Positions 1-64,000 of a DNA stretch of 64,000 bases are shown piece after piece. The stretch comes from Komagataeibacter xylinus (GTDB taxonomy: Bacteria > Pseudomonadota > Alphaproteobacteria > Acetobacterales > Acetobacteraceae): positions 372,001 to 436,000 of the forward strand of contig NZ_JARWSK010000002.1 of the NCBI RefSeq assembly GCF_031081985.1, written 5' to 3'. Within the stretch, counting starts at the first letter, position 1, and the number at the start of each line of letters is the position of its first letter. Made by a program: the position numbers and the translations under genes. Below the pieces are notes generated by a model. That model worked only from the letters and a program-made list of their open reading frames with translations, had not been told where the DNA came from and searched no databases.

Positions 1-4
1 ATAT

Positions 5-38
5 GAAAAGCGCCCGTCTTCAAAGAAGCACGGGCGCC
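5..38 (-). terminator. Rho-independent terminator downstream of dnaK
   Basis: On the minus strand an 8-bp stem (GCGCCCGT with ACGGGCGC) closes a 12-base loop and is followed by TTTT. It lies about 75 bases past the dnaK stop and would end the dnaK message. A dnaJ gene, usual downstream of dnaK, would therefore lie beyond a terminator and outside the window. Confidence 0.75.
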
Positions 39-112
39 ACCTTGGTGGAAGGGGGCGCGGACCCTAAGGCCCGCACCCCGATTTCCGAAGCCTGTATGAC
101 GCCTTGCGCCAA

Positions 113-2020
113 TCAGGACTTCTTGGAGTCGTCCACGTCCTCGAAGTCGGCGTCGACAACCTTTTCGTCCTTCGGTGCTGCCCCGCCAGCGGCGGCCCCT
201 GCGGCACCCTCGGTCTGGCCTGCCTTGTGGATGGCCTCGCCAACCTTCATGGCAACCTGCGTCAGGTGGTCGGTCGCGGTCTTCAGCGCCTCGGCATCCG
301 TGCCTTCAAGCGCCTTGCGCACGGCGGCGATCGCGGCTTCCGCCTCGGTCTTTTCAGCAGCCGGGATCTTGTCGCCCCCTTCAGCAAGGGACTTCTCGAC
401 CTGATGGGTCAGACCCTCGGCCTGGTTGCGGGCCTCGACCTGCTCCTTCTTGGCCTTGTCGGCCTCGGCATTGGCTTCGGCGTCCTTGACCATCTTGTCG
501 ATGTCAGCCTCGGACAGACCACCAGAAGCCTGGATCTTGATCTGCTGCTCCTTGCCGGTCGCCTTGTCCTTGGCCGAGACGGACACGATGCCGTTGGCGT
601 CGATGTCGAACGTCACCTCGATCTGCGGCACGCCACGCGGTGCGGGGGCGATACCGGTCAGGTCGAAGTTGCCCAGCAGCTTGTTGTCAGCCGCCATCTC
701 ACGCTCGCCCTGATAGACCTTGATGGTCACGGCGTTCTGGTTGTCTTCCGCGGTCGAGAAGGTCTGGCTCTTCTTGGTCGGGATGGTCGTGTTGCGGTCG
801 ATCAGGCGGGTGAACACGCCACCCAGCGTCTCGATGCCCAGCGACAGCGGGGTCACGTCGAGCAGCAGCACGTCCTTCACGTCACCCTGCAGCACCGCAC
901 CCTGCACGGCGGCGCCGATGGCGACCACTTCGTCGGGGTTCACGTTGCGGGCGGGTTCCTTGCCGAAGAACTCCTTAACAGCCTCGATCACCTTGGGCAT
1001 GCGGGTCATGCCGCCCACGAGGATGACTTCGTTGATCTCACCCGACGAGACGGACGCATCCTTCATCGCAGCACGGCAGGGCTCGAGCGTGCGCTGGATC
1101 AGGTCATCGACCAGGCTTTCCAGCTTCGCACGGGTCAGCTTGACCACGAGGTGCTTGGGGCCGGACGCATCAGCCGTGATGAACGGCAGGTTGATCTCGG
1201 TCTCCTTGGAGGAGGACAGCTCGATCTTCGCCTTTTCCGCCGCTTCCTTCAGGCGCTGCAGGGCCAGCTTGTCCTGACGCAGGTCGATGCCCTGCTCGCG
1301 CTTGAACTCGTCGGCCAGGAAACCGATGATGCGGGCATCGAAGTCTTCACCACCAAGGAAGGTGTCACCGTTGGTGGACTTCACCTCGATCACGCCATCG
1401 GAGATCTCGAGGATGGACACGTCGAACGTGCCGCCGCCAAGGTCATAGACCGCGATCGTGCCGCCGTCCTTCTTCTGCAGGCCATAGGCCAGGGCAGCAG
1501 CGGTCGGCTCGTTGATGATGCGCAGCACTTCAAGGCCCGCGATGCGGCCCGCATCCTTCGTGGCCTGGCGCTGGGCGTCGTTGAAGTAGGCCGGAACGGT
1601 GATGACGGCCTGCTTGACCGGCTCGCCGAGATAGGACTCGGCGGTTTCCTTCATCTTGCCCAGGATGAAGGCGGAGATCTGCGCGGGCGCGTATTTCTTG
1701 CCCTGGGCCTCAACCCATGCATCGCCATTGTCGCCCTTGACGATCTCGTAGGGGACAAGGCCCTTGTCCTTCGCCACGGTCGGATCGTCATAACGGCGGC
1801 CGATCAGGCGCTTGACGGCATACAGCGTGTTGGCGGGGTTGGTGACCGCCTGGCGCTTGGCGGCCTGGCCTACGAGCATTTCACCGTTGTCGGTAAAGGC
1901 GACCATCGACGGGGTGGTGCGTGCGCCTTCGCTGTTCTCGATAACCCGCGTCTCGTCGCCTTCACGCACGGCAACGCAGGAATTGGTCGTACCAAGGTCG
2001 ATACCGATAACCTTGCTCAT
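113..2020 (-). CDS. dnaK: Molecular chaperone DnaK (Hsp70)
   Basis: ATP-dependent cytoplasmic Hsp70 that binds exposed hydrophobic peptide segments and works with DnaJ and GrpE. The 635-residue length is normal for the family. The N-terminal nucleotide-binding domain opens with [14 protein letters not shown] (residues 5-18), and the interdomain linker [12 protein letters not shown] is near residue 385. The substrate-binding domain is followed by an Ala/Gly-rich tail ending in a DnaK-like acidic motif ([11 protein letters not shown]). The ATG is preceded by AAAAGGAGAAG, a strong ribosome binding site. grpE lies upstream on the same strand, but 185 bases and an RpoH-like promoter separate the two, so dnaK can be transcribed on its own. 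The identification is certain. Confidence 0.99.
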
Positions 2021-2149
2021 GTAATCTTCTCCTTTTCAGCGGCCTGTCCGGACCCGAAGCATCGGGACAGACCCTTCTTTTTCAGTATTCAGGCGCGTGG
2101 CGCGGACTGTCTTTTTTCACATCCATCCGCACGCCGTTATCATTACCCG

Positions 2150-2178
2150 ATGTAGGCAGCCCATGCGTCGCTTTCAAG
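2150..2178 (-). promoter_or_regulatory. RpoH (sigma-32)-like heat-shock promoter of dnaK
   Basis: On the minus strand CTTGAAA (2178-2172) is separated by 16 bases from CTACAT (2155-2150). This fits the heat-shock pattern CTTGAAA followed by a CCCATnT/CTATnT-like -10 in alphaproteobacteria. It lies in the grpE-dnaK gap, about 130 bases before the dnaK start. The motif is seen; RpoH dependence is inferred. Confidence 0.65.
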
Positions 2179-2205
2179 AGGATCCAGCCATGCACGGGCG
2201 GGATT

Positions 2206-2814
2206 TCACCCTGCCTGCGCCGGTCCCTTCGATACGACCACCATGGCCGGCTTGAGCAGCCGCCCGTGCAGGGTCCAGGCCGGGGTCCAGGCCTCCATCA
2301 CGGTATCGGCGGGGTGTTCGTCGCTGTGCTGCTGGCTCATGGCCTGGTGCAGGTTGGCGTCAAAGGGCTTGCCCTTCGCGTCTTCCGCCTTGATGCCGTT
2401 GCGCTCGAGAATGCCCATGAACGAACGCTCGGTGCTCTCGATGCCTTCGCGCATGCTGGTCAGCAGACTGTCCTCGCCCTCGGTGGGCTTGGGCAGGCTG
2501 GCAAGCGCGCGCTTGAGGTTCTCGGCGGCCTCGACCACATCCTTGGCGAATTTCTGCACGGCGTACTGCCGGGCATCTTCCACTTCGCGCTTGGTGCGGG
2601 TGCGCAGGTTCTGCATATCGGCTTCCGCGCGCATCCACTTGTCGCGCATGGCAGCAACTTCGGCTTCAAGCTCGGCTATGCGCGGGTCGGATCCGGCCTC
2701 CGCCTCGGGCTGGGGCGCTGCCGCTTCAGGGGCGGGCGCGCCGTGCGCGTCGGAGGGCGTGCCGTCGCCATGGGGGGCGTCGGCAAAGGGGTTGGGGTCT
2801 GTGTTCTCGCTCAT
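2206..2814 (-). CDS. grpE: Nucleotide exchange factor GrpE
   Basis: Co-chaperone that releases ADP from DnaK. The protein has an acidic, Ala/Pro-rich N-terminus, a long helical coiled-coil segment (roughly residues 45-110, including AEADMQNLRTRTKREVEDAR) and the C-terminal beta domain (TLHGRLLKPAMVVVSKG). The chosen ATG gives 202 residues beginning MSENTDPN. A TTG 36 bases further upstream is in frame, but it adds residues unlike GrpE starts. No CIRCE operator was seen upstream. hrcA, often next to grpE, is absent: the divergent neighbour is chvI. Confidence 0.95.
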   Translation of the reverse strand: MSENTDPNPFADAPHGDGTPSDAHGAPAPEAAAPQPEAEAGSDPRIAELEAEVAAMRDKWMRAEADMQNLRTRTKREVEDARQYAVQKFAKDVVEAAENLKRALASLPKPTEGEDSLLTSMREGIESTERSFMGILERNGIKAEDAKGKPFDANLHQAMSQQHSDEHPADTVMEAWTPAWTLHGRLLKPAMVVVSKGPAQAG

Positions 2815-3058
2815 GCTCTTACAAGTAGGTAACGACTGACCGATGGACAAGGCATTGCGCTCCCGGCAGGCATACCGTTTTTGCGCAACATCCCTGCCGT
2901 GAACGGAGCAGCCGGAATGACGTTATCATTCCAGTGGATCCCGGCACCCGCATCCCCTCATGACATGCGGGCGGTTATGACGCTATGCTGCGCGTGCCTG
3001 CCAGGCAAGATGCTGGCGGTCATGCCCGGATCGGCGAAGGAGCAAAAAGAGAGCCCCC

Positions 3059-3769
3059 ATGGAGCCAACGAAACAGACGATCGTGCTGGTTGACGATGAC
3101 AGGAACATCCTGACCTCCGTGCAGATGACACTGGAGGCGGAAGGCTTCATTGTCCGCACCTATACCGATGGGGAGAGTGCGCTGCATGGTCTGTCATCGC
3201 GCCCGGCCGACCTGGCGGTGCTCGATATCAAGATGCCGCGCATGGACGGGATGGAACTGCTCCAGCGCCTGCGCGCGCGCTCGCAGCTGCCGGTGATTTT
3301 CCTGTCCTCCAAGGATGAGGAGGTGGACCAGCTCATGGGCCTGCGCCTGGGGGCGGATGACTACATCACCAAGCCGTTCTCGCAGCGCCTGCTGCTCGAG
3401 CGCATCCGCGCGCTGCTGCGCCGCAACGAGGTCAGCCGCAGCGAGGCGGCGGGCATCAGCCCCACCGGCACCATGGTGCGTGGCGGCCTGTCGCTTGATG
3501 AAACCCGCCACCAGTGCCTGTGGCACGGGCGCGACATCCAGCTTACGGTCACCGAGTTCCTGCTCGTCAAGGCGCTGGCCGCCCGCCCCGGCCTGGTCAA
3601 GTCGCGCGACCAGCTGATCGATGCGGCCTACGGCGAGAACATCTACGTGGATGACCGCACCATCGACAGCCACATCAAGCGCGTGCGCAAGAAGTTCCGG
3701 CAGGTGGATGACGAGTTCAACCAGATCGAGACGCTGTACGGCATCGGCTACCGCTACAAGGAAGAATGA
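3059..3769 (+). CDS. chvI: Response regulator ChvI (OmpR family)
   Basis: DNA-binding response regulator of the ChvG-ChvI two-component system, which in alphaproteobacteria responds to acid and envelope stress. The receiver domain (about residues 8-120) shows the acidic pocket VDDD, the phospho-acceptor Asp56 ([12 protein letters not shown]) and the KPF lysine near residue 105. A winged-helix effector domain (about 140-236) ends in the typical [10 protein letters not shown]. Its stop overlaps the kinase start by 4 bases, so the pair is translationally coupled. The well-known neighbours hprK-EIIA-HPr of other alphaproteobacteria are not adjacent here; they lie about 22 kb away. Confidence 0.95.
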
Positions 3770-5553
3770 CCACGCCGGTGTCCCGTCTCCTTCTGTCAGC
3801 ACTCCCGCTTGCGCGCCCGCTGCGCCGCCTGCTGCCCCGGCGGTGGAGCGGGGAGCGGCAGAACGCGGTTGCGGAATTCATGGAATACCGCACCCGGCTG
3901 GTCTCGCCGCTCATGCGGCGCATCCTGCTGGTCAATACGCTGCCGCTTGGCCTGCTGGCGCTGACGCTGCTCTACCTGACCCAGTTCCAGAACAGCCTGC
4001 TCGAGGCCGAGGTCTCGGCCCTGCGCGAGCAGGCGCGCATCTATGCCGGGGCGCTGGGGCAGAGTGCGGTCATCGTGTCGCGCCGCGACGTGACGCTGGC
4101 GCCTGACCTTGCCGGCCCGCTGCTGCTGCGCCTGACCGAGCCCAGCCCGAGTGCCCATGCCCGCCTGTTCGCCCCCGATGGGCAGGTCGTGGCCGACAGC
4201 CGCGTGGAACAGGCGGGCTTCGGCATCAAGGCCACGCCGTTGCCACCAGCCGAGGAAGACGAGCACGCCGGGCCGCCTCACGCCGGCACATCGATCAATA
4301 TGGGCGAGCGGCTGTATAACTGGCTTCTGGCGCAGTTGCCCACGCTCTCGGGCGAGCGGATCATGACGCTGGACACGCCGGATTCAGACCCGTCGATCCA
4401 GCCCGTCACCCAGCCCGATGGCACGCGGGTGATGGAGATCCCGCCCTATATCCGCCGTAACGCCGACCACCAGCTCATGGTGACCGTGGCCGAGCCGGTC
4501 ATGCATGCGGGGCAGACCACGGTGGGCATCATCCAGCTCACGCGTGAGGCGCGTGATGTGGACCGCTCGCTGTTTGCGGTGCGCTCGTCCATCCTGTCGC
4601 TGTTCCTCATGGCACTGGCGCTGACCATCCTGCTCTCGTGGTATCTGTCGCTCACCATTGCACGCCCGCTGCTGCGGCTGGCCGCCTCGGCCCATACCAT
4701 GCGCGAATCCTCCGACCGCACCGACATGGTGCCCGAGCGCCTGCTGGCCCGGCGCGACGAGATTGGCGAGGTCGCCCGCGCGTTGCAGGACAGTGCGAGC
4801 GCGCTGTGGGCGCGCATGGACGCCATCGAGCGCTTTGCCGCCGATGTCAGCCACGAGATCAAGAACCCGCTCTCCTCCATCCGCTCGGCCATTGAAAGCC
4901 TGCTGCGCATCGACGACCCCGAGCGCCAGCGCCGCCTCATGTCGATCATCAATGACGACGTGCGCAGACTCGACCGGCTGATTACCGATATTTCCGATGC
5001 CAGCCGCGTGGATGCCGAACTCTCGCGCACCCGCGCCGAGCCGGTGGCCATCGTGCCGCTGCTGTCCGTGCTGGCCGAGATCCATCAGGCCACCCGCCAG
5101 CCGGGCCAGCCCTTCATGGCGGTGGCCAGCAGCGGCGACAGTCCGGAGCGCAGGCTGGTGGTGCTGGCGGTGGAGGACCGGCTGGTGCAGGTGCTGCGCA
5201 ACCTGATCGGCAATGCCATCTCGTTCTCGCCGCCCGATGGCAAGATCCTGCTCAGCGCGGTGCCTGCGGGCGGCATGGTGGAGATTGCGGTCAGCGATGA
5301 AGGCCCGGGCATTCCGCAGGCCAAGCTCGACAACATTTTCGACCGCTTTTATTCCGAGCGGCCAAGCAGCGAGAATTTCGGCCAGCATTCCGGCCTGGGC
5401 CTGTCGATCAGCAAGCAGATCATCGAGGCCCTGCGCGGCACCATCAGCGCCGAAAACCGCGTCGATGCCGATGGCCACGTGCAGGGCGCCCGCTTCGTGA
5501 TCTGCCTGCCTCGCGTGGACGTGAAGGGCGAGGTCAGCCGACCTCATCCGTAG
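3766..5553 (+). CDS. chvG: Sensor histidine kinase ChvG
   Basis: Inner-membrane sensor kinase partner of ChvI. The 595 residues comprise a short cytoplasmic N-terminus, TM1 (about 50-70), a periplasmic sensor domain (about 75-265), TM2 (about 275-297), a HAMP region, a HisKA domain with the H box [15 protein letters not shown] (phospho-His363) and a HATPase domain. The N box (NLIGNAIS), the G1 box (DEGPGIP) and the G2 box (GLGLSISK) are all visible, so the kinase looks intact. The last 20 bases overlap the 3' end of pqqE on the opposite strand. Confidence 0.94.
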
Positions 5554-6640
5554 CGCGCGCGTAACGCCGGTATCGGAATGGCGGCGGCTCGGCAGGCAGG
5601 GTGTCGAGCACGGCCTTGATCCGCTCATGGTCGGGTGCGCGCGAACACACCGGGTCGGTCGCCGCAGCATCACCCGCCAGCGCCAGGGCCTGGCAGCGGC
5701 AGCCACCCCAGTCCTTTTCACGCTGGTCGCAGCTCCGGCAGGGCTGGGGCATCCAGTCCGTGCCGCGGAACATGGTAAAAAGCGGGGCCTCGCGCCAGAT
5801 ATGGTCCAGCGTGTCATGCCTTACGTCGGGGAAGGCGACGTTGGGGATGGTCTCCGCCGCATGGCACGGCAGCACCCGGCCCGAGGGCGAGATGTTGATG
5901 AACCGCCGCCCCCAGCCGCCCATGCATGGCTTGGGCCGGTCGGCATAGTAATCGGGGGTGACGTAATCGATGGTCAGGCGGCCTTCGTATTTTTTCCGTG
6001 CCGCTTCCACCGCCTCGGTGGTCTGCTCAAGCTGGGCGGCGGTGGGCATGAGGGCCTCGCGGTTGGCCAGCCCCCAGCCATAATACTGCGTATGGGCAAT
6101 CTCGACCCGGCGCGCGCCCATCTGCAGGGCTGCTTCAAGCATCTGCGGCACGCGCTCGGCATTTTCGCGGTAGATGACGAAGTTCAGCGTCAGCGGCATG
6201 CCATCGGCTGCAACCAGCCGTGCCGCCTCGATCTTGCGGGCCTGCGCGCCCTTCATGCCGCCTACATGCTCGGCATTTGCCGTGTCGATATCCTGAAACG
6301 AAAGCTGGACGTGATCGAGTCCCGCTTCCACCAGCGCCGGGAAGGTCTTTTCGTTAAGCAGCACGCCGGAGGTGATGAGGTTGGTGTAAAGCCCCAGCCC
6401 CACGGCATGGCGGATGAGTGCGGGCAGGTCGGGGCGGCTCATCGGCTCGCCGCCGGAAAAATGCACCTGCAGCACCCCCATCTCGGCGGCCTGGTCGAGC
6501 ACGCTGATCCATTCGGCGGTGGAAAGCTCGTTTTTACGCGGCTCCAGCGCCAGCGGGTTGGAACAGTACGGGCACTGCAACGGGCAGCGATGCGTGAGTT
6601 CCGCCAGCAGGCTCATGGGCGAGAGAATGGTTTCGGTCAT
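5534..6640 (-). CDS. pqqE: PQQ biosynthesis radical SAM enzyme PqqE
   Basis: Radical SAM enzyme that forms the C-C bond between Glu and Tyr side chains of the PqqA peptide, the first step of pyrroloquinoline quinone synthesis, acting on PqqA held by PqqD. The SAM-cluster motif CxxxCxxC is at Cys19, Cys23 and Cys26 (HRCPLQCPYC). The C-terminal SPASM region carries a further set of cysteines (from CMGGWG through CRSC to GGCRC) for auxiliary Fe-S clusters. At 368 residues it has the normal length. Its start overlaps the pqqD stop by 4 bases. It is the last gene of pqqABCDE and runs convergently into chvG with a 20-base overlap. Confidence 0.98.
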   Translation of the reverse strand: MTETILSPMSLLAELTHRCPLQCPYCSNPLALEPRKNELSTAEWISVLDQAAEMGVLQVHFSGGEPMSRPDLPALIRHAVGLGLYTNLITSGVLLNEKTFPALVEAGLDHVQLSFQDIDTANAEHVGGMKGAQARKIEAARLVAADGMPLTLNFVIYRENAERVPQMLEAALQMGARRVEIAHTQYYGWGLANREALMPTAAQLEQTTEAVEAARKKYEGRLTIDYVTPDYYADRPKPCMGGWGRRFINISPSGRVLPCHAAETIPNVAFPDVRHDTLDHIWREAPLFTMFRGTDWMPQPCRSCDQREKDWGGCRCQALALAGDAAATDPVCSRAPDHERIKAVLDTLPAEPPPFRYRRYARATDEVG

Positions 6641-6918
6641 GCCACCAGCACCTGTCGGGTCATGAGGTCACTGACCATGACATGGACATCGCGCCCGATC
6701 ACATCAACCGGGGCGGCAAAGCGGCTGGCCAGATCAGCAATGATCTGGCCCAGCGTGCGCGTGCCATCGACCAGCCTGAGCACCTCGGCTGCGATGGGGT
6801 CGGGAATGAAGGCCCGCTCCGGCGCCTGGATGATCCAGCGCTCGCGCACGCGGTCATGCTGCAACCGCACCCCGCGCGCGAAGCGGATAACGCTGTCGTC
6901 CGTGAGGTCTGCGCTCAT
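6637..6918 (-). CDS. pqqD: PQQ biosynthesis peptide chaperone PqqD
   Basis: Small RiPP-recognition protein that binds PqqA and presents it to PqqE. The 93 residues start MSADLTDDSVIRFARGVRLQHDRVR and contain the typical PqqD core (WIIQAPERAF, then a helical region around LRLVDGTRTLGQIIADLASRF). The 4-base overlaps with pqqC upstream and pqqE downstream show translational coupling. This is a stand-alone PqqD, not the PqqCD fusion found in some methylotrophs. Confidence 0.97.
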   Translation of the reverse strand: MSADLTDDSVIRFARGVRLQHDRVRERWIIQAPERAFIPDPIAAEVLRLVDGTRTLGQIIADLASRFAAPVDVIGRDVHVMVSDLMTRQVLVA

Positions 6919-7652
6919 GCCGGGTCCGGGCGGAACGCACCGGGCGGAATGCGGCCGGGATTGACGTAGGCATATTCCAGCTCATCAAGCATGGCCCACA
7001 GCACGCCGCACTTGAACTTGAGCGCGCCAAGCACCGCCTGCTGCTGCGCGGGCGTGCGGGCATGTTCCTTCACATAACCCAGCGCAAAATCGGAATCACG
7101 CGGGGCCTGTGTGAGGCGCGGCTGGAAGTAGGCCAGTGTTTCGGGCGTGATGAAGTCGTAATGGCGCAGCATGCCCGCCACGCGCTCGCTGATGATGGTG
7201 GGCGAGAACAGTTCCGTCAGCGACGAGGCAATGGCCTCGAGAATGGACCGGTCCCGCACGAAGGCCACATACGCATCCACCGCAAAGCGGGTGGCGGGCA
7301 GCAGCCCTTCAAGCGACTCCACATAGGCGCGGTCCAGCCCCAGCCCGTCGGTCAGCTTGAGCCAGCGCGCGACACCACCGGTGCCCGGTGCATCGCCATC
7401 ATGGTCCACCAGCCGCCGGCGCCATTCGCGCCGCAGTTCCGCCGTGGGCAGGCGGGCGAGCAGGGTTGCGTCCTTGGCGGGAATGCTGGCCTGATAATAA
7501 TAGCGGTTCAGCGCCCAGGCCTGCACCTGCGCGCGGTTGAGCCTGCCATCATGCAGTGCGCGGTGGAAAGGGTGCAGGTTGTGGTAGCGTTCCGCCCCGA
7601 TGGCGCGGAGTGCGGCTTCAAGTTCATCAGGAGAAAGCAGGGGTGCGCTCAT
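6915..7652 (-). CDS. pqqC: Pyrroloquinoline-quinone synthase PqqC
   Basis: Cofactor-less oxidase of the TenA/heme-oxygenase-like fold that carries out the final ring closure and oxidation of AHQQ to PQQ. The 245 residues show the family signatures HPFHRALHDG (residues 22-31) and RYYYQASIPAKDATLLARL, and the long helical bundle continues to the C-terminus. It overlaps pqqB and pqqD by 4 bases each. Identity is certain from sequence and operon position. Confidence 0.98.
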   Translation of the reverse strand: MSAPLLSPDELEAALRAIGAERYHNLHPFHRALHDGRLNRAQVQAWALNRYYYQASIPAKDATLLARLPTAELRREWRRRLVDHDGDAPGTGGVARWLKLTDGLGLDRAYVESLEGLLPATRFAVDAYVAFVRDRSILEAIASSLTELFSPTIISERVAGMLRHYDFITPETLAYFQPRLTQAPRDSDFALGYVKEHARTPAQQQAVLGALKFKCGVLWAMLDELEYAYVNPGRIPPGAFRPDPA

Positions 7653-8572
7653 GCCGTAATCCTCATCCCGTCATGGGAGATTTCCCACCCTGCGGCCTCG
7701 ACGGCGGCGCGCTCGGGCGTATCCGCCAGCAGCACAGGGTTGGAATTGTTGATGTGTATGAAAATCCTGCGCTTGATGCCCAGGTCACGCAGGGCGGCGA
7801 TGGTGCCGTCCATGCCATCCATGGACATGTGGCCCATGCGGCGGCCGGTCTTCTCGCCAAGGCCCGCGCGCACCATCTCGTCATCCACCCACAGCGTGCC
7901 GTCAAAGAACACGGCATCCGCCCCGCGCAGGCGCACACGCAGGTTGTCGGTCATGCGCGCGCAGCCGGGCACGAAGCACACGCGGTGATTGCCATCGGAA
8001 ATCTCGAGGCCGATCGTCTCGCCATTTTCGCATATGGCGGCGGGGTCAGGCCCGGATTCGGCATAAAGCGGCACCTTGCCGGGCACGGCGAAGGGCACGA
8101 TGGTCAGGCCCGCGGGCTTGCCGTCGGTCAGCTTCAGCGCCAAGGGCTGATCGAGTCCCATCGGTTCACGGGTCACGACCGCGCGGTTCAGGGCTTCAAA
8201 AATGGGGTTGGCATCCAGCATGGACAGCACTTCGGGCGTGGCCAGAAGGGTAAAGGGCTGTCGCTCGCGCAGGGTGAGCAGGCCGGTGATGGTATCCACC
8301 TCGCCGCCTGTCAGGATCACGCCGGCGATGGGCGTGGAGCGCAGGCCCTCGCTGGGATGCAGCGCCGGGGTCTGGTTGATCTGGGTGCGCAGGTCAGGCG
8401 ATGCGTTGACCACGAACCAGTTCTTTCCATCTCCGCTGATGGCGATGGAAGCCTGTGTGCGGGGCAGGGCTGCCGGATCGCCGGCCCTGGCCCGCCTGCA
8501 ACCGGGAGCGTTGGAGTTCCATTGGGGAAATCCACCACCCGCCGCCGCGCCGAGAACGATAATGTCGATCAT
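7649..8572 (-). CDS. pqqB: PQQ biosynthesis protein PqqB (metallo-beta-lactamase fold)
   Basis: A 307-residue protein of the metallo-beta-lactamase fold, implicated in hydroxylating the cross-linked Glu-Tyr intermediate during PQQ synthesis. It begins MIDIIVLGAAAGGGFPQWNSNAPGC, which is diagnostic of PqqB. Later segments include VILTGGEVDTITGLLTL, where many metallo-hydrolases have HxHxDH, so the classic zinc motif is modified, as is usual in PqqB. It is separated from pqqA by a strong hairpin and overlaps pqqC by 4 bases. Confidence 0.97.
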   Translation of the reverse strand: MIDIIVLGAAAGGGFPQWNSNAPGCRRARAGDPAALPRTQASIAISGDGKNWFVVNASPDLRTQINQTPALHPSEGLRSTPIAGVILTGGEVDTITGLLTLRERQPFTLLATPEVLSMLDANPIFEALNRAVVTREPMGLDQPLALKLTDGKPAGLTIVPFAVPGKVPLYAESGPDPAAICENGETIGLEISDGNHRVCFVPGCARMTDNLRVRLRGADAVFFDGTLWVDDEMVRAGLGEKTGRRMGHMSMDGMDGTIAALRDLGIKRRIFIHINNSNPVLLADTPERAAVEAAGWEISHDGMRITA

Positions 8573-8579
8573 GGACGCA

Positions 8580-8620
8580 GAGTGTAAAAGAAAATCGCCG
8601 CCTGTGCGAGACAGGCGGCG
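8580..8620 (-). terminator. Attenuator hairpin between pqqA and pqqB
   Basis: A perfect 10-bp stem, CGCCGCCTGT (8596-8605) with ACAGGCGGCG (8611-8620), closes a 5-base loop. On the minus strand it is followed by ATTTTCTTTT. It sits 11 bases past the pqqA stop and before pqqBCDE. It should terminate or pause part of the transcription, or stabilise the pqqA message, giving more substrate-peptide mRNA than enzyme mRNA. The partial-termination role is inferred. Confidence 0.75.
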
Positions 8621-8631
8621 ATGTTTCCATC

Positions 8632-8712
8632 TTACTTCTTTTCGCCGCAGACGTAGCTGTTGATCTCGGCGCCCAGGGGGACTTCAACGATCTTGGGGGT
8701 ATTCCAGGCCAT
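8632..8712 (-). CDS. pqqA: PQQ precursor peptide PqqA
   Basis: A 26-residue ribosomal peptide that is the source of PQQ. The conserved Glu16 and Tyr20 of E-I-N-S-Y are the residues cross-linked by PqqE, and the leader is MAWNTPKIVEVPLG. The chosen ATG has GGAGAG seven bases upstream. An in-frame ATG 12 bases earlier would add MESP, but its spacing is poorer. It is the first gene of the pqq operon, divergent from the AI-2E family gene. The 274 bases between them must hold the pqq promoter, but I see no clear -35/-10 pair. Confidence 0.97.
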   Translation of the reverse strand: MAWNTPKIVEVPLGAEINSYVCGEKK

Positions 8713-8986
8713 GGGACTCTCCATTGATTTGTATGCGAAAGGCAGAAACCTTCGTCTATCGGTTATTTGAGCCCGGTCTCCCGCCACTTTCAAGTCGTGT
8801 GTGGGGGCATATGGGGCCTGAAAATTCACGTTAGCGTGTACCATGCCGCCCCCCTGCAATGGTTGCGTAGCGGGAATGTGCCAAAATCCTTGGTCCTGCC
8901 TGTCCGATACGGCCATAAGAAGCAGGTACGCGGACACCAGCCCCCGGCCATACGGGCCAAGCCAGCACAAGCCAGGACCTGAACCG

Positions 8987-10264
8987 ATGCCGCCCGAGAC
9001 ACCGCCCCCGCCGCCACCATCCTACGAGCAGGTCCAGCAGCAGCGCGCCATCGAGGTCATGCGCCACAGCCGCATCGACACCCGCACGGCCTGCCTGCTG
9101 CTGCTTAGCGTGCTGGCGGTGTTCTATACGCTGTATTTCGCCTCGGCCATCATCCTGCCCATGATCCTGGCGCTGGTGGTCAACCTTCTGCTGTCCTCGC
9201 CGCTACGCTTCCTGCACACGCGGCTGCACCTGCCCAAGCCGCTGGCGGCCCTGTGCCTGATCCTGTGCGTGTTTGGCGTGGTGGGGGCGGTGGGCACCGC
9301 CATTTCCGTGCCCGCCACGGGGTGGCTCGAGCGCGCGCCCGAGGCGATCAGCACGGTGCAGGACCGCCTCGCCTTCCTGCGCGGGCCGTTCCAACTCCTG
9401 ACCGGCGCGTCCGACCGGATCCATAATTTCCTCTCCATCGCAGGCGGTCATGCCACCGCGACCGCCACCGACCAGACGACAGCCGACGGGCACGTCATTA
9501 TCGTGTCCACGCCCGCAGGCGGTGGCGGGGTGGCGGGACTGGACCGCTTTTCCTCCTCCATCCTGCTGGGCACGCAGGCTTTCATGGGCCAGTTCTTTAC
9601 CATGATCCTGATGCTGTTCTTCCTGCTGGCACAGGGCGACAGCCTGCTCAGGCGCTTTGTCGAGATCATGCCCACCTTTGCCGACAAGCGCCGCACGGTG
9701 CAGATCGCCTATCAGATCGAGCGCAATGTGTCGGAATACCTGGCCACCATTACCATCATCAACAGCCTCGTGGGCGTGGTGAACATGGTGCAGTGCTGGC
9801 TGCTGGGCATGCCCAACCCGCTGCTGTGGGGGGTCATGGCATTCCTGCTCAACTACATTCCCATTATCGGGCCGATGATGGGCATCATCATCTATTTTCT
9901 GGTGGGGCTGTTCGTCTATCCATCGGTGTGGCAGGCGCTGCTGCCCCCGGCCATCTACCTGTGCATTCACCTGACGGAAGGCGAGACCATAACCCCCATG
10001 GTGCTGGCGCGGCGCTTTACGCTCAACCCGGTGCTGGTCATGGCGTCACTCATGTTCTGGGACTGGCTGTGGGGCATTTTCGGGGCGTTCCTGTCGGTGC
10101 CCCTGCTGGCAGTATTCAAGATCATCTGCGACCATGTGGAGATTCTCACCCCGCTGGGCCACATCGTCGGCGGCCCGGCCCATCCCGCGCCACAAAAGCC
10201 GCTCTTTACCGAAATGCCCCCCAGCGCCACGCCGGATGAAGACCCCGACCGGCTGGAAGACTAG
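8987..10264 (+). CDS. AI-2E family membrane transporter
   Basis: A 425-residue inner-membrane protein of the AI-2E exporter/permease family (PF01594). Two transmembrane segments lie near residues 32-75 and further hydrophobic segments follow. The second half has the conserved LNYIPIIGPMMG and the final FLSVPLLAVFKII region. A Pro-rich N-terminus (PPETPPPPPPS) precedes TM1. Substrates of the family are varied, so none is assigned. A longer reading from 8843 is open, but the ATG at 8987 begins the conserved protein and the extra segment overlaps the pqqA promoter region. Confidence 0.85.
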   Translation: MPPETPPPPPPSYEQVQQQRAIEVMRHSRIDTRTACLLLLSVLAVFYTLYFASAIILPMILALVVNLLLSSPLRFLHTRLHLPKPLAALCLILCVFGVVGAVGTAISVPATGWLERAPEAISTVQDRLAFLRGPFQLLTGASDRIHNFLSIAGGHATATATDQTTADGHVIIVSTPAGGGGVAGLDRFSSSILLGTQAFMGQFFTMILMLFFLLAQGDSLLRRFVEIMPTFADKRRTVQIAYQIERNVSEYLATITIINSLVGVVNMVQCWLLGMPNPLLWGVMAFLLNYIPIIGPMMGIIIYFLVGLFVYPSVWQALLPPAIYLCIHLTEGETITPMVLARRFTLNPVLVMASLMFWDWLWGIFGAFLSVPLLAVFKIICDHVEILTPLGHIVGGPAHPAPQKPLFTEMPPSATPDEDPDRLED

Positions 10265-10309
10265 GGCATCTTCACCAGTTCGACTGTGTCCATTCAGACC
10301 GGACCAGCC

Positions 10310-11137
10310 CTAGCTGTTGCCTGCGGCCAGAACCTCAAGCTTGGCTGTTGAAACGATGGTAATGGCATAGCCCTTGCCCACCTCGATCATGCCCTGGGCG
10401 CGCATCCAGCTCAGCGTGCGGCTGACAGTCTCGATGGTCAGGCCCAGATAGTCGGCAATGTCGCCACGGGTCATGGGGAGGTGCAGCCGGCCACCCGATG
10501 GCGGCGGCTGGCCGGGCAGGAGGCCGGCCTGCATCTGGTCAAGCAGGAAGCTCGCCACGCGCTCGCGCGCGGTCTTGCGGCCGAGCAGGAGCATCTGGTT
10601 CTGGGCGGCGACAAGTTCGTTGGAGGCTTCTTCAAGCAGGCGGCGCTCGAGCTTGGGGAAATCATCGAGCAGTTCGCTCATCTTCTCACGCGAGAAGCGG
10701 CAGACGCGCACCGTATCGATCGCCTCGGCGCCAAAGGCATAATTGTCGGACACGGCAAGGCCGAGAAAATGCCCTGGCGCCGCGAAACCGGTGATCTGGC
10801 GCCGTCCGTCGGGCAGGGCCTTGAACAGCTTCACCGTGCCTGATGTCACGTTGAAGAAGTCGGTCGCGGGCGCGCCTTCCTCGATAAAGCCGCGACCGGG
10901 GGAAACGATGGTTTCCACCGCGACTTCGGCCAGGCGGGAGATATCGGAAGGTTCGATCACGCTGCAGACGCTGGTGGGGCGAACGCTGCAATTGGTGCAG
11001 AAATCCGCCTGCACGCCACCCGACCCGATCACGATACGCCGTGGCCTCGATTCAAACTGACACGAAGGCATATCCGACATGATAATTTCCAATTCACTTT
11101 CAGGCGCCCGCGTTCCGGCGCCGAAGTAACCGGACAT
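10310..11137 (-). CDS. FNR-type oxygen-sensing transcriptional regulator
   Basis: Crp/Fnr-family regulator of 275 residues. N-terminal cysteines at about 47, 50 and 58 (CTNCSVRPTSVC, a CxxCx7C pattern as in FnrN/FnrL), plus one central Cys (VRVCRFSREK), could ligate an oxygen-labile 4Fe-4S cluster. A cyclic-nucleotide-binding fold is followed by an HTH whose recognition helix has the FNR signature ExxSR (TIETVSRTL). The ATG at 11137 is preceded by AGGGAG at good spacing; an internal ATG at 11080 is the alternative. A perfect FNR box lies 63 bases upstream, suggesting autoregulation. A second box precedes the ompW-hemN genes. Confidence 0.93.
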   Translation of the reverse strand: MSGYFGAGTRAPESELEIIMSDMPSCQFESRPRRIVIGSGGVQADFCTNCSVRPTSVCSVIEPSDISRLAEVAVETIVSPGRGFIEEGAPATDFFNVTSGTVKLFKALPDGRRQITGFAAPGHFLGLAVSDNYAFGAEAIDTVRVCRFSREKMSELLDDFPKLERRLLEEASNELVAAQNQMLLLGRKTARERVASFLLDQMQAGLLPGQPPPSGGRLHLPMTRGDIADYLGLTIETVSRTLSWMRAQGMIEVGKGYAITIVSTAKLEVLAAGNS

Positions 11138-11199
11138 GCCCTGGCTCCCTAGAAATACAATAAATGCATTCGCCAAGAGCGCCGACTATGGCGGATGGG

Positions 11200-11213
11200 T
11201 TGATGTAAATCAA
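11200..11213. promoter_or_regulatory. FNR box (TTGAT-N4-ATCAA) upstream of the fnr gene
   Basis: TTGATGTAAATCAA is a perfect match to the FNR consensus TTGATnnnnATCAA. It lies in the divergent gap between the FNR-type regulator (minus) and the small ORF at 11290 (plus), so it could serve either. FNR binding is inferred. Confidence 0.8.
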
Positions 11214-11289
11214 TGCGGCCAACCCAGAAATATAAGGTAAACATGACGGATCATAACAAAAAATTCTTAACCCGAGGAAAATCCGACGC

Positions 11290-11775
11290 GTGCAGGCCGT
11301 CCCCCCGCCCATGGTCAGACGACTGGACCCCGCCGATGTGCCGCTCCTCTATCCGCTTGTGCGCCTGTCCTTTCCACACCTGACGCTGCGCGAATGGGTG
11401 CGGATCGGCCGCAGGCTGGCACGCCCCGGCGCGCGGGCGCGGCAGGGCATTCTTGTCGCCCATTATGGCAATGACAGGCCGCCATGCGGCATGGCCACCT
11501 TCCGGCGCGGCTTCGACCTGTGCTCGGGCGATACCCTGACATCAGACTACATCATCACCCTGTCCTATACCCGTGCGCAGACCATTATCGACGCGCTGCT
11601 CCCCGCCATGGAGACACTGGCACGCGAGTGGGGATGCGACGCCATACGCACCATCACCCATAGTAAACCCGTTGCAAAACCATACAGCCCGGTTCTGAAA
11701 CTGTGTTCATCCGGCAACATTACCGAAAGAACAGTCAGGCTGGACCATAACACGCAAATAGTTCCGCGCAGTTGA
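11290..11775 (+). CDS. Uncharacterised protein, weakly acetyltransferase-like
   Basis: A 161-residue protein that I do not recognise firmly. It opens VRRLDPADVPLLYPLVRLSFPHLTLREWVRIGRR, reminiscent of the first strand-helix of GNAT N-acetyltransferases, but no clear acetyl-CoA pyrophosphate-binding loop (Q/RxxGxG/A) is visible. GTG at 11290 is chosen because GAGGAAAA ends 9 bases before it; an ATG at 11311 is possible. It is flanked by perfect FNR boxes on both sides and precedes ompW-hemN, which suggests a role in low-oxygen physiology. That role is inference only. Confidence 0.6.
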   Translation: MQAVPPPMVRRLDPADVPLLYPLVRLSFPHLTLREWVRIGRRLARPGARARQGILVAHYGNDRPPCGMATFRRGFDLCSGDTLTSDYIITLSYTRAQTIIDALLPAMETLAREWGCDAIRTITHSKPVAKPYSPVLKLCSSGNITERTVRLDHNTQIVPRS

Positions 11776-11789
11776 TTGATTCATATCAA
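11776..11789. promoter_or_regulatory. FNR box (TTGAT-N4-ATCAA) upstream of ompW-hemN
   Basis: TTGATTCATATCAA is a second perfect FNR consensus site, right behind the stop of the preceding ORF and centred about 114 bases before the ompW-like start. A transcript activated from a class II position would start near 11824. hemN and ompW are classic FNR targets in other bacteria. Confidence 0.8.
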
Positions 11790-11896
11790 GGCCGAGTGCT
11801 AGGTGGCCGTGATTTCTGCACACATCAAATGAACTTGAATATTCTTAATCCTCTCGCCTGCCTGCCAGCCGGGAAAGAAACTGGGGTCTGCTTACC

Positions 11897-12697
11897 ATGA
11901 AGAACATCCGCAAACTCGCCCTGTCGGCAGTGCTCGGCGCCTCGGCGCTGGCCCCCGTGGCAGGCCATGCACAGACGGCGGCGCCCTCCACCTACGTCAA
12001 TGCCCCGCTGGCAGCACCTGTGGCACCCGCACAGCCGAAGGGCCACTGTGGCATCTTCGAGACCTGTGCGTCGACCAAGATCGGCCTGGGCCGCGGCGAC
12101 TTCATGGTCCGCCTGTCCGCCGTGGGCGTGCTGCCTGAAGATCGCGACAGCAAGGTGTGGGCGAACGGCGCGGCACTGACTGGTACCCGCGTCAAGACCA
12201 CCAACCAGGTCATGCCGGAGCTGACGTTCGAATACTTCGTGACCGACAACATCTCGCTGGACCTGATCGCGACCAGCACCCGTCATGAAGTGCAGGCCAA
12301 TGGCGGTGCCCTGTCCGCGCTGACCGGCGCCAGCAAGACCGATGTCGGCAGCGCCTGGGTTCTGCCCCCCACGGTCACGGTGGCCTGGCATTTCCGCCCG
12401 CACAAGCGCCTGAACCCATATGTGGGCGTTGGTGGCACCTTCATGTGGTTCCACAACATGAATGCCAGCGGCGCATTGGGTCTGAGCAAGCTGAACTCCG
12501 GCTTTACCGGTGGCCCGTCCATCAACGCCGGTGTGGATTACCAGCTGGTTGGCAACTGGTTCTTCAACTTCGACGTGAAGCAGATGTTCGTGCGCATGCA
12601 CGCCTGGGCTGAAAACAGCGACGAAAGCCTGAAGGTCAAGGCCCACGACTCTCTGGACCCGACCGTCATTTCCGCCGGTATCGCCTACCGGTTCTAA
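11897..12697 (+). CDS. ompW: OmpW family outer membrane protein
   Basis: An eight-strand beta-barrel outer-membrane protein of the OmpW family, thought to pass small hydrophobic molecules. It has a signal peptide MKNIRKLALSAVLGASALAPVAGHA with cleavage after about residue 25. The mature part carries the OmpW features: FMVRLSAVGVLPEDRDS, then PELTFEYFVTDNISLDLIA, PPTVTVAWHFRP with LNPYVGVGGTF, and a terminal aromatic (AYRF). It has 266 residues. Only 4 bases separate its stop from hemN, so the two are probably co-transcribed behind the FNR box at 11776. Confidence 0.92.
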   Translation: MKNIRKLALSAVLGASALAPVAGHAQTAAPSTYVNAPLAAPVAPAQPKGHCGIFETCASTKIGLGRGDFMVRLSAVGVLPEDRDSKVWANGAALTGTRVKTTNQVMPELTFEYFVTDNISLDLIATSTRHEVQANGGALSALTGASKTDVGSAWVLPPTVTVAWHFRPHKRLNPYVGVGGTFMWFHNMNASGALGLSKLNSGFTGGPSINAGVDYQLVGNWFFNFDVKQMFVRMHAWAENSDESLKVKAHDSLDPTVISAGIAYRF

Positions 12698-12701
12698 TGG
12701 C

Positions 12702-14066
12702 ATGAACGCGGCGGACAGCACCCTGCTTTCGCGCTACGGGGGCAACCTGCCGCGTTATACCAGCTACCCCACCGCAGCCCAGTTCACGGATGCGGTGGGC
12801 CCGGACGACAGCCGCGAATGGCTGTCCTCCCTCCCGGCGGACCAGCCGGTTTCCCTTTACCTGCATGTTCCCTTCTGTGACACGCTATGCCGGTTCTGCG
12901 GGTGCAATACCGCCGTGCTGCGCAATGCGGATGCAAGGAACGCCTACGCCGCCCTGCTGCACGAGGAACTGCGCCGCATCATTGCCCTGATCGGCCCCGG
13001 TCGCCGTATCACGCACCTGCAATGGGGTGGCGGCACGCCCACCACGCTCCCCGCCAGTGCAATGCGCCGCGTGATGGACGCCATCCGCCGCGACTTTGAC
13101 ATCGCCCCCGATGCCGAGATCAGCATCGAGGTCGATCCGCGCCATCTCCCCCCCGAATACCCGGCACTGCTGCATGAACTCGGCTTCAACCGCGCCAGCA
13201 TGGGCGTGCAGGATCTTGATGCCAGCGTGCAGCAGGCCTGTGGCCGCATCCAGAGCTGGGAGCAGACGCGTGACTGCCTCGATGCGCTGCGTGGGGCGGG
13301 TCTCGCTTCCATCAACATCGACCTGATCTACGGCCTGCCCCGGCAGGATACCGAGGGCGTGGCCCGCACGGCGCAGGCCGTGGCCAGCCTGAAACCTGAC
13401 CGGCTGGCCGTGTTCGGCTACGCCCATGTGCCGTGGAAGCAGAAGCGCCAGGCCCTCATGCCCGTGGGCGAGTTGCCGGGCGCACAGGAGCGCATCAGCC
13501 AGCGCGCGGCGATGGACAGCGTGCTGCGCGCGGCCGGTTTCCTGCCTGTGGGGCTTGACCATTACGTCAGCCCCGATGACAGCATGGCCCATGCCCTGAA
13601 AGCGGGCAGGCTGCACCGCAATTTTCAGGGCTACACCACCGACAGCGCGCCGGTGCTGATCGGCATTGGGGCCTCGGCCATTTCCTCGCTGCCCGGCGGC
13701 ATGACGCAGAACGCCGTCTCGGCTGCCGCCTATGCCCGCCTCATGGCCCGCCCCGACACCCTGCCCGTGGCACGCGGCGTGCGCCTGCAGCATGATGACC
13801 GTGCCCGCGCCGACATCATCGAGCAGCTCATGTGCGCCATGCAGGTCGATATCGACGCGCTGAGCGCCCGCCACGGCCTGCCTGCCAGTCATTTCGAGCC
13901 CGAATACAGCCGCCTTGCCCCCATGGTGGCGGATGGACTGGTCACCCTCACGGGCCATGAAGTGCGCATGACCGAAAAGGGGCGGCCGTTCGTGCGGCAT
14001 GTCGCCGCACTCTTTGACCGCTACCTCACGGCCCACAGCCGCACCCGCCACGCCAGCGCCCTCTAG
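12702..14066 (+). CDS. hemN: Oxygen-independent coproporphyrinogen III oxidase HemN
   Basis: Radical SAM enzyme that decarboxylates coproporphyrinogen III to protoporphyrinogen IX without oxygen. The cluster motif CxxxCxxCxC is at Cys59, Cys63, Cys66 and Cys68 (PFCDTLCRFCGC). The HemN N-terminal trip-wire region (RYTSYPTAAQF), GGGTPTTL and the GLPRQD region are present. The length of 454 residues is normal. It follows ompW by 4 bases under the FNR box, which fits induction at low oxygen. hemE and hemJ, further steps of the same pathway, lie about 10 kb away. Confidence 0.97.
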   Translation: MNAADSTLLSRYGGNLPRYTSYPTAAQFTDAVGPDDSREWLSSLPADQPVSLYLHVPFCDTLCRFCGCNTAVLRNADARNAYAALLHEELRRIIALIGPGRRITHLQWGGGTPTTLPASAMRRVMDAIRRDFDIAPDAEISIEVDPRHLPPEYPALLHELGFNRASMGVQDLDASVQQACGRIQSWEQTRDCLDALRGAGLASINIDLIYGLPRQDTEGVARTAQAVASLKPDRLAVFGYAHVPWKQKRQALMPVGELPGAQERISQRAAMDSVLRAAGFLPVGLDHYVSPDDSMAHALKAGRLHRNFQGYTTDSAPVLIGIGASAISSLPGGMTQNAVSAAAYARLMARPDTLPVARGVRLQHDDRARADIIEQLMCAMQVDIDALSARHGLPASHFEPEYSRLAPMVADGLVTLTGHEVRMTEKGRPFVRHVAALFDRYLTAHSRTRHASAL

Positions 14067-14132
14067 CGCCGCCCTTTACCGCTGGGGCGGCAACCCGTGG
14101 CCCACACCCCCACAGCCAGCAGCAGACCCTTC

Positions 14133-14774
14133 ATGCAAATCAACTGCGTCACCGCCGCCCTTGCCGCAAGCCCCGTCGTGCCGTGGCCCTATCCGCACTG
14201 GCAACTGCATGACGTGCTGCCCGCCGCCATTGCCGCCTCCCTTGTGCAATGGGTGCCCGGCGCGCAGTTCATTGGTGGCGACAGCGGCGGCCAGCGCGCG
14301 GGCCGCAACGGGCAGCGGCTGTTCGTCACCCCCGCCCAACGCGCGGCCCATCCCGCACTCGACCAACTCGCCTGCCTGTTCGATGATGCCGCCACGCGCG
14401 CGGGCTTTACCCGCCAGTGCAATGCCCGGCTCGACGATGCCGCCCTGCGCCTTGAACTGTGCCTCGACACCGATGGCTTCTGGCTCGAGCCGCATACCGA
14501 TATCGGCGCCAAGCGGCTGACGCTGCTGATCTCGCTCTCGATGGGTGCCGAGGCAATGGACTGGGGCACCGATATCATGACAGCGGAGGGCACGCCGGTG
14601 GCACGCGCCTCGGGGCTGTTCAATTCGGGGCTGCTGTTCATTCCGTCCGCGCAGTCATGGCATGGCTTCGTGCGCAGGCCATTGCACGGCGTGCGGCGCA
14701 CGCTGATTGTCAATTACGTCAGCCCCGAATGGCGGGCGACGGAGGAACTGGCCCGAAGGCCCTGCGCCGTCTGA
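14133..14774 (+). CDS. 2OG-Fe(II) oxygenase-like protein
   Basis: A 213-residue protein with a double-stranded beta-helix pattern. The motif LEPHTDIGAKRLTLLISLS gives a His-x-Asp iron ligand pair, and GLLFIPSAQSWHGF gives the distal His, followed by an Arg-rich segment (RPLHGVRRTLIVNYV) for 2-oxoglutarate. Such proteins hydroxylate proteins or small molecules; no substrate is apparent. It follows hemN by 66 bases on the same strand. The start is uncertain: ATG 14133 is used and a GTG at 14097 is in frame. Neither has a strong ribosome binding site. Confidence 0.75.
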   Translation: MQINCVTAALAASPVVPWPYPHWQLHDVLPAAIAASLVQWVPGAQFIGGDSGGQRAGRNGQRLFVTPAQRAAHPALDQLACLFDDAATRAGFTRQCNARLDDAALRLELCLDTDGFWLEPHTDIGAKRLTLLISLSMGAEAMDWGTDIMTAEGTPVARASGLFNSGLLFIPSAQSWHGFVRRPLHGVRRTLIVNYVSPEWRATEELARRPCAV

Positions 14775-14922
14775 ATACAGCCCCGCCATGCGGCTGGACG
14801 GAACAGAATACGCCCGCAAGGCTTTATTCGCGCACCAATCGGTTCTAGGAAACACTCCTATATAAATGTAACCCCTTTCATCCCATGTCATCCCGGTCAT
14901 GACGCAAGAGGACAACAGAGGT

Positions 14923-16563
14923 ATGAGCGAGACCCCGCGCGAGACTATGGAATTCGATGTCGTCATCGTAGGTGGCGGCCCGTCTGGCCTGGCCGCAGCC
15001 ATCCGGCTGCGCCAGGTTGCCCCCGATGCCACCGTGTGCCTGATTGAAAAAGGCAGCGAGATTGGCGCCCATATCCTGTCTGGCGCAGTGATCGAGCCGC
15101 GCGCGCTGGCAGAACTCTTGCCGCACTGGCACGAAGAAGGCGCCCCGCTGAACACCCCCGTGACAGAAGAGCAGATGCTCTACCTGACCGAGAACGGCGG
15201 CATCGAGATCCCGTTCCTCGACCGCGTGATGCCGCACATGCGCAACCACGGCAACTACATCGTGAGCCTTGGCGACCTGTGCCGCTGGCTGGCGGGCCGC
15301 GCGGAAGAGCTTGGCGTGGAAATCTATCCCGGCTTTGCAGGCGCGGAAGTGCTGGTTGATGACAGCGGGCGCGTGGCGGGCGTTGCCACGGGCGACATGG
15401 GCGTGGGCCGCGATGGGGAGCCGACCGGCAATTACGCGCCGGGCATGGAACTGCGCGCGAAATACACCCTGTTTGCAGAAGGCTGCCGTGGCTCGCTGAC
15501 CAAGCAGGTCATGGCGATGTACAACCTGCGCCAAGGCGTTGACCCGCAGACCTACGGGCTGGGCATCAAGGAACTGTGGGAAATCCCGAAAGAGATGCAC
15601 CGCCCCGGCCTGATCCAGCACAGCTTTGGCTGGCCGCTTGATGACCGGACCTATGGCGGCGCGTGGATGTACCATTTTGGCGACAACCTCGTCTCCTACG
15701 GCTTCGTGGTGGGGCTGGACTACCCCAACACATGGCTCTCGCCGTTTGACGAGATGCAGCGCGTAAAGCTGCACCCGTCCTTCCGCCCGTATTTCGAGGG
15801 CGCGCGACGCATCGCCTATGGCGCGCGCGCGCTGTCGGAAGGGGGGATCCAGTCCATTCCGCGCCTGACCTTCCCCGGTGGCGCGCTGATTGGCGATACG
15901 GCGGGCTTCCTCAACGTGCCCAAGATCAAGGGCACGCACACGGCCATGAAGTCGGGCATGCTGGCCGCCGAGGCCGTGGGCGAGGCGCTGGCCACCAGCC
16001 GCGTGGAACCCGGCTCCTATACCCGCCGAATCAAGGATTCCTGGCTGTGGGATGAACTGCGCACGGTGCGCAACATCCGCCCCGCCTTTGCCAAATTCGG
16101 CATGAAGGGCGGTGCGCTGTATGCGGGCATCGACGCCATGCTGCTGCGTGGCCGCGCGCCGTGGACGCTGCACACCCGCCACGCCGATAACGAAGTGCTG
16201 GAACCGGCCTCGGTCTCGCCGAAAATCAACTACCCCAAGCCCGATGGCAAGATCACCTTCGACCGCCTCTCCTCGGTGTTCCTGTCGGCCACCAACCATG
16301 AGGAAGACCAGCCCGTCCACCTCAAGGTGCGCAACATGTCGCTGTGGAAGACGGTGAACTGGAATGTGTTCCGCGCACCTGAAAGCCGCTACTGCCCGGC
16401 GGGCGTGTATGAAGTGGCTGATGAAGCCACCGACCCGCACCTGCAGATCAACGCGCAGAACTGCGTGCACTGCAAGACATGCGACATCAAGGACCCGACG
16501 CAGAACATCGACTGGGCCACGCCGGAGGGGGCAGGCGGCCCGAACTATCCGGGCGGGATGTAA
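14923..16563 (+). CDS. Electron transfer flavoprotein-ubiquinone oxidoreductase
   Basis: Membrane-associated flavoprotein (FAD plus 4Fe-4S) that passes electrons from ETF to ubiquinone. It has the N-terminal FAD-binding motif [19 protein letters not shown] and the segments [16 protein letters not shown] and [23 protein letters not shown]. At the C-terminus are the cluster cysteines CPAGVYEV and [18 protein letters not shown], ending [13 protein letters not shown]. All are diagnostic. The ATG at 14923 is preferred because AAGAGGA lies 10 bases upstream; an ATG at 14899 is in frame. It is followed by etfB and etfA, its redox partners, on the same strand. Confidence 0.98.
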
Positions 16564-16634
16564 TTGCCCGGCGGGTACGGTATGTATCCGCCACACCGAT
16601 TGCCCTTATCCGAAGACAGACAGGCAAATATGCA

Positions 16635-17384
16635 ATGAAGGTTCTCGTACCCGTCAAGCGCGTGATTGATTACAACATCAAGCCACGTGTGAAAGCCGAT
16701 GGCACCGGCGTTGAAACCGCTGGCGTCAAGATGTCCATGAATCCGTTTGACGAGATCGCGGTCGAGGAAGCCGTGCGCCTGAAGGAAAAAGGCGTGGTGA
16801 GCGAGATCATCGCCGTCTCCATCGGCGAGGCCAAGGCGCAGGACACGCTGCGCACCGCCATGGCCATGGGTGCCGACCGCTCCATCCTGGTCGAGACCGA
16901 TGTCGTGACCGAGCCGCTGGCCGTAGCCAAGGTGCTCAAAGCCCTGGTGGAAAAGGAAAAGCCGGAACTCATCATCCTGGGCAAGCAGGCCATTGATGAT
17001 GACATGAACGCCACCGGCCAGATGCTGGCAGGACTGCTGGACCGCCCGCAGGCCACCTTCGCCTCGAAGGTGGAAGTGGCTGATGGCGCGGTAACCGTCA
17101 CCCGCGAGATTGATGGCGGGTCGCAGACCGTGAAGCTGGCGCTGCCCGCCATCATCACCGCCGACCTGCGTCTCAACGAGCCGCGCTACGCCTCGCTGCC
17201 CAACATCATGAAGGCGCGCAAGAAGCCGATGGAAAAGATCACGCCCGCCGATCTGGGCGTGGACATGACCCCGCGCCTGAGCGTGATCTCGGTGTCAGAA
17301 CCGCCCGAGCGCAAGGCGGGCGTCAAGCTCGACTCGGCGGCCGAACTGGTTTCGCGCCTGCGTAACGAAGCAAAGGTGATCTGA
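16635..17384 (+). CDS. etfB: Electron transfer flavoprotein subunit beta
   Basis: Small subunit of the heterodimeric ETF, which collects electrons from acyl-CoA and other flavin dehydrogenases. It starts [23 protein letters not shown] and contains the AMP/nucleotide-binding beta-subunit signatures ([51 protein letters not shown]). It ends in the recognition-loop region [19 protein letters not shown] that contacts dehydrogenases. It has 249 residues. etfA begins 2 bases after its stop. Confidence 0.98.
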
Positions 17385-17386
17385 TC

Positions 17387-18325
17387 ATGACCGTTCTCGT
17401 TTACCTCGATCATGAAGGCGGCGTGATCCGCCAGGCTTCGCGCTCCGCCATTACGGCTGCTGCCAAACTCGGCGATGTCGATGTGCTGGTCACCGGCCCC
17501 GATGCCGCTGCCGCGGCAAAATCGGCTGCCGCCATTCCCGGCGTGAAGAAGGTGTTTGCCGTAACCGACACCACCGGCAACAGCGAACTCGCCGAGCCGG
17601 TTGCCGCCCTGCTGGCACAGCTTGCGGGCGGTTACACGCACATCCTCGCGGCCTCTTCCGCCACGGCGAAGAACGTGCTGCCGCGTGCGGCGGCCCTGCT
17701 TGATGTGCAGCCGATCCCCGATATCGTCGCCATCAACGATGCCGAGACCTTCGTGCGCCCGATCTATGCGGGCAGCGCGCTGGCCACCGTGAAGTCGGCT
17801 GATGCGAAGAAGGTGATCACGGTGCGTGCCTCCGCCTTCGATCCGGCCCCGGCGGAAGGCGGCAGCGCCACCATCGAGGAGATCGCCCTGCCCGCAGGTC
17901 CGGGTGGCTCCACCTTTGTCGCCACCGAACTGTCGAAGTCCGAGCGACCGGAACTGGAATCCGCCCGCGTGGTGGTTTCGGGTGGCAACGGCATGCTCAA
18001 TGAAGAGAACTTCAAGCTGCTCGAGCCGCTGGCCGACCGCCTGGGTGCTGCCATTGGCGCCTCACGCGCGGCGGTGGACAAGGGCTTTGTCTCGAACGAA
18101 TACCAGGTGGGGCAGACCGGCAAGATCGTGGCGCCGGAACTGTATATCGCCATGGGCATTTCCGGGCAGATCCAGCATCTGGCCGGCATGAAGGACAGCA
18201 AGGTCATTGTTGCCATCAACAAGGACCCGGAGGCCCCGATCTTCCAGGTGGCGGATTACGGGATCGTGGGCGACCTGTTCACCATCCTGCCGCAGCTTGA
18301 GGCGGAACTCGACAAGGCAGGCTGA
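17387..18325 (+). CDS. etfA: Electron transfer flavoprotein subunit alpha
   Basis: FAD-carrying large subunit of ETF. The 312 residues begin [25 protein letters not shown]. The C-terminal FAD domain shows [46 protein letters not shown] and the final [35 protein letters not shown], all typical. It closes the ETF-QO-etfBA cluster and is followed by a strong terminator. Confidence 0.98.
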
Positions 18326-18353
18326 CCCCTGCGGGCCAGTTGCAAGACATAAA

Positions 18354-18388
18354 GGGGTGCCGGGCGGTCTGTCCGGCACCCCTTTTTT
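18354..18388 (+). terminator. Rho-independent terminator after etfA
   Basis: A perfect 10-bp stem, GGGGTGCCGG with CCGGCACCCC, closes a 9-base loop and is followed by six T. It lies 28 bases past the etfA stop and ends the ETF operon. Confidence 0.95.
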
Positions 18389-18399
18389 GTCATGCGGGC

Positions 18400-18603
18400 C
18401 TATTCATTTTCCAGCACGGCATGGGCACGGGCGACCACCGTGTCATATTCCTGCTGGCTCAGCTCGCCACGGTGCAGCATCTCGCTTGCGCGGGCCAGCG
18501 CATCACGCGCATGGGTCACGTCGGGTATGGGGTAGCGTCGGCCCGGCAGAGCAAAGGCTGAATCGGGCAGGGCATCGCGTTCGGCCGCCGTCAGTCTGGA
18601 CAT
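18400..18603 (-). CDS. Small conserved protein of unknown function
   Basis: A 67-residue protein: MSRLTAAERDALPDSAFALPG, then RRYPIPDVTHARDALARASEM and a helical end. The pattern D-x-LP-S-FALPG-R-YPI-D--HARNAL resembles a short domain known from many bacterial and phage-linked small proteins of unknown role. No membrane or signal segment is seen. The gene stands alone on the minus strand, convergent with the ETF operon, with the etfA terminator just beyond its end. An AGGAATACC ribosome site precedes the ATG. Confidence 0.7.
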   Translation of the reverse strand: MSRLTAAERDALPDSAFALPGRRYPIPDVTHARDALARASEMLHRGELSQQEYDTVVARAHAVLENE

Positions 18604-18713
18604 CGGTATTCCTCCCTTAATGCAGGGGTTCCTGCCACGGGCGGGAACCGGCTCCAGCGTAATGGAGCCGCCCCATTCGCCACCAGCGGTAAAAGCGCTG
18701 GTCTCCCGCGCAA

Positions 18714-18799
18714 TGATAAAAGTTTTCGGGCTCTGCTTTTTGTCAAAAAAAGCGGCGTTCTTCGAAGCTTTTTGAAAACAGCTTCACCAAAAACTTCTT
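18714..18799 (+). repeat. Dispersed three-stem palindromic element, copy 1
   Basis: First copy of an intergenic element found twelve times (whole or broken) in the window. The general plan is an outer inverted repeat (AAGTTTTTGGGTG with CACCAAAAACTT) that encloses hairpin 1 (GCCGCCTTTTT-TC-AAAAAGGCGGC) and hairpin 2 (GAAGCTTTTT-GA-AAAAAGCTTC). In this copy hairpin 1 is eroded (CTGCTTTTT with AAAAAGCGGC). It ends 12 bases before the stop of the minus-strand membrane protein at 18812. Confidence 0.85.
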
Positions 18800-18811
18800 T
18801 TGGCAGAAGGC

Positions 18812-19447
18812 TTACAGATCCTGCTCGACCTCATGGGCCACGTGATGCCGCCCGTCAGGCGCAATGCCACCGGGCAGGGGCAGCGCAGTCTCGACGGACT
18901 GCATCCGTGCCCACAGCATCGGCATGGCCACCACATAGTCACAACCCAGCATGACCACATTGCACACCATGGCGCAGGACACGGTCATGAGCAGCCTGTG
19001 CCTTGCGGATATGAGATAGGCGGTGGTCACACACAGGATTTCCAGCCATTCGATGCCAAACAGGAGGGCGCTGCCATACCCCCACTGCCAGTAGGCCCAC
19101 GCCCCCTGCAGGCTGAGGGTCACGAGCAGGAACACCCCGGTCCTGTGCAGCGGCCGAAGCCGGGAGAGATGCGCGATCAGCCAGTAAGGCAGGCTCATGC
19201 ACACGGTATCGTCCAGAATATTGTGTCCCAGTGCATAGATGATCTGCCTGCGCAGCACGGATGCCATAAACATTACAACCGCCAGCGGGCCTGACAGGTT
19301 TTGCAGGATCTGCTGTCCCTGCGGGCTGCGCAGGTTGTCGAATATGCTGCTGTCGGGTTCAGACAGCCACTCCACCACCCCGAGCAGAACGCCCATGATG
19401 CCAATGAGCAGGCAGGAATATCTGAGCGGCAGGGACATGCGGTTCAT
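18812..19447 (-). CDS. Hypothetical multi-pass membrane protein
   Basis: A 211-residue protein that I do not recognise. Hydrophobic segments near residues 8-25 (YSCLLIGIMGVLLGVVEWL), 50-65, 85-100, 110-130 (GVFLLVTLSLQGAWAYWQW), 135-150 and 160-185 suggest five or six membrane helices, with a hydrophilic His/Glu-rich C-terminus. The ATG at 19447 is chosen because it starts just before TM1; an in-frame start at 19522 would add about 25 basic residues. It stands alone on the minus strand, downstream of the candidate small RNA and its terminator. Confidence 0.55.
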   Translation of the reverse strand: MNRMSLPLRYSCLLIGIMGVLLGVVEWLSEPDSSIFDNLRSPQGQQILQNLSGPLAVVMFMASVLRRQIIYALGHNILDDTVCMSLPYWLIAHLSRLRPLHRTGVFLLVTLSLQGAWAYWQWGYGSALLFGIEWLEILCVTTAYLISARHRLLMTVSCAMVCNVVMLGCDYVVAMPMLWARMQSVETALPLPGGIAPDGRHHVAHEVEQDL

Positions 19448-19579
19448 GAAGGGCGATACTCTGGCGGGTCGGATTGCGCGGCAGGCTGTTACCTTTGCCA
19501 GAAATAAACTGATCCGGTCCAATTTTTAACCCGACCTGCCCCCGTTGCTGGGCCTGGTGGGATTGCACGGGCAGGGCAC

Positions 19580-19703
19580 AAAAAAAGACAGGGCCTCCCA
19601 TAGGGCGACCCTGTCAGTAGAACGTTGATACCGGAGGGTAACACGTCCAGCCCGGCATCATGACCGGATTTTATTGGTTTTTATGGAAGCCAGCGGCTTC
19701 GTG
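19580..19703 (-). ncRNA. Candidate small RNA (or leader) with own promoter and terminator
   Basis: This lies in the gene-free stretch 19448-19978. On the minus strand, TTGACG (19738-19733), a 17-base spacer and CATAAG (19715-19710) form a plausible promoter. About 120 bases downstream, a GACAGGG/CCCTGTC stem is followed by seven T (19586-19580). In between is a GAAGCC-gct-GGCTTC hairpin and no open frame of note. This could be a small RNA, or an attenuated leader of the membrane protein whose start is 133 bases further on. The parts are seen; transcription is inferred. Confidence 0.45.
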
Positions 19704-19771
19704 TAAGCCCTTATGCCATCCGCCTATTTAAACGTCAACAATAAATATAAATAAAAATACGATTTTACTTT

Positions 19772-19817
19772 TTTTGCACTGCACAATCAACATGGTTATT
19801 TTGCACTGCACAATCAA
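19772..19817. repeat. Direct repeat of a 19-bp TGCACTGCA-containing motif
   Basis: TTTTGCACTGCACAATCAA occurs twice (19772-19790 and 19799-19817), repeated every 27 bp in AT-rich DNA. Each copy holds the symmetric core TGCACTGCA, so it looks like a tandem operator. It lies 34-79 bp upstream of the candidate small-RNA promoter on the minus strand and 160-200 bp before the MATE gene on the plus strand. The regulator is unknown. Confidence 0.6.
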
Positions 19818-19978
19818 ATTTCATTATATACATAAATAGTAAGACAATTTTCTACCAGGCAGCTTAAACGGGCTGGGCAGGGGGTCTTGTGCCCGGTTTC
19901 AATGCCCCGCATCATGGGGCCTGACCATGGCCGCACCGTCCAGCGCCAGGCCCCCATTGCAGCTGACAGGACACCAAA

Positions 19979-21415
19979 ATGGGCGGACAATCCGCAACCC
20001 GACCCAACAAAGCCGCATTCTGCACAGGCAGCATCGTCCGCCATGTGGTGGTCATGGCCGGTACGGGTGCCATTGGCCTGATGGCGGTGTTCCTTGTTGA
20101 CCTGCTGAACCTTTTCTACATTTCATGGCTTGGCGATCCTGCCCTGACGGCGGCCATCGGCTTCTCCGGCGTGATCAGCTTCGTGCAGATCGCGGTCTCC
20201 ATCGGGCTGTCGATTGGCATCGGAGCCATTACCGGCAGGCTGATCGGCGCGGGCAAGATGGAGCAGGCGCAACGCGTCGCATCCTCCTTCGGCATTGTCA
20301 TGCTCGGCTTCTGCCTGCTCATCGGGGTGTTCACCGCATGGCTCGCACCGCTGCTGCTGAGCCTGCTCGGGGCACAGGGGGAGGCGGCGCGGCAGGCGGC
20401 CAGTTTCCTGCGCATCGTCTCGCCCGGCCTGCCGCTGATCGCAGCCGGCATGGGGTGCTCGGGGCTATTGCGCGCCATCGGGGCTGCGCGCATTTCCATG
20501 AACGTGACGCTGATCGGCGCCATGATCTCGGCCCTGGCCGACCCTTTGCTGATCGTGGGCCTGGGGCTGGGGCTGAAGGGGGCGGCGATCAGCACCATTC
20601 TCTCGCGCGGGGTCGTGGCGCTGATGGGCTTTCGCTGCGCGCGCCGCCACGGCCTGCTGGCCTGGCCCGTGCGTACCCATGTCGTGGCCGATACAAAGCT
20701 GGTGGGGCAGGTGGCCATGCCCGCCATCTTGACCAACCTGGCAACGCCGGTGGGCAGCGTGTTCGTAACGCACGCCATGGCGGGGTTCGGGCTGGCGGCA
20801 GTGGCGGGGCAGGCGACCATCGAGCGGATCGTGCCGGTGGCCTTTGCCTTTGTCTTTGCGCTGACGGGATCGGTGGGGCCGATCATGTCGCAAAATCTTG
20901 GCGCGGGTAAACTCGGGCGCGTGCGGGCGACACTCGTGGCCTCGCTGTGGCTGGTGGCAGGCTGCGTGGCGCTGACATGGGCCATCCTGTTCCTGAGCCA
21001 GAACCTGGTGGTGCGGGTATTTTCAGCGCAGGGCACGGCGGCGATGCTGATCCACCTGTTCTGTAACTGGACCATTGCCGGCTATGTATTCATCGGCATG
21101 CTGTTCGTGGCCAATTCCGCGTTCAACAATCTGGGCCATCCGCTGTATTCCACGCTGTTCAACTGGGGGCGGGCGACACTGGGCACCATTCCGTTCGTAT
21201 GGATGGGCATGCGTTACGGGCCGGGCGGCGTGCAGGTGGGGCAGGTGCTGGGCAGCGTGCTGTTTGGCTCCTGCGCGGTGTTCACCGCTTTTTCCGTGGT
21301 GCGGCGCCTGCATCCGGGCGACCAGGCCACGCAGCAGGCCATGCCGGTCATTCCCCCGCCCCAGACCGGCGAAGCAGGCCTGATCGAACTCGACGAACTC
21401 GATCACTCGGCCTGA
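19979..21415 (+). CDS. MATE family efflux transporter
   Basis: A multidrug and toxic compound extrusion protein of 478 residues with about twelve membrane helices. The N-terminal MATE half starts at IVRHVVVMAGTGAIGLMAVFLVDLLNLFYISWLGDPALTAAIGFS. The second half repeats the fold (AMPAILTNLATPVGSVFVTHAMAGFGLAAVAGQATIERI). MATE proteins export cationic compounds by Na+ or H+ antiport; the substrate here is unknown. It is monocistronic by position, between an AT-rich upstream region and a convergent rmlC-like gene. Confidence 0.92.
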   Translation: MGGQSATRPNKAAFCTGSIVRHVVVMAGTGAIGLMAVFLVDLLNLFYISWLGDPALTAAIGFSGVISFVQIAVSIGLSIGIGAITGRLIGAGKMEQAQRVASSFGIVMLGFCLLIGVFTAWLAPLLLSLLGAQGEAARQAASFLRIVSPGLPLIAAGMGCSGLLRAIGAARISMNVTLIGAMISALADPLLIVGLGLGLKGAAISTILSRGVVALMGFRCARRHGLLAWPVRTHVVADTKLVGQVAMPAILTNLATPVGSVFVTHAMAGFGLAAVAGQATIERIVPVAFAFVFALTGSVGPIMSQNLGAGKLGRVRATLVASLWLVAGCVALTWAILFLSQNLVVRVFSAQGTAAMLIHLFCNWTIAGYVFIGMLFVANSAFNNLGHPLYSTLFNWGRATLGTIPFVWMGMRYGPGGVQVGQVLGSVLFGSCAVFTAFSVVRRLHPGDQATQQAMPVIPPPQTGEAGLIELDELDHSA

Positions 21416-21441
21416 TCAGCAGCCCGGAGCCGCCTTGCATG

Positions 21442-22146
21442 TCAGGCGTAATGGAACCAGTCGATCACGGCGGAAAATGGCGGGGCCGCCGCATCGTGCG
21501 CCGATACGATGGCCTGCCCATCGGCTACAGGCCATTCAATGCCCAGTGTTGCGTCGTTCCAGCGCAGGCTGCGCGCGCAGGTGGGGTCGGAGGGGGTGGT
21601 GCACTGGCAATACACCTCCGTATGGTCGGCCAACGCGCACCAACCATGCAGGAATCCCGGCGGTATCCAGAACTGGCTGCCGTTTTCGGCATTCAGGGTC
21701 ACGCCCACCCATTGCCCGAACGTAGGCGAGCCGGTGCGCACATCCACCGCCACACCCCATATCGCCCCGCGCGTGCAGCGCACCAGCCTGCCCTGAGCCT
21801 GGGGCGCCACCTGGGCATGAAGTCCCTGCACCATGAACCTGTGCCGCAACAGGCTATGATGATCCTGCGCGAAAGGGCTGCCCCCTCCGATCCGGGCCAG
21901 CAGGGCGGCAGGGCAGGTTGCGCTGGAAAAGTCGCCCCCCTCCTGCCGATGGGGCGGGGTGAACAAAAACAGGCCTTCCAGCTTCAGGGCCTCGATCTGC
22001 AGAGCAAGCCCCGGCGTGCTGCCTGATGCGGAAAAACCCGGCCCGGCACGGGTCGGGGACTGCGTTCCCATTTTCAGCATGCCCGCATGGTCAGACAATT
22101 GGTTGAATGGTGCATCACGGCCCTGCTCGCTATCCGGTCTGATCAT
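21442..22146 (-). CDS. dTDP-4-dehydrorhamnose 3,5-epimerase-like protein
   Basis: Cupin-fold protein resembling RmlC. Family motifs are visible but divergent: MVQGLHAQ (usually RGLHYQ), RCTRGAIWGVAVDVRTGSPTFGQWVGVTLNAENGSQFWIPPGFLHGW and TEVYCQCTTPSDP. The catalytic His of the first motif is kept. RmlC converts dTDP-4-keto-6-deoxyglucose toward dTDP-L-rhamnose for surface polysaccharide, but rmlA, rmlB and rmlD are not nearby. The N-terminus is about 45 residues longer than usual from ATG 22146; an ATG at 22080 shortens it. The strand is convergent with the MATE gene. Confidence 0.75.
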   Translation of the reverse strand: MIRPDSEQGRDAPFNQLSDHAGMLKMGTQSPTRAGPGFSASGSTPGLALQIEALKLEGLFLFTPPHRQEGGDFSSATCPAALLARIGGGSPFAQDHHSLLRHRFMVQGLHAQVAPQAQGRLVRCTRGAIWGVAVDVRTGSPTFGQWVGVTLNAENGSQFWIPPGFLHGWCALADHTEVYCQCTTPSDPTCARSLRWNDATLGIEWPVADGQAIVSAHDAAAPPFSAVIDWFHYA

Positions 22147-22233
22147 TTCATCACTTTGAAATGCAGTTTTAACGCCGCATCGGTTACGAACCGATTAAGA
22201 GCGCGTTTTGACATAACTCTTTGATATAAAATA

Positions 22234-22296
22234 ATAAAAGTTTTATGAAGCTGCCTTTCTTTGAAAAAAGACGGCATTCCCTGAAACTTTTTCAGA
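22234..22296 (+). repeat. Dispersed three-stem palindromic element, copy 2 (degenerate)
   Basis: A decayed copy: AAAAGTTTTATGAAGCTGCC, then CTTTCTTTGAAAAAAGACGGC and CTGAAACTTTTTCAG. Hairpin 1 and part of hairpin 2 can still be traced, but the closing CACCAAAAACTT arm is lost. It lies downstream of tRNA-Ala and upstream of the rmlC-like gene (both minus). Confidence 0.55.
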
Positions 22297-22386
22297 ATTT
22301 CAGAACGCATAAAGCCCTCATGCGGAACATGAAGGCACTGACACGGTCATCAATTAATAACGGGTGGGGGTACCAGATAAGGAATC

Positions 22387-22462
22387 TGGTGGAGCCAAGG
22401 GGAGTCGAACCCCTGACCTCCTGAATGCCATTCAGGCGCTCTCCCAACTGAGCTATGGCCCC
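22387..22462 (-). tRNA. tRNA-Ala (anticodon GGC)
   Basis: On the minus strand the full cloverleaf can be folded: acceptor GGGGCCA with TGGCTCC, D arm with AGCTCAGTTGGGAGAGC, anticodon stem CCTGA/TCAGG with loop ATGGCAT (anticodon GGC), T arm GGGGTTCGACTCCCC, and an encoded CCA end. It reads Ala codons GCC/GCU. Confidence 0.97.
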
Positions 22463-22559
22463 ACTGTTCCAACGGTGCGGGCCATTTTCATGGCCGCCGT
22501 GGTCCGGTGACGGGGGTATAACCGCAAGCGCAGACCGATGCAACCCCCCTTTAACCGAT

Positions 22560-23204
22560 TCAGGGCAAGATAATGTCCTGCCCGCGCAGGGCGGCGAGCA
22601 GGGGCAGCAGCGGCAGGCCCATGATGGCCGACTGTTCCCCCTCGATGCGGGAGAAAAGCTGGATCCCGCGCCCTTCAAGCCGGTAGCACCCGACACAGGA
22701 CAGAATCGCCTCGCCCTCGGCCGCCAGATACCATTCAAGAAAGGACTCGCTGAACGTGCGCATATGCAGCACGGGGCAGGCGACATGGTGCCAGACCTCA
22801 TGGCCATCACGCAGCAGGCACACCGCCGTGTGCAGCACATGCGCCCGGCCACGCAGACGCAGCAGCTGCGCGCGGGCGGTATCGCGGTCATCGGGCTTGT
22901 CGAACCATTCCTCCCCGCATGACAGGATCTGGTCCGCGCCAATCACCACCGTGCCCGATGCAACCTCGACCGCGCGGGCCTTGGCGCGGGCCAGTTCAAG
23001 GGCTGCGGCACTGGCATCATGCCCGGCGGCATGCATGGCCGTGCGGATGGCGTGTTCATCCACATCCGCTGCCATGAACCGGGCGGAAAGCCCCGCCGAT
23101 TCCACCAATGTGCGCCGCGCGTCCGAGCGGCTGGCGAGTACTATCGGTGGCGACTCCACCTGTAATGGGGCGGCCTTTAGTACTAAACTGGAGTCGTCTG
23201 GCAT
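22560..23204 (-). CDS. maf: Maf family nucleotide pyrophosphatase
   Basis: Maf-like nucleoside triphosphate pyrophosphatase (house-cleaning of non-canonical or modified nucleotides; historically septum formation). The 214 residues carry the signatures PIVLASRSDARRTLVESAGL (substrate loop), the conserved VVIGADQIL and WFDKPDD. The ATG at 23204 is preceded by ACGGAGAG at good spacing. It is divergent from hemE across a 407-base gap. Maf next to hemE is a conserved gene order at alphaproteobacterial replication origins. Two AGTACT motifs of the origin-like array extend into its 5' end. Confidence 0.93.
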   Translation of the reverse strand: MPDDSSLVLKAAPLQVESPPIVLASRSDARRTLVESAGLSARFMAADVDEHAIRTAMHAAGHDASAAALELARAKARAVEVASGTVVIGADQILSCGEEWFDKPDDRDTARAQLLRLRGRAHVLHTAVCLLRDGHEVWHHVACPVLHMRTFSESFLEWYLAAEGEAILSCVGCYRLEGRGIQLFSRIEGEQSAIMGLPLLPLLAALRGQDIILP

Positions 23205-23611
23205 CGCGCTCTCCGTACTGCGGAAGTGAAACATTTAAATCGGGGCTCTGGAGTACTGGGGTACATGGGGACAGTACTCCAAACAATTCTGCGCCGTACC
23301 GAGTACCGTGGACAACGTGTACCCGCCCCATTCCGGTGAGTTGTACACAGGCTTATGTCGGTACATTGAGGATAACTTTCCGACTCCGTAGGAATCCTTG
23401 GAGTCGGAAACGGTACACACTGTGGGGAAAACGGGGTACATTTTCGGAAACATGGGTACCCCGTGATCCACAGCACTAAAAGCACATCAAGAAATTTCTT
23501 TCTCTTTTCTTTTATTGTTTTGAAAGGGGCGCGCACGTTGCGCCCTGCCCGCTATCCGTCAGCCCGAAAGTACGAGATAGTCCGGCCACAACGAAACAGA
23601 ACGACGGATCG
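23205..23611. other. Candidate chromosomal replication origin (oriC) between maf and hemE
   Basis: A gene-free region dense in sequence signals. GTAC occurs 11 times between 23253 and 23459. DnaA-box-like sites (consensus TTATCCACA) are at 23341 (TTGTACACA), 23367-23375 (minus, TTATCCTCA), 23464 (TGATCCACA), 23421-23429 (minus, TTCCCCACA) and 23307-23315 (minus, TTGTCCACG). A perfect 11-bp inverted repeat TTTCCGACTCC/GGAGTCGGAAA is at 23377-23410, and GANTC sites are at 23382, 23392 and 23401. An AT-rich pyrimidine tract at about 23477-23524 could be the unwinding element. In Caulobacter and Rickettsia the origin lies beside hemE. The origin function is inferred. Confidence 0.6.
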
Positions 23612-24673
23612 ATGACAGCAACACGCAAACCCCTGCTCGCCACCCTGATGGGAGAGGCGACCTGGCCCCCTCCGGTATGGCTGATGCGGCAGGCGGGCCG
23701 GTTCCTGCCGGAATTCCGGGCCTTGCGTGAAAAGGCGGATTTCATAACCCGCTGCATGACCCCCGACATGGCCGTTGAGATCACGCTGCAGCCCATCCGC
23801 CGTTTCGGCATGGATGGGGCCATCCTGTTCTCCGATATCCTGATCCTGCCCTGGGCCATGGGCCAGTCACTGGAATTCGTGCCGGGCAGGGGGCCTGTTC
23901 TGGGGGCCGTGCGCTCGCAGGCCGATCTTGACCGGCTTGATCCGGGCAGGGTGGCTCAGGCGGTTGAACCGGTCATGCAGACGCTGCGCAGGCTGCGGGC
24001 CATTGTCGATGGGCCTGAGGCGATCGGTCCGGCACGGCCGGGCCAGGTAACGCTGATCGGGTTCGCGGGCGCGCCGTTTACGGTGGCGTGCTACATGGTG
24101 GAAGGCCATGGCTCGCGTGAGTTCGAGGAAACCCGCAAGCTTGCCTACACCGATCCCGCGTTCTTTGACCGGCTGATCGACCTGCTCACCACATCGACGG
24201 CAGATATGCTGTGCGCCCAGATCGAAGCGGGGGCCGAAGCGGTCATGCTGTTCGATAGCTGGTCGGGCCTGCTGCCGCCCTCGCAGTTCCGCAAGCATGT
24301 GATTGAACCGGCAAAGCGCATCACCGCCATCATCAATGCCCGCCACCCCGGCGTGCCGGTCATTGGCTTCCCCCGGCTGGCGGGGCTGATGGCGGTTGAA
24401 TACGGGCGTGAAACCGGCGTGAACGCAATGGCGCTCGATACCGGGGCGGACATGAAGGCCGTGGCCGACAGGGTGCCCGGCACGCTGGTGCTGCAGGGCA
24501 ATCTCGACCCGATCCGCGTTCTGGCTGGTGGCGAGGGCATGCGCACCGAGGCGCGGGCCACCCGCGATGCCATGAAGGGCCGCCCGCATGTGTTCAACCT
24601 TGGCCATGGCGTCATTCCCACAACGCCGCCCGAGCATGTGGGCGACCTGATCAAGACCATCAGGGAGGTCTGA
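23612..24673 (+). CDS. hemE: Uroporphyrinogen decarboxylase HemE
   Basis: Decarboxylates the four acetate side chains of uroporphyrinogen III to give coproporphyrinogen III in heme synthesis. The 353 residues include PVWLMRQAGRFLPEFRALREK (substrate-binding Arg residues), IRRFGMDGAILFSDILILP with the catalytic Asp, and the C-terminal FNLGHGVIPTTPPEHVGDLI. It heads a short operon with a HAD phosphatase (3-base gap) and hemJ (8-base overlap). It transcribes away from the candidate origin. Confidence 0.98.
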   Translation: MTATRKPLLATLMGEATWPPPVWLMRQAGRFLPEFRALREKADFITRCMTPDMAVEITLQPIRRFGMDGAILFSDILILPWAMGQSLEFVPGRGPVLGAVRSQADLDRLDPGRVAQAVEPVMQTLRRLRAIVDGPEAIGPARPGQVTLIGFAGAPFTVACYMVEGHGSREFEETRKLAYTDPAFFDRLIDLLTTSTADMLCAQIEAGAEAVMLFDSWSGLLPPSQFRKHVIEPAKRITAIINARHPGVPVIGFPRLAGLMAVEYGRETGVNAMALDTGADMKAVADRVPGTLVLQGNLDPIRVLAGGEGMRTEARATRDAMKGRPHVFNLGHGVIPTTPPEHVGDLIKTIREV

Positions 24674-24676
24674 GCC

Positions 24677-25390
24677 ATGCTGCCCTCCGCCCTGCGCCCT
24701 GATGGCGCGCTCCGGCTGGTCATTTTCGATTGCGATGGCGTGCTGATCGATAGCGAAGGCCCGTCATGCCGTATGATCGCCCGCACCCTGCGCGACTATG
24801 GCACCGAGATCAGCGATGAAGACGCCGTGCGCCGCTTTGCAGGCCATGCCCTGACCGCGCTCAAGCACGAGATCGAGGATGCGGAGGGCATCAGCCTGCC
24901 TGCTGACTGGCCCGCCCTGATGCAGCGCAACCTCGTGACCCTCATGCGCAATGAGGCGGAAACCATCGAGGGCGCGCCCGCCATGCTGCGTGGCGTGGCC
25001 AGGCTGGGGCTGCCCTACCGCATTGGCTCCAACTCATCGGTAGAGGAAATGGAGGCCAAATTCGGCCGCACCGGGCTTGATGCGCTGATTGCGCCGGCCA
25101 ACATCCATTCCGCGCGCGACATGGGCCAGCCCAAGCCGGACCCGGCGGTCTATCTGGCGGCGGCAAAGGCGCAGGGCGTGCCACCGGAATGCTGCATCGT
25201 GCTGGAAGATACCGATACCGGCGCCCGCGCGGCGAAGGCTGCGGGCATGGGCTGCGTGCTGCTGCGCGCGCCAGACCTGCCCGCGCCCACATGGCCGGGG
25301 CTGCTGCGCATCGCGCACCTTGATGAATTCGTGCCGTTGCTCACCCGCATCCTGACCAGCCAGAAACAGGCAGGCCGCGTGCATGGGTAA
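24677..25390 (+). CDS. HAD superfamily phosphatase
   Basis: HAD-like hydrolase of 237 residues, in the phosphoglycolate phosphatase/beta-phosphoglucomutase group. Motif I is VIFDCDGVLIDSE (nucleophile and acid/base Asp), motif II is the Ser of IGSNSS, and motif III/IV spans QPKPDPAVYLAAA and VLEDTDTGARAAKAAGM. A helical cap lies between motifs I and II. The substrate cannot be read from the sequence. It sits between hemE and hemJ; no HAD step is known in heme synthesis, so the link may be only co-transcription. Confidence 0.9.
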   Translation: MLPSALRPDGALRLVIFDCDGVLIDSEGPSCRMIARTLRDYGTEISDEDAVRRFAGHALTALKHEIEDAEGISLPADWPALMQRNLVTLMRNEAETIEGAPAMLRGVARLGLPYRIGSNSSVEEMEAKFGRTGLDALIAPANIHSARDMGQPKPDPAVYLAAAKAQGVPPECCIVLEDTDTGARAAKAAGMGCVLLRAPDLPAPTWPGLLRIAHLDEFVPLLTRILTSQKQAGRVHG

Positions 25391-25832
25391 CGCCCTCATC
25401 CCCTTCATGCTGTGGTTCAAGGCGTTCCACATCATGTCGTTCATTGCGTGGATGGCGGGGCTGTTCTACCTGCCGCGCCTGTTTGTCTATCACTGCCAGG
25501 TCGTGGCCGGTTCAGCGGAATCAGCCCGCTTCAAGGTGATGGAATACAAGCTGCTGCGCTTCATCATGGCGCCTGCCATGATCAGCACCTTCGTGTTTGG
25601 CGGCCTGCTTGCCGCCATACCGGGGCTGATCGACTGGCATTCCGGGTGGTGGGTGGTCAAGCTGGCCTGCGTGCTCGCCATGGCGGGCTTTCAGGGGGCA
25701 TGCGGGCGGTGGCGGCGTGACTTCGCCCATGACCGCAATACGCGGCCCGAACGCTTCTATCGCATGGCCAATGAAGTGCCGACCGTGCTGATGATGGTCA
25801 TTGTCATCATGGTGGTGGTCCGCCCGTTCTGA
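25383..25832 (+). CDS. hemJ: Protoporphyrinogen IX oxidase HemJ
   Basis: Small membrane enzyme that oxidises protoporphyrinogen IX to protoporphyrin IX in most alphaproteobacteria. The 149 residues span four membrane helices. The family signature KAFHIMSFIAWMAGLFYLPRLFVYH (conserved His near residue 16) and the conserved Lys of WWVVKLACVLAM are present. It overlaps the HAD gene by 8 bases and completes the hemE-HAD-hemJ operon. Confidence 0.93.
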   Translation: MGNALIPFMLWFKAFHIMSFIAWMAGLFYLPRLFVYHCQVVAGSAESARFKVMEYKLLRFIMAPAMISTFVFGGLLAAIPGLIDWHSGWWVVKLACVLAMAGFQGACGRWRRDFAHDRNTRPERFYRMANEVPTVLMMVIVIMVVVRPF

Positions 25833-25862
25833 ACCGAGCAGGCGGACCCTGTCAGCCGAGGA

Positions 25863-26300
25863 TCAGAGCAGGGACTTGCCCTGCTTGAGCACCGCATTGC
25901 AGACCTTGGTGGTGACCTTCTGCTTGAGGTTGCCCTTCAGCGAGGCCAGCGAGAAGGTGTTGCCGTTGCCGGTATCCAGAATGCCATTCTGGCCGTTGGA
26001 ATACTGGCTGCCCGAGGTATCGAGCCCGGCCTTCTGCTTGAGCGAGGACAGCAGGGTGGAGGGGCTGTTGCCCTGCAGGTAGTTGTTCTGCACGCAATAG
26101 CTCAGCAGGCCCGTGACGTTGGAAGGGGCCAGCGAGGACACGGAAGGCACGCTCATGCCACTGCCCGACAGCAGGCTCGATGCGTCGCCGCCCAGGCCGC
26201 CAAGCCCGCCAAAGCCTTCTGCATGCGCAGGCGCGGTGGAAAGGGCTGCTGCTACGGGGAGAGCGGCGAGAAGCGCCAGGAAACGGTTTGATTTTTTCAT
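25863..26300 (-). CDS. DUF2501 family secreted protein
   Basis: A 145-residue exported protein with a signal peptide (KKSNRFLALLAALPVAAALS, cleavage after AHA near residue 27). A Gly/Ser-rich stretch follows, then the conserved DUF2501 (YjjA-like) core LLSYCVQNNYLQGNSPSTLLSSLKQKAGL and TTKVCNAVLKQGKSLL, with two Cys that may form a disulfide. The function of the family is unknown. It is convergent with the hem operon with 30 bases between the stops. Confidence 0.85.
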   Translation of the reverse strand: MKKSNRFLALLAALPVAAALSTAPAHAEGFGGLGGLGGDASSLLSGSGMSVPSVSSLAPSNVTGLLSYCVQNNYLQGNSPSTLLSSLKQKAGLDTSGSQYSNGQNGILDTGNGNTFSLASLKGNLKQKVTTKVCNAVLKQGKSLL

Positions 26301-26392
26301 GTGAATACTAACTCCTGAAAATGCGGTCCGAGTGAAAAAGCAGGGCCCGTGCCCCCATTATAGGCCGCCCGGCGGCGGCGGGGATAGTCCGC

Positions 26393-26713
26393 TTACATCG
26401 GGGGGGTGAGCAGCATGCCCTCGATCCTGAACAGGATCGGCAGCGCCAGGTACTGGATCAGCAGCAGCAGGACCAGCGGGCTGAAATCCATATTGCCAAA
26501 GTTGGGCAGCACGCTGCGGATGGGGCGCAGCACCGGTTCGGTCATGCGGTACAGGAAATTGCCGATATTCCATACGATCTGGTTGCGCTGGTCGAGAATG
26601 CCGAAGGCCAGCAGGAAGCTGAACAGGCAGGAAACCAGCACCACATAGGTGTAAAGCTGTATCAGTTCAGCCAGCAGGCTAAAGATTATGGGGATCAACG
26701 GGCCAACTTTCAT
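26393..26713 (-). CDS. YggT family membrane protein
   Basis: Small integral membrane protein of the YggT family, about 106 residues with two membrane helices. The family signature is LDQRNQIVWNIGNFLYRMTEPVLRPIRSVLPNFGNMDFSPLVLLLLIQYL. YggT proteins are linked to envelope or osmotic functions and division-site genes in some bacteria, but no mechanism is settled. The ATG at 26713 fits the short family N-terminus; an in-frame start at 26755 would add 14 residues. Confidence 0.88.
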   Translation of the reverse strand: MKVGPLIPIIFSLLAELIQLYTYVVLVSCLFSFLLAFGILDQRNQIVWNIGNFLYRMTEPVLRPIRSVLPNFGNMDFSPLVLLLLIQYLALPILFRIEGMLLTPPM

Positions 26714-26815
26714 AGGTGACGACACATCGGAATCTAGTGTTGTCAGGGGGCGCATACAACCGCCGTTTACCGCCAGTGCATTGCCTGAAATTATATCATG
26801 GCCTCAAATTTGCTC

Positions 26816-26843
26816 TTGACTTGCCCCTGCTGGCGGTTATCTA
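26816..26843 (+). promoter_or_regulatory. Sigma-70-type promoter of tRNA-Ala(CGC)
   Basis: TTGACT (26816-26821), a 16-base spacer and TATCTA (26838-26843) lie 16 bases before the tRNA 5' end. This is a good housekeeping promoter for a stand-alone tRNA. Confidence 0.7.
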
Positions 26844-26858
26844 TCGCGCGAGGATTGT

Positions 26859-26934
26859 GGGGCTGTAGCTCAGATGGGAGAGCGCCTCGTTCGCAATGAG
26901 GAGGTCAGGGGTTCGATTCCCCTCAGCTCCACCA
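26859..26934 (+). tRNA. tRNA-Ala (anticodon CGC)
   Basis: The cloverleaf folds with acceptor GGGGCTG/CAGCTCC, D arm with GCTCAGATGGGAGAGC, anticodon stem CCTCG/TGAGG, loop TTCGCAA (anticodon CGC, codon GCG) and T arm GGGGTTCGATTCCCC. The CCA is encoded. Its acceptor and T arms are very similar to the tRNA-Ala(GGC) 4.4 kb away. Confidence 0.96.
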
Positions 26935-26987
26935 CGATCCCCCTCATCATCATGAAAATTGTAGCGCCCGGTTCGGGCTGATGTCCG

Positions 26988-27359
26988 TCAGGCCTGCGTA
27001 TCGTTTGCGCTGGCTGCGGCGAGCAGTTCGATCCCGACCAACTGGCCCGGTTGTTCAAACGGCTTGACCAGGCGCAGCGTGGTGGCGGGACAGGTGCGGC
27101 CGAACAGGTCGTTGAGCAAGGGAAAACAGGTGGCGAATCCGGCCGTGTCGTGCAGCATGAAGATGATGCGCGTGACGTTCTCCGCCTCCATGCCATGGCT
27201 GGCCAGCTGGTCCATGCCCATTGCCAGCGCCTGGCGGACCTGGCCGAACAGTTCAGGAGGGAAGTCACCGGTCTGTGCGTTGATCCCGGTCAGGTGCCGG
27301 AGGTGAAGTTCGGGCTGCGGGCGCAACGACGTGTTTTCTTCCATATCTAAAAGAATCAT
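26988..27359 (-). CDS. RidA/YjgF-like protein lacking the canonical catalytic Arg
   Basis: A 123-residue protein of the RidA (YjgF/YER057c/UK114) fold: INAQTGDFPPELFGQVRQALAMGMDQLASHGMEAENVTRIIFMLHDTAGF, then LFGRTCPATTLRLVKPF and LVGIELLAAAS. In active RidA enamine/imine deaminases the PARS segment carries a substrate-binding Arg; here the equivalent reads PATT. It therefore probably belongs to a non-RidA subgroup without that activity. The start is uncertain (ATG 27359 or ATG 27344), and neither has a clear ribosome site. It is divergent from hprK. Confidence 0.8.
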   Translation of the reverse strand: MILLDMEENTSLRPQPELHLRHLTGINAQTGDFPPELFGQVRQALAMGMDQLASHGMEAENVTRIIFMLHDTAGFATCFPLLNDLFGRTCPATTLRLVKPFEQPGQLVGIELLAAASANDTQA

Positions 27360-27430
27360 GAAGTCGCCATGTTTTGTCCATAAAAATTTTTCCTTTTCCG
27401 AAACAGCGCCCTGTCCGGTAAAGCACGGAC

Positions 27431-27874
27431 ATGAACGCTGCGCTTCACATCCATGCCTCCTGTGCCGCGCGCGGTGCGCAGGGCATCATGCTCGTGGGGC
27501 CATCGGGGTCGGGCAAGTCCGACCTGCTGCTGCGCCTGATCGATGCGGGCTACGGCCTCGTGGCCGATGACCAGGTCTGCCTGCACGCGGGCTGGGCCAG
27601 CCCGCCCCCCGCCCTTGCGGGGTTGCTCGAGGTGCGCGGCATCGGCATCATCCGCATGGCGTGGCAGCCGCGGGTACGGGTGGTGGCGCTTGCAAGGCTT
27701 GTGGCGCCCCCCGATTATGCCCCCCGCCTGCCACCGGCCCCCGAACCCGATGCGCTGACCGGCGTGCCCGCGTTCCGCCTCGACCCGGCCCGGCCGTCGG
27801 CCGTGGCGCGCGTGGGGCTGATCCTTGACTGCGTGGCCGGACGCAGCCAATTGCTGGATGAAAGACAGATGTGA
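27431..27874 (+). CDS. hprK: HPr kinase/phosphorylase HprK (short alphaproteobacterial form)
   Basis: Phosphorylates HPr on a serine and reverses it, tuning PTS regulation. The 147 residues contain only the C-terminal kinase domain. The Walker A motif GPSGSGKS is at residues 23-30, the acidic ADD is near 46, and the HprK signature LEVRGIGIIRM follows. The N-terminal domain of Firmicute HprK is absent, as usual in alphaproteobacteria. It begins the block hprK-rapZ-EIIA-ptsH-ptsI. The target serine is present in the HPr encoded 1.6 kb downstream. Confidence 0.93.
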   Translation: MNAALHIHASCAARGAQGIMLVGPSGSGKSDLLLRLIDAGYGLVADDQVCLHAGWASPPPALAGLLEVRGIGIIRMAWQPRVRVVALARLVAPPDYAPRLPPAPEPDALTGVPAFRLDPARPSAVARVGLILDCVAGRSQLLDERQM

Positions 27875-27996
27875 TGCGGCTGCCACTTTCCATGATTGCC
27901 CTTTCGGGGGAGAATGGGTTCAGGAAAAGGTTTCGATCCCGCCATGATACAGCGATCTGTCACCCGGCAAATGGCTGAGAGAAGTCAGGGTTTTGC

Positions 27997-28980
27997 GTGA
28001 CTGACACCATGCATGAAGACACACCTCTCCCCCGTCGCATCCTGCTTGTGACCGGCCTGTCCGGGGCAGGCAAATCCTCGATTCTGCGCATTCTTGAGGA
28101 TCTGGGCCACGAGGTGATCGACAATCCGCCGCTCGGCATGCTCGATGAGATCGTGGCCCGCGCCGAACGCCCGGTGGCCATTGGCGTGGATTCGCGCACG
28201 CGCGGCTTCGATGCCTCCGCCGTGCTGGCCGCCCTGGCACGGCTGCGTGTCAACCCCGCCCTCAATGCCGAGCTGATCTACGCCACGGCGGAGGAGAGCG
28301 TGCTGCTCAGCCGCTATACCGCCACCCGCAGGCGCCACCCGCAGGCCGTGCACGGCACGGTCAAGGAAGGGATCGAGGCCGAGATCCGCCTCACCTCGTC
28401 CTTGCGCGAGGCCGCCGATGTGGTGATCGACACCTCCGACCTGCCCCCGCCCGAGCTGCGCCAGCTTGTCGAGGCCCGCTTTGGCGAATGGTCGGCAGGC
28501 GGCCTCGACGGGCTGACCGTGGCCCTGATGTCCTTCGCCTTCCCTGCAGGCCTCCCGCGTGAGGCGGACATGGTGTTCGATGCCCGCTTCCTCACCAACC
28601 CGTATTACGACCCCACCCTGTCAGCCATGACCGGGCTTGATGCGGATGTGGCGCAGTACGTGGCGAACGACCCCGATTACGCCGAATTCCTTGATCGCAT
28701 GGCGGGCCTGCTCGAACTCGTGCTGCCGCGCTTCGTGCGCGAGGGCAAGAAATACGCCACCATCGCCATAGGCTGCTCGGGCGGGCGGCATCGTTCTGTC
28801 ACCCTTGTCGAGGCGCTGGCGCAGCGCCTGGCGCAGCGTGCCGACAGTCCTCACCCCCATGATGCATGGCCCGTCGTGATCATGCACCGTGAACTGGCCC
28901 GCCAGGGTCGCAGTAGCTGGCGCTGGGCCAACCGCCCGCGCGGGCTGGCCGAACCAACGGAGCAGGCGGACCCGCAATGA
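27997..28980 (+). CDS. rapZ: RapZ family nucleotide-binding protein (YvcJ/YhbJ)
   Basis: P-loop protein of the RapZ family, 327 residues. It has Walker A VTGLSGAGKSS, DNPPLGML, the middle segment RYTATRRRHP and the C-terminal RNA-binding region YATIAIGCSGGRHRSVTLVEAL. In Escherichia coli RapZ is the RNase E adapter controlling glmS small RNAs; in alphaproteobacteria it is a conserved partner of PTS genes with a less clear role. The start is a GTG at 27997 (ATG at 28009 is possible). The stop overlaps the EIIA gene by 4 bases (ATGA). Confidence 0.95.
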   Translation: MTDTMHEDTPLPRRILLVTGLSGAGKSSILRILEDLGHEVIDNPPLGMLDEIVARAERPVAIGVDSRTRGFDASAVLAALARLRVNPALNAELIYATAEESVLLSRYTATRRRHPQAVHGTVKEGIEAEIRLTSSLREAADVVIDTSDLPPPELRQLVEARFGEWSAGGLDGLTVALMSFAFPAGLPREADMVFDARFLTNPYYDPTLSAMTGLDADVAQYVANDPDYAEFLDRMAGLLELVLPRFVREGKKYATIAIGCSGGRHRSVTLVEALAQRLAQRADSPHPHDAWPVVIMHRELARQGRSSWRWANRPRGLAEPTEQADPQ

Positions 28981-29438
28981 TCGGTCTTGTATTCGTGATG
29001 CATGGCGTTCTGGGCGAGAGCCTGAAGGCGGAACTCGAACATGTGGTTGGCCCGCAGGCGCAGGCCACGGTGTTCAATGTCACGGCGGCGTCGTTGCCGG
29101 GCACCTGCCACGCCGCGTTGCGCGAGGCCATCGACTCGGTCGATAGCGGGCAGGGCGTGATCCTGCTGACCGACATGTTCGGCAGCACGCCATCCAATGT
29201 CGCGATTTCCGTGCTGGAGACCAACCGCGTGGAGGTGCTCGCTGGCGTCAACATGCCCATGCTGGTGAAGCTGGCGCAGATGCGCGGCCAGGCGGACATG
29301 CAGGATTGCCTGCACGGCGCGGAAGAGGCGGGCAGGCGCTATATTTCGGTTGCATCCCACCTGCCTGCCGCCTGCCTGTCGGGCGTGGGGGCCTGCGCGG
29401 GGGAGGCTGCGGACAGCGTGGTGGGCCATGGTGGCTGA
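28977..29438 (+). CDS. PTS EIIA component, mannose family
   Basis: Phosphocarrier of the mannose-family EIIA type (often called PtsM or ManX in alphaproteobacteria), 153 residues. The active-site His9 lies in VFVMHGVLGESLKAELEHVVG. ILLTDMFGSTPSNVAIS and LAGVNMPMLVKLAQMR are family signatures. No EIIB, EIIC or EIID gene follows, so it most likely acts in regulation rather than sugar uptake. Overlaps with rapZ (4 bases) and ptsH (11 bases) show tight coupling. Confidence 0.93.
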   Translation: MIGLVFVMHGVLGESLKAELEHVVGPQAQATVFNVTAASLPGTCHAALREAIDSVDSGQGVILLTDMFGSTPSNVAISVLETNRVEVLAGVNMPMLVKLAQMRGQADMQDCLHGAEEAGRRYISVASHLPAACLSGVGACAGEAADSVVGHGG

Positions 29439-29727
29439 ACCCGTGGCGCAGGCGGCACCCCGGCGGGCGGATGTGGGCATTGTCAACCAGCGCGGGCTGC
29501 ATGCGCGGGCGGCGGCCAAATTCGTCACGGTGGCGGAAAAATTCGATGCCACCATCGACGTGACCCATGCGGGCATGACCGTTTCGGGCCATTCCATCAT
29601 GGGGCTCATGATGCTGGGGGCCGGACGGGGCGAGACAATCGGCATCGCGGCCAGCGGCCCGCAGGCGGCACCGGCCCTTGCGGCCCTCGTGCGGCTGGTC
29701 GGGGCCGGGTTTGATGAAGACGACTGA
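29428..29727 (+). CDS. ptsH: Phosphocarrier protein HPr
   Basis: HPr of 99 residues, passing phosphate from EI to EIIA. The active histidine is His25 in NQRGLHARAAAKFV. The regulatory serine recognised by HprK is Ser56 in GHSIMGLMMLGAGRG. The ATG at 29428 gives a short N-terminal extension before the HPr domain; a longer in-frame reading to 29350 lies inside the EIIA gene and is rejected. It overlaps ptsI by 14 bases. Confidence 0.94.
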   Translation: MVAEPVAQAAPRRADVGIVNQRGLHARAAAKFVTVAEKFDATIDVTHAGMTVSGHSIMGLMMLGAGRGETIGIAASGPQAAPALAALVRLVGAGFDEDD

Positions 29728-31552
29728 ACGCGGCAGTTCCCGTAGCCCCCGTCCCGGTGAGGTGCGGCTGGAAGGGCAGCCCGTTTCATCAGGCGTGGCC
29801 ATCGGGTATGCCGCCATCGCGCATGACCCCGAACCGCCGCCCATCGATACCGCGCGGCATGACTGCGACCCTGCCCATGAACGCGCCCGCCTGCATGAGG
29901 CCATAACCCGCTCCACCGCCCAGCTCCGCCGCCTGCATGACCGGCTGGCCCTGCTGCCGGAAGACGGGCAGGTGGAAATCGGCTCCCTGCTTGAAGTCTA
30001 TCGCCGCATGCTTGGCCCCTCGCGCCTGCGGCGCGGCATTGAGGCGCGGCTCGGCCACGGCATGCTGGCCGAGGCCGCCGTGCAGCTTGAAACCGAGGCC
30101 CTGGCCGCCTTCATGCTCAGCCCCCCCGACCGCCCCGCGCCTGAAGGCGAGGATGCGGTGGCGGCCAGGCGGCGGGCGGGCGAGTTCCGCGAGATCGGGC
30201 GCAGGCTGGTGCGCAATCTCAGCGGCACGCCGTATCGGTCGTTTTCCGCCATTCCCGATGGCGCAATCCTTGTGGCCGAGCAGTTGCGTCCTGCCGATGC
30301 TGCCCTGATCGACCCCTCGCGCATCGCCGCCGTGGTGACGGAGGAGGGCGGCAGCACCGGGCATACCGCCATCCTGCTGCGCGCGCTGGGCATTCCCGCC
30401 GTGCTGGCTGCCCACGGGCTGCTGGCCCGGATCGGGCGGCGCACGCGGCTGGTGGTTGATGGCACGACCGGGCAGGTCATCATTCGGCCATCCACCCGCA
30501 CGGCGGCGGCGGCCCGGGTGGAGGTGGCGGCCTATGCACGTGAGCGCCAGGCGCTAGGCCGCCTGCGCCGCCTGCCCGCCCGCCTGTCGAGCGGGGAGGT
30601 GCTGACATTGCAGGCCAACCTCGAAATCCCGGCTGAACTGCCCATGATCGCGCAGTCGGGGGCCGCGGGCATCGGGCTGCTGCGCAGCGAGTTCCTGTTC
30701 ATGAATGCCGAGACCCTGCCTGATGAAGCCCGGCAGGAAGCGCTCTACCGCCCTCTTGTCGAGGCCATGTCGGGCGACCCGGTCACGATTCGCGTGGTGG
30801 ACTGGGGCAGCGAAAAGAACAGCGATGCGCTGACACAGGCGGGCATTGGCACGGGCAGCGATGTCAATCCGGCGCTGGGCCTGCGCGGCATCAGGCTGCT
30901 TTTGCGCCATCGCACCCTGCTGGAAACGCAGTTCGCCGCCATTTTGCGCGCGGCCACAGCAGGCCCGGTGCGGGTGCTGCTGCCCATGGTGTCAAGCCCG
31001 GCGGAACTGCATGAGGCGCGTGAAACCTATGCCCGCGTGGGGCGCAGGCTGCGGCGCAGGGGGGTGGACATACCCGACCCGCTGCCGCCGCTGGGCATCA
31101 TGATCGAAACGCCAGCCGCCGCCCTCATGGCCGATGTGCTGGCGCAGGAGGCGGAATTCCTCGCCATCGGTACCAATGACCTGACCATGTACACCCTTGC
31201 GGCCGACCGGGCGGCGACGGATGTGGCAGGGCTGTATGACCCGCTGCACCCCGCCGTGCTGCGGCTTGTGCGCCTTGCCGCCGATGCGGGGCTGCGCCAG
31301 CGCAGGCCGGTCTCGCTGTGCGGCGAGATGGCCTCCGACCCGGTGGCCGTACCATTGCTGGTGGGGCTGGGGGTGCGGTCGTTTTCCATGCATGCCTCCG
31401 CCGTGCCACGCGTCAAGCGCGCGGTGCGGGCGGCGGCGATGGATGACTGCCGCCGCATGGCCTGCCGCGCGCTTGAAGCGGCTGACGGGCCGGAAGTCAG
31501 CGCCATGTTGCTGGCTTACGCGGCTACCCTGCGGCACGCTGGCGATGGCTAG
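29714..31552 (+). CDS. ptsI: PTS enzyme I (phosphoenolpyruvate-protein phosphotransferase)
   Basis: Takes phosphate from phosphoenolpyruvate and gives it to HPr. The 612 residues include the phospho-histidine segment EEGGSTGHTAILLRALGIPA with His217. This reads STGH where most enzymes I have (R)TSH. The PEP-binding domain follows: LRSEFLFM, GIMIETPAAALMA, GTNDLTMYTLAADR and the Cys of LCGEMASDP. No GAF domain precedes it, so it is the plain EI form and not PtsP. The ATG at 29714 lies inside ptsH; the stop overlaps pabB by 8 bases. Confidence 0.95.
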   Translation: MKTTERGSSRSPRPGEVRLEGQPVSSGVAIGYAAIAHDPEPPPIDTARHDCDPAHERARLHEAITRSTAQLRRLHDRLALLPEDGQVEIGSLLEVYRRMLGPSRLRRGIEARLGHGMLAEAAVQLETEALAAFMLSPPDRPAPEGEDAVAARRRAGEFREIGRRLVRNLSGTPYRSFSAIPDGAILVAEQLRPADAALIDPSRIAAVVTEEGGSTGHTAILLRALGIPAVLAAHGLLARIGRRTRLVVDGTTGQVIIRPSTRTAAAARVEVAAYARERQALGRLRRLPARLSSGEVLTLQANLEIPAELPMIAQSGAAGIGLLRSEFLFMNAETLPDEARQEALYRPLVEAMSGDPVTIRVVDWGSEKNSDALTQAGIGTGSDVNPALGLRGIRLLLRHRTLLETQFAAILRAATAGPVRVLLPMVSSPAELHEARETYARVGRRLRRRGVDIPDPLPPLGIMIETPAAALMADVLAQEAEFLAIGTNDLTMYTLAADRAATDVAGLYDPLHPAVLRLVRLAADAGLRQRRPVSLCGEMASDPVAVPLLVGLGVRSFSMHASAVPRVKRAVRAAAMDDCRRMACRALEAADGPEVSAMLLAYAATLRHAGDG

Positions 31553-32921
31553 CCTCTCCCCCTGCCTGCCCGTGACTTGGCGGGATGTGGATGACGTGCT
31601 GGCCGCGTGGGGCGAGCGCCCGGGTTTTGCCTGCCTTGACAGTGGCGGCCCGGTCGGGTTGCGTGCGCGCTGGACCATCATCTGCCGCGACCCTGTTCAC
31701 TGGATCGAGCAGCGTGATGGCGCGTGCTGGCTGGATGGCACGCAGGTGGCGCACGACCTGCCCCGCCTGCTGCGGCAATGCGTGCCGGGCGGTGGCTGCC
31801 CGCCCGGGGTGCCTTTTGCCGGGGGGGCGATCGGCTTTATCGGTTATGGCGCGGGCCAGCGCATGGAAGGCATCGGCACGCGCCATGGGGCAGGCGATGA
31901 TGGCCCCGAGGCCGCTTTCGGCCTGTATGACCATGCCTTCGTGCTCGATCGTGAGACAGGCCGCGCCTGGCTGGCGGGAACGAACCTTGATGCCGCGCGC
32001 ATGGCAGTGCTGGCCGCGCAGTGGGCGGCGATTGGTCCGGCAGCCACACCCTCATCCCTGCCCCCGTTGCGCTTTAGGCCCGATCAGGATGGGGCGGCCT
32101 ATCGCGCCGCCGTAGCGCAGGCCGTGGCCCGGATCGCGGCGGGCGAAGTGTTTCAGGTCAACATCACCGGGCGCATGCGGGCTGCCCGCCCGGCCGGGCT
32201 TGCGGCGGTTGATGTCTATCGCACGCTGCGCGTGACCTCGCCTGCGCCATTCGGGGCATTTATGGTGGGGGATGACGGGTTTGCGCTGCTCGGCGCCTCG
32301 CCCGAGCGTTTTTTAAGCCTTGATGGGACGGGCCGGGTCAGCACCCGGCCCATAAAGGGCACGGCCCCGCGCGGCGCCACCGCGCAGGATGATGCCCGCC
32401 TGGCCCATGCCCTGCGCCGTGACCCCAAGGAGCAGGCCGAGAACCTGATGATCGTTGACCTCATGCGCAACGATATCGGGCGCGTGGCACGGATGGGCAG
32501 CGTTGCCGTGCCGGAACTGTTCGTGGTCGAGACATTCGCGCATGTGCATCATCTGGTATCCGAAATAACCGGGCGGCTGGAGCCGGGGCGCGATGCGTGT
32601 GACCTGCTGGCCGCCACATTGCCACCCGGCTCGGTAACCGGCGCGCCCAAGCACCGCGCCATGCAGGTGATCGATGCGCTGGAGGCCTCGCCCCGTGGCG
32701 CCTATTGCGGCACCGTGGTGCGGATCGGGTGCGATGGCGCAATGGATAGCGCCGTCATCATCCGCACGCTGGTGCTCACGCGTGACCACGTTACGGCGGC
32801 GGCAGGGGGCGGCATTACCGTGGAGTCCGATCCGGTGCGCGAATACCGCGAGATGCGGCTCAAGATTGCGGCCCTGCTGGCCCTGTTCGGGCCGCAGGCG
32901 GATGAAGGAAACACGCCATGA
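31545..32921 (+). CDS. pabB: Aminodeoxychorismate synthase component I PabB
   Basis: Chorismate-utilising enzyme that forms 4-amino-4-deoxychorismate for folate synthesis. The 458 residues carry the chorismate-binding domain: IAAGEVFQVNITGRM, SPERFLSLDGTGRVSTRPIKGTAPRG, DPKEQAENLMIVDLMRNDIGRVA, LPPGSVTGAPKHRAMQVIDALE and a final GGITVESDPVREYREM. The IKGT motif, rather than an anthranilate-type variant, and the adjacent pabC support PabB over TrpE. The ATG overlaps the ptsI stop, tying folate synthesis genes to the PTS operon. The glutamine amidotransferase subunit (pabA) is not in the window. Confidence 0.92.
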   Translation: MASLSPCLPVTWRDVDDVLAAWGERPGFACLDSGGPVGLRARWTIICRDPVHWIEQRDGACWLDGTQVAHDLPRLLRQCVPGGGCPPGVPFAGGAIGFIGYGAGQRMEGIGTRHGAGDDGPEAAFGLYDHAFVLDRETGRAWLAGTNLDAARMAVLAAQWAAIGPAATPSSLPPLRFRPDQDGAAYRAAVAQAVARIAAGEVFQVNITGRMRAARPAGLAAVDVYRTLRVTSPAPFGAFMVGDDGFALLGASPERFLSLDGTGRVSTRPIKGTAPRGATAQDDARLAHALRRDPKEQAENLMIVDLMRNDIGRVARMGSVAVPELFVVETFAHVHHLVSEITGRLEPGRDACDLLAATLPPGSVTGAPKHRAMQVIDALEASPRGAYCGTVVRIGCDGAMDSAVIIRTLVLTRDHVTAAAGGGITVESDPVREYREMRLKIAALLALFGPQADEGNTP

Positions 32922-33727
32922 CTGCCCCGGCCCTGCCAGTATGGCTCAATGGTCGCATCATCGATCAGGCCGAGGCCCGCATCGACCCGGCGGACCGGGG
33001 GCTGCTGCTCGGCGATGGCCTGTTCGAGACCATGCGCGTGACGGATGGCGTGGTCCGGCGTTTCACGCTTCATATGGAGCGGCTGGCGCACGGCGCGGGC
33101 GTGCTCATGCTGCCCCCACCCGACAGAAGCCTGATCGCGCAGGCGGCGGGTGATCTGCTGGCCGCATGCGGGCTGCAAGATGGTTCGCTACGGCTCACGC
33201 TCACCCGTGGTTCTGGGCCGCGCGGGCTGCTGCCTCCGCCCGTGGTGCGCCCCACCGTGCTGCTGACCGCAACCGCCAGTCTGCCGCCTGCAACGCCCGT
33301 GCGGCTGGTCACGGCCAGCCACCGGCGCGATGAGGAGAGCGTGCTTTCGCGCGTCAAGAGCCTGAACTACCTGCCGTCCATTCTCGCGCGGATGGAGGCG
33401 GCGGCCCGGGGGGCGGATGATGCGCTGCTGCTCAACCGGGCGGGGCATGTGGCCGAGACGAGCGCCAGCACGCTTGTCGCCATCATCGGGGGGAAAGCGC
33501 TGACGCCCCCGGTGCATGATGGCGCCTTGCCCGGCATCGCCCGTGGCGTGCTGCTGGCGGCAGGATTGCTGCGCGAAGGCCGCCTCAGCCCCGCCATGCT
33601 GCGCGGCGCCGGGGCGGTTTTTGCCCTGAACAGCCTGTGCGCGCGTGAGGTGGTGGCGATTGACGGCCACGAACTGCCGCGCCAGCCCGCCTTTCTGGCC
33701 CGGCTGGCGGCGTATCTTGATGGCTGA
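32918..33727 (+). CDS. pabC: Class IV aminotransferase, probable aminodeoxychorismate lyase PabC
   Basis: PLP-dependent fold-type IV enzyme, 269 residues. It has the N-terminal IDPADRGLLLGDGLFETMRV, the PLP lysine in SRVKSLNYLPSILARMEA, and DDALLLNRAGHVAETSASTLVAI. Aminodeoxychorismate lyase releases pyruvate to give p-aminobenzoate. A branched-chain or D-amino-acid aminotransferase is possible from sequence alone, but the 4-base overlap with pabB strongly favours PabC. It is the last gene of the coupled series, with a dispersed palindromic element directly behind its stop. Confidence 0.88.
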   Translation: MTAPALPVWLNGRIIDQAEARIDPADRGLLLGDGLFETMRVTDGVVRRFTLHMERLAHGAGVLMLPPPDRSLIAQAAGDLLAACGLQDGSLRLTLTRGSGPRGLLPPPVVRPTVLLTATASLPPATPVRLVTASHRRDEESVLSRVKSLNYLPSILARMEAAARGADDALLLNRAGHVAETSASTLVAIIGGKALTPPVHDGALPGIARGVLLAAGLLREGRLSPAMLRGAGAVFALNSLCAREVVAIDGHELPRQPAFLARLAAYLDG

Positions 33728-33728
33728 A

Positions 33729-33814
33729 TGATAAAAGTTTTCGGATGCCCGCTTTTTTTAAAAAGGCAGTATTTTTCATGAAGCTTTTTGAAAAAAGCTT
33801 CACCAGAAACTTTC
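33729..33814 (+). repeat. Dispersed three-stem palindromic element, copy 3
   Basis: Starts 2 bases after the pabC stop. The outer arms are AAAGTTTTCGG and CACCAGAAACTTT. Hairpin 1 is degenerate (GCCCGCTTTTT with AAAAAGGC), while hairpin 2 (GAAGCTTTTTGAAAAAAGCTTC) is intact. It may act as terminator for the PTS-pab transcript. Confidence 0.88.
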
Positions 33815-33952
33815 TGGTGTTTCACAGGCGGGCTTTTCAAATCGCGCCAGGGAAGCCAGCCATAACATTTCACTTATTGCCCATTCCGGCGCGGTTGGAC
33901 TAATCCAACCCGCATTGGCTCATTTCCAGCTTGCGTGAAAGGTCACTTGCAG

Positions 33953-35533
33953 ATGACCCCCCCCACCACCGTGCCGGTCCGGCGTGCCCTGATTTCCGTG
34001 TCTGACAAGAAGGGGCTGCTTGATCTGGCCCGCGCGCTTGTCGCCCATGGGGCCGAGATCCTTTCCACCGGCGGTTCCGCCCGCGCCCTGCGCGAGGCCG
34101 GCATTGCCGTACGCGACGTGTCCGAGCATACCGGCTTTCCGGAAATTCTTGATGGCCGCGTCAAAACGCTGGTGCCGCAGGTGCATGGGGGCATTCTGGG
34201 CCGGCGCGACCTGCCCGCCCATGTGCAGCAGATGGAAGAGCACAAGATCGCCCCGATCGACCTCGTGGCCGTCAACCTTTACCCCTTCGAGGCCACCGTG
34301 GCCTCTGGCGCGGGGCCGGAGGACTGCATCGAAAACATCGATATCGGCGGCCCCGCCCTGATCCGCGCCGCCGCCAAGAACCACGCCCACGTGGCGATCG
34401 TTACCGACCCCGCCCAGTATGGCGAGGTGATCGCGGCACTTGAAAATGGCGGCACGACCCTGGCGCAGCGCACGAAGCTTGCAGGTGCCGCCTATGCCCG
34501 CACCGCCGCTTACGATGCCGCCATCGCCGCATGGTTCGCAGGCCAGGAAGGCGAGGTGCTGCCCCCGCGCATGATCCTTGCAGGCGAAAAGCGCGAGAGC
34601 CTGCGCTATGGCGAGAACCCGCACCAGAAGGCGGCCTTCTACACCGATGGCTCGACCCGCCCCGGTGTGGCCACGGCCAAACAGATTCAGGGCAAGGCGC
34701 TGTCCTACAACAACATCAACGACACCGATGCAGCGTTTGAGGCGGTGGCGGAATTCGATGAACCCGCCGTGGTCATTGTCAAGCACGCCAACCCCTGTGG
34801 CGTGGCTGTCGCCCCCACCCAGGCCGAAGCCTGGGACCGCGCCCTGCGCTGCGACCCGGTCTCGGCCTTTGGCGGCATCGTCGCACTCAACCGCACGCTG
34901 GAAGCGGAAGCGGCATCGCGCATCGCTGGCATCTTCACCGAGGTGATCGTAGCCCCTGACGCGACTGCCGAAGCGCGCGAGATCCTGTCACGCAAGAAAA
35001 ACCTTCGCCTGCTGCTGACCGGAGCCCTGCCGGACCCCGCAGCCGGTGGCGTGGTGGTGCGCTCGGTTGCCGGTGGCTTCCTTGCCCAGACGCGTGACAG
35101 CGGCCGCATCACGCCCGATGCGCTGAAGGTGGTGACCAAACGCGCGCCCACTTCCGCCGAGATGGCGGACCTCATCTTCGCCTTTCGCGTGGCCAAGCAC
35201 GTCAAGTCGAACGCCATCGTGTATGTGAAGGACCAGAGCACGGTGGGCATCGGCGCAGGCCAGATGAGCCGGGTTGATTCCGCGCGCATCGCCGCCACCA
35301 AGAGTGCCGATGCAGCGAAGGAAGCCGGGATCGACCACCCGCTGACCCAGGGCAGCGTCGTGGCGTCCGATGCGTTCTTCCCGTTTGCCGACGGGCTTGA
35401 GGCCGCGATTGCAGCAGGGGCCACCGCCGTGATCCAGCCCGGCGGCTCGATCCGTGATGACGAGGTAATCGCCGCGGCCGACAAGGCGGGCATCGCCATG
35501 GTCTTCACAGGTATGCGCCATTTCCGACACTGA
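33953..35533 (+). CDS. purH: Bifunctional AICAR formyltransferase/IMP cyclohydrolase PurH
   Basis: Catalyses the last two steps of IMP synthesis. The N-terminal IMP cyclohydrolase (MGS-like) domain includes [19 protein letters not shown] and [11 protein letters not shown], up to about residue 190. The C-terminal AICAR formyltransferase domain has [27 protein letters not shown] (catalytic Lys-His) and the end [29 protein letters not shown]. It has 526 residues from ATG 33953, which has AAAGG upstream; a GTG at 33935 is in frame. The formyl donor, 10-formyl-THF, ties it loosely to the pab genes upstream. Confidence 0.97.
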
Positions 35534-35629
35534 TCCGTCGTCAAGCCCCCTTGTCTGCGGGGCGGGGATGGAATGAGATGGCACGCCCGGCAGAGTGCCG
35601 GTCAAGACAGACGAAAGACGGGTACCCGC

Positions 35630-36397
35630 ATGGACATTCATCGACGTTCCTCCTGCCGCCTGCTCGCGGGCGTGCTTGTTGCTGGCAGCCTGGCGGCGGG
35701 TAGTGCCCATGCGGCTGGCAAGACGGGCGCGCAGCCTGCTGCTGCCCCTGCACCAATGCAGGTCGCCCCCGTGTTCGACCTTGCCCCGCTGCCTGTAACC
35801 AGCGGGCAACTGGTGCAGTACATCCTCAGTCCGGCAGGACAGATCGCGGGGCTGCTGCTTGCCGATGGCACGCAGGTTTTCTGCCCGCAGGACCTTGGCG
35901 AGAACCTGCCCGCCATTGCCCGCCCCGGCGAACAGGTCTCGATCAGCGGGCTCAAGGGCATTGGCCACCCCATCGTGCGTGCCTATGCCGTAACCGGCCC
36001 GCGCGGGCAGCGGATTGCCGATGTGCGCCCCTCAAGTGCTCCTGCACCCTATGATTCCCCCTCCATCGGCCCCGACGTGCCGGTGGATGGCATCGTGCTT
36101 GCCCCGCTCTATGACATGCAGGGCAAGGTGCAGGGCGCGATCATGCGCGACCACAGCATCGTGTATGTGGGCGAGGCCAATGCCACCCGCCTTGCCGCCT
36201 GGCTCAGGCCGGGTGCGAACCTGCACGCCATCGGCATTGGCGTGAGCGGCGAGCGCGGTACCGCCATCAACGCGCGTGAAATCGGGCCGGACGTGAACCA
36301 GGCCATCCACATCGAACCCGCCGATGCGCCGCCGCCGGGCGCTTTTCCCGGCAGCGCGGGTTATGACGTGATTCCGGGCAGCGCCACGGCGCAATAA
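35630..36397 (+). CDS. Putative secreted protein of unknown function
   Basis: A 255-residue protein with a clear signal peptide (IHRRSSCRLLAGVLVAGSLA, cleavage after AHA near residue 28) and an Ala/Pro-rich start. The body has two similar parts of about 80 residues, VQYILSPAGQIAGLLLADGTQVFCPQDL and IVLAPLYDMQGKVQGAIMRDHSIVYVGEANATRLAAWL, each followed by an OB-like GxxLxAxGIG segment. This suggests an internal duplication of a beta-rich domain. I do not recognise the family. It stands alone between purH and the atp genes, with a terminator behind it. Confidence 0.7.
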   Translation: MDIHRRSSCRLLAGVLVAGSLAAGSAHAAGKTGAQPAAAPAPMQVAPVFDLAPLPVTSGQLVQYILSPAGQIAGLLLADGTQVFCPQDLGENLPAIARPGEQVSISGLKGIGHPIVRAYAVTGPRGQRIADVRPSSAPAPYDSPSIGPDVPVDGIVLAPLYDMQGKVQGAIMRDHSIVYVGEANATRLAAWLRPGANLHAIGIGVSGERGTAINAREIGPDVNQAIHIEPADAPPPGAFPGSAGYDVIPGSATAQ

Positions 36398-36430
36398 AGA
36401 TGCGCCGAACGCACGGACGGTAAAAAAGAT

Positions 36431-36460
36431 GCGGGGGGAACCGCTTTGTTTGCCCCCCTT
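36431..36460 (+). terminator. Probable terminator before the atp F0 operon
   Basis: Six G (36433-36438) pair with six C (36453-36458) around a 14-base loop, followed by a weak T run. It separates the preceding secreted-protein gene from the atp promoter, whose -35 starts 6 bases later. Confidence 0.5.
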
Positions 36461-36463
36461 TGC

Positions 36464-36492
36464 TTGACAGGTTATTGCAGCCCCGTTAGCTA
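36464..36492 (+). promoter_or_regulatory. Sigma-70-type promoter of the F0 operon
   Basis: TTGACA (36464-36469), a 17-base spacer and TAGCTA (36487-36492) lie about 30 bases before the atpI-like start. The -35 is the perfect consensus and the -10 matches 4 of 6. Confidence 0.8.
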
Positions 36493-36521
36493 CCGCCTGC
36501 ACCCTCAAGGAGGTGCGAGAA

Positions 36522-36863
36522 GTGGATAAGGATAACGATCCTTCCGGCGAGTCCTTCAACCGGCGACTGGAAGCGGCCCGCGAGCGCATGAAGCCCCGCA
36601 AGGCCGCTGAACGCGATACGGGGGGGACAATGTCCGATCTGGGCCTGGTCATCAGGTCGGGAACGGAACTGGTGTCGGCTCTTGTGGTCGGGGTAGGCAT
36701 TGGCTGGGGGCTTGACCACTGGCTGGGCACCAAGCCCTGGTTCCTCATCGTCTTCTCGCTTCTTGGCGGTGTGGCAGGTGTACTTAATGTCTGGCGTCTT
36801 GTCAGGCCCGATGCCATAAGCACTAAGGCAGACGGGCCGGATGGCGGCTCCGGACGGTTATAG
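36522..36863 (+). CDS. atpI: F0F1 ATP synthase assembly protein AtpI
   Basis: Small membrane protein that heads F0 operons and helps assembly of the c-ring. The 113 residues have a hydrophilic N-terminus (about 1-45) and two membrane helices (LGLVIRSGTELVSALVVGVGIGWGLDHWLG, WFLIVFSLLGGVAGVLNVWRLV). The start is decided by the perfect AGGAGG at 36508-36513, which sits 8 bases before the GTG at 36522; a GTG at 36513 overlaps that site and is rejected. It is followed by atpB, atpE, the b' gene and atpF. Confidence 0.9.
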   Translation: MDKDNDPSGESFNRRLEAARERMKPRKAAERDTGGTMSDLGLVIRSGTELVSALVVGVGIGWGLDHWLGTKPWFLIVFSLLGGVAGVLNVWRLVRPDAISTKADGPDGGSGRL

Positions 36864-36875
36864 GGAAGAACGAAG

Positions 36876-37625
36876 TTGGCGGCCGGATCATCTATCGACG
36901 CGCTCGGTCAGTTCGAGCTCCATCCAGTTCTGGGTGCATTGGGCGAATCCCTGCGGTTCAGCCAGTCCCCCATGATGATGATTGTCGCCGCCTTGCTGGT
37001 TCTGGCGTTCCTGTACGTGGGCATGCGGCCTGCCGCAGTGGTGCCGGGTCGCCTGCAGGCCGCAGCCGAGATGTGCTACGACTTCATCTACAACATGGCG
37101 GTCGACACCATCGGCGTGGAGGGCAAGGCCTTCTTCCCCTTCGTGTTCACGCTGTTCTTCTTCATCCTGGCCGGTAACTACCTTGGCCTGTTGCCATTCT
37201 CCTTCGCCTTCACCAGCCATATCGCCGTGACCCTGGCGCTGGCGCTGATGGTGTTCTGTCTCTCGATCATCGTATCGCTCAAGGTGCAGGGGGCGAAGTT
37301 CTTCGCCCATTTCATGCCCGCAGGCGCGCCCAAGGCGCTGGCCCCGCTGCTGATCCCGATCGAGATCCTTTCTTTTCTTTCGCGTCCCGTGAGCCTGTCG
37401 ATCCGTCTGTTCGCCAACATGGTGGCGGGTCACGTGATGTTCGATATGTTTGCCGCCTTCACGATCATGCTGGCCGGGCTGGGCTTCTTCGGTGATATCA
37501 TCGCCGTTGGTCCCGTGGTCATCAATGTCGCGCTGATGGCACTCGAATTGCTGGTTGGTGCCTTGCAGGCCTATGTGTTTGCAATCCTGACCTGCATCTA
37601 TCTGAGGGAGGCGGTGGCCCACTAA
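36876..37625 (+). CDS. atpB: ATP synthase F0 subunit a
   Basis: Proton-channel subunit a, 249 residues and five or six membrane helices. The essential Arg is in the conserved helix LSRPVSLSIRLFANMVAGHVM. The C-terminal helix MALELLVGALQAYVFAILTCIYLREAV is typical. The start is a TTG at 36876, with AGGGAAG just upstream. It is part of atpI-atpB-atpE-b'-b. The F1 genes are not in the window, in line with the split alphaproteobacterial arrangement. Confidence 0.97.
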   Translation: MAAGSSIDALGQFELHPVLGALGESLRFSQSPMMMIVAALLVLAFLYVGMRPAAVVPGRLQAAAEMCYDFIYNMAVDTIGVEGKAFFPFVFTLFFFILAGNYLGLLPFSFAFTSHIAVTLALALMVFCLSIIVSLKVQGAKFFAHFMPAGAPKALAPLLIPIEILSFLSRPVSLSIRLFANMVAGHVMFDMFAAFTIMLAGLGFFGDIIAVGPVVINVALMALELLVGALQAYVFAILTCIYLREAVAH

Positions 37626-37685
37626 CAGGCCGCATCCGCTTCCATCTATTTCAATCCAGAACGTCTGAAACAAGGAAAACAAGAC

Positions 37686-37910
37686 ATGGATATCGCAGCA
37701 GCCCGTGAAATTGGTGCCGGTATCGCCGTTATCGCCCTCGCTGGCGTTGGCATTGGCCTGGGTAACATCTTCTCTACGCTGGTCAGCAGCATTGCACGCA
37801 ACCCGTCCGCACGCCCGCACGTGTTCGGCCTTGGCATGCTGGGCTTCGCCCTGACGGAAGCCGTGGCCCTGTATGCGCTGCTGATCGCGTTCCTGATCCT
37901 GTTCGTCTGA
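37686..37910 (+). CDS. atpE: ATP synthase F0 subunit c
   Basis: Ring-forming proteolipid of 74 residues, a hairpin of two membrane helices joined by the polar loop ARNPSARP. The proton-carrying carboxylate is Glu58 ([22 protein letters not shown]). The Gly-rich first helix ([19 protein letters not shown]) is typical. An AAGGAAAACAAGAC stretch precedes the ATG. Confidence 0.98.
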
Positions 37911-37926
37911 TACGCTGGAGGCGAAC

Positions 37927-38541
37927 ATGGCGCGCGCCGTGATGTATAACAACATCCGAAGGGCGAAGTCTTTTGTGGCTTCGTCCGCGCTGGCTCTGCC
38001 GCTGATGGCCATGGCAGCCCCTGGCGCGCGCGCCGAGGGCATGCCCCAGCTTGATTTTGGCAATCCTTATGTCATCGGTCAGGTGATATGGGGCGCTGGC
38101 ATTTTTCTGGTTCTCTACCTGCTGCTGAGCCGTTCGGCCCTGCCCAAGGTGGAGAAGGTTCTCTCGCTGCGTCGTCAGACCATCGAGACCGACCTTGGCA
38201 TCGCGCACAAGGCCAAGACCCGCGCTGATGAAGCCGTGGCCGACCTGCATGCCGCACGCCGCAAGGCGCTGGCCGATGCACAGGCCAATGTGGACAAGGT
38301 TGTCGAGGAGGCCCGTCTGGCCGCCGCCCGGCAGACCGAGGAAATGAACGCACGCCTTGCTGCCGAGATCAGTGATGCCGAGACCCGCATTGCGCAGGCC
38401 CGGACACAGGCACTGGCATCCGTGCGCGAAATTTCCACAAACACGGCGGAAACGCTGATCAATCAGTTATCTGGCATTGCCGCCCCGGCCGATTTCGTGA
38501 CGGCAAAGGTCGGTTCTGCTGCGGCAGCACGTGGTCTCTGA
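37927..38541 (+). CDS. ATP synthase F0 subunit b'
   Basis: Peripheral-stalk subunit b' (AtpG/AtpX in some schemes), found as a second b-type gene in alphaproteobacteria and photosynthetic bacteria. The 204 residues comprise an N-terminal hydrophobic extension (RRAKSFVASSALALPLMAMA), one membrane helix (VIWGAGIFLVLYLLLSRSALPKV) and a long charged coiled coil rich in Ala, Arg and Glu. It lies between atpE and atpF. The first 35 residues could be a cleavable presequence, since the membrane helix proper starts near residue 52. Confidence 0.93.
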   Translation: MARAVMYNNIRRAKSFVASSALALPLMAMAAPGARAEGMPQLDFGNPYVIGQVIWGAGIFLVLYLLLSRSALPKVEKVLSLRRQTIETDLGIAHKAKTRADEAVADLHAARRKALADAQANVDKVVEEARLAAARQTEEMNARLAAEISDAETRIAQARTQALASVREISTNTAETLINQLSGIAAPADFVTAKVGSAAAARGL

Positions 38542-38571
38542 CCCGCTGCCCAAGACAGACAGGTCATAATC

Positions 38572-39066
38572 ATGTTTCATGATCCCCGTTTCTGGTCGGC
38601 TGTTGCCTTTGTCCTGTTTTTCGTCCTGTTTGGACGTTCACTGTGGAAACCCCTGGTGAGCGCGCTCGACGGGCGGGCAGAGCGCATCCGTGCCGAGCTT
38701 GATGAGGCAGCCCGCCTGCGCCGCGAGGCCGAGCAGATGCTGGAGGACGCAACGCGCGACCGCGAGGCGGCACTGGCCGAAGCCAAGGAACTGGTCGAGC
38801 ACTCCCTGCGTGAAGCCGCGAACATCGCGGAAAAAGCCCGCAAGGACGCCGAGGATATTGCCGCACGGCGCGAGCAGATGGCCAAGGACCGGATTGCATC
38901 GGCCGAGCGTTCCGCCCTGCGTGAAGTGCGCGAGACGGCAGTTGACATCGCCATCCAGGCCGCCCGCGAGACGCTGGCTGCCAGCCTGCCTGCGGATGCC
39001 GATGGCAAGATCATCGACAAGGCGATCGGCGACCTGCCGGCAGCCCTTTCCCAGCGCGCTGCCTGA
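38572..39066 (+). CDS. atpF: ATP synthase F0 subunit b
   Basis: Peripheral-stalk subunit b, 164 residues. One N-terminal membrane helix (FWSAVAFVLFFVLFGRSLWKPL) is followed by a continuous charged coiled coil (about 30-140). It pairs with b' to link F0 to F1. It is the last gene of the F0 operon; a glycosyltransferase gene follows within about 20 bases, so read-through is possible. Confidence 0.94.
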   Translation: MFHDPRFWSAVAFVLFFVLFGRSLWKPLVSALDGRAERIRAELDEAARLRREAEQMLEDATRDREAALAEAKELVEHSLREAANIAEKARKDAEDIAARREQMAKDRIASAERSALREVRETAVDIAIQAARETLAASLPADADGKIIDKAIGDLPAALSQRAA

Positions 39067-39087
39067 TTGCCTTTGCAGCCGCCCGCC

Positions 39088-39843
39088 ATGCAGGACAGCG
39101 ATAACGGGGCGTCTTCACGCCCCGTTTTGTCCATTATCGCCGCCGTACTGAACGAGAGCGGCAATATCCGCCCGCTTTGCCAGGAAATCGCGGCCGTGCT
39201 CGACCGCCTGCCCCCGGCTGAAGTCATCTTTGTGGATGATGGCAGCACGGATGGCACGATGGCGGACCTTGAAGCGGTCAGGCGCGATGGCATCCTGCCG
39301 CATCTGCGCATTCTCAGCCATGAGGCGGCTTACGGCAAATCCGCCGGGCTGCGCACGGGCATTGAAGCCGCGCGGGGCGAATGGGTCATCGTGCTTGATG
39401 GTGATGGGCAGGATAACCCCATCGACTTCATCAACATGCTGGCGCTGTGCCAGAAGGCCAGCGGGCGCGCGCCGCTGGTAGTGGGCGTACGCACCAAGCG
39501 GCGCGATACCCTGTCGCGCAGGCTGGCCTCGCGTTTTGCCAATGGCCTGCGTCGCCGCCTGCTTGATGATGGCTGCCCCGATACGGGGGCTTCGCTCAAG
39601 GCGTTCCGGCGGGAAGATTTCCTGCCGCTGCCACAATTCGAGGGACTGCACCGTTTCCTGCCTGCCCTGATGGCGCGGCGCGGCGTGCCGCTGGTGTGCA
39701 TGCCGGTGCATCATCGCAACCGGCTGCATGGTTCCTCCAAATACACCAATCTCAACCGGGCGATTGTTGGCATCCGTGATATACTGGGTGTCATGTGGCT
39801 CAATAACCGCGCCAGGATACCGAAACGCGTTACCGAACGCTGA
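39088..39843 (+). CDS. Glycosyltransferase family 2 (dolichyl-phosphate mannose synthase-like)
   Basis: A GT-A fold enzyme of about 251 residues. It has the nucleotide-sugar motif SIIAAVLNESGNI, VIFVDDGSTDGT, and VIVLDGDGQDNP (the DxD metal site). The segments DTGASLKAFRRE and HHRNRLHGSSKYTNLNRA match the DPM1/ArnC type that loads a sugar onto polyprenyl phosphate. No C-terminal membrane anchor is present. An ArnT-like lipid A glycosyltransferase follows after 12 bases, so the pair may make and transfer an undecaprenyl-linked sugar. The start is uncertain: ATG 39088 or TTG 39067. Confidence 0.87.
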   Translation: MQDSDNGASSRPVLSIIAAVLNESGNIRPLCQEIAAVLDRLPPAEVIFVDDGSTDGTMADLEAVRRDGILPHLRILSHEAAYGKSAGLRTGIEAARGEWVIVLDGDGQDNPIDFINMLALCQKASGRAPLVVGVRTKRRDTLSRRLASRFANGLRRRLLDDGCPDTGASLKAFRREDFLPLPQFEGLHRFLPALMARRGVPLVCMPVHHRNRLHGSSKYTNLNRAIVGIRDILGVMWLNNRARIPKRVTER

Positions 39844-39855
39844 AGGGACCGTGCC

Positions 39856-41526
39856 ATGACGCGCCTGACACTGCGCCACTATGTTTTTGTGGCGCTGTCC
39901 GTGTTTGTCCTGTTCCTGCCCGGGCGGGCCTCGCTGCCGCCGCTGGACCGTGATGAACCCCGCTACATGGAAGCCACGGCCCAGATGCTGCATAGCGGCA
40001 ACTATGTCGATGTGCGCTTTCTCGACCAGCCCCGCTACCTTCAGCCTGCTGGCATTTACTGGCTGGAGGCGGCTGCCGTAAGCCTGACCGGCATGCAGGA
40101 CCGCCACGCCACGTGGCCTTACCGTATTCCCTCGCTACTGGCCGTAACGGCCGCCGCCGTGCTGACGGCCTGGATCGGCGCTGCGCTGTTCGGCCCGCAA
40201 TGCGGCCTGCTGGCGGCAGCCCTGCTGGCGGTGTCGGTGCTGATGACAGCCGAAGGCCGCATGGCCACCATTGACACCACCCTGCTGTTGTTCGTGCTGC
40301 TGGCGCAATGCGGGCTGCTGCGCGCCTATCTCGACCGCGAGCGCGATCTGGCCACGCCGCTGGCGGCGGCCCTGTTATACTGGATCGCGCTGGGCTGCGG
40401 GCTCATGCTCAAGGGGCCGGTGGTGCTCATTCCCGGCTTTGGCACGCCGCTGGCGCTGGCGCTGGTGGAACGGCGCATCGACTGGTGGCGCCGCCTGCGC
40501 CCGGCCTGGGGCTGGCTGCTCATGCTGGCCATCGTGCTGCCGTGGTGCATCGCCATCGGGGTCATCAGCCATGGTGATTTCTTCTCGCGCGCGGTGGGGC
40601 GCAATTTTCTGGGCAAGGTGGCGAGCGGGCAGGAAACGCATGGCCTGCCGCCGGGCTACCATCTGGCCGTGTTCGCGCTTGCCTTCTGGCCTGGTTCGCT
40701 TTTTGCCGCCATGAGCCTGCCTTTTGTGTGGGCGCAGCGTTTTCAGCCGCATGTGCGCTACCTGCTGTGCTGGATCGTGCCGCACTGGCTGGTGTTTGAG
40801 GCCATTGCGACCAAACTGCCGCATTATGTGCTGCCGACCTATCCGGCCATTGCCATCCTGACGGCTGCAGCCGTGGTCTCTTTTCCCACGGAGTGGGCAT
40901 GGCCACGCGCCTTGTGGGTGCGCGGGCTGCTCGCGGCCTATGCGCTGATCTGGTTTACGGTCGGTTCCGTGCTGGCCTTTGCTGGCCCCGTGCTGCTGTG
41001 GCGCATGGAAGGCACGCTCTCACCTGCCGCCATGCTGATCCCGGTGGGGGCGCTGCCGGTGCTGGGGCTGTCGGCCTATCTCATATTGCACCGTGAGGTG
41101 CTGCGGGCGGTCATGGCGGCGGTTGCCGCGGCGGTCATCATTCATGTCGGCCTGTTTACAACCGTCATCCCGCGCCTGCAGACCATATGGCTCAGCCCGC
41201 GCCTTGCCGCCATGGTCGATGACCATCGCCGTTGCGGGCGCGAGAGCATTGTCGCCTCGACATCGGATTCAGAACCCAGCCTTGTCTTTCTGCTTGGTGA
41301 AAATACCCGGTTGATCAGCCCCACGGCGGCGGCTGATTTCCTGCAGGAGAACCAGAAATGCGGCATGGTGCTGGTGGGCGCGCGCGAGCTTGCGGCGTTC
41401 AGCACCCGCGCGCTGCAAGATGGCCTGAACCTGCATGAACTCGGTCAGCAGACAGGACTGAACTATTCAACCGGTAAGCATCTGGAAATCGGGTTGTATG
41501 TAGTGATGCCGTCCCAGGCACCGTAA
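39856..41526 (+). CDS. ArnT-like polyprenol-phosphate sugar transferase (GT83/PMT)
   Basis: Integral membrane glycosyltransferase of 556 residues with a dozen or so membrane helices. The first periplasmic loop carries LPPLDRDEPRYMEATAQML with the catalytic acidic residues. FLDQPRYLQPAGIYWLEAAAV and the middle MLKGPVVLIPG are typical of ArnT and related GT-C enzymes that move a sugar from undecaprenyl phosphate to lipid A or other periplasmic acceptors. GAAGGGA precedes the ATG. It forms a two-gene unit with the GT2 upstream and is followed by a palindromic element and a strong terminator. Confidence 0.88.
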   Translation: MTRLTLRHYVFVALSVFVLFLPGRASLPPLDRDEPRYMEATAQMLHSGNYVDVRFLDQPRYLQPAGIYWLEAAAVSLTGMQDRHATWPYRIPSLLAVTAAAVLTAWIGAALFGPQCGLLAAALLAVSVLMTAEGRMATIDTTLLLFVLLAQCGLLRAYLDRERDLATPLAAALLYWIALGCGLMLKGPVVLIPGFGTPLALALVERRIDWWRRLRPAWGWLLMLAIVLPWCIAIGVISHGDFFSRAVGRNFLGKVASGQETHGLPPGYHLAVFALAFWPGSLFAAMSLPFVWAQRFQPHVRYLLCWIVPHWLVFEAIATKLPHYVLPTYPAIAILTAAAVVSFPTEWAWPRALWVRGLLAAYALIWFTVGSVLAFAGPVLLWRMEGTLSPAAMLIPVGALPVLGLSAYLILHREVLRAVMAAVAAAVIIHVGLFTTVIPRLQTIWLSPRLAAMVDDHRRCGRESIVASTSDSEPSLVFLLGENTRLISPTAAADFLQENQKCGMVLVGARELAAFSTRALQDGLNLHELGQQTGLNYSTGKHLEIGLYVVMPSQAP

Positions 41527-41528
41527 CG

Positions 41529-41611
41529 GATAAAAGTTTTTGGGTGCCGCCTTTTTTCAAAAAGGCGGCGTTCTTTAAAGCTTTTTGAAAAAAGCCTTAC
41601 CAAAAACGTTC
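41529..41611 (+). repeat. Dispersed three-stem palindromic element, copy 4
   Basis: Begins 3 bases after the arnT-like stop. Hairpin 1 (GCCGCCTTTTTTCAAAAAGGCGGC) is perfect; hairpin 2 is partly eroded (AAAGCTTTTTGAAAAAAGCC). The outer arms are AAGTTTTTGGGTG and ACCAAAAACGTT. A separate conventional terminator follows 10 bases later. Confidence 0.9.
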
Positions 41612-41620
41612 TAAACGAAA

Positions 41621-41656
41621 GGCGCTGCGCGGGTTCTGCCCGGCAGCGCCTTTTTG
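41621..41656 (+). terminator. Terminator between arnT-like gene and porin
   Basis: GGCGCTGC and GCAGCGCC, with an inner CGGG/CCCG stem, form a long hairpin followed by TTTTTGTTTTTT on the plus strand. On the minus strand the T run is short. It separates two convergent genes. Confidence 0.85.
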
Positions 41657-41672
41657 TTTTTTGGGGTGGGGC

Positions 41673-43457
41673 TCAGAACAGCAGGATCATACCGCCCGAG
41701 GCACTGTTGTCGCTTTCCTTGTAGGGGCCGTGGGCGGCGGAACTGGTATGAGCGTATTCGGCCACAAGGTTCAGCCAGTCGGTCATCTTGTAGTAGGCGG
41801 CACCCACTTCGGATTCATTGCGGCGCACGAGGTCGGGGTCCTTCTCGCCCGGTGCCAGATAGAGGTTACTGACACCATAGCTGCCCACGAGTTTGAACTT
41901 CTTGGTGAAGTTATACATCATCTGGACATAGTAGCCTTCCGATGCGCGCTTGCGGCCATTGCTGGCCACGCCATCGAAGAACAGGCCGGTCGTGCCAAGG
42001 CCGCTGCCGCGATAGTAGTAGCCTACGAACTGCGCCGGGCCGTAGGTGAGCTTGGTGCCGATTTCGCCGGCTTCGGCTGTTACGCCAGTCTTCTGGCCCG
42101 GATTGACGGCCATGTCTGCCGTGGTTGAGGTGGTCATATTGTAAACACCCCCAATCCCCCCGACACCATTGGCTTCCAGTAGGGCCGTATGCACGGTTGT
42201 TGTCCGGCTTTCGGTCAGGTCCTGCTGGTGTTGGGTCAGGAAGCTGGCCCAGATGCGCGCCGTCAGCCCACCGACCTTGAAGTCATACGTCACCTTGCCC
42301 TGGATCATGGGCGAGCTGTGCTGCGTGGAGGCTGCCGAATAGGCGTTGCCATTGGCATCCGCGCCCGAGAAATCGAACTCATCAAGCGGCTGCAGGATGC
42401 CGATCGTGCCCTGGAAGCCCTTGATGGTGGGCGACTGGTAGGAAATCTGCGGAATCCAGTCGGCATAGACGTAACCCACGCCAATGCGGCCAAGCGAGGT
42501 GTTGCCCGGTGCCGAGTTGCTGCCGGTGGAGCCTACGCTGAGCAGCGTCGCGTCATCGAGGATGGCGTCGCCACCAAAGATGCCAAGGTCACGACCGATC
42601 TTGAACGTGCCCCATTTCTTGTTGCCCGCCGTCACGTAAACCTGACGAAAATCGATGCCGGCGGTGCCAAGGCCCACCGGGCTGCCGCCGGTATTGGCGT
42701 TGAAGGCGCCGTTCTTGGCGTTGTTGATGCCGGGATACATGCCCATCACGGCGGCAAGGTCGATGCCGTTCTGCGTGGTCGAGAGCTTGAGGATCAGGCC
42801 TGCAGGCAGCAGGCCGTTACGCAGCGCCGAGGAATCGAACCCGCTCGACCCCGTCGAGACGCCGCCCGCCACCGGCATGCCGCCGGCAGGGCTGTTATAG
42901 GTATAGAACCCGTTGATGAAGCCCGAGAGGTTGATGTCGATCGGCCCGGCCTTGAAGGTCAGGCCCTTGCCGGGCACGTATTTTTCCATCCGCACCAGCG
43001 ACATGCCGCCACCAAGCCCCATGGAATGCTGGGCGGCAAGCCAGGTGGACTCAGCCGAGGCCGCGCTGGCCTGCGCGCTGGCCGCCGCCTGCTGCGCCTG
43101 GGCCAGCACATAGTCGGGGTCCATGCCGTTGCCGCCAATCTCGATCTGGCCGGGGGGCTGCACCGTCTGTCCCATCGCGGTGCGCATGGGGGCATGGGCG
43201 GCTGTCGTGCCCATGTGGCGCGCGGCGGGCACGTATTGCTGCGTGCGGGCCGCGCTGGTCGCCGCCTCATGCACATGTTGCAGGTGATGGGCGAGCAGGC
43301 CACGATATTCACCCTGCGTCAGGCTGCCCTTGGCCTTCAGGATATCGAGAAGTTCACTATAATCGTCAGCCCATGCCTCATCGACGCAGGCAAGCGACGC
43401 TCCCCCGCTTGCCATAACAACCACCGCGCCAATACGCGCCAATTTTCCTGCCGACAT
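41673..43457 (-). CDS. Large outer-membrane porin
   Basis: A 594-residue porin-like protein: signal peptide (about residues 1-28, ending in CVDEAWA), an Ala-rich helical/coiled region (about 35-140, including YSELLDILKAKGSLTQGEYRGLLAHH), then beta strands to the end. Barrel features are GPIDINLSGFINGFYTY, DFRQVYVTAGNKKWGTFKIGRDLG, regularly alternating strands and a terminal Phe (SASGGMILLF). It resembles Gram-negative porins (OprB/porin_4-like) found in acetic acid bacteria. The ATG at 43457 has AGGGAG nine bases upstream; the open frame further upstream is not used. Confidence 0.85.
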   Translation of the reverse strand: MSAGKLARIGAVVVMASGGASLACVDEAWADDYSELLDILKAKGSLTQGEYRGLLAHHLQHVHEAATSAARTQQYVPAARHMGTTAAHAPMRTAMGQTVQPPGQIEIGGNGMDPDYVLAQAQQAAASAQASAASAESTWLAAQHSMGLGGGMSLVRMEKYVPGKGLTFKAGPIDINLSGFINGFYTYNSPAGGMPVAGGVSTGSSGFDSSALRNGLLPAGLILKLSTTQNGIDLAAVMGMYPGINNAKNGAFNANTGGSPVGLGTAGIDFRQVYVTAGNKKWGTFKIGRDLGIFGGDAILDDATLLSVGSTGSNSAPGNTSLGRIGVGYVYADWIPQISYQSPTIKGFQGTIGILQPLDEFDFSGADANGNAYSAASTQHSSPMIQGKVTYDFKVGGLTARIWASFLTQHQQDLTESRTTTVHTALLEANGVGGIGGVYNMTTSTTADMAVNPGQKTGVTAEAGEIGTKLTYGPAQFVGYYYRGSGLGTTGLFFDGVASNGRKRASEGYYVQMMYNFTKKFKLVGSYGVSNLYLAPGEKDPDLVRRNESEVGAAYYKMTDWLNLVAEYAHTSSAAHGPYKESDNSASGGMILLF

Positions 43458-43937
43458 AGTATTAAACTCCCTATGCGCATTCCTGTTGTATAAAACCCGG
43501 CGGGTCAATGGCCCCTGCTGGCCGTGGCAGGGGGCAGGGCAGGGCCGGAAGGTTGCGGGAGCGTGCAGGGACTCCTCCCCACATGGTGGGAGAAACGGAA
43601 CTTGCAGGACAGGTTCCGTTATGGATTCGTTGGGTAATCTTCCTTTTTTTTTATGCAATATTCAAAAAATGGTCATAACGGAACACATGTGCGTTTTCGC
43701 TCTTGTGGTGTGCGACAGGGCAGTACGTCATGGTGCCAGGTGGACTGGAACAGTCCGGTTTTGCAAGGAGCGTAAAGATCCATCAAACAATCGTGTGCGA
43801 CTTAATTGGTGGTTTCTGTTCAATAAAACGGCATGAGCAGATCGGTTTGGGCCGCAGGAATACACAGTAGATCCTCACAAATCTGTGTTTGTATTTTATT
43901 AACTTAATTCTTGACCGTATCTTCCATGCCCGCCGGT
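43458..43937. other. Gene-free region upstream of the porin, with inverted repeats
   Basis: No gene is supported in these 480 bases. CTCCC/GGGAG (43574-43591) and a perfect AACGGAAC/GTTCCGTT (43594-43620) form two neighbouring hairpins in what would be the 5' leader of the porin message. The part from 43640 to 43920 is AT-rich for this genome and should hold the porin promoter. ACACAG/CTGTGT (43862-43888) is a further inverted repeat. Confidence 0.5.
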
Positions 43938-44177
43938 TCAGGCCATCAGGGTGCGGGCCTGCCGCCATGCCTGCTCCAGCGCATCGACCATGGTGGGCGC
44001 GGGCGTAGTCCATGCCTGCGCGGCCTGTCCGGGCACGTCGAGGCGTGCGCGCCAGCACGCGGCATCAGGCGCATCGGGCAGGCGTTCGATATTGATGCCC
44101 CAGGGGGCGGGAATGCGCGCCAGCACGCGGGCCAGTCTTTTCTCGGGTGTCAGTGGCGTTGCGTAATTATGGGACAT
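43938..44177 (-). CDS. Small protein of unknown function with repeat-derived ribosome site
   Basis: A 79-residue protein: MSHNYATPLTPEKRLARVLARIPAPWGINIERLPDAPD and a helical Trp/Ala-rich end (TMVDALEQAWRQARTLMA). No membrane segment, signal or known domain is seen. AGGAGG lies 7 bases before the ATG, one of the best ribosome sites in the window. That site falls within a fragment of the dispersed palindromic element (44178-44213). Coding is likely but unproven. Confidence 0.6.
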   Translation of the reverse strand: MSHNYATPLTPEKRLARVLARIPAPWGINIERLPDAPDAACWRARLDVPGQAAQAWTTPAPTMVDALEQAWRQARTLMA

Positions 44178-44213
44178 GGGTGCCTCCTTTTTTCAAAAAG
44201 CGTTCCCTACAAA
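44178..44213 (+). repeat. Dispersed element fragment, copy 5 (first hairpin only)
   Basis: GGGTGCCTCCTTTTTTCAAA matches the start of hairpin 1 with one change (G to T in GCCGCC), after which similarity fades. Read on the minus strand the change turns AGGCGG into AGGAGG, the Shine-Dalgarno core of the small ORF ending at 43938. Confidence 0.7.
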
Positions 44214-44346
44214 CGTCCTGATGATGGCTCGATGTTTGTGGAACAGGCTTTTCAACCAGCCTTCATGGTGCAAGTCTGCCTCTTGACGGAGCAGCGGATA
44301 ACCCCAAAAAACGCACGGTTGCCCGCAGCCAAGGATATGCCTGCCC

Positions 44347-44856
44347 GTGTCCCCTTTTCCCGGCCTTGTGCCTGATGAATCTGTTGATGGCGTTGCCCAC
44401 CTGATCCAGACGGCGCTGACGCCGGTGTTCATGCTGTCAGGCATCGGCACGTTGCTCAACATGTTCAACACGCGGCTTGCCCGCGTCAGCGACCATATCG
44501 AGACCGTGCGCGACAAGCTGGAAAATGCCGATGACAAGAAGGGCAGTGAAAGCAGCGCCGTGCTGCTGCGCCGCCTGACCCACCTGCATTACCGCACCCT
44601 GCTGCTTGATGCCGCCATCCTGTTTGGCGGGGTCGGCGGGGCTTCGGCCTGCGGGTCGGCCTTTGCGCTTTTTCTGGGCAGCGTGCGCGATTCCGCCATT
44701 GCGTGGTGGCTGGTGCTCATGTTTGGCAATGCGCTGGTGTGCACGGTCATTGCGCTGGCCATGTTTCTGGGTGACAGCATCGTTGCGTGGCATGGCCTGC
44801 GCGTGACCACCTTCCTGCCGCATAAGCAGGAAATGCTCGAAAGCCAGGTGGACTGA
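44347..44856 (+). CDS. DUF2721 family membrane protein
   Basis: A 169-residue membrane protein: the N-terminal helix AHLIQTALTPVFMLSGIGTLLNMFNTRLARVSDHIETVRDKL, a charged linker, two further helices (LLLDAAILFGGVGGASACGSAFALFLG, WWLVLMFGNALVCTVIALAMFLGDSI). This is the DUF2721 pattern; its function is unknown. The start is GTG 44347 with AAGGA 11 bases upstream. It is convergent with the ThiY-like gene, with a palindromic element filling the gap. Confidence 0.85.
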   Translation: MSPFPGLVPDESVDGVAHLIQTALTPVFMLSGIGTLLNMFNTRLARVSDHIETVRDKLENADDKKGSESSAVLLRRLTHLHYRTLLLDAAILFGGVGGASACGSAFALFLGSVRDSAIAWWLVLMFGNALVCTVIALAMFLGDSIVAWHGLRVTTFLPHKQEMLESQVD

Positions 44857-44859
44857 AAA

Positions 44860-44943
44860 CAAAGAAGTTTCTGGGTGCCGCCTTTTTTCAAAAAGGCGGC
44901 GTTACCTGAAGCTTCTTGAAAAAGGCTTTACCCAAAACTTTTA
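44860..44943 (+). repeat. Dispersed three-stem palindromic element, copy 6
   Basis: Begins 4 bases after the DUF2721 stop and ends 5 bases before the stop of the convergent ThiY-like gene, so it fills the whole gap. Hairpin 1 is perfect; hairpin 2 is degenerate (GAAGCTTCTTGAAAAAGGCTT). The outer arms are AAGTTTCTGGGTG and ACCCAAAACTT. Confidence 0.9.
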
Positions 44944-44947
44944 CCAT

Positions 44948-45940
44948 TCAGGGTGATGCGGGCGTGCTGGAGGGATCCAGCGCATACTGATCCAGCACAA
45001 TGTCATGCGTCATCAGCCCATGCGCGTGCAGGAAGGCGGCAAAGGCCTCGTAGCGCGGCCGGTTGAGCAGGGCGGGCTGCTTGCACAGGCGTGGCAGCGT
45101 GGCCTGCCAGGCCGCGCGGTTGAGCGGCGTGTCGAGTTCCGGGTGGTCATGAATGGCCTGGGCCAGAATGGCGTCGGGGTGGTTGATCAGCGTGTTCGTG
45201 CCCTCGGCCAGTGCCTCCATGAAGGCCTTGATCCACGCATCATGCCCATGGGCGCGGGCGGCGAGAAAGATCAGTTCATCGGCGATCGGCACGCCGTGTT
45301 CCTCGGGGTAGAAGGCGGAAACCTTTATGCCCTTCTGCTGCAGGTCGAGCAGTTCATAGGTGCGCACCGCACCGATCACGCCATCGACCGCATGGCTGAT
45401 CAGGGCCTGTTCAAGCTGGAAATTGACATTCACCTGCCTGACATCGCCCAGGCCCAGCCCCACCGAATGCAGCATGGCGTCAAGCGAGGCATCATCCACG
45501 CCCGGCATGGAAATGCCGATGGTCCTGCCCTTGAGTTCCGCAAGGTCGTGAATGTTAGCCCCGGTAATCAGCACGTTCAGTGGCGTGTCGATCAGCGTGC
45601 CCACGCGCACCAGCGGAATGTTCTGGTCGGCCAGCATGCCAAGCTGCGCCTGATAGGACACGGCAAGGTCAGCCTGCCCTGCCGCCACCAGGCGCGGCGG
45701 CGAGCCGGGATCGGCGGGGGCGATGAGTTTGACATCCAGCCCGTGGCGGGCAAACGCCCCGCTGTACTGCGCGGCCAGAAGGCTGGCATGGTCGGCATTG
45801 AGGAACCAGTCCAGCACGACCGTGACCGACTGTCCCGCTGCCAGGGCAGGGCGGGCCGTGAGCGTGCAGGCCAAAATGGCCATCATGCCCAGCGCGTGCC
45901 TGAAGATGTGCATGATACGGAAAAGCCCCCTGGCCAGCAT
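44948..45940 (-). CDS. ThiY-like periplasmic substrate-binding protein (NMT1/THI5-like)
   Basis: ABC-transporter binding protein for a thiamine pyrimidine precursor such as N-formyl-HMP. It has a signal peptide (IFRHALGMMAILACTLTARP, cleavage near ALA). The mature part begins VTVVLDWFLNADHASLLAAQYSGAFARHGLDVKLI, the NMT1 signature, followed by AGQADLAVSYQAQ and LKGRTIGISMPGVDDASL. A TPP riboswitch 59 bases upstream strongly supports a thiamine role. The permease and ATPase genes (thiX, thiZ) are not adjacent. The start is uncertain: ATG 45940 or ATG 45913; both leave the signal peptide intact. Confidence 0.9.
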   Translation of the reverse strand: MLARGLFRIMHIFRHALGMMAILACTLTARPALAAGQSVTVVLDWFLNADHASLLAAQYSGAFARHGLDVKLIAPADPGSPPRLVAAGQADLAVSYQAQLGMLADQNIPLVRVGTLIDTPLNVLITGANIHDLAELKGRTIGISMPGVDDASLDAMLHSVGLGLGDVRQVNVNFQLEQALISHAVDGVIGAVRTYELLDLQQKGIKVSAFYPEEHGVPIADELIFLAARAHGHDAWIKAFMEALAEGTNTLINHPDAILAQAIHDHPELDTPLNRAAWQATLPRLCKQPALLNRPRYEAFAAFLHAHGLMTHDIVLDQYALDPSSTPASP

Positions 45941-45998
45941 GGACGTGGAACACGCGGCACGCAGGGAGCGGTCTCATGGCCCCGTGTCGTGGGGCCGT

Positions 45999-46076
45999 GC
46001 TGCCTCCCTTCGCTGGCATGACCCAGATCAGGTTCAACGGGTGTGATCTCAGCCCATCAATAAGGGGCACCCCGGT
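45999..46076 (-). promoter_or_regulatory. TPP riboswitch (THI element)
   Basis: On the minus strand the aptamer is complete: GGGGTGCCCCTT, then GATGGGCTGAGAT, CACCCGTTGAACCTGATCT and GGGTCATGCCAGCGAAGGGA, all invariant TPP-box parts. It controls the ThiY-like gene downstream. A GGCCCC/GGGGCC hairpin (45978-45996) follows the aptamer without a U run, so control may be at translation or through that hairpin. The aptamer is seen; the expression platform is inferred. Confidence 0.97.
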
Positions 46077-46138
46077 CAGGCGGCACAGTGTGGGCACGCG
46101 CGGCTTGCGTCAAGTCACGGATGCCCGAGCGTGTGGTC

Positions 46139-47350
46139 TTATGCGCTGTGCTGGCGCATTTCACGCCGCGCGCAAAGCGGCAGCAGCACGAGGAAGTAGC
46201 TGAAGTAGTAAAGGGCCGCGATCCGTCCCGCAATCATCCAGCCGCCTTCGGCATGGTGGCGGCCGACCAGCCCCATCAGCACGAAGGCCATGACCAGCCC
46301 CGCCATGCCAAGGCGGCAGGCCGGGCGTTCGCGTGCCGAGCGGATGGGCGAGCGGTCAAGCCAGGGCACCACGAACAGGATGAGGATGGAGCCTGCCGCC
46401 GCCACCAGCCCGCCGAATTTGGAGGGCACGGATTGCAGCAGCCCGTAAAACGGCAGGAAATACCATTCCGGCTCGATATCGGCCGGCGTGTGCATGGGGT
46501 TGGCGGGGCGGTAGTTTTCCGGCTCGCTCAGCAGGTCGGGCCACAGGAAGGCAAGGGCCACGAACACCAGCGCGAACAGCACGAGCCCGGTCAGGTCCTT
46601 GGTGGTGTAATAGGGGTGGAAGGGCACGCTCTCTTTCGCGGGCACCGGCCTGCCGGAGGGGTTGTTCGGCCCGCTGACATGCAGTGCCGCCACATGCAGC
46701 GCCACCACCGCCACGATGGCAAATGCCATGAGGAAGTGTAGCACGAAGAAGCGGTGGATGAAGATATCCCCCAGCGTGTCGCTGCCTTCCATGATGTGTT
46801 CAAGCATGGGGCCGATTCCCGGCACGGCGCCCACCGCCTTGCCCGCCACGTCAGCGCCCCAGTACGACATCTGCCCCCATGGCAGCACGTAGCCTGCAAA
46901 TGCCGTAATCATGACCATGAGCAGCAGCCCCAGCCCGCTGAGCCACAGGATCTCGCGCGGCTGCTTGTAGGAGCCGTAATACAGTCCCCGGAAGAGGTGG
47001 ATATAAAGTGCCGCCATGAACAGACTGGCCCCTGTCATGTGCATCGCGCGCAGCATCCACCCGCCGGGGAGCTGGCGCTCGATCATCTCGACCGAGGCGA
47101 ACGCCCCGTTGGCCGTGGGCGTGTAGTTCATGGCCAGAAAAATGCCGGTGGCCAGCATGAGTACCAGCACCGCGGTCAGGATCGCTCCGAAATTCCACAG
47201 CGCGTTGAGGTTCGCGGGCATGAGGAAATCGATATATTCCTTGCGAAACCCGCTGATGACGGGAAGCCTGCGGTCAATCCATGAAAGGACGCCGCCCGAT
47301 GCAGGCTGCGCAGGCGTGGGGCTATGTTCGGGGAGGCTGGGCCCGCTCAT
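46139..47350 (-). CDS. petB: Cytochrome b of a bc1-type complex, isolated gene
   Basis: The di-heme membrane subunit of ubiquinol-cytochrome c reductase, 403 residues and about eight helices. The four heme ligands are visible in helix B (LRAMHMTGASLFMAALYIHLF) and helix D (RFFVLHFLMAFAIVAVVALH). The Qo-site PEWY is in DIEPEWYFLPFYGLL, and RGLYYGSYK and SGPNNPSG are typical. Unusually, neither the Rieske protein gene (petA) nor the cytochrome c1 gene (petC) flanks it. Upstream is a small secreted protein and downstream the thiamine gene. It may be a complex with scattered genes or a relic. Confidence 0.93.
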   Translation of the reverse strand: MSGPSLPEHSPTPAQPASGGVLSWIDRRLPVISGFRKEYIDFLMPANLNALWNFGAILTAVLVLMLATGIFLAMNYTPTANGAFASVEMIERQLPGGWMLRAMHMTGASLFMAALYIHLFRGLYYGSYKQPREILWLSGLGLLLMVMITAFAGYVLPWGQMSYWGADVAGKAVGAVPGIGPMLEHIMEGSDTLGDIFIHRFFVLHFLMAFAIVAVVALHVAALHVSGPNNPSGRPVPAKESVPFHPYYTTKDLTGLVLFALVFVALAFLWPDLLSEPENYRPANPMHTPADIEPEWYFLPFYGLLQSVPSKFGGLVAAAGSILILFVVPWLDRSPIRSARERPACRLGMAGLVMAFVLMGLVGRHHAEGGWMIAGRIAALYYFSYFLVLLPLCARREMRQHSA

Positions 47351-47466
47351 TCTCGGTTCCTGAATTCAGACGACGAAAAAAATCAGCCCCGAGTGTAGCA
47401 GCCTGGCGGGGGACGGGCACGCTCTCTTTTGCATCAGGTGGTGGCCCGGCTCTGCCGCGCAGGTCA

Positions 47467-47862
47467 TTACGCGCCCATACCGGCTTTCTGCACGGCCTGC
47501 GCACACAGCGCGTGGCGCTGGGGTATGTCGAGATCCGTCAGCCGCGCCCGCTCGGGCGTGCCAGGGTGCAGCACGCCCGCCGTGCCATAGGCGTAATCCA
47601 TGTTGCCTTTTTCATCGGGCGGCACGGCATGGGTCTTTTCAATCAGCGCGACCAGCAGGGGCGTTGCCTCATCATGCGGGGCAAGCCCGTTGCCGATACA
47701 GAAATTGAGGTACCCCGCCAGCCGCGCGCCGGGTGCCTCCGCCAGGATCGCCTGCGGGCTGGGTGCGGGGGTATTCTGCGCCATGGCCACGGGCATGCCC
47801 CCCATCAGGCCAAACCCGGTGAGTGCGCCCATCATGACTGAACGGTAGCCCATTGCCTTCAT
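47467..47862 (-). CDS. Small secreted protein of unknown function
   Basis: A 131-residue protein with a signal peptide (YRSVMMGALTGFGLMGGMPV, cleavage after AMA-Q). Two Cys (NFCIGNG and HALCAQAV) could form a disulfide. No CxxCH heme motif is present. The central part reads AILAEAPGARLAGYLNFCIGNGLAPHDEATPLLVALIEKT. I do not recognise it. It lies 116 bases upstream of cytochrome b on the same strand. The start may be ATG 47853, which has GAAGGA eight bases upstream. Confidence 0.65.
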   Translation of the reverse strand: MKAMGYRSVMMGALTGFGLMGGMPVAMAQNTPAPSPQAILAEAPGARLAGYLNFCIGNGLAPHDEATPLLVALIEKTHAVPPDEKGNMDYAYGTAGVLHPGTPERARLTDLDIPQRHALCAQAVQKAGMGA

Positions 47863-48016
47863 CCTTCATGCCAGAGCGCAGGCATGACCTGCCCTGCGCC
47901 ACGCCGTAGAACCGCGTGTGGCGGGTGAAGTTGCATGAAGCAAAGACGCAATAACGCAGGCCATCAGGGCTATGAACCCATGCGGCATCAGGTCTGATGA
48001 TATTTTTTAAGGAAAG

Positions 48017-48093
48017 TGGCGCACCCGAAAGGACTCGAACCTCTAACCCCCAGATTCGTAGTCTGGTGCTCTATCCAGTTGAGCTACGGGTGC
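48017..48093 (-). tRNA. tRNA-Arg (anticodon ACG)
   Basis: On the minus strand the fold is complete: acceptor GCACCCG/CGGGTGC, D arm with AGCTCAACTGGATAGAGC, anticodon stem CCAGA/TCTGG with loop CTACGAA (anticodon ACG, normally edited to ICG) and T arm AGAGGTTCGAGTCCTTT. The CCA is encoded. Confidence 0.97.
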
Positions 48094-48206
48094 GCTGTGA
48101 GGCGGTTTCTAGCCGAGGTGCTTGCACCCCGCAAGCCCCTTTTTTCGCTTTGGGAAAATTTTTTTGGTGGCCTGAAATGCCATCTCAGGAATGACCTGCA
48201 ATCAGG

Positions 48207-48289
48207 AAAAAGTTTTTGGTGAAGCTTTTTTCAAAAAGCTTCGAAAGAACGCCGCCTTTTTGAAAAAAGGCGGCACCCAGAAACTTTTG
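48207..48289 (-). repeat. Dispersed three-stem palindromic element, copy 7
   Basis: The only near-complete copy on the minus strand. It lies 17 bases past the stop of the minus-strand RND gene, so it keeps the same orientation to its upstream gene as the plus-strand copies. Both hairpins are perfect, and the outer arms are AAGTTTCTGGGTG and CACCAAAAACTT. Confidence 0.93.
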
Positions 48290-48305
48290 ATTTTTAAACA
48301 AGCGT

Positions 48306-51300
48306 TTATCGCCGCATCCGCGCGCGCAGTCGCTGGCCAAGTCGCCGTGTGCCGACACGGATGCGCTCCATGTACAGATAGATGACCGGCGTGGTGTAGA
48401 GTGTCAGCAACTGGCTCATCATCAGGCCACCCACCACCGTAATACCCAGCGGGCGGCGCATTTCCATGCCGTAGCCGCTATTGGTGATCAGCGGCACGGC
48501 GCCAAGGGCTGCGGCAAGCGAGGTCATGAGAATGGGGCGGAAGCGCTGGATGCACGCATCGCGTATGGCGGGGGCGGGGTCCAGGCCCCGGTCACGCTCG
48601 GCATGCAGCGCGAAATCCACGATCAGGATGGCGTTCTTCTTCACGATGCCGACGAGCAGGATCATCCCGATCATGGTGATGAGCGAGAACTCCTGCCCCA
48701 GCGCCCACAGGGCAAGCACTGCGCCCACCCCGGCCGAGGGCAGGGTGGACATGATGGTCAGCGGGTGGATGTAGCTTTCATACAATATGCCCAGGGTTAC
48801 GTAGATCGTGACAAGGGCGGCGATGAAGATCAGCACCTCGTTGATGATGGCGGATTTGAACTGCGCCGCCTGCCCGCTGAAACCCCCGTGGATGGAGGGC
48901 GGCACATGCAGGCGGATCATGGTGTCCGCAATGGCGGCGGAGGCATCGCTCAGCGCCATGCCGGGTGCGAGGTCGAAGGAAATGGCCGCCGAGACGAACC
49001 CGTCCTGGTGCGAGACGGTGATGGGCGTGACACGCGGCTCGAGGCGCGCCACATCGGAGAGCGGGATCATGGTCTCGGTGCTTGACGAGACAGCCGACCC
49101 GTTCGAGGCCCCGGCCCCGCCTGCCAGCCGGTTGGCGATCTGGTTGCGAAAGGATTGCTGGCTGAGCTGCGTGCTGCGGCTGGCCTGCGTAGTGGTCGTC
49201 GCGCGCGCGCGCACCGTGTTCGACACCGTGCCCCCGCCCGCACTCCCGCCGGAGGTGGAAATGCGCATGGAACTGAGGATCTCGGGGCTGGTGCGGTACG
49301 CATCCGCCACCTCCATTACCACATGATAGGTGGTGAGCGGGGTGGAGATGTTCGATGCCGTGCGCTGGCCAAAGGCGTCATACAGCGTGTTGCTGACCAG
49401 TTGCGGCGTAATGAGGTAACGCGCGGCAAGGTCGCGGATGATGTCGGCATGGATGGCGGCACCATTGTTCATGACATCGGTCGTGACATCGCGCATCACC
49501 GGGTTCGTGCGCAGCGCAGCCGTCAGGATCGGAGCCCATTTGTACAGGTCATCGGCATTGTCGCTGGTGAGCTGGTAGCGGTAGGCGCCCTCCTTCTGCC
49601 GCCCGCCGCCACCGCTGATGTCACCCGCCGAGAACAGCGACATGTCCAGCCCCGGTATGGCGGCGAGGCGGTCATGCACGCGGGCGATCATGTCATCTAT
49701 GGTGTCGCGGCGCTTCGCGCGGTCGTGCAACTGCGCGAAGGCCTGCCCCTCGATGTTGGTATCACCCGAAAAGGCCACGACTTCCTCCGTGTCCGGGTCG
49801 GTCGCGAGCGCGTGGCTTATGGCGCGGATCTTCTCCTTCATGGCGGGGAAGGAGGTGGTCTGGTCCGCGCGGAAGAAGCTCATGACCATGGCCACGTCCT
49901 CCTTGGGCAATATGCCCTTGGGCATGAGCACGATCACGCCGATCATCACCGCAAGGCTGGCGGGCAGGGTCAGGGCGGTGAGCACATGGTGGCGCAGTGC
50001 TACATCAAGTGTGCGTTCGTAGGCGCGCAGCAGATGCCCGTAGCCCGCCTCCAGCATATCGCCCGCCTGGCGCGGCCACCGGCGCCACCACGGCGCGGCG
50101 GGGGGCAGGGGAGCCATCTCGCCCACTTCAAGGAACAGGCTGCACATCATGGGGGTGAGGCTCAGCGCCAGCAGCAGCGATACCGTGACCGTGATGGCCA
50201 GCGTCATGGAAAACTCGAAGAACACCTTGCCCGGCGTGCCCGCCAGCAAAAGCAGCGGCAGGAACACCGCAACGAGCGAGACGGTGATGGACAGCACCGT
50301 GAACCCGATCTCGCGCGAGCCCTTCAGCGCCGCCTCGCGCCGGTTCAGCCCGGCCTCCATGTGGCGGGCAATGTTTTCGAGCACCACGATGGCGTCATCC
50401 ACCACGAAACCCGTGGCGATGGTCAGCGCCATGAGCGAGAGGATATCGAGCGAGAAGCCGAACACCGACATCAGCGCCAGCGTGCCCGCCAGCGAGATGG
50501 GCACGGTAATGGCCGGGATCAGCGTCGAGCGCAGCGTGCGCAAAAAGACCAGCACAACGCCCACCACCAGCACGACCGAGGCCAGCAGCGTCCATTTGGT
50601 ATCGGCCAGGGAGGCGCGGATCGTGATCGAGCGGTCCATGACCGGGCTCAGCGTCACCCCGCGCGGCAGGGCGGCGCGCAGGGCGGGGATTCGGGCCTTG
50701 ATGTCATCGGTCACGCGGATGACATTGGCCCCTGCGCGCGGGCGGATGATGGCCATGACCGCCTGGTGCCCGTTGAGGTAGCCGATCTGGCGTTCGTTCT
50801 CCACGCCGTTGCGCACGGTGGCGACATCGCTCAGCCGCACGGGGCGGGTGTCGCGGTAGCCGATCACGAGGTCGCGGTACTCGGCGGCGGTGCGGGCCTG
50901 GTCATTGGTGGCCAGCATGGTGCGCGTGGTGTCGTTTTCGATGATGCCCTTGGGCGTGTTGGCATTGGCCGAGGCCAGCGCCGAGCGGATATCCTCGAAC
51001 CCCAGCCCGTATTTGAACAGGGGCCACGGGTTGATGTCCACCCGCACGGCGGGCGCGGAACTGCCCGCGATCTCGACCCACCCCACGCCCTGCACCTGCG
51101 CAAGCAGGGGCTGCAGGCGCGTCTTGGCAATGTCGTACAGCGCCGATACCGGCTGTGTGTCCGAGGTGAGGGCCAGGATCAGGATCGGGTTGTCGGAGGG
51201 GTTGGCCTTCCAGTACTGCGGCTGGGACTGCAGGGTTGCGGGCATGTCGGCGCGGGCGGCGCGCAGGGCTGCCTCCACATCATTGGCGGCGGCGTCGATA

Positions 51301-51599
51301 TTGGTCGATTCATCGAATATGAGCAGGATGAAGGCGCTGTCCTGGCTTGAATCCGATTCAATCGAACTCACCCCCGCCACCTGCCCCAGCCTGCGCTCGA
51401 GCGGCGTGGTGACGGATGTGGCCATCTGCTGTGGCGAGGCGCCGGGCTGGGTTGCCATGACATAGATGACCGGCACCGCGATGTTGGGCAGGTCGCCCAC
51501 CGGCAGCAGCCGGTAGGCGAACACGCCCGAAAGCAGGATGGCCAGCGCCATGAGCGTGGTCGCCACCGGGCGCAGGATGAAGACGCGGCACAGGTTCAC
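48306..51599 (-). CDS. RND multidrug efflux permease (AcrB/MdtC-like)
   Basis: Proton-driven inner-membrane exporter, 1097 residues, with twelve helices and two large periplasmic loops. Helix 4 has the proton-relay pair in GFVVDDAIVVLENIARHMEAG, and helix 10 the Lys in GIVKKNAILIVDFALHAE. It starts VNLCRVFILRPVATTLMALAILLSG, typical of MdtB/MdtC. A Ser/Thr/Gly-rich insert of about 60 residues (near 780-840, containing STSGGSAGGGTVSNT) interrupts the second periplasmic loop. No membrane fusion protein or TolC-type gene is adjacent. GTG start with GGAAG upstream; an SDR gene precedes it by 49 bases. Confidence 0.93.
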   Translation of the reverse strand: MNLCRVFILRPVATTLMALAILLSGVFAYRLLPVGDLPNIAVPVIYVMATQPGASPQQMATSVTTPLERRLGQVAGVSSIESDSSQDSAFILLIFDESTNIDAAANDVEAALRAARADMPATLQSQPQYWKANPSDNPILILALTSDTQPVSALYDIAKTRLQPLLAQVQGVGWVEIAGSSAPAVRVDINPWPLFKYGLGFEDIRSALASANANTPKGIIENDTTRTMLATNDQARTAAEYRDLVIGYRDTRPVRLSDVATVRNGVENERQIGYLNGHQAVMAIIRPRAGANVIRVTDDIKARIPALRAALPRGVTLSPVMDRSITIRASLADTKWTLLASVVLVVGVVLVFLRTLRSTLIPAITVPISLAGTLALMSVFGFSLDILSLMALTIATGFVVDDAIVVLENIARHMEAGLNRREAALKGSREIGFTVLSITVSLVAVFLPLLLLAGTPGKVFFEFSMTLAITVTVSLLLALSLTPMMCSLFLEVGEMAPLPPAAPWWRRWPRQAGDMLEAGYGHLLRAYERTLDVALRHHVLTALTLPASLAVMIGVIVLMPKGILPKEDVAMVMSFFRADQTTSFPAMKEKIRAISHALATDPDTEEVVAFSGDTNIEGQAFAQLHDRAKRRDTIDDMIARVHDRLAAIPGLDMSLFSAGDISGGGGRQKEGAYRYQLTSDNADDLYKWAPILTAALRTNPVMRDVTTDVMNNGAAIHADIIRDLAARYLITPQLVSNTLYDAFGQRTASNISTPLTTYHVVMEVADAYRTSPEILSSMRISTSGGSAGGGTVSNTVRARATTTTQASRSTQLSQQSFRNQIANRLAGGAGASNGSAVSSSTETMIPLSDVARLEPRVTPITVSHQDGFVSAAISFDLAPGMALSDASAAIADTMIRLHVPPSIHGGFSGQAAQFKSAIINEVLIFIAALVTIYVTLGILYESYIHPLTIMSTLPSAGVGAVLALWALGQEFSLITMIGMILLVGIVKKNAILIVDFALHAERDRGLDPAPAIRDACIQRFRPILMTSLAAALGAVPLITNSGYGMEMRRPLGITVVGGLMMSQLLTLYTTPVIYLYMERIRVGTRRLGQRLRARMRR

Positions 51600-51648
51600 G
51601 GCAGGCTTCCGTTGTCCGTGGCCGTCCTGCTGCTTCGGGGGGTTTTGT

Positions 51649-52479
51649 TCATGAAGACGGGGCGGCGTCCGGCGTCAGCCCGGTTTCGGGCATGGTGCCT
51701 GCCTGACCTGCGGGCTGGCGGAAGTAGTAATGCTCGGCAATGGAGATGGGCAGCAGGTCCATGAAGCGCGAACCCGCCGCCAGCCACCACGGGAAGGCGA
51801 TGCGCCGCCTGCCGCGCGCAATGCCGGACAGGATGGCGCGCACGGCATCGCCTGTCTGGGTCAGGCCGGGCATGTGAAAATTGTTCTGCGCTGTCATGGG
51901 CGTGGCCACGAACCCGCAGCTCACGCTGGTCATGACAATGCCCGCGCGCTTCATGTTCGCTCCCGTCGCCACCATGAAGCGGTCCACCGCCGCCTTGGAG
52001 GCACAATAGGACGGCGTGCCGGGAAACGACACCAGCCCCGCCACCGAGGCCATGGCGCAGATGCGCCCGCGCACCCCGTCCACCCCGCGTGGCTGGCCGC
52101 GCATGACATGCAGCGCGGGCAGCACCGTGTTCAGCACGCCATCGACATTGGTGTCGAACATGCGGCGGATCTGGGCATCAGGCTCATAGGGCGCATCCGC
52201 CCCGCCCCGGGTCGAGGCGGTAATGCCCGCCCCCGCGAAGACGAGGTCGAGCGTGCCGGCTTTGGTGATCCATTCTTCCATGCCGGCCGCGTCGCGCACG
52301 TCCTGCACTTTCACGCGGGCATCCGCCCCGCGCGCGATGCAGGCGGTGGCCACGGCCTCGAGGTTGCGGGCATTGCGCCCGCCAAGGTGCAGCGTGCGGC
52401 CAGGGCGTGCGAGGGCGAGGGCAAGACCGCGCCCGATTCCGGACGAGGCGCCTGTTATGAGTATCGAATCCTGTTTCAT
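51649..52479 (-). CDS. Short-chain dehydrogenase/reductase
   Basis: A classical SDR of 276 residues. The NAD(P)-binding motif is TGASSGIGRGLALALARPGR (residues 9-28), with AGAG, MASVAGLVSF (catalytic Ser) and PSYCASKAAVDRF (YxxxK). An Arg after the first strand (GGRNARN) suggests NADP. The C-terminal region ends in a hydrophobic stretch with SRFMDLLPISIAEHYYFRQP. The substrate is unknown. It lies upstream of the RND permease on the same strand and is divergent from gmk. The start may be ATG 52494. Confidence 0.88.
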   Translation of the reverse strand: MKQDSILITGASSGIGRGLALALARPGRTLHLGGRNARNLEAVATACIARGADARVKVQDVRDAAGMEEWITKAGTLDLVFAGAGITASTRGGADAPYEPDAQIRRMFDTNVDGVLNTVLPALHVMRGQPRGVDGVRGRICAMASVAGLVSFPGTPSYCASKAAVDRFMVATGANMKRAGIVMTSVSCGFVATPMTAQNNFHMPGLTQTGDAVRAILSGIARGRRRIAFPWWLAAGSRFMDLLPISIAEHYYFRQPAGQAGTMPETGLTPDAAPSS

Positions 52480-52572
52480 ATTCGCAGAATACATACACCC
52501 TGTTAGAACTGCGCTACCCCGTTTGCCTACCCGGCCTGCATTTGCACAGGACCGCCGACCCAGGAGAGCCGC

Positions 52573-53235
52573 ATGAGCCAGCCCGCCACCCCCACCCGCC
52601 CAACCCCCGTGGCGCCGGTCAGGCGCAGGGGGGTCTGCCTGGTCATTTCCGCCCCGTCGGGTGCGGGCAAGTCCACCATTGCCAACGCCCTGCGCGCCTC
52701 CGAGCCGCAGCTGCTGCACTCTGTCTCGGTCACCACGCGCCAGCCCCGTCCCGGCGAGAGCGATGGCGTGCACTACCATTTTCGCAGCATGGACGAATTC
52801 AACCGCATGGCCGAGACAGGCGAGATGCTGGAATGGGCCACCGTGTTCGGCCGTGGCTACGGCACGCCGCGCGCGCCGGTCGAGCAGGCGCTGGCCGATG
52901 GGCGCGACATGGTGTTCGACATTGACTGGCAGGGCCACCGCCAGATCCGTGAGGCGCTGCCCGATGACGTGATCAGCCTGTTCGTGCTGCCGCCCTCGAT
53001 CGAGGAACTCGAGCGCCGCCTCAACGGCCGCGCATCTGACGAGGCCGACGAGATCGCGCGCCGCATGCAGGCCGCGCGTGACGAAATTTCGCACTGGAAC
53101 GAATTCGATCACGTTATCATCAATTCCGACCTCGATCAGGCCATTGCCGAGGCCCGCGCCGTGCTCGTCGCAGCCCGCCTCGAGCGCCACCGCCAGGTGG
53201 GGCTGATCGATCTCGTGGCCAGTTTTGGCGTGTAA
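52573..53235 (+). CDS. gmk: Guanylate kinase
   Basis: Phosphorylates GMP to GDP. The 220 residues show the P-loop SAPSGAGKST (26-35), the GMP-binding SVSVTTRQPRPGESDGVHYHF and the segments MLEWATVFGRGYGTPRAPVE, VFDIDWQGHRQI and RRLNGRASDEADEIARRM. CAGGAGAGC gives a good ribosome site. It is directly followed by a palindromic element. Confidence 0.97.
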   Translation: MSQPATPTRPTPVAPVRRRGVCLVISAPSGAGKSTIANALRASEPQLLHSVSVTTRQPRPGESDGVHYHFRSMDEFNRMAETGEMLEWATVFGRGYGTPRAPVEQALADGRDMVFDIDWQGHRQIREALPDDVISLFVLPPSIEELERRLNGRASDEADEIARRMQAARDEISHWNEFDHVIINSDLDQAIAEARAVLVAARLERHRQVGLIDLVASFGV

Positions 53236-53262
53236 GCACGCGCTTCATCGCGGGGCGTGAGG

Positions 53263-53346
53263 GATAAAGTTTCGGTGCGCCGTCTTTTTCAGGGAAGGCG
53301 GCGTTATCGAAGCTTTTTGGAAAAAAGCTTCACCAAAAACTTTTTC
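53263..53346 (+). repeat. Dispersed three-stem palindromic element, copy 8
   Basis: It starts 28 bases after the gmk stop. Hairpin 1 is eroded (GCCGTCTTTTTCAGGGAAGGCGGC); hairpin 2 (GAAGCTTTTTGGAAAAAAGC) is close to consensus. The open frame upstream of the Bcr/CflA gene runs through this repeat and is not coding there. Confidence 0.88.
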
Positions 53347-53463
53347 AGCCCTCAATGCATGTGTTGCATGCAGCCACACCGCATGGACAACCCGCCTGAA
53401 ATACGGGGATATGCATCGGCGCCGCCGTCGCGCGCCGTTGTGTTTCTTCCACCGTGGATTCCC

Positions 53464-54702
53464 ATGCCTGCCCGTAGCCGCCCCGCCCCCGTCATGCCGT
53501 TCTGGATGATTGCCCTGCTCGGGCTGCTTACGGCCATCGGGCCGCTGGCGACCGATATGTACCTGCCCGCCTTCCCGGTCATGGATCGTGAACTCGTGGG
53601 CGTGCACGCGGGCAGCAGCCAGGTCACGCTGGCCGCGTGGTTTGCGGGGCTGGCGGCAGGGCAGTTCAGCATGGGGCCCATCTCCGACCGGCTGGGCCGC
53701 AGGGTGCCGCTGCTGGGCGGGCTTGTGTTCTTCATCATCGGCTCGGTGGGGTGTGCGCTTGCCGGGAGCTTCGGGCTGTTCTGCCTGTGCCGGTTCATCG
53801 CAGCCCTTGGCGGGGCGGCCTGCGCGGTCATTCCGCGCGCCATCGTGCGTGACGTGGCCACGGGGGCGGTGGGCGCGCGCATCATGTCGCAGCTCATGCT
53901 CGTGTTTGGCGTCATGCCCATCCTGGCCCCCTCGCTGGGCAGTCTCGTGCTCTCGTTCGGGCACTGGCGCTGGATTTTCTGGATCGCGGTGGGCTATGGC
54001 GCGCTGGGTCTGGTCACGGTCATTGCAAGCCTGCCCGACACCATGCCGCCCGAGCGGCGCATCGCGTTCTCGCCCACCGGCATGATCAGCCGCTATGCAG
54101 GGCTGGTGCGCGAGCCGGTGTTCATGTCGAGCGCGCTGATCAACAGTTTCTCCTCCTTTGTCATGTTCGCCTACATCACCTCCGCGCCGATGGTGTTCGA
54201 GCACCTGCTGGGCTTTACGCCGGGGCAGTTTGGCGTGTTCTTCGGGCTTAATGCCGGGGTGTTCATCGCCTGTGCCCAGATCAACGGGCGGCTGGTGCAT
54301 CATATCGATCTCTCGCGCCTGCTTGACTGCGGCATCGGGGCCATCGTGATTGCTGCTTCCGCCTGCCTCGCCCTGTCGCTGGCAGGGATTGCGGGGCCTG
54401 CGCACCCGCTGCTGGTATGCGTGCTGGTGGGCTGCATTACCGGCAGCCTCGGCTTTATCGGGCCGAACGCCACGGTGCTGGCCTTTACCCATCATGGCCA
54501 CCAGGCGGGCAGCGCCTCGGCGCTGATGGGCACAATCCAGTTCGCGCTTGCCGCAGGCAGTGGCTTCATTCTGGGCCATGTCGCCTTTCGTAGCCCCACG
54601 CCGCTGGCGGTGGTGGTGATGGCGGGCGTGTGCTGCACGGTGGCGTGCAATATCTGGCGGCATGCCAGCGCGCGCCGGGCACAGGCGACACCCGCGGCCT
54701 GA
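53464..54702 (+). CDS. Bcr/CflA family drug-resistance exporter (MFS)
   Basis: Twelve-helix major facilitator of 412 residues. The Bcr/CflA signature is LTAIGPLATDMYLPAFPVM in the first helix. GPISDRLGRRVPLLGG is MFS motif A, and FIAALGGAACAVIPRAIVRD follows in helix 4. Family members export drugs such as bicyclomycin or chloramphenicol; the substrate here is unknown. The ATG at 53464 is preferred because the frame further upstream runs through a dispersed repeat. It is followed by mlaE after about 118 bases. Confidence 0.9.
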   Translation: MPARSRPAPVMPFWMIALLGLLTAIGPLATDMYLPAFPVMDRELVGVHAGSSQVTLAAWFAGLAAGQFSMGPISDRLGRRVPLLGGLVFFIIGSVGCALAGSFGLFCLCRFIAALGGAACAVIPRAIVRDVATGAVGARIMSQLMLVFGVMPILAPSLGSLVLSFGHWRWIFWIAVGYGALGLVTVIASLPDTMPPERRIAFSPTGMISRYAGLVREPVFMSSALINSFSSFVMFAYITSAPMVFEHLLGFTPGQFGVFFGLNAGVFIACAQINGRLVHHIDLSRLLDCGIGAIVIAASACLALSLAGIAGPAHPLLVCVLVGCITGSLGFIGPNATVLAFTHHGHQAGSASALMGTIQFALAAGSGFILGHVAFRSPTPLAVVVMAGVCCTVACNIWRHASARRAQATPAA

Positions 54703-54820
54703 AGTAGCCCGGCGGGTCATGCGCTTTCGCTTTGACGTGGGTGGCCTGCCGCGCTACGGCAGGGACAGGCTTGGCCGCGCCTGCCGTGTGGCCGGGCCGT
54801 TATCCTTATGCGCGGGAGGC

Positions 54821-55609
54821 ATGGTGAACGGCATTCTCGATTTTGTTGCCGGGCTGGGCAGGGCCGTTCTGGACATGGTGCGCATGGCCGGCAAGGTGGC
54901 GCTGTTCGGGGCCGTGGCGCTGTCGCATGTTGTCCGCCCGCCGTTTTACTGGCGCACGCTGTGGGGGTCGCTGGTCGAGATCGGGTATTTCTCGCTGCCC
55001 GTGGTGGCGTTGACCGCCCTGTTCTCGGGGGGCGTGATCGCGCTGCAATCCTATACCGGCTTTGCCCAGTACCATGCCCAGAACGCCATTGCGGGCATCG
55101 TTATCCTTGCGGTTACGCGCGAACTCGGGCCGGTGCTGGCGGGGTTGATGGTGGCGGGCCGCGTGGGGGCGGCCATGTCGGCCGAGATCGGCACCATGCG
55201 CGTGACCGACCAGATCGACGCGCTGACCACGCTCTCCACCAACCCCATGAAATACCTCGTCACGCCAAGGCTGGTGGCGGGCACGCTGGCGCTGCCCTTC
55301 CTGGTGCTGATTGCCGACATACTGGGCGTGCTGGGCGGGTTTACCGTATGCGTGATGAAGCTGGACTTCTCGGCTTCGGCCTATATCGCGGCCACCATCG
55401 CCTCGCTCAAGGTGATGGATGTGACGGTGGGGCTGGTCAAGGCGGCGATCTTCGGCTTCCTGATCACGCTCATGGGCTGCTACCACGGCTATCATAGCCG
55501 TGGCGGGGCCGAGGGCGTGGGGGCAGCGACCACGGCGGCCGTGGTGGCGGCATCAATCCTGCTGCTGACCTTCGATTACCTGCTGACGGATGTGTTCTTC
55601 TCGCAATGA
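54821..55609 (+). CDS. mlaE: MlaE-like lipid transport permease
   Basis: Permease of the Mla-type ABC system that moves phospholipids between the outer and inner membranes. The 262 residues have the family core PPFYWRTLWGSLVEIGYFSLPVVALTALFSGGVIALQ, then ELGPVLAGLMVAGRVGAAMSAEIGTMRVTDQIDAL and GCYHGYHSRGGAEGVGAATTAAVV. The ATG at 54821 has GGGAGG two bases upstream. It overlaps the ATPase gene by 4 bases. The MCE-domain gene (mlaD) that normally follows is missing here. Confidence 0.93.
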   Translation: MVNGILDFVAGLGRAVLDMVRMAGKVALFGAVALSHVVRPPFYWRTLWGSLVEIGYFSLPVVALTALFSGGVIALQSYTGFAQYHAQNAIAGIVILAVTRELGPVLAGLMVAGRVGAAMSAEIGTMRVTDQIDALTTLSTNPMKYLVTPRLVAGTLALPFLVLIADILGVLGGFTVCVMKLDFSASAYIAATIASLKVMDVTVGLVKAAIFGFLITLMGCYHGYHSRGGAEGVGAATTAAVVAASILLLTFDYLLTDVFFSQ

Positions 55610-56400
55610 CCGAACCGACTCCCAAGATCCGCATTCGCGGCCTGAAAAAGGCGTTTGGCCCCAAGGTGGTGCTCGATGGGGTGGACCTTGATGTCATGGG
55701 TGGCACGTCGTTCGTGGTCATTGGCGGCTCGGGCACCGGCAAGTCGGTGCTGCTGCGCTGCATCCTCGGCCTGATCACGCCCGATGCCGGTTCCATCGAG
55801 ATTGATGGCGTGGACGTGACCACGCTCACGCCGCGCCAGCGCGAACCCTACATGGCGCGGATCGGCATGCTGTTCCAGAACGGCGCGCTGTTTGACAGCC
55901 TGAGCGTGTGGGAAAACGTGACCTTCGGCCTCACCGCCGCCGCCCGCATGGGCCACGGCCCGCGCCTGACCCGCGCGCAGTCACGCGCACGGGCGGGCGA
56001 ACTGCTTGAGCAGGTGGGCATGGACCCGGCCGTGGGCGCGCTGTCGCCCGCCGAACTGTCAGGCGGCATGCAAAAGCGCGTGGGGCTGGCCCGCGCCATT
56101 GCCGCACGCCCCGAGATCCTGTTCTTTGATGAGCCGACCACCGGCCTCGACCCCATCATGGGCGCGGTGATTGACGGGCTGATTGCCGATTGCGTGCGCA
56201 AGCTCGGCTCCACCGCCATCGCCATTACGCACGACATGGCCTCCGCCCAGCGCATCGGGGACAGGGTGGGCATGCTCTATGAAGGCAGGCTGATCTGGCA
56301 GGGCCTGCCTTCCACCCTGTTTGATAGCGGCAACCCGGTGGTGGACCAGTTCACCCACGGCCGCCGCGAGGGGCCGATCAAGGTGGATGTAGGGAAATAA
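55606..56400 (+). CDS. mlaF: MlaF-like ABC ATPase
   Basis: ATP-binding subunit of the Mla system, 264 residues. Walker A is VIGGSGTGKSVLLRCILGL, the signature AELSGGMQKRVGLARAIAARP and Walker B EILFFDEPTTGLDPIMG. The variant SGGMQKR is typical for MlaF. It starts in the mlaE stop (ATGA). No mlaD, mlaB or mlaC follows: a palindromic element and radA come next. Confidence 0.95.
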   Translation: MTEPTPKIRIRGLKKAFGPKVVLDGVDLDVMGGTSFVVIGGSGTGKSVLLRCILGLITPDAGSIEIDGVDVTTLTPRQREPYMARIGMLFQNGALFDSLSVWENVTFGLTAAARMGHGPRLTRAQSRARAGELLEQVGMDPAVGALSPAELSGGMQKRVGLARAIAARPEILFFDEPTTGLDPIMGAVIDGLIADCVRKLGSTAIAITHDMASAQRIGDRVGMLYEGRLIWQGLPSTLFDSGNPVVDQFTHGRREGPIKVDVGK

Positions 56401-56407
56401 CTGAAAA

Positions 56408-56491
56408 GACAGAAGTTTTTGGGTGCCGCCTTTTTTTAGAAAGGCGGCGTTCTTCTGAGGCTTTTTGAAAAAAGCTTCACCAGAAACTTTT
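56408..56491 (+). repeat. Dispersed three-stem palindromic element, copy 9
   Basis: It starts 8 bases after the mlaF stop. Outer arms AAGTTTTTGGGTG and CACCAGAAACTT; hairpin 1 GCCGCCTTTTTTTAGAAAGGCGGC with a slightly different loop; hairpin 2 is close to consensus with GAGG in place of GAAG. Confidence 0.92.
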
Positions 56492-56561
56492 CCCCGTTTG
56501 GCGAGGCGGCCGGTCGTTCCATATATGATATACACGATCTGTTCTTGTCCAAGGAGCCATC

Positions 56562-57968
56562 ATGGCGCGTCGGCCCGCTAACCGTTTTGTCTGCCAGTCC
56601 TGCGGGGCGGTCTTTCCCAAATGGTCGGGAAGGTGCGACGCCTGTGGTGCCTGGAACAGCATTGTCGAGGAGACGGTCGAGCCTACCGCCACCGGCGGCA
56701 CCAACGCGCGCAGGCGCACTGGCACGCGCATCAACCTTGTTGGCCTTGCGGGCGATACGCCGCCGCCCCCACGCATTGAAACGCATATCGGCGAGCTTGA
56801 CCGCGTGCTTGGCGGCGGGCTGGTGCCGGCCTCGGTGGTGCTGGTGGGCGGTGATCCCGGCATCGGCAAGTCCACGCTTCTGCTGCAGGGCGCATGCGCC
56901 CTGGCGCGGGCCGGGCGCAAGGTGATGTATATCTCGGGTGAGGAAGCGGTGGACCAGATCCGCCTGCGTGCGCGCAGGCTGGGGCTGGAAGCGCCCACGT
57001 TGGAACTCGCCGCCGCCATCAACGTGGCCGATATCGTGGCAACGCTTGAGGCGGAGAAGGATCTGGCGCTGGTCGTGATCGACTCGATCCAGACCATGTG
57101 GATGGAAACGGTGGAGAGCGCGCCCGGCACAGTCAGCCAGGTGCGGGCCTGCGCGTTCGAGCTTATCCGGCTGGCCAAGCAGCGTGGCTTCAGCCTGATC
57201 CTGGTGGGGCATGTGACCAAGGAAGGGGCGCTGGCAGGCCCGCGCGTGCTTGAGCACATGGTTGACGCGGTGATGTATTTCGAGGGCGATCGCGGCCACC
57301 AGTTCCGCATTTTGCGGGCCGCCAAGAACCGCTTTGGCGCGACTGACGAAATTGGCGTGTTCGCCATGACCGATCAGGGGCTGGAGGAAGTGCCCAACCC
57401 CTCCGCCCTGTTCCTGGCCGAGCGGCGGGGGCATATCGCTGGTTCCGCCGTATTTGCGGGCATGGAGGGCACGCGCCCCGTGCTGCTCGAGGTGCAGGCG
57501 CTGCTTTCCCCCAAGGCGGGCGATGGCGGTGCGCGCCGTGCCGTGGTGGGGTGGGAGACGGGGCGGCTGAACATGCTGCTCGCCGTGCTTGAGGCCCGCT
57601 GCGGCATCAAGCTCAACGCCATGGACGTGCATCTCAACATCGCGGGCGGGTTGCGCGTGGGCGAGCCTGCGGCTGACATGGCGGTGGCCGCTGCCCTTGT
57701 TTCCGCCGCCACCGGCCAGCCCACCAGCGCGGGTTCGGTATATTTTGGCGAGGTCGGGCTGTCTGGTGAGGTGCGTCAGGTCTCGCAGCCCGATACGCGG
57801 CTCAAGGAGGCGCACAAGCTGGGTTTCGAGCAGGCGTTCCTGCCGCGTCGCATCGCGCGCGGCAACCGCAAGCCTTCCGCCCCCGACGGGCTGGGCCTGC
57901 ATGAAATCGGGCATCTGGGCGATCTGGTCAGCCTGTTCACGGGCGCGATGGAGGAGGCGGAGGCGTGA
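56562..57968 (+). CDS. radA: DNA repair protein RadA (Sms)
   Basis: RecA-like branch-migration ATPase in recombinational repair, 468 residues. It has an N-terminal zinc finger with Cys11, Cys14, Cys25 and Cys28 (FVCQSCGAVFPKWSGRCDAC) and Walker A VLVGGDPGIGKSTLLLQ. The RadA-specific KNRFG is in RAAKNRFGATDEIGVF, and the C-terminal Lon-like domain has LNIAGGLRVGEPAADMAVAAAL. The length is normal. The YigZ-like gene starts inside its stop. Confidence 0.97.
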   Translation: MARRPANRFVCQSCGAVFPKWSGRCDACGAWNSIVEETVEPTATGGTNARRRTGTRINLVGLAGDTPPPPRIETHIGELDRVLGGGLVPASVVLVGGDPGIGKSTLLLQGACALARAGRKVMYISGEEAVDQIRLRARRLGLEAPTLELAAAINVADIVATLEAEKDLALVVIDSIQTMWMETVESAPGTVSQVRACAFELIRLAKQRGFSLILVGHVTKEGALAGPRVLEHMVDAVMYFEGDRGHQFRILRAAKNRFGATDEIGVFAMTDQGLEEVPNPSALFLAERRGHIAGSAVFAGMEGTRPVLLEVQALLSPKAGDGGARRAVVGWETGRLNMLLAVLEARCGIKLNAMDVHLNIAGGLRVGEPAADMAVAAALVSAATGQPTSAGSVYFGEVGLSGEVRQVSQPDTRLKEAHKLGFEQAFLPRRIARGNRKPSAPDGLGLHEIGHLGDLVSLFTGAMEEAEA

Positions 57969-58591
57969 GCACGCCTGAACGCTTCATGCTCGCAGCACCC
58001 GCCATGCTGGAGCGCGAGGTGAAAAAGAGCATCTTTCTCGCTCAGGCCGCACCCGTCGCGACCCCTGCCGAGGCCATGGAATTCATTGCCTCCGTCAGTG
58101 ATCCCGATGCCACCCATAACTGCTGGGCCTATCTGATTGGCCAGACCTATCGCAGCGATGACGCGGGCGAGCCGGGCGGCACGGCGGGCCGCCCCATCCT
58201 GCAGGTGATCGAGGGGCAGGGTTTTGACCGCACCGTGGTGGTGGTCACGCGCTGGTTTGGCGGCACCAAGCTGGGTGCTGGCGGGCTTGTGCGCGCCTAT
58301 GGCGGCACGGCGGCGGAATGTTTGCGCATAGCGCCCCGCGTGCCGATTGTGGAGATGGTGGGCCTGACCTTTGGCTGCGGTTTTTCCGAGCACGCATTGC
58401 TGCGTGCACGCCTTGAGGCGATGGACTGCCAGATCATGGCCGAGGAATTTAGTGCCGGGGGCGTTGGCCTGCACATAACCGTGCCCGCAGCCCGTGAGGC
58501 GGAGGTGCGCACGCGCATTACCGACATAACCCGCGGGCAGGCTACCATCCGCGCAGTGGAGGAAGATGACGCGGAGGGTGTTGGAGCGTAA
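57965..58591 (+). CDS. YigZ/IMPACT family protein
   Basis: A 208-residue protein of the UPF0029/IMPACT family. Its N-terminal domain has the signature NCWAYLIGQTYRSDDAGEPGGTAGRPILQVIEGQ and VVVVTRWFGGTKLGAGGLVRAYGGTAAECL. The C-terminal ferredoxin-like domain (about 140-200) is present. Its role is unclear (it is sometimes linked to translation). The GTG start overlaps the radA stop by 4 bases. Confidence 0.92.
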   Translation: MSTPERFMLAAPAMLEREVKKSIFLAQAAPVATPAEAMEFIASVSDPDATHNCWAYLIGQTYRSDDAGEPGGTAGRPILQVIEGQGFDRTVVVVTRWFGGTKLGAGGLVRAYGGTAAECLRIAPRVPIVEMVGLTFGCGFSEHALLRARLEAMDCQIMAEEFSAGGVGLHITVPAAREAEVRTRITDITRGQATIRAVEEDDAEGVGA

Positions 58592-58650
58592 CCGCATTGG
58601 CGCTATGTCAGACAGCGTTTCACGTTCAGCATACGGAAAAAAGACCAGTC

Positions 58651-58887
58651 ATGACCGATACCCCACCCGATCGCCTGTCCGTCAACCCGACCAGCCCCTT
58701 TTATGACGAAGCCCTGCTTGAGCGTGGCATTGGCGTGCGCTTCAAGGGCATCGAGAAGAACAATGTTGAGGAATACTGCATCAGCGAAGGTTGGGTGCGC
58801 CTGGCCGTGGGCCGTGGTACTGACCGCTTCGGCAACCCCATGACCATGAAGGTGACGGGGCCGGTCGAGGTCTGGTTCAAATCCTGA
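58651..58887 (+). CDS. DUF3297 family small protein
   Basis: A 78-residue protein: LSVNPTSPFYDEALLERGIGVRFKGIEKNNVEEYCISEGWVRLAVGRGTDRFGNPMTMKVTGPVEVWFKS. This matches the short glutathione-peroxidase-neighbour-like DUF3297 family, which is widespread in proteobacteria with unknown function. No signal or membrane part is present. ATG 58651 starts the conserved region. It is followed 1 base later by a palindromic element. Confidence 0.85.
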   Translation: MTDTPPDRLSVNPTSPFYDEALLERGIGVRFKGIEKNNVEEYCISEGWVRLAVGRGTDRFGNPMTMKVTGPVEVWFKS

Positions 58888-58888
58888 A

Positions 58889-58971
58889 GATAAAAGTTTT
58901 TGGGTGCCGCCTTTTTTCAAAAAGGCGGCGTTCTTCCGAAGCTTTTTGAAAAAAGCTTCACCAAAAACTTC
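58889..58971 (+). repeat. Dispersed three-stem palindromic element, copy 10 (best copy)
   Basis: All three stems are near perfect: outer AAGTTTTTGGGTG (58894-58906) with CACCAAAAACTT (58959-58970), one bulged G; hairpin 1 GCCGCCTTTTT-TC-AAAAAGGCGGC (58906-58929); hairpin 2 GAAGCTTTTT-GA-AAAAAGCTTC (58938-58959). It begins one base after the DUF3297 stop, with a regular terminator behind it. Confidence 0.95.
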
Positions 58972-58977
58972 TGCATT

Positions 58978-59015
58978 AAAAAAGGCCGCACCCCGACGGG
59001 GATGCGGCCTTTTTG
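58978..59015. terminator. Bidirectional terminator between DUF3297 and hpnN
   Basis: GGCCGCA pairs with TGCGGCC, with an inner CCC/GGG stem; A runs precede and T runs follow, so it works on both strands between two convergent genes. Confidence 0.9.
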
Positions 59016-59031
59016 TTGTTTCCCTACCGGG

Positions 59032-61626
59032 TCATTCCTTGTCAATCGCGCGCTTGGGCAGCAGGGCGGGCACGAAGATCAGGGTCGCGATCAGCGTGCA
59101 GGCCAGGGAGAGCAGCAGCAGCCGGCCCATGCTGGCCGTGCCCGGATGGTGCGAGGCCGCGAGCGAGCCGAACGCCGTGCCTGTGGTCAGCGCCGAGAAC
59201 AGCACCGCGCGCGCCGTGGGGCTGGACAGCGGCGATTTGATGCCCGCCCGCCAGTTCATGACGAAATAGATGTTGAACGACACGCCCACGCCAAGCAGCA
59301 GGGGGAGTGCGATGATGTTGGCGAAGTTGAGCTGCTCGGGCACCACGATGATCAGGATGACCGTCATCAGCGCGGACAGCAGCAGCGGGGCGAGCACCAG
59401 CGCCGTATCAAGCAGCTTGCGCAGCGCCACGGCCAGGATGATGGCGATCATGACAATGGCCGCCCCGGCCGCGGTTACAAAGGCATGCACCATGGTGGCG
59501 GCACTCTGCACGATGTCGATGGCCGAACCCGCCGCCGTGGGGGCGATCTTCTGTATCTCGCCCACATATCGGTGCAGCGCGCGGTTGCCCTGCATGTCAT
59601 GGCTGGGGTGGACCTCGACGAGTGCGCGCCCGTCAGGCAGCAGGTAGTCACGCGCAAGCTGCTGCGGCACGTCGCTGATGCCCACTTCCTTAACCTGCAG
59701 CATGTCGCGCAGCATATTCAGCTGCATGGGCAGAAAGCGCACCAGCGCCTCGTTGGTGGCCAGCACGCGGGCATCATCGGCCTTCGCCAGTTGCGCCAGT
59801 GCTGACTGGATGCGGCGCAGCGGGTCGTTGGCGGGCAGCTTGTCCAGCACGCCACCAAGGTCGCCTGCCGTCTTGGCGGCGGCAGCGCGCAGGGCATCGG
59901 CATCGGGCGCGGGCCTGGGGTTGGGCACGATCAGGGTGGGCAGCAGGATGTTGGCCGCATCCTGGATCAGTGGCAGCTTGGTCTTCTGGTCGGCTGGCAC
60001 CATCGAGCCGAGCCACAGCGCGTCATGCACCAGCGGCAGGCCCGAGAGCTGGTCCGACATGGCGGCCGCCTGCTTGAGGTCGGGCATCAGCACATCGACC
60101 GTATAGGGCGAATACTGCGGCTCTGACATGAGCATGCCCAGCGTGACCATGCCCTCGGATTTGGGGTTCTTGGTATGCAGCGGGTCGGCATCGAAGGTCA
60201 GGCGCGGCACCAGTGCCAGCCCCACCAGCGCCACCACCACGAAGCCCGCAAGGATGGGCTTGCGATGGTGGCGGATGGCGGTGTCGATGGGCCGCGCGAA
60301 GGCAAAGCCGATCGTGCCATGCCCCGCCGTGGGGCGGAACAGCCGCAACAGGGCGGGCAGCAGCGTGAGCGTGCAGACAAAGGCGAACACCATGCCGAAA
60401 CCGGCAATCAGCCCCAGTTGCGCAACCCCCACGAAGGCGGTGGGCGTAAAGGCCAGGAACCCCGCCGATGTGGCCATGGCGGCAACGAGGATCTGGTGGC
60501 CGGTCTCGTTGCCGGTCTGCTCGAGGGCTGCGGGCAGGCTGAGGGCCGTGCCATCAGGGTTGGCCTGCGCGCGGAAGCGGACCGAGAACTGGATGGCGAA
60601 GTCCACCGCAATGCCTACGAACAGGATGGCGAACGCCACCGAGATCAGGTTGAGCTTGCCCACCACGATGGCGGCAAACCCGGTGGTGAGCAGCAGCCCC
60701 GATACCAGCGTGATGATGATGGGCACGATGATGCGCCACGTATGCACCGCCAGGATCAGCCACAGCGTGACCAGCACCAGCGAGCCGAGCAGGCCCGCCA
60801 CCATGCCTTCGGCCACGGTGGCGAATTCCTCATCCGCGATCTGGGTATCACCCGTTATGTGCACATGCGCCCGCCCGCTCTTGACGAAGGGCAGGTCGCT
60901 GGCTGCAGCCCGGATGGCGTCAGATGCCGCGCCGCCGGGCTGGAAGGAATCATAATCCAGCTTGGGCTGGGTCACGACAAACTGGAACTTGCCGCCAAGG
61001 TCGGCCAGGTCGCCCGCCAGCAGCCGCTCCCATGAAAGGGGTTCGGGCGTGCCATCGACCGAATGCTGCAACGTGGTGGCGAAGCCATCAAGGGCGGCAT
61101 GGAAGTTGCCAAGATCGGCCTGCCCCTGCGCCACGCCCAGCGCAATCAGGTTGAGCGCGCTGAACAGCCCGCGCCCCGAAGGGTCGGCCGCAAGCTCGCT
61201 GAGGAAGGGCTGGGCGGTGATGGTGGTGTTGAGCACGCGCTCGAGCGCCTTGGGGTCAAGGAACATCAGCCCGTTGCGCACCAGATACGGATCGGTCTGG
61301 GGCGTGGTGACGTAATTGAAGTGCTCATGGTCGCCGCGCAGTTTTGCCGCAAGGCCGAGCGCTGTCTGCTGTGCCTCCTCGGGCAGGGCCGCGTCGATCA
61401 CGGCCACGAGCTGGTCCTGCTTTTGCGGGAACAGGCGGCCCATTTCATCCGAGCGCTTTTTCCAGTCCAGCGAGGACGAGAACATCAGGTCCGTATCGGT
61501 GGTGACGCCAAGCAGCGCATAGCTGGCATAGGTCGCGCCAGCAATCAGCACGGCAAATGCCAGCACGACAGCAATGGCATGGCGGGAACACAAAGCGACA
61601 AGACGCCCAAGCGGTACCGATAGCAT
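59032..61626 (-). CDS. hpnN: Hopanoid transporter HpnN (RND/MMPL superfamily)
   Basis: Inner-membrane RND-type protein that moves hopanoids to the outer membrane. The 864 residues hold two blocks of membrane helices separated by large periplasmic domains. The first starts SRHAIAVVLAFAVLIAGATYASYALLGVTTDTDLMFSSSLDWKKR, and the helix 4 region has ISVAFAILFVGIAVDFAIQFSVRFRAQ. The second half ends ALTTGTAFGSLAASHHPGTASMGRLLLLSLACTLIATLIFVPALL. This fits HpnN rather than drug exporters. hpnL lies upstream on the same strand. Confidence 0.92.
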   Translation of the reverse strand: MLSVPLGRLVALCSRHAIAVVLAFAVLIAGATYASYALLGVTTDTDLMFSSSLDWKKRSDEMGRLFPQKQDQLVAVIDAALPEEAQQTALGLAAKLRGDHEHFNYVTTPQTDPYLVRNGLMFLDPKALERVLNTTITAQPFLSELAADPSGRGLFSALNLIALGVAQGQADLGNFHAALDGFATTLQHSVDGTPEPLSWERLLAGDLADLGGKFQFVVTQPKLDYDSFQPGGAASDAIRAAASDLPFVKSGRAHVHITGDTQIADEEFATVAEGMVAGLLGSLVLVTLWLILAVHTWRIIVPIIITLVSGLLLTTGFAAIVVGKLNLISVAFAILFVGIAVDFAIQFSVRFRAQANPDGTALSLPAALEQTGNETGHQILVAAMATSAGFLAFTPTAFVGVAQLGLIAGFGMVFAFVCTLTLLPALLRLFRPTAGHGTIGFAFARPIDTAIRHHRKPILAGFVVVALVGLALVPRLTFDADPLHTKNPKSEGMVTLGMLMSEPQYSPYTVDVLMPDLKQAAAMSDQLSGLPLVHDALWLGSMVPADQKTKLPLIQDAANILLPTLIVPNPRPAPDADALRAAAAKTAGDLGGVLDKLPANDPLRRIQSALAQLAKADDARVLATNEALVRFLPMQLNMLRDMLQVKEVGISDVPQQLARDYLLPDGRALVEVHPSHDMQGNRALHRYVGEIQKIAPTAAGSAIDIVQSAATMVHAFVTAAGAAIVMIAIILAVALRKLLDTALVLAPLLLSALMTVILIIVVPEQLNFANIIALPLLLGVGVSFNIYFVMNWRAGIKSPLSSPTARAVLFSALTTGTAFGSLAASHHPGTASMGRLLLLSLACTLIATLIFVPALLPKRAIDKE

Positions 61627-61824
61627 GACGAGTATTCAGCCCTTCAGAAACCTGACCCGATGCCGCATGAACGCGGCAGCCGGTGAAGAGGTACGGTTTG
61701 GCCCATGATGCGGTGCCGATGCAAGGTGGTTCTTTACCGCCGTAGGCTTATGCTGGCGGCGCAGATGCCACCGCAGCTTACGGTGCCCGAAAAGCCTGCC
61801 CACGGAAAAACTGGCAAATCATAA

Positions 61825-61882
61825 AGAAGTTTTTGGTAAATCTTTTTTCAAAAAGCTTTGAAAGACGCAGCTTTGGTGAAAG
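61825..61882 (-). repeat. Dispersed element, copy 11 (truncated)
   Basis: In the 333-base gap between hpnL and hpnN. Read on the minus strand, hairpin 2 and the closing arm remain (CTTTTTGAAAAAAGATTTACC, then AAAAACTTC), while hairpin 1 is reduced to a trace. No other feature was seen in this gap. Confidence 0.65.
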
Positions 61883-61959
61883 GAGATGGCGATCAGACCC
61901 GTCTGTTTTTCATCAATTATTTGCCGGGTAACACTCTTTTACAAAATCGCCCTGCCCGG

Positions 61960-62964
61960 TCAGGACTGATGGGGCAGGCGCATGTCCTTGGCTGGATCGG
62001 GACGGACCCAGCGTATTTCCATGACCTGCCACGCCACAAGCGAGGGCAGGCCCCAGGCGATCTCGCGCAGGCGCTTGATGAGCGAGAGCGCAATCCCCTC
62101 CTGCGGGGAAAGGCCCAGCAGCCCGCCAATCAGGATATACCCGCCCTCCGACACGCCAAGCGCGCCCGGCACGGCGAACCCGGCCGATTTTGCGGCCTGC
62201 CCCACGCTTTCGATCACGAAACTGTCAGCGAGCGAAAGCGGGTGGCCCATCGCCGCGAGCACCACAAAAACCTCGAACGTGCCAAGCGACCACCCCAGCA
62301 GTTGCAGCGCCCCCGCGCGCAGCGAGTTCTCGCGCGTGCGGTACAGGGTCAGGATCTGCGCATGCAGGCCACGGATGTCATCCACCCCGTCCCACCCCAG
62401 ATGGGCGGCAATGCGCACCAGCAGCTTTTCCACCAGCGCAATGGCGCCCAGGTACTGGCTGCCAAAGAATACGGCGCCCAGCAGCAGGGCCGCGGCAGCA
62501 CTTTCCATCAGTTCATCAGTCACGGGCGAGCGGTTGACGAGGCAGAACAGCACGCCAAGCCCGATGAGCGTAAAGGTGACCTGACTGAGCAGTTCGATGG
62601 TCAGGTCGCATATGGTCGAGGCTGCGGCCTGCTTTATGCCCGTATCATCACGCCGGGCGAGCAGGCGGGTGGTGATGACCTCGCCGCCCACCTGGGCTAC
62701 GGGCAGCAGGTTGTTGATGCCCTCGCGCGCGCAGCGCAGGGCAAAGAAATCGGCAAAGGCCAGCTTTGGCCGCCCGGTCTGGGCCAGAAGGCGCCATGCC
62801 TGCGCCGAGACGCAGACCTGGGTTGCATGGAAAATGATGATGGCAGGAATGCTCCACCCTCCGGCCGCGACCAGCCCGAGGATGTCATGCAGGCCGAAAC
62901 GCCCGAGCATCCAGATCGTAAGACCGACACCGAATGCCCCGGCGAGGAAGGTAAGCTGCCGCAT
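61960..62964 (-). CDS. hpnL: HpnL-like membrane protein (lysylphosphatidylglycerol synthase TM family)
   Basis: A 334-residue integral membrane protein of the flippase-like LPG_synthase_TM group, with about eight helices. The family features are ALRCAREGINNLLPVAQVGGEVITTRLLARRD and SVGQAAKSAGFAVPGALGVSEGGYILIGGLLGLSP. HpnL is a conserved member of hopanoid gene clusters with a presumed role in lipid handling. It lies upstream of hpnN on the same strand, which supports the call. Its stop is 333 bases from the hpnN start. Confidence 0.88.
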   Translation of the reverse strand: MRQLTFLAGAFGVGLTIWMLGRFGLHDILGLVAAGGWSIPAIIIFHATQVCVSAQAWRLLAQTGRPKLAFADFFALRCAREGINNLLPVAQVGGEVITTRLLARRDDTGIKQAAASTICDLTIELLSQVTFTLIGLGVLFCLVNRSPVTDELMESAAAALLLGAVFFGSQYLGAIALVEKLLVRIAAHLGWDGVDDIRGLHAQILTLYRTRENSLRAGALQLLGWSLGTFEVFVVLAAMGHPLSLADSFVIESVGQAAKSAGFAVPGALGVSEGGYILIGGLLGLSPQEGIALSLIKRLREIAWGLPSLVAWQVMEIRWVRPDPAKDMRLPHQS

Positions 62965-63036
62965 CCGCCATCCCTGTCACCCAAAACAGGACCGCAGAAA
63001 GGCTGTTTTCAGCCATTCATGTGGCCCGATCCTACT

Positions 63037-63522
63037 TTAACAGCCTCTGATTTTCTGAAGCAATGCGAGACTTTCAACACAGGCGGCAACGGCTTCGCGG
63101 CCCTTGTTGTGCACGTCATCACGCGAGCGCACGATGGCCTGCTCATCGGTGTAGGTGGTGAGCACGCCAAAGGCGATCGGCACATCCGTGTTCAGCGCTG
63201 CCTGTTGCAGGCCAACCGCCGCCCCAAGGCTGATGAACTCGAAATGCGCAGTATCCCCCTTCACCACGCAGCCGAGGCATACCACACCATCATAACGCCC
63301 GGTTTTGGCCAGGGTCTGCGCGATGAGCGGCAGTTCATATGCGCCGGGTGCATACATAACATCTTCATCACGCATGGAGATGGCGTGTTCCTTCAGCCAT
63401 GCCAGCGCGCCGTCGCGCAGGCCATGGGTCACCTCTTCATTGAAGCGGCTGACCACGATGGCAAGGCGCGGCGGATGGGCGAAGCTGAGTTCAACCGTGG
63501 TGGAGGGGATGTTGGTGCTCAT
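63037..63522 (-). CDS. ribH: 6,7-dimethyl-8-ribityllumazine synthase RibH
   Basis: Penultimate enzyme of riboflavin synthesis. The 161 residues show LAIVVSRFNEEVTHGLRDGAL, VMYAPGAYELPLIAQTLAKTGRYDGVVCLGCVVKGDTAHFEFI (catalytic His region) and VPIAFGVLTTYTDEQAIVRS. It lies downstream of the ribA/ribBA gene on the same strand, separated by a palindromic element. The GTP cyclohydrolase II part supplies the pathway precursor. Confidence 0.97.
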   Translation of the reverse strand: MSTNIPSTTVELSFAHPPRLAIVVSRFNEEVTHGLRDGALAWLKEHAISMRDEDVMYAPGAYELPLIAQTLAKTGRYDGVVCLGCVVKGDTAHFEFISLGAAVGLQQAALNTDVPIAFGVLTTYTDEQAIVRSRDDVHNKGREAVAACVESLALLQKIRGC

Positions 63523-63557
63523 ATCCGGCGTTGTCCGTTTTTATTGTGAGATAAAGT

Positions 63558-63640
63558 GATAAAAGTTTTCGGGTGCCGCCTTTTTTCAAAAAGGCGGCGT
63601 TTTTCGAAGCTTTTTTCAAAAAGCTTCACCAAGAACTTCT
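63558..63640 (+). repeat. Dispersed three-stem palindromic element, copy 12
   Basis: Between ribA (stop at 63642) and ribH. Hairpin 1 is perfect. Hairpin 2 has the two loop bases inverted (GAAGCTTTTT-TC-AAAAAGCTTC instead of GA), as if the hairpin had flipped. Its outer arms are AAGTTTTCGGGTG and CACCAAGAACTT. It is opposite in orientation to its upstream gene. Confidence 0.92.
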
Positions 63641-63641
63641 G

Positions 63642-64000
<359 letters not shown>

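What the first reader, a model, noticed from the sequence alone, without database searches (positions are those of the whole stretch)
18714..63640. A dispersed intergenic element with two hairpins inside a third stem, in twelve copies
Seen directly: nine near-complete copies (18714, 33729, 41529, 44860, 48207, 53263, 56408, 58889, 63558), three degraded ones (22234, 44178, 61825), each about 80 bp. The outer arms AAGTTTTTGGGTG/CACCAAAAACTT enclose two perfect hairpins, so the transcript can fold as a three-way junction. Seven copies begin within 30 bases after a stop codon, in the same orientation relative to the gene they follow, even when that gene is on the minus strand (48207). The other copies lie next to stops or tRNA ends. 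No protein of a transposon is near them. They may be a non-autonomous mobile element that has settled as terminators or mRNA 3' stabilisers. At one per about 7 kb, a whole genome would carry hundreds.
Basis: partly seen in the sequence, partly recalled or inferred. Interest (0 to 1): 0.8.

Follow-up and report, generated by a model that had tools for sequence, protein, structure and literature searches.

The report
Paired-hairpin repeats behind bacterial genes
Acetic acid bacteria carry well over a hundred copies per genome of a short, foldable DNA repeat placed just behind the ends of genes, and it resembles a known class of repeats (REPs) but seems to lack that class's spreading enzyme, can lie flipped at the same place in related species, and has different versions in different genera.

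Summary
The repeat is real. Nine full copies lie in the window; two of the three degraded ones are recovered by a covariance model, 44178 only as a 24-bp fragment. The host is a Komagataeibacter or near relative (inferred). None of 288 other alphaproteobacterial genomes matched under strict filters. The plan is constant: inverted arms (AAAAGTTTTTTGG) and two hairpins with T/A cores; the GC clamps differ between genera yet still pair. Copies sit just after stop codons: of 145, 87 between convergent genes, 53 tandem, 5 divergent. The genus has no Y1/RAYT transposase (0 of 19 genomes). Canonical terminators occur beside copies, so it is probably not the main terminator. Copies diverge at least as fast as the adjacent spacer, although paired bases change at about half the rate of unpaired ones. 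At shared sites the element is sometimes inverted. Best reading: a RAYT-less, REP-like composite repeat, spread mostly long ago and kept in mRNA 3' ends, most likely as an orientation-independent 3'-end barrier. A purely selfish repeat is nearly as likely. No transcript data were available.

The parts
18715..18799 (+). full copy; 12 nt from the stop of the oppositely oriented gene 18812-19447(-)
   Evidence: R1 89.3 bits; context
33730..33815 (+). full copy, 2 nt after the stop of 32918-33727(+), aminotransferase class IV
   Evidence: R1 85.2 bits
41529..41612 (+). full copy, 2 nt after the stop of 39856-41526(+); a canonical hairpin terminator follows downstream
   Evidence: R1 102.4 bits
44860..44943 (+). 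full copy filling the spacer between convergent genes 44347-44856(+) and 44948-45940(-); this spacer is 2 nt in genome G012
   Evidence: R1 92.4 bits
48207..48291 (-). full copy on the minus strand, 14 nt after the stop of 48306-51599(-)
   Evidence: R1 105.3 bits
53262..53345 (+). full but divergent copy, between divergent genes (one of the few such)
   Evidence: R1 76.1 bits
56408..56492 (+). full copy, 7 nt after the stop of 55606-56400(+), between tandem genes
   Evidence: R1 101.5 bits
58889..58973 (+). full copy, 1 nt after the stop of the DUF3297 gene 58651-58887(+); a canonical terminator predicted on both strands lies directly downstream; opposite orientation at the same site in three close relatives
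   Evidence: R1 106.6 bits
63558..63641 (+). full copy; its 3' end abuts the stop of the oppositely oriented gene 63642-64892(-)
   Evidence: R1 100.2 bits
22233..22292 (+). shortened/degraded copy, 60 nt
   Evidence: R1 32.1 bits, E 3e-5
61824..61907 (-). degraded copy; a better-scoring form is at the same place in G003
   Evidence: R1 28.7 bits, E 3e-4; alignment
44177..44200 (+). fragment of hairpin 1 only
   Evidence: 24-nt family D4, 96% identity; not found by R1 at E<=0.01

Best explanation
It is an Acetobacteraceae-specific, REP-like composite repeat of about 75-95 bp. Inverted-repeat arms enclose two hairpins with T/A cores, so the element reads nearly the same from either strand. Shown here: copies lie just 3' of stop codons, mostly between convergent genes; the plan is shared across genera whose hairpin clamps differ but still pair; no RAYT/Y1 transposase is found in the genus; copies decay in place, and at shared sites the orientation sometimes differs. 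Inferred: it spread by amplification of genus-specific versions by an unknown machinery, mostly before the close relatives split. Because it would be transcribed into the 3' UTR from whichever side and folds into much the same branched double hairpin in either orientation, it most likely works as a bidirectional barrier that protects or defines mRNA 3' ends against 3'-to-5' exonucleases behind Rho-dependent or hairpin termination, rather than being the terminator itself.
For: Copy number and spread: 150 distinct places in the own genome (cap), 19 of 19 genus genomes counting the own, 20 of 150 genomes and 12 of 102 genera of the family, own genome counted, 0 of 288 other genomes of the class (strict filters). 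A clamp-blind core pattern scanned over the GTDB collection gave 80 listed stretches, nearly all titled Acetobacteraceae or Rhodospirillales (exceptions in the full report). Constant plan with different, paired clamps between genera. Position: 87 convergent, 53 tandem, 5 divergent of 145; occupancy 51/109 convergent, 35/548 tandem, 2/110 divergent spacers; tandem copies within 30 nt of the stop 22/32 and 19/21 against 28-29% expected. Orientation nearly indifferent (93 same, 47 opposite), and opposite in 4 of 33 and 5 of 26 shared spacers; at the DUF3297 site both orientations occur within the genus. Paired bases diverge 0.101 against 0.184 for unpaired; double changes from consensus 37 observed (28 still paired) against 17.4 expected. 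Canonical terminators kept beside copies argue for a role other than primary terminator.
Against: No transcript or decay data. Copies are no better conserved than the adjacent spacer (identity 0.854 vs 0.880; spacers without the element 0.924). Compensation within one genome is weak: 93.9% of cells paired against 93.5% in shuffles (13 of 500 shuffles reach it), 6 pairs changed on both sides against 3.7 (39 of 500); 113 of 170 single stem changes between orthologous copies break a pair. Many one-sided sites hold shortened or decayed copies. At the DUF3297 site the element is missing in G012 and in 7 of the 11 other-genus genomes with the gene (read by eye).
Confidence: 0.42

Rival explanations
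1. A purely selfish, non-autonomous mobile repeat (MITE-like) that does nothing for the host. Insertions are tolerated only where they hurt least, just behind stop codons and away from promoters, and each copy then decays neutrally. The structure is needed only by the copies that still multiply.
For: Inverted terminal arms; genus-specific versions; copies diverge at least as fast as flanking spacer; shortened or decayed copies at many one-sided orthologous sites; absence at C10:416827 in G012 and at C10:246917 in G000 against G018; few copies between divergent genes.
Against: No target duplication stood out and no autonomous partner was seen in the sampled 1.5 Mb; no Y1 transposase. Clustering next to the stop in tandem spacers is stronger than uniform placement gives, though promoter purging could explain part of it. 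Paired bases change at about half the rate of unpaired ones. One gene's 3' end keeps the element or a remnant in 17 of 19 genomes although the sequence beyond it changes (by eye).
Confidence: 0.35
2. A bidirectional intrinsic transcription terminator: A-tract, branched hairpin, U-rich tail.
For: A-rich left and T-rich right flanks; location between convergent genes; hairpin clusters near stops are reported to act in intrinsic termination (PMC8355165, abstract and outline seen).
Against: The stem next to the T-rich tail is A/U-rich. Canonical terminators (GC-rich hairpin plus T run) overlap elements in only 11 calls over 90 copies, and occur beside it about as often as without it, 16/50 vs 8/35. 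At the DUF3297 site the terminator lies downstream of the element and is kept where the element is missing.
Confidence: 0.12
3. A DNA-level site: gyrase or nucleoid-protein binding, or cruciform extrusion, that absorbs supercoiling between convergent genes, as proposed for E. coli BIMEs (recalled).
For: Convergent-gene preference; T/A-tract palindromes; orientation nearly indifferent; best-scoring copies concentrated around the presumed replication origin in G018.
Against: No binding data; copies lie next to stops rather than throughout convergent spacers.
Confidence: 0.08

Closest known systems
REP / BIME / REPIN elements (GTAG- and CGTC-tagged palindromes)
   Same: High copy, intergenic, palindromic, downstream of genes; between tandem and convergent ORFs rather than divergent ones (PMC3733652, passages seen).
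   Different: About 84 bp, one composite unit of two unequal hairpins inside shared arms instead of 20-40-bp palindromes; no GTAG or CGTC tag in the consensus; no RAYT in the genus. That paper says CGTC repeats are missing in Acetobacteraceae (passage seen).
REP calls of the RepRanger survey, which includes the Acetobacteraceae species Lichenicola cladoniae
   Same: A palindrome counter gives 1,369 REPs in the text and 6,569 in its table for that species (PMC12306157, passages seen); family membership of the species.
   Different: Only counted in the passages I saw; this plan is not described in them, and I did not test whether those calls are this element.
Stable A/T-flanked stem-loops behind genes in low-GC firmicutes
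   Same: Close to stop codons, A-rich 5' and T-rich 3' flank; stem-loops prefer convergent spacers in all bacteria surveyed (PMC1590033, passages seen). The position bias alone is therefore not special.
   Different: Here a single dispersed repeat family with a three-stem plan in a 64%-GC genome.
MITEs and other small palindromic repeats (ERIC, NEMIS/Correia, BOX; recalled)
   Same: Short, non-coding, inverted-repeat ends, many copies.
   Different: No target duplication stood out and no matching autonomous element was seen in the stretches searched; near-indifferent orientation; inversions at shared sites.
Canonical bidirectional intrinsic terminators
   Same: Hairpin behind stop codons between convergent genes, A-rich 5' and T-rich 3' flank.
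   Different: Three-stem branched fold with A/U-rich base; coexists with a canonical terminator in 16 of 50 convergent spacers.

Membership tests
REP/REPIN-RAYT system | High-copy, extragenic, palindromic, 3' of genes | tested here: met
   150 distinct places, the cap; 1 of 145 inside a gene, 5 of 145 in divergent spacers
REP/REPIN-RAYT system | 20-40-bp palindrome with GTAG or CGTC foot | tested here: not met
   about 84-bp unit; neither tag on either strand of the consensus; 2 of 36 anchored copies hold GTAG/CTAC anywhere
REP/REPIN-RAYT system | RAYT (Y1_Tnp, PF01797) in the genome | tested here: not met
   0 of 19 genus genomes, control genomes ring in 5 of 14; 3 of 13 element-bearing genomes of other genera match
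MITE | terminal inverted repeats | tested here: met
   AAAAGTTTTTGG / CCAAAAACTTTT arms
MITE | target-site duplication | tested here: inconclusive
   no offset and length stands out among 1560 tested, exact matches only; 36 of 72 copies could be anchored, and copies are old
MITE | related autonomous transposon | tested here: inconclusive
   no orphan arm pairs 300-4000 bp apart in the C10, C12, G018 and G003 stretches; of transposases only PF01797 was searched genome-wide
Intrinsic terminator | GC-rich hairpin directly followed by a T run | tested here: not met
   11 overlapping calls over 90 copies, strict criteria of my own
Intrinsic terminator | RNA 3' end at the site | not testable with these tools
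   no RNA data held
Any Rfam 15 family | match at the family's gathering score | tested here: not met
   window matches only TPP and tRNA; best sub-threshold hit over the 58889 copy is 25.6 bits against 64 needed
BIME-type DNA site | gyrase or IHF binding | not testable with these tools
   no binding data

The most novel reading that the evidence does not exclude
A family-wide, RAYT-independent class of self-symmetric repeats whose interior is exchanged and inverted in place. Template switching or conversion between copies through the shared arms rewrites the copies of a genus with the same hairpin clamps while their places behind genes stay fixed. Such a repeat would spread and stay uniform without a dedicated transposase and supply orientation-independent mRNA 3' ends.
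Probability: 0.2. Interest if true: 0.72.

Novelty: new variant of a known kind. Interest (0 to 1): 0.52.

Why it matters
It adds a major repeat class to industrially important acetic acid and cellulose-producing bacteria, where terminators and 3' UTR parts are engineering needs. It also departs from the usual REP-RAYT link: high-copy palindromes behind genes with no Y1 transposase found in the genus, and opposite orientations at fixed sites, which makes the question of how such repeats spread and are kept uniform directly testable.

Tried and rejected
Primary terminator as the main reading: set aside. RAYT mobilisation: not supported for this genus. Strong per-copy selection on sequence: not supported. 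A MAFFT alignment across genera (A8) misplaced the A runs, so no pair counts were taken from it. The model-fitted cross-genus alignment (A7) was not used for counts either. Clamps were read by script instead, where 6 of 29 elements gave no two hairpins by its rule; the G054 clamps are read. For one search I used the 56 best-scoring of the 72 copies of at least 80 nt. A concerted-evolution test by ortholog rank was mixed: the true ortholog was best in 11 of 24 (G018) and 3 of 16 (G003) same-orientation pairs. Eight literature searches aimed at this element or its host listed no paper that by title or abstract start describes it (open-licence library only). Five papers were looked into by term search: PMC2267715, PMC4686929, PMC3733652, PMC12306157, PMC1590033; PMC8355165 by abstract and outline.
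Full report
1. Observation. The copies exist where stated. The majority consensus of the nine is GATAAAAGTTTTTGGGTGCCGCCTTTTTTCAAAAAGGCGGCGTTCTTnGAAGCTTTTTGAAAAAAGCTTCACCAAAAACTTTTT. Most of the nine fold as two hairpins closed by the arms; seven have z-scores of -4.1 to -6.0, while 18714 and 33729 have -2.2 and -2.4, and 33729 lacks the outer stem. Rfam 15 has no such family.

2. How many and where. A covariance model from the nine window copies (R1) finds 90 non-overlapping places in 856 kb of the own genome: 67 on C10 (456 kb) and 23 on C12 (400 kb) (the best 150 of 169 matches entered this count, the weakest 19 were dropped, and opposite-strand matches of the same place were merged). Genome-wide the search returned 150, its cap; they are 150 distinct places, at least 439 bp apart. 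All 18 genus mates have 39 to 113 matches, 113 being the cap. In the family 20 of 150 genomes (12 of 102 genera), own genome counted, match at E<=1e-6; in the class 1 of 289, the own one (a few of the 288 others are of the same family; both searches use stricter filters that lose weak matches). Six plasmid records match, five Komagataeibacter and one Novacetimonas. The host genus is inferred from this and from contig lengths: contigs of genus mates G007, G005, G013 and G004 have exactly the lengths of Komagataeibacter contigs. These are Komagataeibacter, Novacetimonas, Gluconacetobacter, Acetobacter, Gluconobacter, Asaia and Acidocella, or metagenome bins titled Acetobacteraceae or Rhodospirillales, except two rows titled Acidobacteria (one bin), one Proteobacteria and one Clostridia. 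On reading the letters, the Clostridia row has no arm, two rows are cut at a contig end, and a few copies are degenerate. The pattern misses much: it is exact, and many fetched loci that hold R1 copies have no match.

3. Anatomy across genera. In other genera the same plan recurs: AAAAGTTTTTTG(G), hairpin with TTTTT-ttca-AAAAA core, linker of 1-10 nt, hairpin with TTTT-tgaa-AAAA core, CAAAAAACTTTT. The clamps differ: GCCGCC and GAAGC in the window's genus, GCCGCC and GTGGCCCC (or variants) in g84, CTCCC and GTTC in G054 (g37), GCTTC and TTTC in G144 (also g37), GCTTC and GTTC in g50 and g96. Named Acetobacter and Gluconobacter copies carry clamps close to the window's, so clamp types follow genera only in part. 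The two cores are reverse complements of each other, so the element is nearly symmetric under strand exchange; orientation is defined by which clamp comes first.

4. Position. With my own gene calls, 145 full copies (>=70 nt, both neighbours known) divide into 87 convergent, 53 tandem and 5 divergent spacers; 1 lies inside a called gene and 3 overlap one by more than 20 nt. Occupancy on C10+C12 is 51 of 109 convergent, 35 of 548 tandem and 2 of 110 divergent spacers. Tandem copies lie within 30 nt of the stop in 22 of 32 (C10+C12) and 19 of 21 (G018+G003) cases against 28-29% for uniform placement; over all copies with a neighbouring stop it is 64 of 80 (59% expected) and 54 of 60 (64% expected). 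In 24 of 140 the stop codon itself overlaps the element's end. Orientation relative to the nearest stop's gene is 93 same, 47 opposite; for tandem copies 32 of 53 follow the genes.

5. Terminators. My strict scan for GC hairpin plus T run finds a canonical terminator in 16 of 50 convergent spacers (>=30 nt) with the element and 8 of 35 without. In the 16 with both, the terminator mostly lies between the element and the stop of the other gene. Behind the DUF3297 gene (window 58651-58887), stop-element-terminator is seen in G000, G018, G007, G003, G002 and G008, while G012 keeps the terminator and lacks the element (by eye). This is the best argument against the element being the terminator there.

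6. History. Between C10 and G018 (about 94% gene identity) 33 syntenic spacers hold the element in both, 7 only in G000, 4 only in G018, 163 in neither. With G003 the numbers are 26, 3, 3 and 111; with G012 (83%) 3, 11, 0 and 60. Of the 17 one-sided cases against G018 and G003, by eye 13 or 14 show a shortened or decayed copy on the other side, often lacking one hairpin; in C10:246917, 348761 and 369529 no remnant is evident, and at 246917 the spacer is 7 nt in G000 but holds the element in G018. So some gain or loss has happened since that split. Against G012 several sites are simply absent, e.g. a 2-nt convergent spacer where the window's 44860 copy sits. In 4 of 33 and 5 of 26 shared spacers the orientation differs. 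Full-length inversions with conserved flanks are clear at C10:319732 (G018, G003), 187193 (G018) and 430858 (G003); others involve shortened, decayed or displaced copies. Behind DUF3297 it reads + in G000, G002 and G106 and - in G018, G007, G003 and G008. Of 11 other-genus genomes with the gene, G106 has the Komagataeibacter-type copy, G113, G054 and G172 have variants with other clamps, and 7 show none within 190 nt; 5 of 22 genomes searched lacked the gene. Behind the mannosyltransferase gene an element or remnant is found in 17 of 19 genomes although the sequence beyond it changes (by eye; three of the 17 are remnants).

7. Selection. Elements are 85.4% identical between orthologous sites, adjacent spacer 88.0%, spacers without elements 92.4%, coding ends 94.4%. 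So individual copies are not conserved in sequence. Paired positions differ in 10.1%, unpaired in 18.4% (38 ortholog pairs). Against the consensus, 37 double changes are seen (28 still pair) where 17.4 are expected (72 copies), but 113 of 170 single changes between orthologs break a pair. On 56 copies aligned by sequence alone, pairing is barely above shuffles: 93.9% vs 93.5%, 13 of 500 shuffles as high; 6 pairs with two-sided change vs 3.7, 39 of 500; 12 double-change cells vs 6.2, 3 of 500. Hairpin-templated repair could also make such double changes (inference). The structure is therefore weakly constrained within the genus, while pairing of quite different clamps is kept between genera.

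8. Mobility. There is no Y1_Tnp in 19 of 19 genus genomes; it is found in 3 of 13 element-bearing genomes of other genera. No target duplication stood out, and no long pair of arms around a gene was found in the sampled stretches. Spread is thus inferred from the versions in different genera and from empty sites; its machinery is unknown.

9. Chromosomal gradient. In G018 the 145 chromosomal matches (from the 150 best candidates) per twelfth of the chromosome are 22, 17, 7, 12, 7, 2, 5, 2, 11, 17, 15, 28: 106 in the half around position 1 and 39 in the opposite half. The mean direction, 2.90 Mb, coincides with the GC-skew switch near 2.92 Mb, the presumed origin. An uncapped sample of 20 stretches of 20 kb agrees for strong copies: 12 of at least 60 bits, 5 of them in the first 20 kb, none in the 12 stretches between 0.90 and 2.22 Mb, which hold only weaker ones. 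Core-gene density was not controlled for.

10. What is known. REPs between tandem and convergent ORFs, with supercoiling, termination or mRNA stabilisation as suggested roles, are in print (PMC3733652, passages and abstract start seen). A general preference of stem-loops for convergent spacers and for the stretch after stop codons is too (PMC1590033, passages seen). A RepRanger paper discusses REPs within 15 nt of stop codons as possible translation regulators and lists an Acetobacteraceae species (PMC12306157, passages seen). I found no description of this element in the searches. It works like a REP in place and form but fails the tag and RAYT tests, so I do not file it as a member.

Noticed in passing
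window 45988-46084 (-): TPP riboswitch directly upstream of the NMT1/THI5-like gene 44948-45940(-).
   Followed up: no
G018 chromosome: Best-scoring copies cluster about the presumed replication origin: 106 of 145 in the origin half, 39 in the opposite half.
   Followed up: partly
L287, L288, L289 (IMG/VR contigs): Three viral-collection contigs carry element cores with Komagataeibacter-type clamps; whether they are true phage or host sequence was not checked.
   Followed up: no
element ends in C10, C12, G018, G003: In 24 of 140 copies the neighbouring gene's stop codon overlaps the element's own end (GATAAAAG), so the repeat may supply the stop.
   Followed up: partly
L061 (G001), 3' of the mannosyltransferase gene: A partial copy with the GTTC-type hairpin typical of other genera, in a genome with 82 matches to the Komagataeibacter-type model.
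   Followed up: no
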